Source: Globomyces pollinis-pini (lineage: Eukaryota > Chytridiomycota > Chytridiomycetes > Rhizophydiales > Globomycetaceae). From it: DNA of 22,094 nucleotides. Positions within the stretch are counted from its first letter, which is position 1. Each line of letters opens with the position of its first letter. The stretch covers positions 25,252-47,345 of the forward strand of contig MU621223.1 in assembly GCA_025399215.1 (NCBI GenBank). Direction: 5' to 3'. A program made the translations under genes and the position numbers. Of the stretch, positions 1-22,094 are shown one piece after another. Below the pieces are notes generated by a model. The model saw only the letters and a program-made list of their open reading frames with translations, did no database searches and was not told where the DNA came from.

Positions 1-2
1 AT

Positions 3-98
3 TTTCAGCCAATGCATTTTCAAAATATCTGCAGTGACAGTGGAGAAAAATATAACGGTGACGAGTTTACTGGTATGCAAGCGAATGACTATGATTAG
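3..98 (+). CDS. possible C-terminal fragment of a gene entering from the left edge
   Basis: One plus-strand frame is open from the window edge to a TAG at 96-98. It encodes about 31 residues with a polar, acidic end (ends ...FTGMQANDYD). The other two plus frames give less protein-like sequence. There is no recognisable domain, and the fragment is too short to identify. An ATTTTCAG at 1-8 could be an intron acceptor, which would change the frame. It may be the last exon of a gene converging on the transporter that ends at 509, or it may be chance. Confidence 0.25.
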   Translation, partial: FQPMHFQNICSDSGEKYNGDEFTGMQANDYD

Positions 99-508
99 AT
101 GAAGGCGATCAAGAACCTATACATCCTTCTTTACCAGAACAGATATTGATTGATTTCGACGATTGCTTAAAACTCCAATCATGGCAAAAGAAGACGGTGA
201 TGCGCTGTAGCAGAAGACTTTCAGACCCATCGCATCACCTTCTTTTTTTTGCCATTCTGTGAGATTTTGCTTATCTTTTCTAATGTTAATGATTCTGTTA
301 GCAATCTTGGATCGTTTAATACTAGGCACATAACATACGGGAACTCTTCTCAGCATTATTCTTGGTCGATATTCTTTACTCCTCACTTCTAGATCTTGGA
401 AAACTTACATTCTGTTCCTTGTTGACTGACCTCAATCGACCATATATTAAAAGTGTATTAAAATGATTGAGGTTAAATATGAATATATTCAAAATAATAG
501 TTTAAGTA
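99..508. other. intergenic stretch, no supported gene
   Basis: This lies between the possible left-edge fragment and the 3' end of the first transporter. A minus-strand open frame covers most of 117-386, but it includes both arms of an inverted repeat, has no recognisable domain and is not supported as a gene. I see no RNA gene here. Confidence 0.5.
181..255. repeat. imperfect inverted repeat (hairpin)
   Basis: The arm at 181-204 and the reverse complement of 231-255 share identical 9-nt outer ends (ATGGCAAAA) and identical 9-nt inner ends (GGTGATGCG), with a diverged purine-rich middle. The arms are about 24-25 nt and the loop is 26 nt. On the minus strand the T-rich arm becomes a poly-A tract. 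It could be a small foldback element or a transcript hairpin in the 3' region of the transporter gene. Confidence 0.5.
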
Positions 509-1919
509 CTAGACACGAACAAACAGTCGTCCCTTTCCGACGGAGAGTTTGATAGATGTAGCCAAAGTAGCACCAATAAGAAGGCATCCACCTGTCACCA
601 TCATTGTAACAATATAATTATAAGTTACAACACCTTCGACTGTAGATTTGGTCAATTCCAATAATAATCCAGCAACCGGTGGTCCAAAAATATCTCCAAA
701 TAGAAATCCAGTATATACCATTCCTGTGATGGATGCAATGTTTTTCGTTCCAAACATTTCAACAATTGCTAAAGTATAAATATTGACTAAATGTATTACC
801 AGATGGAAGTAATGAAATTAACCCTCCTGTGAAGAGACCATAAATAATGGAAAATACTGTCAACCATAAATATGATGTAGCAAAAGGCCAGATTAGCATA
901 ACGGCCATTCCACCAATAATTGGACATACGGTTAATGTGTTGATGTGTCCAAGAATATCTGCATTAAAGCCTAAAAATATTCTTCCAATGGCACTTGCTC
1001 CTACTATTCAGATGTGTTTGTAATACCTTGCATGTAACCGATGATTAAGGCACCTTCTGTACTTGTCATTCCATGTTCAACTGCAAACGAAGGGACAAAG
1101 AAGAACGGTATGAAATATCCAAACATAGAAAACGTAACCATAAGGAATAAACGAATGAACTTGCTATCATATAAGATCGTTTTATATTTGAAATCACCCC
1201 TATTAGACTTTGGTAGACGCGGTTTTAAAGCAATAGCACACAATAAAATAATCACCCCACCAATCAAGCCCATGTATCGCAAAGCATTTGCGACTCCAAA
1301 ATGACTAATGGAATACCGAAGTAATGGGGCTACAGCCAATCCACCTAATCCTATCCTACTGAGAATCGTTAAATTTACCTGAACCTGAAACTGCAATTCC
1401 AATAGCCAATCCTTTTCGTTTACTAAAATAATGGGATATAATAGTAAGTCCCGGATAAAATGCTAATGAACAGCCAATGCCGAACAGAACACCTTGGCTT
1501 AGTAACAGTTGCCAATACTCTGTAGCACTAGCTGCCAAAAATCCGGATAAAATAATACAAGATCCGCCAAAAACACATAGAAATCTATATCCAAACTTGT
1601 CGATAAAGAATCCAGCAGGAATTGCTAGTAGACCTAGTCCCCCCGTCCCACAAGATCCAATGAGTGCTATATCTACTGGTGACCGAGAACCTAACATCAA
1701 TTTTGTACAACTATTACCATTAAAATGTGGATCATTTGTGTAAATTTCTTGAAAGACTCCAAAGGAACCTGGTATTCCAATAGTGACGACATGAATCATG
1801 AATGATGCTAGGACAATGACCCAACCATATCCACCTTCTGGAAAGTCTCCATCTTCTACAACTAAATCCAATTCAACATCCTGACTTTCAACTACTTTAT
1901 CTGAAATATTAAAAGACAT
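509..1919 (-). CDS. monocarboxylate transporter-like MFS protein, copy 1 (SLC16/MCH type)
   Basis: Five exons encode 433 residues: 1919-1718, 1690-1379, 1350-1027, 1003-800 and 768-509. The introns are 27, 28, 23 and 31 nt. The first membrane segment carries the SLC16 signature as EGGYGWVIVLASF. A later segment gives the second family signature, YFSKRKGLAIGIAVSGSG. The hydrophobic pattern fits twelve membrane segments with a hydrophilic central loop after about residue 225. The family moves lactate, pyruvate or related monocarboxylates with protons across the plasma membrane; the substrate here is unknown. The 27-nt intron is a multiple of three and has no stop, so unspliced mRNA would add nine residues. 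The spliced form is preferred because it matches copy 2 exactly at that point. The head-to-tail neighbour at 2358-3779 is a paralog with all four introns at the same places. Confidence 0.9.
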
Positions 1920-2357
1920 TTAAATTAGGAGAAATCGAATTTAATTTTATTGGGTTATATTGGGGAAAAAAACGTTTCATTTCGCAATATCTGTCATGAG
2001 GAACGGTCAATTTCGGAATGAATATGACACGGTGGGGGATTTTTTTTTTTGCTTTTTACTTTGGATTTAGATTGAAAAATCATGAAATTCAAATCTTCCG
2101 TGGATAAAATCACGCTCATATGAAGTTTGGTATGCTTATCCAATAGTTTCTCATGTTCGGGATAGAATTAAAAACCGTGTAACGTGTGACCAAATTTGAT
2201 GAACACCATTCATCTAATTGCATTATTCAATTTGTCATGATTTACTGGTGATGACAATCACCATTAGGATATAGATCAAAATGTTGATGAGGAACTGTAA
2301 CTGTTCAAAACTTTCAACTTCAACGTCTATGACCCAAGAAAATTTATTAATGTATAT
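1920..2357. other. intergenic region between the tandem transporters
   Basis: This holds the promoter of copy 1 and the 3' region of copy 2. An AATAAA on the minus strand at 2348-2343 is a likely polyadenylation signal for copy 2, about 10 nt after its stop. There is a poly-T run near 2040. A plus-strand open frame at 2281-2472 is a shadow of copy 2. No gene is supported. Confidence 0.6.
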
Positions 2358-3779
2358 TCATACTCTTGCGAAGAAACGGCCCTTTGCAACTGAAATTTTG
2401 ATTGATACCATCAGTATTGCTCCTACCAGAATACAACCACCTGTCAACATGATGGTTGTTGTAAAATCATAAATTTTAATCCCGCTCTTATCTTCATGCT
2501 CTCCAAGCAAGAATCCAGCAAATGGAGGTCCCAAAGTATCACCAAAGAGAAATGCAGTGTACACCATACCAGTGATTGACGCTACATTTTTGGTTCCAAA
2601 TAACTCGATAATTGCTACAGTGTTAGTGAATGTCAATCAATGTACCTGATGGAAGAAGTGAGAGTAACCCCCCTACGAAGAATCCATATAGAACTGAAAA
2701 CAAGGTCAGCATTCCATATGTTTTTGAGAATGGCCAAAGCAATAATACAGTCATGGCCCCAATAACTGGGCAAATAGTAAGGGTATTGATGTGCCCTAAA
2801 ATATCTGCATTGAAACCCAGTGCAATTCTCCCAACAGCGCTTGCGCCTGAAATTATTTAGTTTAAATGAGTATACCTTGCATGTATCCTAACAGCAGTGC
2901 ACCATCCGTAGTTGACAGTCCATTTTGAACCGCAAATGATGGAATAAAAAAGAATGGAATAAAGTATCCAAACATAGCAAAGGTCACCATAAAGAATAAT
3001 CGAATGAATTTTGAATCGAAAAGGATCGCTTTATAATCGAAATCTCCCTTCTTTGATGGAGGAAGTCTAGGTTTCAACAGTAAACCACAAATAATGACAA
3101 TAACACCTCCTGTTATACCAGTTATACGAATAGCTGCTGTGACGCCAACACTAGAAATCAAATACTGTAAAATTGGAGCCACTATTAATCCACCAATACC
3201 TAATATTATTGAAAGTCCCAAAATTACCAGATCCAGATACTGCAATTCCAATTGCCACACCCTTTCTTTTATTGAACCAATGAGAAATAATGGTCATGCC
3301 CGGAAAGTAACTGATTGCACAACCCATTCCGAATAAGATCCCTTGAGTCAAGAGTAATTGCCAGTACTCGGTTGAATACGATGCCAGCACGTAGGAAATA
3401 ATGATTAATATACCTCCAATCACACATAAAAATTGATGACCAAATTTATCAATAATTAAACCGGAAGCTAAAGCGAAAAATCCCATTCCACCAGTCCCAC
3501 AAGATCCAATAAATGCAACATCCATAGGTGAATGGGATCCTTGAATTAAAGCTAACGGATACCATTAAAATGTGGGTTATTAGTATAATGTTCTTGAAAG
3601 ACTCCAAATGAACCTGGAATTCCAATAGTGACAATATGTATGATAAACGATAGGAATACCATCAACCAGCCATAACCTCCGTCTGGATACAGATCCTCTG
3701 GAGTTTCCACTTCAATATTTTCTAGATCTGTCATCACAGACGTTTGCTCTCTACGTAACATTATTATTTCATTTTCCAT
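2358..3779 (-). CDS. monocarboxylate transporter-like MFS protein, copy 2 (SLC16/MCH type)
   Basis: Five exons encode 436 residues: 3779-3563, 3539-3228, 3199-2876, 2846-2646 and 2614-2358. The introns are 23, 28, 29 and 31 nt. The SLC16 first-helix signature appears as DGGYGWLMVFLSF, and the second family motif as WFNKRKGVAIGIAVSGSG. Exons 2 and 3 have the same lengths as in copy 1 (312 and 324 nt), and all four introns interrupt homologous codons in the same phase. This shows tandem duplication after intron gain. The N-terminus is longer than in copy 1 and diverged, as is usual for the cytosolic tail. The fourth intron has a clear branch-like CACTAAC close to its TAG. Substrate specificity cannot be read from the sequence. 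Confidence 0.9.
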
Positions 3780-4214
3780 TGAAAAAGCAAAAACATAAAT
3801 GTGTCATTTCTGGGTGATGCTTGTTTCGTATGACCCTATTTTTTTCTTGTGTAAACAGCAATGTTTCACAGACGAAATACTTCCAGACTCCCTTTTGGTC
3901 GACTCTACATGGATTTCTGTATCCACGACCATCTGCCGCGTGTGCATTTAAGTGAAATGTGCACCAAGTGGTTAATGTTTAATATGCAATAGCATGTGAA
4001 ATGTGTACCAAGTGGTTAATGTTTAATATGCAATAGCATTCATGAGTTACCCTTTTCAGTGTAAAGGTGATCCCATTTCGTTTGTTATAATGTAACCGTG
4101 AATGTCATTGTATACTGAACAGTAACTACTTGAATTTCCTGTCAAAGATATTCCAGTTATTTAACCCTACGTTGTTTAATTGGATTGAATTCACTGTTCT
4201 GTACTTTTTTCTTG
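3780..4214. other. divergent intergenic region with a tandem repeat
   Basis: This separates the start of transporter copy 2 (minus) from the Crinkler-like gene (plus), so it should hold both promoters. Apart from the two-copy 44-bp repeat I see no coding signal in it. Confidence 0.5.
3952..4039. repeat. two-copy 44-bp direct tandem repeat
   Basis: Units at 3952-3995 and 3996-4039 abut exactly and differ at a single base (GCACC against GTACC). Each begins GTGAAATGTG and ends GCAATAGCAT. The near identity suggests recent duplication. It lies 170 to 260 bp upstream of both divergent genes, so it doubles any regulatory site inside the unit. Confidence 0.95.
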
Positions 4215-4736
4215 ATGATTTCTCATCTGATTGGAAGACGCTGCTACTCTACCTCTAAAAAAGTATCAAAACTATGGGTAAAACTTAACAAATGTCCATC
4301 TACGAAAGTCTCCATCAAAAACTGTATCAACATTGATGACTTTGCTGACAAGGTCAAACAGAAACTCAATATCAAGAGCCAAGTAGCTTTATTCACCTCC
4401 CTCGAAAAAGAATATATTATGCCTGGTCTTACAATCAAAGAACTCCTCAAAACAGAATTCAAGAACAATAGTGACGAAACACCAGTGTTTATCAAAATCA
4501 TGCCTGTTGTTAAAGACTTGACAACACCTAAAAAAACCATATATATTGGAGAAACTAATAGAAAGGGATTGTTTAATGGTACATACAAGAAATGGACTCT
4601 CAGAAACGACCAAGATATGACGAATGTGATCGAGAATGCTAAAGGCTTGATCCATCCATCTTTTCCAGAACATGTATTCATTCACTTTGACGAGATCCAA
4701 GATGGGGAAAAATATCAATTCTACAACTTTCCTTAG
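4215..4736 (+). CDS. Crinkler-like ubiquitin-fold protein with a mitochondrial-type N-terminus
   Basis: A single open exon encodes 173 residues. The frame extends upstream to a TTG at 4185, but 4215 is the first ATG. Residues about 14-95 (from SKKVSKLWVKLN through KCPSTKVSIKNC to FIKIMPV) resemble the ubiquitin-like N-terminal domain of Crinkler-type proteins found in oomycetes and early-diverging fungi. This rests on pattern memory, not a search. The rest (ETNRKGLFNGTYKKW and onward) matches nothing I know. The N-terminus has several basic and no acidic residues and contains RRCYST, which fits the R-X-Y/S mitochondrial cleavage motif. It has no introns, although every other complete gene here has at least one. 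Its function is unknown. Confidence 0.6.
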   Translation: MISHLIGRRCYSTSKKVSKLWVKLNKCPSTKVSIKNCINIDDFADKVKQKLNIKSQVALFTSLEKEYIMPGLTIKELLKTEFKNNSDETPVFIKIMPVVKDLTTPKKTIYIGETNRKGLFNGTYKKWTLRNDQDMTNVIENAKGLIHPSFPEHVFIHFDEIQDGEKYQFYNFP

Positions 4737-4950
4737 ACATTTCAATCTTGACAAAGGACCTATTCAGTTTCAGATTAACCTCATTTTTCTACTACGTAGT
4801 TACATATCGGATACAGTAATAAAAAACGTGTAGATATATATACTGTAGAAAATATTCTGAAAGTAACAATTACAAAAAGGAATAAAATCCGAATACAGAA
4901 TTGGTTCAAAATTGGTCAAACAATTGAACAATGATTTATAAATTACAATA

Positions 4951-7900
4951 CTAACTGTGCAATTTTATTTCGGGAAAAACAATAGTATAGATTTCATCAT
5001 ACCATGATACAAAATGTGGGTCCAAGTTTTCCTTCAAGTAATCATCAAGTTCATCCCAATCGCTTTGATTCGATTTGGGGAAGATAATGGTTTTAACACC
5101 ACTTCGTTTCGCTGCTATGGCCTTCTCCTTCACCCCACCAATTCGAAGTACCTTTCCAGTCAAGGTGATTTCACCCGTCATTGCAACCTATATATGAAAA
5201 CAAACATATGTTTACATCTTGTAAAACAGGTGTATCTAAAGCCAAGGAAAGTAAAGATGTAGTGATTGTTGATCCAGCAGATGGGCCTAAAGATATAAAC
5301 TTCAACACCAGCCTTACCATCTTTGGGGGTAGCCCCTTCAGGGACATGCATATGAATCTGTGCATGATCAAAGAATGTGTTTTCTGGGAAATGCTTCACC
5401 ATAAATGATTTTGCAAAAGTGTAAGCAATGGTACTACTTTCCTTCATCACATCACCTAATTGACCAGTTTGATTAAACGATGGTTTGCTCTCATCTGTGA
5501 CACGAGATTGTACTACTGATTCGATATATAGTGAAGATCCACCTATATTTTGAGTTGAGTTGGAATTAATATATACCCATGCTAGTCCATGCCAATCCCA
5601 TGACAATTCCTGGTGGTGTAGTATCATACATTCTCTCTGATGTGAATACAGGAGATCCAACATATTCCTTCAAGTTTCCATCAGTAATGGTTATTTCAGT
5701 ATCCTTAGTATATTTGTCTTCATCACTGATAATCTTGAATGCTGCCTTACGATATATCTTATCAATATGTTTCTTTAGGTTTCGAACTCCATTTTCCCTA
5801 CAATAATTCTTGATCAAAGTGGAAATCGCAGAATCAGTCAAATTCACTTTGTATTTTTGCAATCCACAAGCTTCGATACTTTGAGGAGCGAGATATTTTG
5901 CTGCAATAGCAACCTTTTCTTCAGCTACGTATCCAGATAATGTGATGATTTCCATACGATCTGCAAGCGGCCCTGGGATTGTTTCTAAGGTATTGGCAGT
6001 ACAAACAAATAAGACTTGGGATAAATCAATAGGTACATCCATATAATCTAAAATTAGGAAAAAAGCAATTACGATCGAGGAAGGAACTGTTTTGTTCAGG
6101 GTCAAGAAGTTCCAGTAATGCTGATGCAGGATCACCTTGATGACCACGACCAAGTTTGTCAACTAAACCAAATCAATGCACTTTAATTCTTACTCTCATC
6201 AATCATAATCAAAGGATTCTCCGTTTTCACCTTCTTCAAAGCTTGCACAACCTTTCCTGGCATAGCTCCAACATAGGTACGTCGATGCCCTTTGATTTCT
6301 GCAACATCCGTCAGTCCACCAACCGAAAAACGGTAAAATTCACGACCAAGAGCACGAGCAATAGATTTACCAACTGAGGTTTTACCCACACCTAAATATT
6401 AATTTCTTTTTAAAAAAAGTGAATACCTGGTGGTCCAACCATAGTAATAATTTTTCCTTCCACTGATCCTCTCAACTTCCCTACCGCAATAAATTCAAGT
6501 ATACGATCTTTGACATCTTTGAGACCATAGTGATCTTCATCCAATATAACTTTAGCAGTCTTTATATCAAAATTTTCGTCACTTCGTTGACCCCATGGTA
6601 TCTACAATAAATGAAAAATTAGATTACTTGAGTCAACCAATCCAAATAATTCCTGGTAACATTGAATTCGGATGCTTGGGGTTCCAAGCTGGATAATTTT
6701 TGTATTTCCTACAATGAAAAGGGTGTGTAATTACATCATTAAAAACTTTCAATATCTGCTCAGGCATTTCTAATGCGGCTGCCTTGTCTTTGAAAGATTG
6801 AATCATTTTCTCCTTGCCGTCAGTTTCTAATCCGAGTTCTTTTTTAATTCCTTTCAACTGTTCCATCAAGAAATACTCTTGGTTCTTTCTACTGATTTTC
6901 TTATCAACTTCCTGTGATATTTCTTGTTGTAGTTTAGCATTTGCTAATTCCTTTTTCAATACCACAAGTGCTTTATGGAGTTTTTCTTCAACAACTAAAC
7001 TTTCCAATACACTCTGTAGTTCTGAAGGTTCACCAGACGATATTGCTGCAGCAAAATCAGCAAGCTTAGAAGGATCAAGCAATAAATTGCCAGTTTGTAC
7101 AGAAACTGTTATAATTTGATCTCTGAGTAATGGATTCGATTGTGAAATCTCTTTCAAGACGTTGATGATTTCAGAGGTTGTGGCTTTAATGACTCTATTT
7201 TCAGAGTTGAAAGGTTCATCTGCTAAATCTTCTACAGTGACTACTGGCATAGCAAATGATTTTAAAGTTTCAAGAATTGTTGGAGTGGATTTTTCGGTAG
7301 ATTCCACTACATCATTAGTATCCAGAAGAAATTTTAATTGATAATTATTGACGATTTCCATTTAATGATGAGATTTACCTTTTTCAATGGGTTTACTTGA
7401 AAGTTGTTCGACTGTTGTAGCAAATTCTGTGATTCTGATACGTCGTTGTGGGTAGACCACAACTGTCAAACTGCTTTCATCAGTTCCAGTTGGGTATGTA
7501 TTGGTAATTTGAGCAAGTACACCAATTTTTTCAATTTCATCCATATCAGTGACAATATCTTTATCTAATGATTCGTTTTTGGCTAAAAATATTCCAACGT
7601 ATGGTGTACCATTTTTAACTAATTCTTTGATTGTTTCAATGGCTCTTGGATCTTTGATATACATGGATTTAAAAAAACCCGGAAAGAGTGGTCTTCTACT
7701 TAACGGTATAGCTAATAAATTTGGAACATGTTCTGGAGGATTTGTAGTTTTAAAATTCAGTTGATTAAGTCCATTTTTAGTGCTTGGAGATTTGTTGGAT
7801 TTTCTAGAGGATACTTTTACACCCTTTTTTGTTGATTGCACTTCATCTTTTGGTTTAGTTTCTTGATCATTTTTTTGAGCTTCATCGACTTTAGAACTTG

Positions 7901-8179
7901 GTTTTGACGAGAGTTTGTCATCGACAAGGTTTTGTGAAGGTTTATCCTTTAGATTTTGGTCTTGACTCTCTGAATCCTCATCAACATCCTCTGATTTTTC
8001 ATCCTTATCATTACTTTTAGGTGGTTTTTTAGTAGACATGTTTACGATTCGCATGTTCATGGGACGATAAATAAGAGGACGAAGAGTCTAATCTGAATTA
8101 AAAATTTCAATTAAATAACCGAAGTGAATTGTGAACGAAAGACTGTTCGATTGACAGAGTGTATTGCACGACTTAACAT
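4951..8179 (-). CDS. PIM1: mitochondrial Lon protease homolog (Pim1 type)
   Basis: ATP-dependent protease that degrades damaged matrix proteins. Eleven exons encode 962 residues: 8179-8120, 8087-7379, 7306-6735, 6708-6628, 6601-6427, 6391-6194, 6162-6073, 6047-5577, 5542-5318, 5286-5216 and 5187-4951. The introns are 32, 72, 26, 26, 35, 31, 25, 34, 31 and 28 nt. The order is: basic presequence, low-complexity acidic linker, Lon N-domain (from about residue 80), AAA+ module with Walker A GPPGVGKT (530-537, split by an intron) and Walker B LIMIDEID, then the protease domain. Catalytic Ser863 in KDGPSAG and Lys906 in GGVKEK are 43 residues apart, the same spacing as Ser679 and Lys722 in E. coli Lon. 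8179 is the first ATG; exon 1 reads [14 protein letters not shown], and its 32-nt intron is the least certain. An ATG at 8060 is the fallback start. Confidence 0.95.
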
Positions 8180-8953
8180 CTTTGAGTGATTTCGGTTTGC
8201 AGTGACGTTGTTTGAGGAAAAAAAACTTATGAATGCGTTGAAACCAGGGGTAGAACGGATCGAGTGAGAGAGTATGGAGTATGATATTCGATAGTATTGC
8301 ACTTGGTCATCACTTGGTTCTAGTTGGTCAATTATCCTTACTCTCTGGTTTTATGATTTTCTTTATATGCACTGATATTCTTATTGGATTAGTATTGTTT
8401 GAGTATGAACTAGGGAATTGCCAATAGATTTTATCACCACGTACTACTTACCAATGGTAGATATCAGTCTCACAGGGATACTCTCTACCAAAAACAATTC
8501 GGATTCTTATTTATTGGGATCATATCCTACATGCACCATTAAAAGGTGGCAACAGTCTAATACTTGGTTTGGACTTATTGGCTTCCCTACAAGATTAAGC
8601 CAATGCGCGTTCGTCGATCGAATGATTCAGAATTGACAGCAAGTATCTACGAAGCATTTACAGTATCTGTAATTCTTTTAGACATAATGGGAGATGTATT
8701 AACGAAAAGTAGTAAGTTTTTCTGTGACTACAACAAGCAACCACCAATGACAACATTTAAACAAACCAACGACTAGGAACAATTAAAGCAACAAAAAGAC
8801 TTGAAATAAACTAATTGGCGACTTTCCTGCAAACCCTGTTCAAATACAAAATTACTCAAATTGAGATCACATGAGTTTTCCACCAACTTGTGTCACCTCC
8901 GCTTTCCTATAAATTAACAAACTTTCAGAACTAAAACCAACGACCTCTTCAAA
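8180..8953. other. long divergent intergenic region, unassigned
   Basis: This 774-bp gap between Lon (minus) and the Mpo1-like gene (plus) is the longest in the window. It must hold both promoters. Plus-strand open frames at about 8453-8636 (ATG start, ending DRMIQN) and 8564-8776 overlap in different frames. I could not join them with a GT-AG intron into a recognisable protein, and neither contains a known motif. An AGGGG stress-element-like pentamer lies at 8246-8250, about 70 bp upstream of the Lon ATG. A small lineage-specific gene cannot be excluded. Confidence 0.4.
8908..8914 (+). promoter_or_regulatory. TATA-like element of the Mpo1-like gene
   Basis: TATAAAT lies about 40 nt upstream of the ATG at 8954, followed by an A/C-rich leader typical of fungal 5' ends. 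It is a candidate only, because no transcription start is known. Confidence 0.35.
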
Positions 8954-9616
8954 ATGACTTTCTTGGGTTTAGGACTAAACTTTGATAAACAATTCGTCAA
9001 TTATGCTGAATATCACAACAACAAGATCAACCAGGCTATTCACGTTATATTCGTACCAACCATTCTATGGTCTGCTCAAGTCCTCTTGACTAAAAGTCCT
9101 GTTTATACTACCTGGGCTTACAGCAACTACCTGCCTGTTAACAATGCATTGATTTGCTCTGGATTTTACTCTCTTTACTACCTTGCTCTTCATCGGCCTC
9201 TAGGTGTAAGTCATTGGATATTGATGTGTTTTAGTTAATTGCTACTCCTGTATTACTTGGTTGCACTTATTACGCCAATCAATTCGCAAACTTAGATCTA
9301 CCAGTATATACTTTCGTTATTAATTATATAGTATGGTGGACCATTGGCATGGGCTGGAGCTATTCATTTGACCTCATGGTTTTTTCAAATCTTGGGTCAT
9401 CAATTGTATGAAAGTAATCTCTAATGTTATTTATGTTGTATAGAACGAGCACCAGCTTTCTTAGATAATCCATTAGAAGCATTAGTATTAGCACCATTAT
9501 TTGTTCTCTCTGAAGTACTGTTTGCATTTGGTCTATTTCCAGAGACTGCTAAAAGATTAAACACAGAGGCCAGCAAAAAAGCTAAAGCATTTCAAGATAA
9601 GAACAAGAGAAAATAA
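8954..9616 (+). CDS. MPO1: Mpo1/DUF962 family protein (2-hydroxy fatty acid dioxygenase-like)
   Basis: Four exons encode 191 residues: 8954-9205, 9235-9303, 9332-9413 and 9444-9616. The introns are 29, 28 and 30 nt. Yeast Mpo1 is an Fe(II) dioxygenase of the endoplasmic reticulum that performs alpha-oxidation of 2-hydroxypalmitate during phytosphingosine breakdown. The family's histidine motifs are present: YAEYHNNKINQAIHVIFVP near residue 20, and IHLTSWFFQILGHQLYEKRA in the middle. Four hydrophobic stretches fit a multispanning ER membrane protein. The C-terminus is lysine-rich (KKAKAFQDKNKRK), compatible with ER retention. Without the three tiny introns the frame breaks twice, which supports the splicing. 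The stop codon overlaps an AATAAA. The next gene ends only 34 bp away on the other strand. Confidence 0.9.
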
Positions 9617-9655
9617 ATAACGTTTTTTAAATATTCCTGGATTATCTATTTTATT
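9612..9655. terminator. paired, overlapping polyadenylation signals of two convergent genes
   Basis: AATAAA at 9612-9617 (plus) overlaps the stop codon of the Mpo1-like gene. AATAAA at 9655-9650 (minus) overlaps the stop of the converging orphan gene. Only 34 bp separate the stops, so each transcript must run into the other's coding sequence or end almost immediately. Confidence 0.5.
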
Positions 9656-10290
9656 CTGGTAATGAGGAATTGGTAGGTGATCCATCTTGAAAATCACTCA
9701 AGTTTCTGGGAGGGTTTCGAACTGCTGAAGCAGCAGACCTTTCTGACCGCATGATTGCACTACGCAATATAGCAAAGAATTGATCTTCTAATTCGTTTGA
9801 ATTGGAACGTGTTGACCTGGTGGTAGCTCCACCTTGTACAGTTTGACGAGTTGTTCCACTAGAGAAATGAATTACATTTTCTAAGTTATAAAATATGGAA
9901 AAATCAAACCAGATAGTCTCAGTGTATTTCTATTGGTATTATCTGGTTCCGAAGTTGGACTTAAAAATGCCTGATGTAATGCAGAATTTATCGAATTATC
10001 ACTCCAACGATGTCCAAAGTATGGCATTTCAAAGCATTGTTGTTCTCCAGGTGTTAAACCTCTCCACCTATTTAAATCAATACCAAATCAACACCATACA
10101 TGATTTCAGTCATTGCTTCCTTTGAAGAAGCAGTCATTCTACTAAAGAGTTTTTCAAAGTATATTCGTAAATCTGTTGGTGATAATTCTTTAGCTTGTCG
10201 TATTAAACTTTGTACATTCATTGGACAATGAGTTGCGTTTGGTACACATTCATTCCAATCTTCATCTGGTAACACAATCTCTCTACCCAT
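9651..10290 (-). CDS. orphan protein, tandem paralog A
   Basis: Three exons encode 192 residues: 10290-10100, 10067-9910 and 9880-9651. The introns are 32 and 29 nt. I do not recognise the family. The conserved part, shared with paralog B, runs from about residue 27 to 88: a helical stretch ending DLRIYFEKLFSRM, then SKEAMTEIMWRGLTPGEQ, then FEMPYFGHRW. The KEA-x3-I-x-W-x2-L-x3-E-Q spacing faintly recalls helix 2 of an HMG box, but the first-helix signature is missing, so no function is assigned. The C-terminal half is rich in Ser, Thr, Asn and Arg, with a second short conserved stretch around FFAILRSAIMR. There is no signal peptide or membrane segment. Confidence 0.75.
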
Positions 10291-10544
10291 CTTTCAATAA
10301 AGGAAATAAAGTAATATGGGGGACAAAGTTGATCAATCCACCCTAGTTACTCATTGAACCCAAATCCACTTTGATGGTAACTTGACCTCATTTAGTGTAC
10401 TGTTACTGTTCAATAGAATTTCAATAAAATGCTGATACTATCAGTAAGGATTCAGTAAAGGTTCTATAGTTTCTTATTTGGAAAAGTTGAGTAAGAGTGA
10501 GTCAATTTCATGAAAAAACTCGTCACGTTAAACAAATAAATGTA

Positions 10545-11132
10545 TTAAAGAGTATCATTTTCATTGTTAAATTCATCACCCATTCTTAAAATAGCATTGG
10601 AAAGCATAGTAGAAACGATACTGAGTAATGCTGTATTTAAGCTGGATGATGCGGTATCATTAGTGCTACGTAATCGACTACGATTAGCTAGATAAGTCGC
10701 AGAATAACTTGTCATTTCTTCTATTCGATGTTTAATATTAAAGTTCTTTTTACCTCTCATTCGAATTGGTTCATTTGAAATAATTGGTGCTTCTGTTGAT
10801 GTTGGTGAAGGTATAAAAACATTAGAGAAATTAATTTGAACTGGCCTTCCACCAAAACAAGGTAGTTCAAATCTGTGTTGTTCTGAATTGGATAAACTGT
10901 TCCAGCTAATTTATGATGAATATAAAGTATTTAGATACATGATCGCCATAATGGCTTCCTTGGCGGAAACCTTCATACCAACAAATAAGCAATCAAAAAA
11001 TTCTTTCAATTCATCATTAGATAAATTCCTAGTTTGGGAAAGTAAAAGGTGTACTTTTATTGGTTGAGAATTGTAATTTTGAATTGAGTTTGAGATAGTA
11101 TTATCAATACAAGGTAAGATAGGATTTCCCAT
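10545..11132 (-). CDS. orphan protein, tandem paralog B
   Basis: Three exons encode 173 residues: 11132-10939, 10905-10754 and 10720-10545. Both introns are 33 nt. The sequence has diverged strongly from paralog A but keeps the same skeleton: DELKEFFDCLFVGM, SAKEAIMAIIWNSLSNSEQ, FELPCFGGR, and a C-terminal helix (STMLSNAILRMGDEF). Intron 1 splits the same codon before the conserved Trp. Intron 2 is in frame and stop-free, so it could be read as 11 residues. I call it an intron because paralog A has one at the equivalent place and phase. The gene lies head to tail with paralog A, 254 bp upstream of it. Function unknown. Confidence 0.75.
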
Positions 11133-11571
11133 ACGACAAGTTTAAGAAAAGGATATTAGACTGAATATGAATTACATGGACCCATTGATAGTGATTTATA
11201 AACATGGAAATTTAGTAAACAAAAGGAGACAAATAAATCATGGAGACTAATAGACAAGCAATAACATCAAACTACGCGCTCCTCTACGTGACACCTTACT
11301 TGCTCATGCCATCCCTACCATTTCCTAATTGTTTTCTCTCTTATACGTTATCAGTCTTGTCGTTGTTTGTCATCAAACACTGATTTTCTTTCAAATACGC
11401 CACAATCTTCACTGTCGATTGTCTACGAAATCAAAATCTTTTCATACAAAACTATCGTCAACACAACATCAAAGAGACTTACTCAAATAGTACATATAGA
11501 CTCTAAAGGACTTACAAAGTTTTTATTTACAAAATCAACTCAGTTTTCAATTTATATATACGTATTTAGAA
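11133..11571. other. divergent promoter region, orphan B / kinase
   Basis: This 439-bp region lies between two divergent starts. It is AT-rich, with TATATATA at about 11553-11560 just upstream of the kinase ATG. A plus-strand open frame at 11367-11591 overlaps the kinase start in another frame and shows no domain; it could act as an upstream open frame. No other feature is supported. Confidence 0.5.
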
Positions 11572-13014
11572 ATGGGAATTGCATGTTGTAAAGGTCCAGT
11601 GATTGATGACAATGCGGAAGGTTAGTATCCAATTAAAATGCTGATATTCGTTAGTTGAGCTGTCGCATTTCAATTTATTAAGGTCGGTAGGGAAAGGTGC
11701 TTTTGGAAAAGTAATTCACAAAAAAAGTATCATTAATTATCAGGTACGAGTTGTTCAGCATAAAGGAACGAAATGTATATACGCTCTCAAATATATCAAC
11801 AAAGCCAAATGCATGCAAATGTCGGCCGTGGATAACATTATTGAAGAGAGGAAATTATTAGAGGCAATTTATAGCAACTTTGTTTGGTTTGTTATTTTAT
11901 TCTTATTAATTTCTTTTTCTTTAAATAGTAATTTACGTTATGCCTTCCAAGATGATGAAAATCTATTTATGGTTCTGGATTTAATGTTGGGTGGAGATTT
12001 AAGATTCCATCTGGACAGAATGGGTGCCTTTAAAGAAGATCACATCTCGTTAGTTGTTGCTGAAATATCTTGTAGTTTATCATATTTGCATTCCAAAAAT
12101 ATCATTCATAGAGATTTGAAACCAGATAACAGTTTGTTTTTTCAAATGATATTAACTTTTTTTAGTTTTACTGGATGAAGAAGGTCATGCTCATTTGGCT
12201 GATTTCAATATTGCCACAAGGTTCAGAGATGATAAACCGCTTACGGCCGTTGCTGGTAGTATGGCGTATATGGGTATTTTTTGTTAATGATACTAATCCT
12301 TTCCAAGCACCGGAAATTCTAGGTAAAAAAGGATATTTCGCCTCAATTGATTGGTGGAGTTTGGGTATTATCATTTATGAAATGTCTACTGCAAAGGTAT
12401 ATTATTTCATTCATTAACTTTTTTCAGAGGCCTTTCAGAGCAAAGACAAACGAAGGGCTGACAAATGCTATTCTACATGAAGAGATTCCATTAGATCCAC
12501 TATCAAAGCTTAGCCCACCTCTGATTGATTTAATAACCAAGTTCTTGGATCGGGATGTGAAGAAGCGATTGGGGGTAAAGGAAAGTGGTGGGTTGAATAC
12601 CATTAAAGCTCATCCATTCTTTGCATCACTGGATTGGCCAACCGTAGAAAATAAGAAAGCCATTCCACCATTTGTTCCAGATGTAAATCCAAAACCCAAT
12701 ATTAACCCAATTTTTAGGCAAAGAAAGCCAACTTTGATGCAACACACGAGTTGGAAGAATTACTCTTGGAAGATAACCCATTGAAAGCCAGACCAAGAAA
12801 AAAGAAGGGTGAAAAAACACCACCACCTGCAAATGAAACTCCAGAGGAACGAGCATATCGACTCATGGAAGATAATTTCACAGTTTTTGATTGGACAAAA
12901 ATCCGAAAAGATGAATCTAATTCAATGTCAAATACAGACCCTGTTGATCTTTGTGAAAAGGGTAACTATGTTACAGAAGTAAAAGATAAACCAACAGCTG
13001 GACCACCAAATTAG
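11572..13014 (+). CDS. STK32/YANK-type AGC serine/threonine kinase, N-myristoylated
   Basis: Eight exons encode 399 residues: 11572-11620, 11655-11710, 11744-11886, 11929-12131, 12166-12273, 12308-12396, 12428-12682 and 12718-13014. The introns are 34, 33, 42, 34, 34, 31 and 35 nt. The N-terminus MGIACCK predicts Gly2 myristoylation and Cys palmitoylation, so membrane attachment is likely. Kinase landmarks are the glycine loop VGKGAFGKV (28-36), Lys51 in YALK, HRDLKPDN with Asp145, ADFN at 162-165 and GSMAYMAPE. DFN in place of DFG is a family trait of STK32 kinases, not damage. The C-terminal tail has a basic RPRKKK patch and FTVFDWTK. Introns 2 (33 nt) and 3 (42 nt) are in frame and stop-free, so retained forms would stay open. 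Substrates are unknown. Confidence 0.93.
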
Positions 13015-13200
13015 TCTGTAAACTCTATGAAGACAGTTACTTTTAATAGATTTCATTTTTAACAATTGTTTTTGTTTGATTTTTAAATATCTGCTTGTTC
13101 AGATTTACGTCTAATGAAATTGATTTATTGCAACTTTCAAATGATTAGTCACACAAAAATAGACATTCAACAGATGTTACCTACAATTTTTTTTTATTTA
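13015..13200. other. convergent 3' region, kinase / zinc finger
   Basis: This 186-bp AT-rich gap has a poly-T run near 13188-13195, which is a poly-A run just after the zinc-finger stop on the minus strand. Nothing else is seen. Confidence 0.5.
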
Positions 13201-14796
13201 TTACATCATATCAGCATCCATTTTAAAATCTTCCATAATTAATTGACCAGCAATAGGTCGATAGGTGGTTTGAAAAGATCCATCGTTTGTAAAGGTATCA
13301 TTGATGACTAGACCATCAGCAGCAGACTCAAAGAAGAGATCATCTTGTCTGCCTGTTGGAGTTTTCAACATATCTGCCAAATCAAATTCGGAATAAACTT
13401 GGGAGGATAAAGGTGAAGGTCTATGGATGTTTAACCCTGATGGTATATTGAAACTGGATTTCAAACGAGAATGTTGGCTTTGGAAATTAGAGTGAGGATT
13501 CATGGCTCTATTTGATTGTGGTAATTGTGGTTGAGCAAACTGAGTTTGTTGCATTTGCTGCTGTAATTGTGATTGTTGCGGCTGGGGCTGTGGTATCATT
13601 GGATTTGTAGTCATTTGGTAGCCAACTTGATTCATGTCTGGGAAAAACCCAGTATTAGGTTGAGGTTGTCCAAACTGATTAAATTGCACCTGTGCATTAA
13701 ACTGCGCAAAAGTTGGATCCTGTGGGGATACTGAATACCCTTGATTAGGATTAGGAAATGGATTATTAAAGTTTTGTTGGTTAATATTTTGATAGTTAGT
13801 ATTAAAGGTTGTTCCAAATTCATTGGTAGTTGGAGTAAACATCAACGGTGATGCTTGAGTTTGGAAATTCAGAGGAAGAGCAAAAGAGCCATTAATATCT
13901 GTGACGACGCTAGGGTTTAGGCCATTTTGTTGTGAGAAACCCGAACCATTATTGACAGAAGTGGATTGCGAATCTAATGAATTCAAATAACTGGCAGGAT
14001 CAATGAAATTTGGGTCTAGTAATGTAGCAGGGTCTATAGCATCGTCGTTATGGTTAGAAGACATGCTTAATGAAGCTTTTCTTTCAAAACCTGATTTTTT
14101 GACTGATTTCTTTCGAACTTCAGCTTTTTTACTTGATTTTCCAGGGACTTTATCACTTGGTACATGATTTTCTGATGTACAATGAGAATTTAATGTATCC
14201 ACATCAGGAAAACCTCGATTACAAGTTCCACACAAAAATTGTCTTTCAGAAGAATGCACTGTTCTCTCATGACGCAACATATCGTGTCGTCGAGCGAAAG
14301 GTTTACCACAAAACATACATAAATGCTTTTTATCAGCTACCGAATCAATTCAACTGAAATAATATACCTTTATGAACAGTTTCATGAGATCGCAAAGCAA
14401 CCAGTTTTGTGAAAGATTTGTTACAATCAGGACAATTAAATTCTCCTTGGGATTGATTCTGATCATCCTCAACCGTTAATTGATCCATATCAAATAAAAA
14501 ATCAACAGGGGAAGCTACGGAAGCAGAAGTTTGACTGCCACCATACTGACTACCCATAAACGAACCTCTTCTGCTACTATCCAGAAAATAAGGAGCATTA
14601 GAAGAATTAGCACTAAGAGGAGAATCTAGAAAAGACTCTGAGGACAACAGAGTAGCAGCAGTAACAGGAGCAAACAAGTGATTCGTTTGATTTGGCTTTA
14701 TGATTAGATAGTCAAACAAAATACTTTATATAACTGGGCCATTGAAATCGAGTCTGAATCATACTCTGCATTCTTGTACCTTGGAAAATTGTCCAT
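13201..14796 (-). CDS. three-finger C2H2 zinc-finger transcription factor
   Basis: Three exons encode 511 residues: 14796-14725, 14695-14368 and 14336-13201. The introns are 29 and 31 nt. Starting at 14719 would need a TTG; splicing the 24-residue exon beginning MDNFPRYKN supplies an ATG and removes a branch-like ATCTAATC intron. Zinc ligands are C112/C115/H128/H132, C140/C143/H156/H161 and C169/C172/H185/H191. Finger 2 (CGKPFARRHDMLRHERTVHS) and finger 3 resemble the Crz1/Msn2 style of fungal stress regulators, but orthology is not shown. A basic stretch (KKAEVRKKSVKKS) after finger 3 may be the nuclear localisation signal. The Asn/Gln-rich region at about residues 290-420 and an acidic end (MEDFKMDADMM) suggest activation domains. 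A perfect 11-bp-arm inverted repeat lies 82-124 bp upstream of the ATG. Confidence 0.88.
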
Positions 14797-14877
14797 CGCT
14801 TTTAAAGGAAAGGAAGTTTTACACTCAACAAGTTGATGGGTGGCGCAAACGAAACCACTTTGACCGCCAACACCACA

Positions 14878-14920
14878 AAAGAGTACAGTATTGCGAACAA
14901 GTGCATGTGCTGTACTCTTT
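14878..14920. promoter_or_regulatory. 11-bp perfect inverted repeat upstream of the zinc-finger gene
   Basis: AAAGAGTACAG at 14878-14888 is the exact reverse complement of CTGTACTCTTT at 14910-14920, with a 21-nt spacer. It sits 82-124 bp upstream of the zinc-finger start. It may be a dimer binding site, possibly for the factor itself, or a hairpin in the leader. Confidence 0.55.
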
Positions 14921-15052
14921 ATGTTGTTATAGACTGGGTATAAATTGAAATCATCCAATTGGAACCATATATGAAAAAACACGAAGTCCCAAATTTAATT
15001 AGCACATGGTCACAAATCAATCCATGTTTGTCAGGCGATATATTAATCACGT

Positions 15053-17588
15053 TTAAAGTCGACTGCCCTTTAACTTCAATTGAATCTTATTCATTTGTGT
15101 AAGCACAAATGTATAATCATTCGCAATCTCTTTGATATAACTATACCGCCCAGTAGATCCAAAATGTCCTAACTTTCAACCATTACCATAAAGTACCTGA
15201 TCCCATCTTGCAATCCAAACATAAAATACTCTTCTCAGCATCATTTTCACCGCCATCCATTTTCATGTCACGCAACTTGGCAATCCATTTACTAGGCTCC
15301 CAGTAGGCCACTCTCGGATCAAACAATCCCGCTTTAATTAACAAATTTGGGAACTATAAAGTTCAGAAATCCTACAATACCTTTGCGCCTTGGGGGATAT
15401 TGTCGTAAGGTGAATAGGAAAGCATATAGTCAAAATAATCTTTTTCATTTGGATTACCCCATTCCTCATACTCATTAATAGTTAATGGGATAGTCGGGTC
15501 CATCACTATACAGTAAATCAAAAATACCGTTACTGGTGTTAATAACATCAACAAAAGGAACTCCAGCTACAGCAACAGCACATAATTTAGGTTCCATATT
15601 TAAGACAGCCCCAATCAACATTCCACCAGCAGATCGACCATCAATTGCCAATACGGACGATGACGTGTATTTTTCATGAATCAAGTGCTTAGCACAAGTG
15701 ATGAAATCAATAAAAGTATTTCGTTTATGTTTAAACTTTCCAGTTTCATACCTATTGTCAAGATAAAATCATTTACCAAGCTCTACCACAATCACCACCA
15801 CCTCTGATATGTGCAATCGCATATACAAAACCTCTGTCCAACAAACTTATTCTAGATGAACTCCAAGATGGTTCTATAATGAAAAAAACACCTTTTTACC
15901 AATAGATATTCCGTAGCTACCGTATCCATACAAATACAATGGGTTCGTTCCATCTCCTTTAAACAAGTCAGTTTTATAGATCAGAGAAATGGGGATATTA
16001 TCAGGGACAGGTGTATCAAATGGTGCATTAACTTTGGTAGATAAATCAATAGGAGCATAAATTCTCTTCATGGTGTACAATTTAGGATCAAAATTTCCAG
16101 GAATATTAGTCTTTTTCAAATACTTTCTTTCTTTTGTTGTCATATCATATTCAATTGTTTGTGATGCAGTTACCATAGAATCGTACACAAATATCAATTT
16201 GTTGCCATGATAGTTTAATTTAGATGCCTATGTTTAACTCAACTATGTGATTAACTGAAATTGTTCCCAAGGTGAATACTTCTTCATCAAAATCGATATA
16301 GTGTGATGCTGAAACAACTGTTAAGATACAATAAACAAACCTTCTTCGTAATTCTTTACTTTACCGGATTCGGACTTTACAATACGTAACTTTGTATTTC
16401 CATTGCTACGTTCAAATACTAAAGATAAATAAATAAATAACCTCAATTACATGCGATATGTTTTTCAAATGGCAAGATTTCTTCAATATAAGTAAAGTGA
16501 TCATATGGAATAACTTCTTCCCAATGTTGAATAGAGGTTGCATTCTAAATATTAAGAAAGTAGGAATCATTACAATTGGACAGGAATATAGAGTATTATT
16601 TAGACACTTTCCACCCAAATCAGTGAGGATCAAGAATCGATCACCTTGATGCTCTACAGAATATCTGTGTCGATTTTCTCGTTTATTAAACAAGATGGGA
16701 TCTAATGGTCAACCAATAGTTAAATAACCGGTTTTGGGGAAATTTGCATCAATATAATGATATTCATTTGTCAGTTTACTGAAGGAACCAATGAATATAT
16801 ATTTGTTTGATAATGACTTTTCAAACCCAACCACAAATTTTGGGTCAGGTTCATGGTAAATCAAAACATCATCTGCAACACCAAATTCATGTCTATAAAT
16901 CTTGTCACTATCGTTTAAATTTGATTGTGAATTACGGTCGATGAATGTCATCTAAAGTATTATAAAAGACAGTTTGACTGTCTTGTGCCCATTCAATAGA
17001 ACCAGCTGATTTTTCTATCGTTTCTGATTCAATTAATTGACCAGTAGTTAAATCTTTAAAGAAAATCTTGTAATTTTCACTTCCATCGAAATCCATTGAA
17101 TAAGCGAGAATCTATGGATAAAATATTAAAATTCATGAAAAAAAGTACCTTATGATTAGGACTGATTCGATAATATGATAAATCTTGATATTCTTGTTTC
17201 ATTTCATTTTGATTCAATACAATTTCTTCTGGTGAATCCAGGGTATGTAACTTTCGACAATAAATCGGATATTGTTGTCCTTTCACTGTACGACTATAAT
17301 AATAATACGGATCTTTAAAGGTGGGAACTTGTTCATCATCTTCTTGAATTCGCGAAATAATTTCATTATAAATTGTATCAGATAATTCTTGATCACGATG
17401 AGAATCAAAGTATTTGTTTTCAGCCTACCATCAACAATGAATTTTAAAAAAGTTACTTTAATGTATTCAATGATATCTGGTCTTTTTTCTTTTGGATTCA
17501 TATCTTTTAACCAATGATAGGAATCATTGAATTCTAAATCATGATATTTATGAACATGAGGGACTTTTTTGCAAATTGGAGGATCCAT
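15053..17588 (-). CDS. ptrB: oligopeptidase B (S9A serine peptidase)
   Basis: Cleaves short peptides after Arg or Lys. Fourteen exons encode 721 residues: 17588-17457, 17424-17149, 17111-16936, 16907-16729, 16701-16574, 16544-16451, 16418-16341, 16317-16256, 16227-15900, 15873-15777, 15751-15534, 15505-15381, 15353-15197 and 15168-15053. The introns are 32, 37, 28, 27, 29, 32, 23, 28, 26, 25, 28, 27 and 28 nt. The N-terminal part forms the beta-propeller ([30 protein letters not shown]). The hydrolase domain has Ser557 in GRSAGG, Asp643 in [12 protein letters not shown] and His685 in GSGHFG. Length and order fit the family. The frame stays open 44 codons upstream of the ATG with no acidic residue. 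An exon at 17819-17793 joined by a 72-nt intron (17792-17721) would give a 53-residue mitochondrial-type presequence. Confidence 0.93.
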
Positions 17589-17915
17589 AAAGACTTTTGT
17601 AGTTGATTGAAAAGTACGTTGAAATGTTGATCTGATTGAAATTGAAGTTGAAATTGATTGAAATTGATGACAAGAAATTCCAATGGTATTCTTTAAAGAT
17701 TGACTGGTTCTGGAGAAAATCTTTGAAATCCAAAAGGAAAAAATTTAAAAATCAGTTGAAGGATGGATTTCAGATCCAGGAGTTGGTTGTACAGGGTACA
17801 AAGAGTTGAACTGAGACATGTCCCGATAATTCATTTCGGTGATTCAACTCATTCAAAGCGCGCTAAATGTAATTAAATAATTACACTGTTTAATTGAACA
17901 TACTAATCAACTTTA
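17589..17915. other. region upstream of oligopeptidase B, possible 5' exon
   Basis: This 327-bp gap lies after the ureidoglycolate lyase stop on the same strand. It contains a possible first exon for the peptidase: ATG at 17819, donor GTACAA at 17792, acceptor CAAAG ending at 17721. An in-frame Ser/Thr/Arg-rich stretch, free of Asp and Glu, runs from 17720 to 17589. If the exon is not used, this is promoter and leader. Confidence 0.4.
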
Positions 17916-18506
17916 TTAATTATAGTCAATATGAATAGGACTTTCACGAAAGAAATATTCCTCACAATCTTCATCAGCAGTCAATTGATTCCCATCTCGA
18001 TTGAAATCAACGACAACAAAATCAATTGGATGGTCTAATACAATCATGGATCGATGCCAAGTACCAGGATGGTAGTTGAATGCTTGTGTAGACGAGGCTT
18101 CAAATACCTTGATGGTGGTTAAATCTGGTTTGTCACTTGGTAATGGTTGAGCAACAATAACCAGATAACGCGATTTCTGTCCAGTCATTGGAATAAACAT
18201 TTGTGAGCTGTAGCGATGACGCTCTAATACACTGGAATAAATGTTATACATTGCATGTTACCTGACACTTAATGGAATTGGTGATGGTTGAACTCTAAAG
18301 ATGGATACTGTATCTTTTGCAGCCGGTAAAGTCAATTCTTTTGCTACCCCTTTTGCTCCTGGTAGCCTCATATTCACAAGTCTGGTTAAATCCATGTGGT
18401 ATGACGTTGTACCCGGTTTGGCATCACAGTCAACTTCTGGAATTTCCAACACGTCACCAAATTCAGAAAACTTGTCTTTAACTAACGGCTGAACATGAAC
18501 AATCAT
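17916..18506 (-). CDS. DAL3: ureidoglycolate lyase
   Basis: Splits ureidoglycolate into glyoxylate and urea, the last step of allantoin breakdown, releasing nitrogen from purines. Two exons encode 186 residues, 18506-18262 and 18231-17916, with one 30-nt intron (18261-18232) that removes a premature TAA and restores the frame. The length matches yeast Dal3 (about 195). Family features are KFSEFGDVLE near the N-terminus, RVQPSPIPLSVSVLERHRYS spanning the splice, and the metal-site motif FNYHPGTWHRSMIVLD. Its neighbours are not purine-degradation genes, so it is not in an allantoin cluster. The ATG at 18506 gives a standard N-terminus (MIVHVQPL). Confidence 0.93.
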
Positions 18507-18664
18507 TGAGAATCAAGTCGAACTTTGTTCCTGAAAGAAAACGGATTCAGTTTCAACATGAATTTAAAACACAACATTTATCCGGCTTCAAATACGGTCA
18601 AATTCAAAACATTTATTCTTTTATAGAAATAAATAACCAATCAACATATTTAAATCATCGTCAC

Positions 18665-20119
18665 CTAGAAGAATGCAAAGGCCGCCAGGATGAGTGAGAT
18701 GACGCTACCAACAGACGAAGTTGGAACGGCATCGTTCTTGGAGTTAGGGTTAGCTTGAGAAGGTTTGTGGTTGGCCATACTTCCATTAACAGTTTTACTC
18801 CATAACAATAAATCACCCAATCCGTTCTTTAAATCATCTTGGAAGGTTTTCAGAGTCACAAGATCTTGTGGTCCTCCATCATTTCCATAGTTTGAGTGTA
18901 TACCAGTTCCGGTATCACCAAGAATGGTGAAATCTCTCCAAGTATTTTCTTCGTATTTGATAAATTCAAATAATGACATGCCTTTGATTTTAGGGAAGGT
19001 TTCCAAAAAAGTGGCATTGATCATTTGTCTCCACCATGCTTGCTTGATCATAGCTCGTGATTCAGGATCTTTCCTTCCAGGAACAACTGTATATTCTTCA
19101 CCAGTAACTTGATTCACTTTAGTAACAGATAAATGAATAGTAGCAGCACTTTCGGATATCATGAATGGTTTCCCACCTTTTGAAACAGATCTTGGGGCCC
19201 CACCTACTCCATCACCAGAAAACATTCGGTAGAATGGGAATTTACCAAACGGATCTTGACCAGAAATGATTTTTTCAACTGTTCCAGGTATAGGTGGATC
19301 ATTTGTCTCCCATGGATACTCTTTTCCATAATGGTACACCTACAATGAGATCAACATTTCTTACTGACATGCCAATCCAATCAACATAGTCATCACCAGG
19401 ATAGAAAGGGCTATATGGATCATCTCTGATATCATAAACGCCATCTTTGTTGGTATCCAACAGAGGATCAAAATCAGGTGTATTCACTTTGATCGCAAAA
19501 GGACCCAACGGAAATGGATAGCCATTACCCGAATTCGGGGACCAAAGGAACGCAACGTTTTCTTTACCTGATTTAGCACGAATCGCATCAACCACTTTTT
19601 GCCACGACTTTATGAACTTGGTAGGTTGTTGACCATATCTAAACCAAGAACCTAATAAAATGAGACGCTAAGTCAAATCACCATTCATTTCAGACGCATA
19701 ACGAATTAGAACCTTACGACCGGTTTCAGTAATACTCTTAATCCTGTTTGATAAATCTGCGATAGCCTCATCACTGACGGCATCATACCCTTCCATAGGA
19801 TAAATAGTTAAATATAAGAAACAATCAGTTTGAGTTTGTTCGACTTGATTAAAATACATTTCCATTTCGACAGATTGTAAAGTTTTAGTCATATTCATAT
19901 CAGATTGAAAGAAAGCTAGAGGTTTATAATTTAATCTTGCGTTTGTAGAAACTGGAGTATCACCATGTAATCGATCATACCAACTTCCACTATAAAAAAT
20001 GAGTTTAATTTTTAAAATATTTCATACAGATACATTTGCTTTGATCCTGTAGGTTCCAAGGTAGCTAAAGCTAAGATGGCATGAAATAGACAAGATAAAG
20101 ACAATAACTTTTGAATCAT
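18665..20119 (-). CDS. GH26-like glycoside hydrolase, secreted and GPI-type, copy 1
   Basis: Four exons encode 453 residues: 20119-20028, 19989-19682, 19651-19365 and 19339-18665. The introns are 38, 30 and 25 nt. The signal peptide is MIQKLLSLSCLFHAILALA. The GH26 (clan GH-A) pattern includes GSWYDRLHGDTP, the acid/base Glu131 in RYASEMNGSWFRYGQQP and the nucleophile Glu292 in GKPFMISES. Most GH26 mannanases have His before the acid/base Glu (HExNG); here it is Ser. Between the two Glu is a calcium-type loop, DTNKDGVYDIRDD, then YPGDDYVDWIGMS. The C-terminus has small residues then a hydrophobic tail (SVISLILAAFAFF) with no charged end, as in GPI signals. Beta-mannanase is the likeliest activity, but a cell-wall glucan or xylan is possible. 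It pairs with the divergent copy at 20614. Confidence 0.85.
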
Positions 20120-20613
20120 TTTAATCTATTGATTTCGTTAAAAAATTAAATAATTTTAGCGGTCATTCAAATTGCTAATGATCAATTTTTCTTTATCCCA
20201 AAACAATGACATTGTCAAAACATTGTTTACAATTCAAATCGTATACTTTTGTACCTACTTAGTAAGTAGTACTTACATACCAATAAACACTATAAATACT
20301 CTTATTGTTGTCTTGACTATCTCTTACACAGCCTCGTATCCCGTTGGAATTTGTTATACGTAAGGTTACTGTATGCTAGTTAAAACCACTTGTAGCATAC
20401 AATCAAACCGAATTACAACTTGATATGGTATTAAAACCAATTTAATCTCAATTCTTTATTTTGACTATCGACAGTGTAATTGGTAGAAATGACCGTTTTG
20501 GGGTTTTTTAAGATTCGATCCTACTTGAATCACCACATACATTGTTCATCGTTTCTGTTTTTATTTCTTGACTCTCTATATTTATTCCTTGATATTTTCA
20601 AAGCTAATCTAGA
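20120..20613. promoter_or_regulatory. shared divergent promoter of the two GH26-like genes
   Basis: This 494-bp region lies between two start codons facing away from each other. It is AT-rich, with no credible gene. The open frame at 20172-20363 is low complexity and lacks homologous features. A nested palindrome sits at 20255-20276. Shared control of both copies is inferred from the arrangement only. Confidence 0.6.
20255..20276. promoter_or_regulatory. nested palindrome in the divergent GH26 promoter
   Basis: Three half-sites TACTTA, TAAGTA and TACTTA alternate in orientation, separated by single G bases at 20262 and 20269. This makes two overlapping 15-bp perfect palindromes (20255-20269 and 20262-20276). 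The site is about 136 bp upstream of copy 1 and 338 bp upstream of copy 2. It looks like a binding site for a dimeric or cooperative regulator. Confidence 0.5.
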
Positions 20614-22028
20614 ATGCAATTGACTACGTTACTATTGTGTATCACTGGTATACAAGCACAGATTGGTCGATTCGAACCGGATCCTAGTGTTGTCGGGGTG
20701 TACTTGGGAAGTTGGTGGTGTCGACTGTATGGTGGTGGTGATACTCCATCACGAACAAACAGTCGCGTTGGTGTTCGACCTTTCTCACTTTGGCAAGGTG
20801 ATTTCAATATCTCTTCTACTCTACAATCTGCTGATTTCAATCAAATTGTGGAACAGGTTGAAGATACTAAAACTGATGCTCTTGTGATGTTGACTATTTA
20901 CCCGGTAGATGGGTTGGATGAAGTGTCTGATGCTGCTCTCAATGATTTGGCGACAAGAACCGCAAAATTCGCTGAAACTGGTCGTCGTATCATGATTCGA
21001 TATGGATCTGAAATGAATGGTATGTTGCTTGATTGATAATGGTAGGATGTTGGTTTAAATATGGACAACAACCAGCCAAGTTTGTCGCCCACTATCGAAG
21101 AGTCGTTGATACATTACGTACAGCAGCAGGAAAGTATTCCGAAAATCTGGCATTCGTATGGGGACCAAACTCTGCAAATGGGTATCCTTTCCAATGTGAA
21201 GTCAATTATGGGGTTAATGACACTTTACTTGATACAAATGGTAATGGAAGATTAGATGCTGAAGATGATCCTTACACTCCTTACTACCCTGGTGATGATT
21301 ATGTCGATTGGGTCGGTTTATCGGTAAGGTTCCAAGAAGTGCTGATATACTAGCTTTATCATTACGGTGATACTTATCCGTGGGTGCAAAATTTGATGCC
21401 ATCCCCTGGAAAGGCTGAAGCCATTCTGACTGGAAGACGTCCATATGGAAGATTCAACTTTTATGAAATGTTTTCAGGTTCAGGAGCAGGTGGTCAACCA
21501 CAACCTAAATCCAGAGGTGGAAAACCATTCGTGATTACTGAAACTGGTGCACCAACACATTTATGGGTTAAGGAACCAAATAAACCGGGCTATGTTCCAG
21601 ATGGTACTGATCCAGATACCAGAGCTAGAATCAAACAAGCTTGGTGGAGACAAATGATCAATGGTACTTTTTTGGCAACCTATCCTAAAGTTCGAGCCAT
21701 CCAATTTTTTGAATACATTAAACCAGAAGAAACTTCATTCCGAGACTTTACCATGATGGGACCAGCCGTGAAGTTAGACTCTCCGGTAGGAGATGATGGT
21801 GGACCTAAAAACGGTGTACAGTTGGCGGCATTGCAAAGCGATCTCCGTGGAGAACTGAATCGATTTGTGATTTGGTCCAACGAAACAACCACCATGACAG
21901 GAGGTACATTGCCATTGCCAAAACCATCACCAACTCCTGGAGCTGGAGGTAAATCAGGCAGTGAAGACCGAGGTGCATATGTGGTGATGACAGTCTTGAT
22001 GGCTTTACTGTTCAGATACATGTTTTGA
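20614..22028 (+). CDS. GH26-like glycoside hydrolase, secreted and GPI-type, copy 2
   Basis: Three exons encode 452 residues: 20614-21019, 21046-21323 and 21354-22028. The introns are 26 and 30 nt. An in-frame TAA just upstream fixes the ATG. The signal peptide is short (MQLTTLLLCITGIQA). Active-site Glu133 lies in RYGSEMNG and Glu291 in KPFVITETGAP, with nearly the same spacing as copy 1. The calcium-type loop is DTNGNGRLDAEDD. The last exon is 675 nt, identical in length to that of copy 1, and both introns match copy 1 in position and phase. Copy 1's first intron, before GSWY, is absent here. A Pro-rich linker (PLPKPSPTPGAGG) precedes a hydrophobic tail (VVMTVLMALLFRYMF), a weaker GPI-type signal. 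The stop codon's last A starts an AATAAA. Confidence 0.87.
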
Positions 22029-22094
22029 ATAAAATGAAATGATAGCATTGCAAGAACACAATTAACAATGACAGTTGACATCGACAGATTCTGT

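Follow-up and report, generated by a model that had tools for sequence, protein, structure and literature searches.

The window analysed here, a stretch of 22,094 nt from the chytrid Globomyces pollinis-pini (Chytridiomycota, Rhizophydiales), contains the genes for a mitochondrial Lon protease and an oligopeptidase B, together with gene-finder models for an MFS transporter, a second transporter-like protein, a protein kinase and two GH26 proteins (Table 1). Our analysis covered the window and sampled stretches of other contigs, about 260 kb out of the 18.5-Mb assembly, and used DNA and deposited proteins. Both in the window and on the other contigs, the genes of this fungus are densely interrupted by GT-AG introns of around 28 nt.

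Introns were rebuilt independently of the coordinates of the original prediction. After removal of 10 GT-AG introns (25, 26, 26, 28, 31, 31, 32, 34, 35, and 72 nt), the Lon gene reproduced the deposited G. pollinis-pini protein P0001 letter for letter from ATG to TAG, and the deposited oligopeptidase B (P0121) was reproduced from ATG to TAA without a mismatch using 13 introns, all of 25–37 nt. On another contig, the deposited CCT-epsilon protein defined six introns of 30–34 nt and one of 80 nt. Taken over these three genes, whose deposited protein models may themselves be ab initio, 28 of the 30 introns measure 25–37 nt. GT-AG boundaries fitted all 30 with zero protein mismatches, in an alignment that permitted GT-AG only, and the density is about 4.5 introns per kb (30 introns per 6.68 kb of coding sequence). 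The remaining two introns, of 72 and 80 nt, lie outside the tiny class. Thus, of the 53 introns in 12 genes originally proposed, the 23 located in two genes agree exactly with deposited proteins, and the other 30 are gene-finder models only.

Table 1. Genes and introns of the window (strand as indicated; basis of each assignment in the last column).
Feature	Position	Strand	Basis and remarks
MFS transporter gene	509..1919	-	gene finder; MFS_1 Pfam match
MFS transporter gene introns	769-799, 1001-1026, 1351-1378, 1691-1717	-	gene finder only
Second transporter-like gene	2358..3779	-	gene finder only
Second transporter-like gene introns	2615-2645, 2847-2875, 3200-3227, 3540-3562	-	gene finder only
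Lon protease (mitochondrial) gene	4951..8179	-	P0001; ATG at 8179; 10 introns
Lon intron, 32 nt	8088..8119	-	P0001
Lon intron, 72 nt, long class	7307..7378	-	P0001; same intron used by JEL0801 protein
Lon intron, 26 nt	6709..6734	-	P0001
Lon intron, 26 nt	6602..6627	-	P0001
Lon intron, 35 nt	6392..6426	-	P0001
Lon intron, 31 nt	6163..6193	-	P0001
Lon intron, 25 nt	6048..6072	-	P0001
Lon intron, 34 nt	5543..5576	-	P0001; site and phase match putative retained 21-nt intron in Terramyces
Lon intron, 31 nt	5287..5317	-	P0001
Lon intron, 28 nt	5188..5215	-	P0001
Protein kinase gene	11572..13014	+	gene finder; Pkinase Pfam match
Protein kinase gene introns	11621-11654, 11711-11743, 11775-11804, 12132-12165, 12274-12307, 12397-12427, 12683-12717	+	gene finder
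Oligopeptidase B gene	15053..17588	-	ATG at 17588 by eye; end from gene finder; 13 introns
Oligopeptidase B intron, 32 nt	17425..17456	-	P0121
Oligopeptidase B intron, 37 nt	17112..17148	-	P0121
Oligopeptidase B intron, 28 nt	16908..16935	-	P0121
Oligopeptidase B intron, 27 nt	16702..16728	-	P0121
Oligopeptidase B intron, 29 nt	16545..16573	-	P0121
Oligopeptidase B intron, 32 nt	16419..16450	-	P0121
Oligopeptidase B intron, 32 nt, CAG acceptor	16309..16340	-	P0121
Oligopeptidase B intron, 28 nt	16228..16255	-	P0121
Oligopeptidase B intron, 26 nt	15874..15899	-	P0121
Oligopeptidase B intron, 25 nt	15752..15776	-	P0121
Oligopeptidase B intron, 28 nt	15506..15533	-	P0121
Oligopeptidase B intron, 27 nt	15354..15380	-	P0121
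Oligopeptidase B intron, 28 nt	15169..15196	-	P0121
GH26 gene	18665..20119	-	gene finder; Glyco_hydro_26 match
GH26 gene introns	19340-19364, 19652-19681, 19990-20027, 20065-20091	-	gene finder
Second GH26 gene	20614..22028	+	gene finder; Glyco_hydro_26 match
Second GH26 gene introns	21020-21045, 21324-21353	+	gene finder

Some further gene-finder calls in the window are questionable. A 96-nt intron at 1423-1518 in the MFS transporter gene and a 15-nt intron at 3151-3165 in the second transporter-like gene are doubtful, and the call at 12049-12075 in the protein kinase gene, which would excise kinase-like coding sequence, looks false by eye.

Tiny introns on other contigs

A gene finder, with no splice-signal model and a flat length prior of 14–600, was run on 200 kb made up of 20 stretches from 20 other contigs, with the window excluded. 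It placed 27 of 43 GT-AG introns at 23–36 nt. When seven alternative dinucleotide pairs were used on this DNA, the counts were 3/31, 9/40, 7/36, 6/39, 6/39, 3/32, and 10/39; two of these pairs, GC-AG and AT-AC, are rare real intron classes and therefore not pure decoys. At 51–150 nt, the GT-AG count was not above that of the other pairs. From 682 introns modelled by a trained gene finder, a flank filter removed 308, and 342 of the 374 that were left measure 20–39 nt, so that most introns are shorter than 40 nt and fall in a narrow range, as among the deposited introns; the mode is 28 nt, and 25 of the 374 are at least 45 nt long. The median of the filtered introns is also 28 nt, slightly below the originally proposed value of about 30 nt, whereas the tiny size class itself stands. 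Gene models for CCT, SF1, U2AF, and ISY1 were likewise composed mostly of tiny introns. Within the coding spans of Lon, oligopeptidase B, and CCT-epsilon (the last scored by length match), the gene finder recovered 25 of the 30 deposited introns and made five wrong calls; an ORF-based finder is blind to stop-less introns of 3n length. The agreement of the three deposited proteins with the gene-finder peak on other contigs supports the proposal of near-minimal introns in a gene-rich fungus.

We also considered whether exons avoid pseudo-introns in a length-tuned manner. In coding sequence from the gene finder the observed/expected ratio was 0.62 at 23–36 nt, but this estimate is circular, and exonic GTA...TAG in raw long ORFs was depleted without length preference (0.68 at 23–36 and 0.63 at 37–50). 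This reading was therefore dropped.

Splice signals and branch-site position

For the analysis of motifs, 30 introns outside 20–45 nt were removed from the 374, leaving 344 chosen by a gene finder whose training included the window. Their donors (GTA 293, GTT 40, GTG 6, GTC 5), which lie outside the window, give nearly the same tally as that first reported within it (GTA 44, GTT 8, GTG 1). TAG is also the dominant acceptor (TAG 251, CAG 53, AAG 39, GAG 1), although its share of 251/344 is lower than the 45/53 originally counted. Similarly, the CTAAT or CTAAC motif described as common near the acceptor is enriched, with 56 occurrences vs 22 in shuffles, but is confined to 55 of the 344 introns, and the branch motif in most introns appears to be a degenerate YURAY rather than CTAAY.

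This motif was learned from the same 344 gene-finder-selected introns, 21 of which had a low branch score and were set aside. In the remaining 323, the putative branch A lies 6–10 nt from the last intron base in 246 and 17–21 nt from the first in 213, and it falls less than 6 nt from the intron end in only 7, as against about 48/254 in shuffles. In every deposited intron (30 in all, with 25 absent from the set that taught the motif), at least 6 nt separate the predicted branch A from the end, and in 22 of them this distance is 6–10 nt. The position of the branch-site A thus appears constrained. The best motif was found less than 17 nt from the intron start in 55/323 introns, some of which are perhaps wrong choices. 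None of the 323 introns has a pyrimidine run of at least 8 between the predicted branch A and the AG.

Splicing factors

Inspection of the branch-site-binding splicing factors, suggested as a check in the original prediction, revealed genes for SF1 (with HH, KH, and zinc knuckles), U2AF65 (both RRMs and the C-terminal domain), and U2AF35 (RRM and both zinc fingers; S. pombe U2AF23 match at 2.1e-87), all with their domains intact. We also found ISY1, whose alignment to human ISY1 starts at residue 4, and a U2 snRNA with GUAGUA. As judged from these genes, the protein factors for intron recognition look ordinary. U1 was not found in the assembly by searches run without a positive control. Neither was U6, sought without a positive control through Rfam and three patterns, two of which were empty and one of which gave a single partial match lacking Rfam support. 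RED_N had no match in a search in which no control gave signal. With dense introns, and with SF1, both U2AF subunits, and ISY1 present among the components sought, splicing in this fungus does not resemble the reduced type of microsporidia.

Relatives and deposited annotation

Conservation of intron positions was assessed through the deposited proteins of relatives. Across all seven of its intron sites, spliced CCT-epsilon aligns without a gap to five of seven relatives; the remaining two, Terramyces and Boothiomyces, depart at one intron site. In two Terramyces proteins, insertions can be read as retained introns of 21 and 24 nt, with matching site and phase, suggesting that the tiny-intron trait may span two families. 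In addition, the deposited Lon of Globomyces sp. JEL0801 misses three coding stretches, one of them bearing PSAG, the catalytic serine motif.

Discussion

We consider it very probable that these are ordinary major-spliceosome GT-AG introns, shrunk to about the shortest span over which the spliceosome engages both ends. Intron size thus seems to be near the minimum permitted by the splicing geometry of this fungus. Deletion-driven shrinkage would take introns down to a geometric floor wherever the genome is sampled, leaving a weak GTA(A/T) 5′ splice site, a degenerate YURAY branch site with its A mostly 17–21 nt from the first and 6–10 nt from the last base, and a 3′ end that is mostly TAG. The two floors, of about 17 and 6 nt, would together give the 24 nt at which the length distribution begins. 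Since the gap between branch site and AG is too small for a polypyrimidine tract, recognition probably falls to SF1 and the U2 snRNP, engaging the branch site, and to U2AF35, engaging the terminal AG, with U2AF65 probably acting mainly as a protein bridge.

The most serious competitor, tentative and less probable than this assignment of roles, is recognition independent of U2AF, in which a UHM protein of the SPF45/RBM17 type takes the place of U2AF65 on SF3B1. PMC8363638 reports such a replacement by SPF45 for short introns of human genes whose tracts are truncated, and the absence of long pyrimidine runs described above corresponds to that condition; however, both U2AF65 and U2AF35 have been kept with their domains. 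A mixture, in which tiny introns would be limited to some genes or to this region and coexist with a normal fungal class, is improbable. The 72- and 80-nt introns of deposited proteins and the filtered introns of at least 45 nt would fit it, but the identical peak recurs over 20 stretches from 20 other contigs, the CCT and splicing-factor models consist mostly of tiny introns, and no GT-AG excess over other pairs appears at 51–150 nt.

Even less probable is an artefact in which convenient GT..AG pieces were excised, manually or in gene models, to repair reading frames disrupted through sequencing errors or in pseudogenes. The gene finder does yield false calls of fitting length, such as 6481-6504 in Lon, but other dinucleotide pairs show no such peak on the same DNA, deposited proteins require the introns exactly, spliced CCT-epsilon aligns without gaps at the intron sites to all relatives compared but Terramyces and Boothiomyces, and the putative branch A has a preferred position, unlike in shuffles. 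Finally, the segments could be DNA-level elements removed before expression, as are the internal eliminated sequences of ciliates, those of Paramecium having a similar length range. We regard this as extremely remote, given that the GT/AG ends and the branch-like motif at a preferred distance are spliceosomal features and that protein matches identify the host as a fungus. We infer that the spliceosomal introns proposed here are removed at the RNA level.

Tiny introns are already known in other organisms, and what is new is their presence in an intron-rich fungus. In line with the original comparison to ciliates and nucleomorphs, section 7 of PMC10245619 gives 15–16 nt for heterotrich ciliates, 16–17 nt for mikrocytids, and 18–21 nt for nucleomorphs. 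Given these shorter introns, the floor looks like a property of this lineage's geometry and not of eukaryotes. Paramecium (P. bursaria and P. tetraurelia) also has many tiny GT-AG introns spread over a range of lengths, with a median of 24–25 nt (PMC12862383), but it is a ciliate and not a fungus, and its median is 3–4 nt below that of Globomyces. Stentor coeruleus likewise has tiny introns that lack a strong branch consensus, and homologues of U2AF1 and U2AF2 are listed for it (PMC9505925). Its introns, however, are 15–16 nt long, the branch A falls almost invariably on position 10 or 11, and the N-terminus of its ISY1 is reported as not conserved, in contrast to Globomyces ISY1, which aligns to the human protein from residue 4. 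Mikrocytids and chlorarachniophyte nucleomorphs resemble Globomyces in a narrow range of intron sizes, presumed to lie at a functional floor (PMC10245619, section 7), although their introns are shorter; those of mikrocytids are also reported to be few (224 in M. mackini) and to have strongly conserved sequences, and the spliceosome there is reduced, whereas Globomyces has dense introns with weak signals. Microsporidia are fungal relatives with relatively short introns (same section), but are described as having few or none and a reduced spliceosome, unlike the intron density and intact SF1 and U2AF found here. Cryptococcus neoformans, also an intron-rich fungus, has short introns as well, but their mean of 63 bp (PMC8476143, section 14) is about twice the Globomyces length. 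Many yeasts that keep U2AF1 show a short distance from branch to 3′ splice site without a tract, according to part of PMC4202332, which names three exceptions and calls a causal link unproven; a portion of PMC12862383 states this relation the opposite way round. Those yeasts differ in their strict GTATGT and TACTAAC signals and very few introns.

On a broader scale, the evidence seems to us evenly balanced as to whether the trait belongs to a whole chytrid clade, which would include Globomycetaceae and Terramycetaceae at the minimum. On this reading, tens of thousands of introns would have been compacted onto a geometric floor in two parts, some 17 nt between the 5′ splice site and branch A and some 6 nt from there to the intron end; the clade would have kept the full SF1-U2AF65-U2AF35 set and weak signals, intron length would help to define introns, and standard annotation pipelines would mis-splice the clade and so have hidden the trait. 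Gene catalogues of these chytrids can lose conserved exons, as in the JEL0801 Lon. Human splicing in vitro requires about 50 nt between the 5′ splice site and the branch site, as stated in PMC6692369; in Globomyces, 17–21 nt seem sufficient although the early factors look ordinary. A fungus so dense in tiny introns would permit direct tests of spliceosome assembly in little space, and would test whether introns shrink to a steric floor and what job U2AF performs without a tract.

Introns required by deposited proteins

Exact spliced alignment of deposited Globomyces pollinis-pini proteins to the window DNA bore out the original prediction of near-minimal spliceosomal introns, made by hand splicing: Lon and oligopeptidase B together require 23 introns there, of which 22 measure 25–37 nt. 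The deposited Lon (GT-AG introns of 10–400 nt permitted) required 10 introns with no mismatches (25, 26, 26, 28, 31, 31, 32, 34, 35, and 72 nt). With GT-AG introns of 10–500 nt permitted, oligopeptidase B required 13, all of 25–37 nt, and CCT-epsilon, encoded on a different contig, required seven (30, 31, 31, 32, 33, 34, and 80 nt). Over the three genes, 28/30 introns fell within 25–37 nt; donors were GTA (25) and GTT (5), and acceptors TAG (29) and CAG (1). The longest Lon and CCT-epsilon introns stand apart from the tiny class. The deposited models behind these counts may be ab initio or may draw on RNA. The 30 introns interrupt a total of 6.68 kb of coding sequence, a density of ~4.5 per kb; the densest fungus in the available text of PMC8476143, Gonapodya, has 4.5 introns per kb.

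In a protein search, the spliced Lon model was 100% identical to the deposited G. pollinis-pini Lon over 98% of the query. This organism (Chytridiomycota, Rhizophydiales, Globomycetaceae) has an assembly of 18.5 Mb in 459 contigs. Judged by protein matches (Lon, oligopeptidase B) and Pfam matches (MFS transporter, kinase, C2H2 zinc fingers, two GH26 proteins, ureidoglycolate lyase, Mpo1-like), the gene content of the window is fungal.

Features of the window and of two other stretches
Stretch	Position	Feature	Observation
Window	509–1919	Transporter-like gene	MFS_1 Pfam match (the one member of the pair scanned); adjacent to, on the same strand as and similar in sequence to the next; apparently a tandem duplication
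Window	2358–3779	Transporter-like gene	Second member of the pair
Window	3952–4039	Intergenic repeat	Tandem pair of 44-base copies, one base different (by eye)
Window	5543–5576	Lon intron	Site of the Terramyces Lon insertion
Window	7307–7378	Lon intron	72 nt
Window	13177–17588	Oligopeptidase B and C2H2 protein genes	The C2H2 gene is the one next to oligopeptidase B
Window	18665–20119	GH26 paralogue	Divergent from the next; hydrophobic C-terminal tail resembling an anchor signal (by eye)
Window	20614–22028	GH26 paralogue	Similar tail (by eye)
L008 (CCT-epsilon stretch)	residue 180	CCT-epsilon intron	80 nt
L009 (U2 snRNA stretch)	1–1132	Flank of the U2 snRNA gene	All N (bases masked or unknown)

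The length peak is specific to GT-AG

To control for selection by eye, we wrote a gene finder whose intron-length prior was flat from 14 to 600 nt. Run without splice-signal modeling on twenty 10-kb stretches, all outside the window, it placed 27/43 GT-AG introns at 23–36 nt, compared with 3/31, 9/40, 7/36, 6/39, 6/39, 3/32, and 10/39 for seven other dinucleotide pairs. A looser setting gave 68/128 for GT-AG and 13/87, 22/80, 11/72, 22/96, 19/99, 6/59, and 24/96 for the others. In these runs, GT-AG showed no excess over the other pairs at 51–150 nt. When splice signals were learned, length was not, and the window was included, 305/613 GT-AG introns measured 25–34 nt (five other pairs: 67/602, 79/470, 58/468, 111/632, and 72/609). 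The tiny introns are thus more than a product of selection by eye, since no other pair matched the GT-AG peak outside the window.

A run with learned lengths called 682 introns outside the window, and a flank filter retained 374. Of those, 342 measured 20–39 nt (median and mode both 28 nt), and the lower edge held five of 23 nt and 20 of 24 nt. As this model is biased toward its learned lengths and error-prone (25/30 deposited introns recovered in the three checked genes, with five wrong calls), our argument rests on the deposited proteins and on the runs free of this bias.

Splice signals, branch geometry, and machinery

Among 344 gene-finder introns of 20–45 nt, donors were GTA (293), GTT (40), GTG (6), and GTC (5), with G at +5 in only 73; acceptors were TAG (251), CAG (53), AAG (39), and GAG (1). 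A motif search returned the branch motif YURAY, with far lower likelihood in shuffled introns. The forms named in the original prediction, CTAAT or CTAAC, occurred in only 55/344. Branch scores exceeded threshold in 323/344 introns (mean of 254 in shuffles). The predicted branch A lay 6–10 nt from the last intron base in 246/323 and closer than 6 nt in seven (about 48 in shuffles); its distance from the first base was 17–21 nt in 213 and below 17 nt in 55 (about 122 in shuffles). In the shortest introns (23–25 nt), the median distances were 17 and 6 nt, which sum to a 24-nt intron. With the same motif, the predicted branch A of the 30 deposited introns, five of which are also among the 344, always lay at least 6 nt from the end (6–10 nt in 22/30) and, in 25/30, at least 17 nt from the first base.

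We consider these most likely to be introns of the major spliceosome, shortened by deletion down to two limits, one from the 5′ splice site to the branch A and the other from the branch A to the 3′ splice site. A run of eight pyrimidines was found in 0/323 introns between predicted branch A and AG, and upstream of it in five. U2AF65 usually requires a tract of at least eight pyrimidines, according to the available text of PMC8363638, and by these predicted positions could not have its usual tract here. Because there would be no room for it, we propose that the terminal AG would be read by U2AF35, with U2AF65 acting mainly as a bridge to SF1. The main rival is replacement of U2AF65 by an SPF45-type factor; the U2AF65 gene model aligns to solved U2AF65 chains over both RRMs and the C-terminal domain. 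It is plausible that intron length helps define the intron; an exonic-avoidance test did not support this.

Inspection of branch-site-binding factors, as suggested with the original prediction, found SF1 complete across its helix hairpin, KH, and zinc knuckles. U2AF35 residues 1–187 align to S. pombe U2AF23 (E 2.1e-87). The gene models themselves contain introns of 25–31 nt (SF1), 25–30 nt plus one 126-nt call (U2AF65), and 24–34 nt plus one of 80 nt (U2AF35, modeled in two overlapping loci with extra calls of 526 and 343 beyond the gene end). ISY1 aligns with human ISY1 from residue 4 and thus does not show the N-terminal divergence described in Stentor in the available text of PMC9505925. 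U2 snRNA scored 135 bits with GUAGUA intact. In searches of the whole assembly without a positive control, we found neither U1 (Rfam) nor U6 (Rfam and conserved patterns; one partial pattern match lacked Rfam support); these RNAs may be missing from the assembly, unusual, or overlooked by the search. RED_N gave no match, also without a positive control.

Traces in relatives and scale

Relatives were compared through deposited proteins. At the site of window Lon intron 5543–5576, Terramyces Lon carries an additional GILILNV, interpretable as an in-frame GT..AG intron of 21 nt in the same phase; excising it restores the conserved MGGSS, and a 24-nt reading also fits, with loss of one G. An insertion in Terramyces CCT-epsilon can likewise be taken for a 24-nt intron, matching the 80-nt intron of Globomyces in site and phase; removing it restores a conserved I and V. 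Both insertions were chosen by eye, and a GT..AG of matching phase and length could be placed at 40/927 (Lon) and 12/522 (CCT-epsilon) sites of the Terramyces proteins. Gaps in Boothiomyces Lon (P0007) and CCT-epsilon (P0246), and another in Terramyces CCT-epsilon, look like mis-splices.

On the window's Lon gene (4951–8179), the deposited Globomyces sp. JEL0801 Lon (P0002) required introns of 146, 64, and 113 nt with one mismatch; these remove conserved coding stretches, the last including the PSAG motif, and on this sequence comparison we regard the model as an annotation error. In Kappamyces P0190, oligopeptidase B is joined to a C2H2 protein resembling that of the next window gene, probably by mis-annotation; the order of the two genes appears to be conserved. 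In Boothiomyces P0246, CCT-epsilon is fused to a protein resembling its neighbor in L008 (ubiquitin-conjugating-enzyme variant-like, by eye), probably reflecting conserved gene order and a mis-fusion.

Tiny-intron genomes are already known from ciliates, nucleomorphs, and mikrocytids, according to the available portions of PMC9505925, PMC10245619, and PMC12862383, and Cryptococcus introns are short, yet longer than those of G. pollinis-pini (PMC8476143, available text). Our literature search, covering titles and abstract openings, recognized no report of introns this short in any chytrid, and the available portions of chytrid papers examined for intron content gave no lengths of this order. 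Since the introns are already in the deposited annotation, the depositors may know of them; the genome publication is Amses et al, 2022, as cited in the available text of PMC13391722. Extrapolating from sample density and coding share, we expect about 40,000–50,000 introns genome-wide, possibly too high a figure, as the sample was partly picked for genes. From the protein traces in Terramyces, Boothiomyces, and JEL0801, the tiny-intron trait probably reaches Terramycetaceae (Terramyces, Boothiomyces), and annotation pipelines appear to stumble on it.
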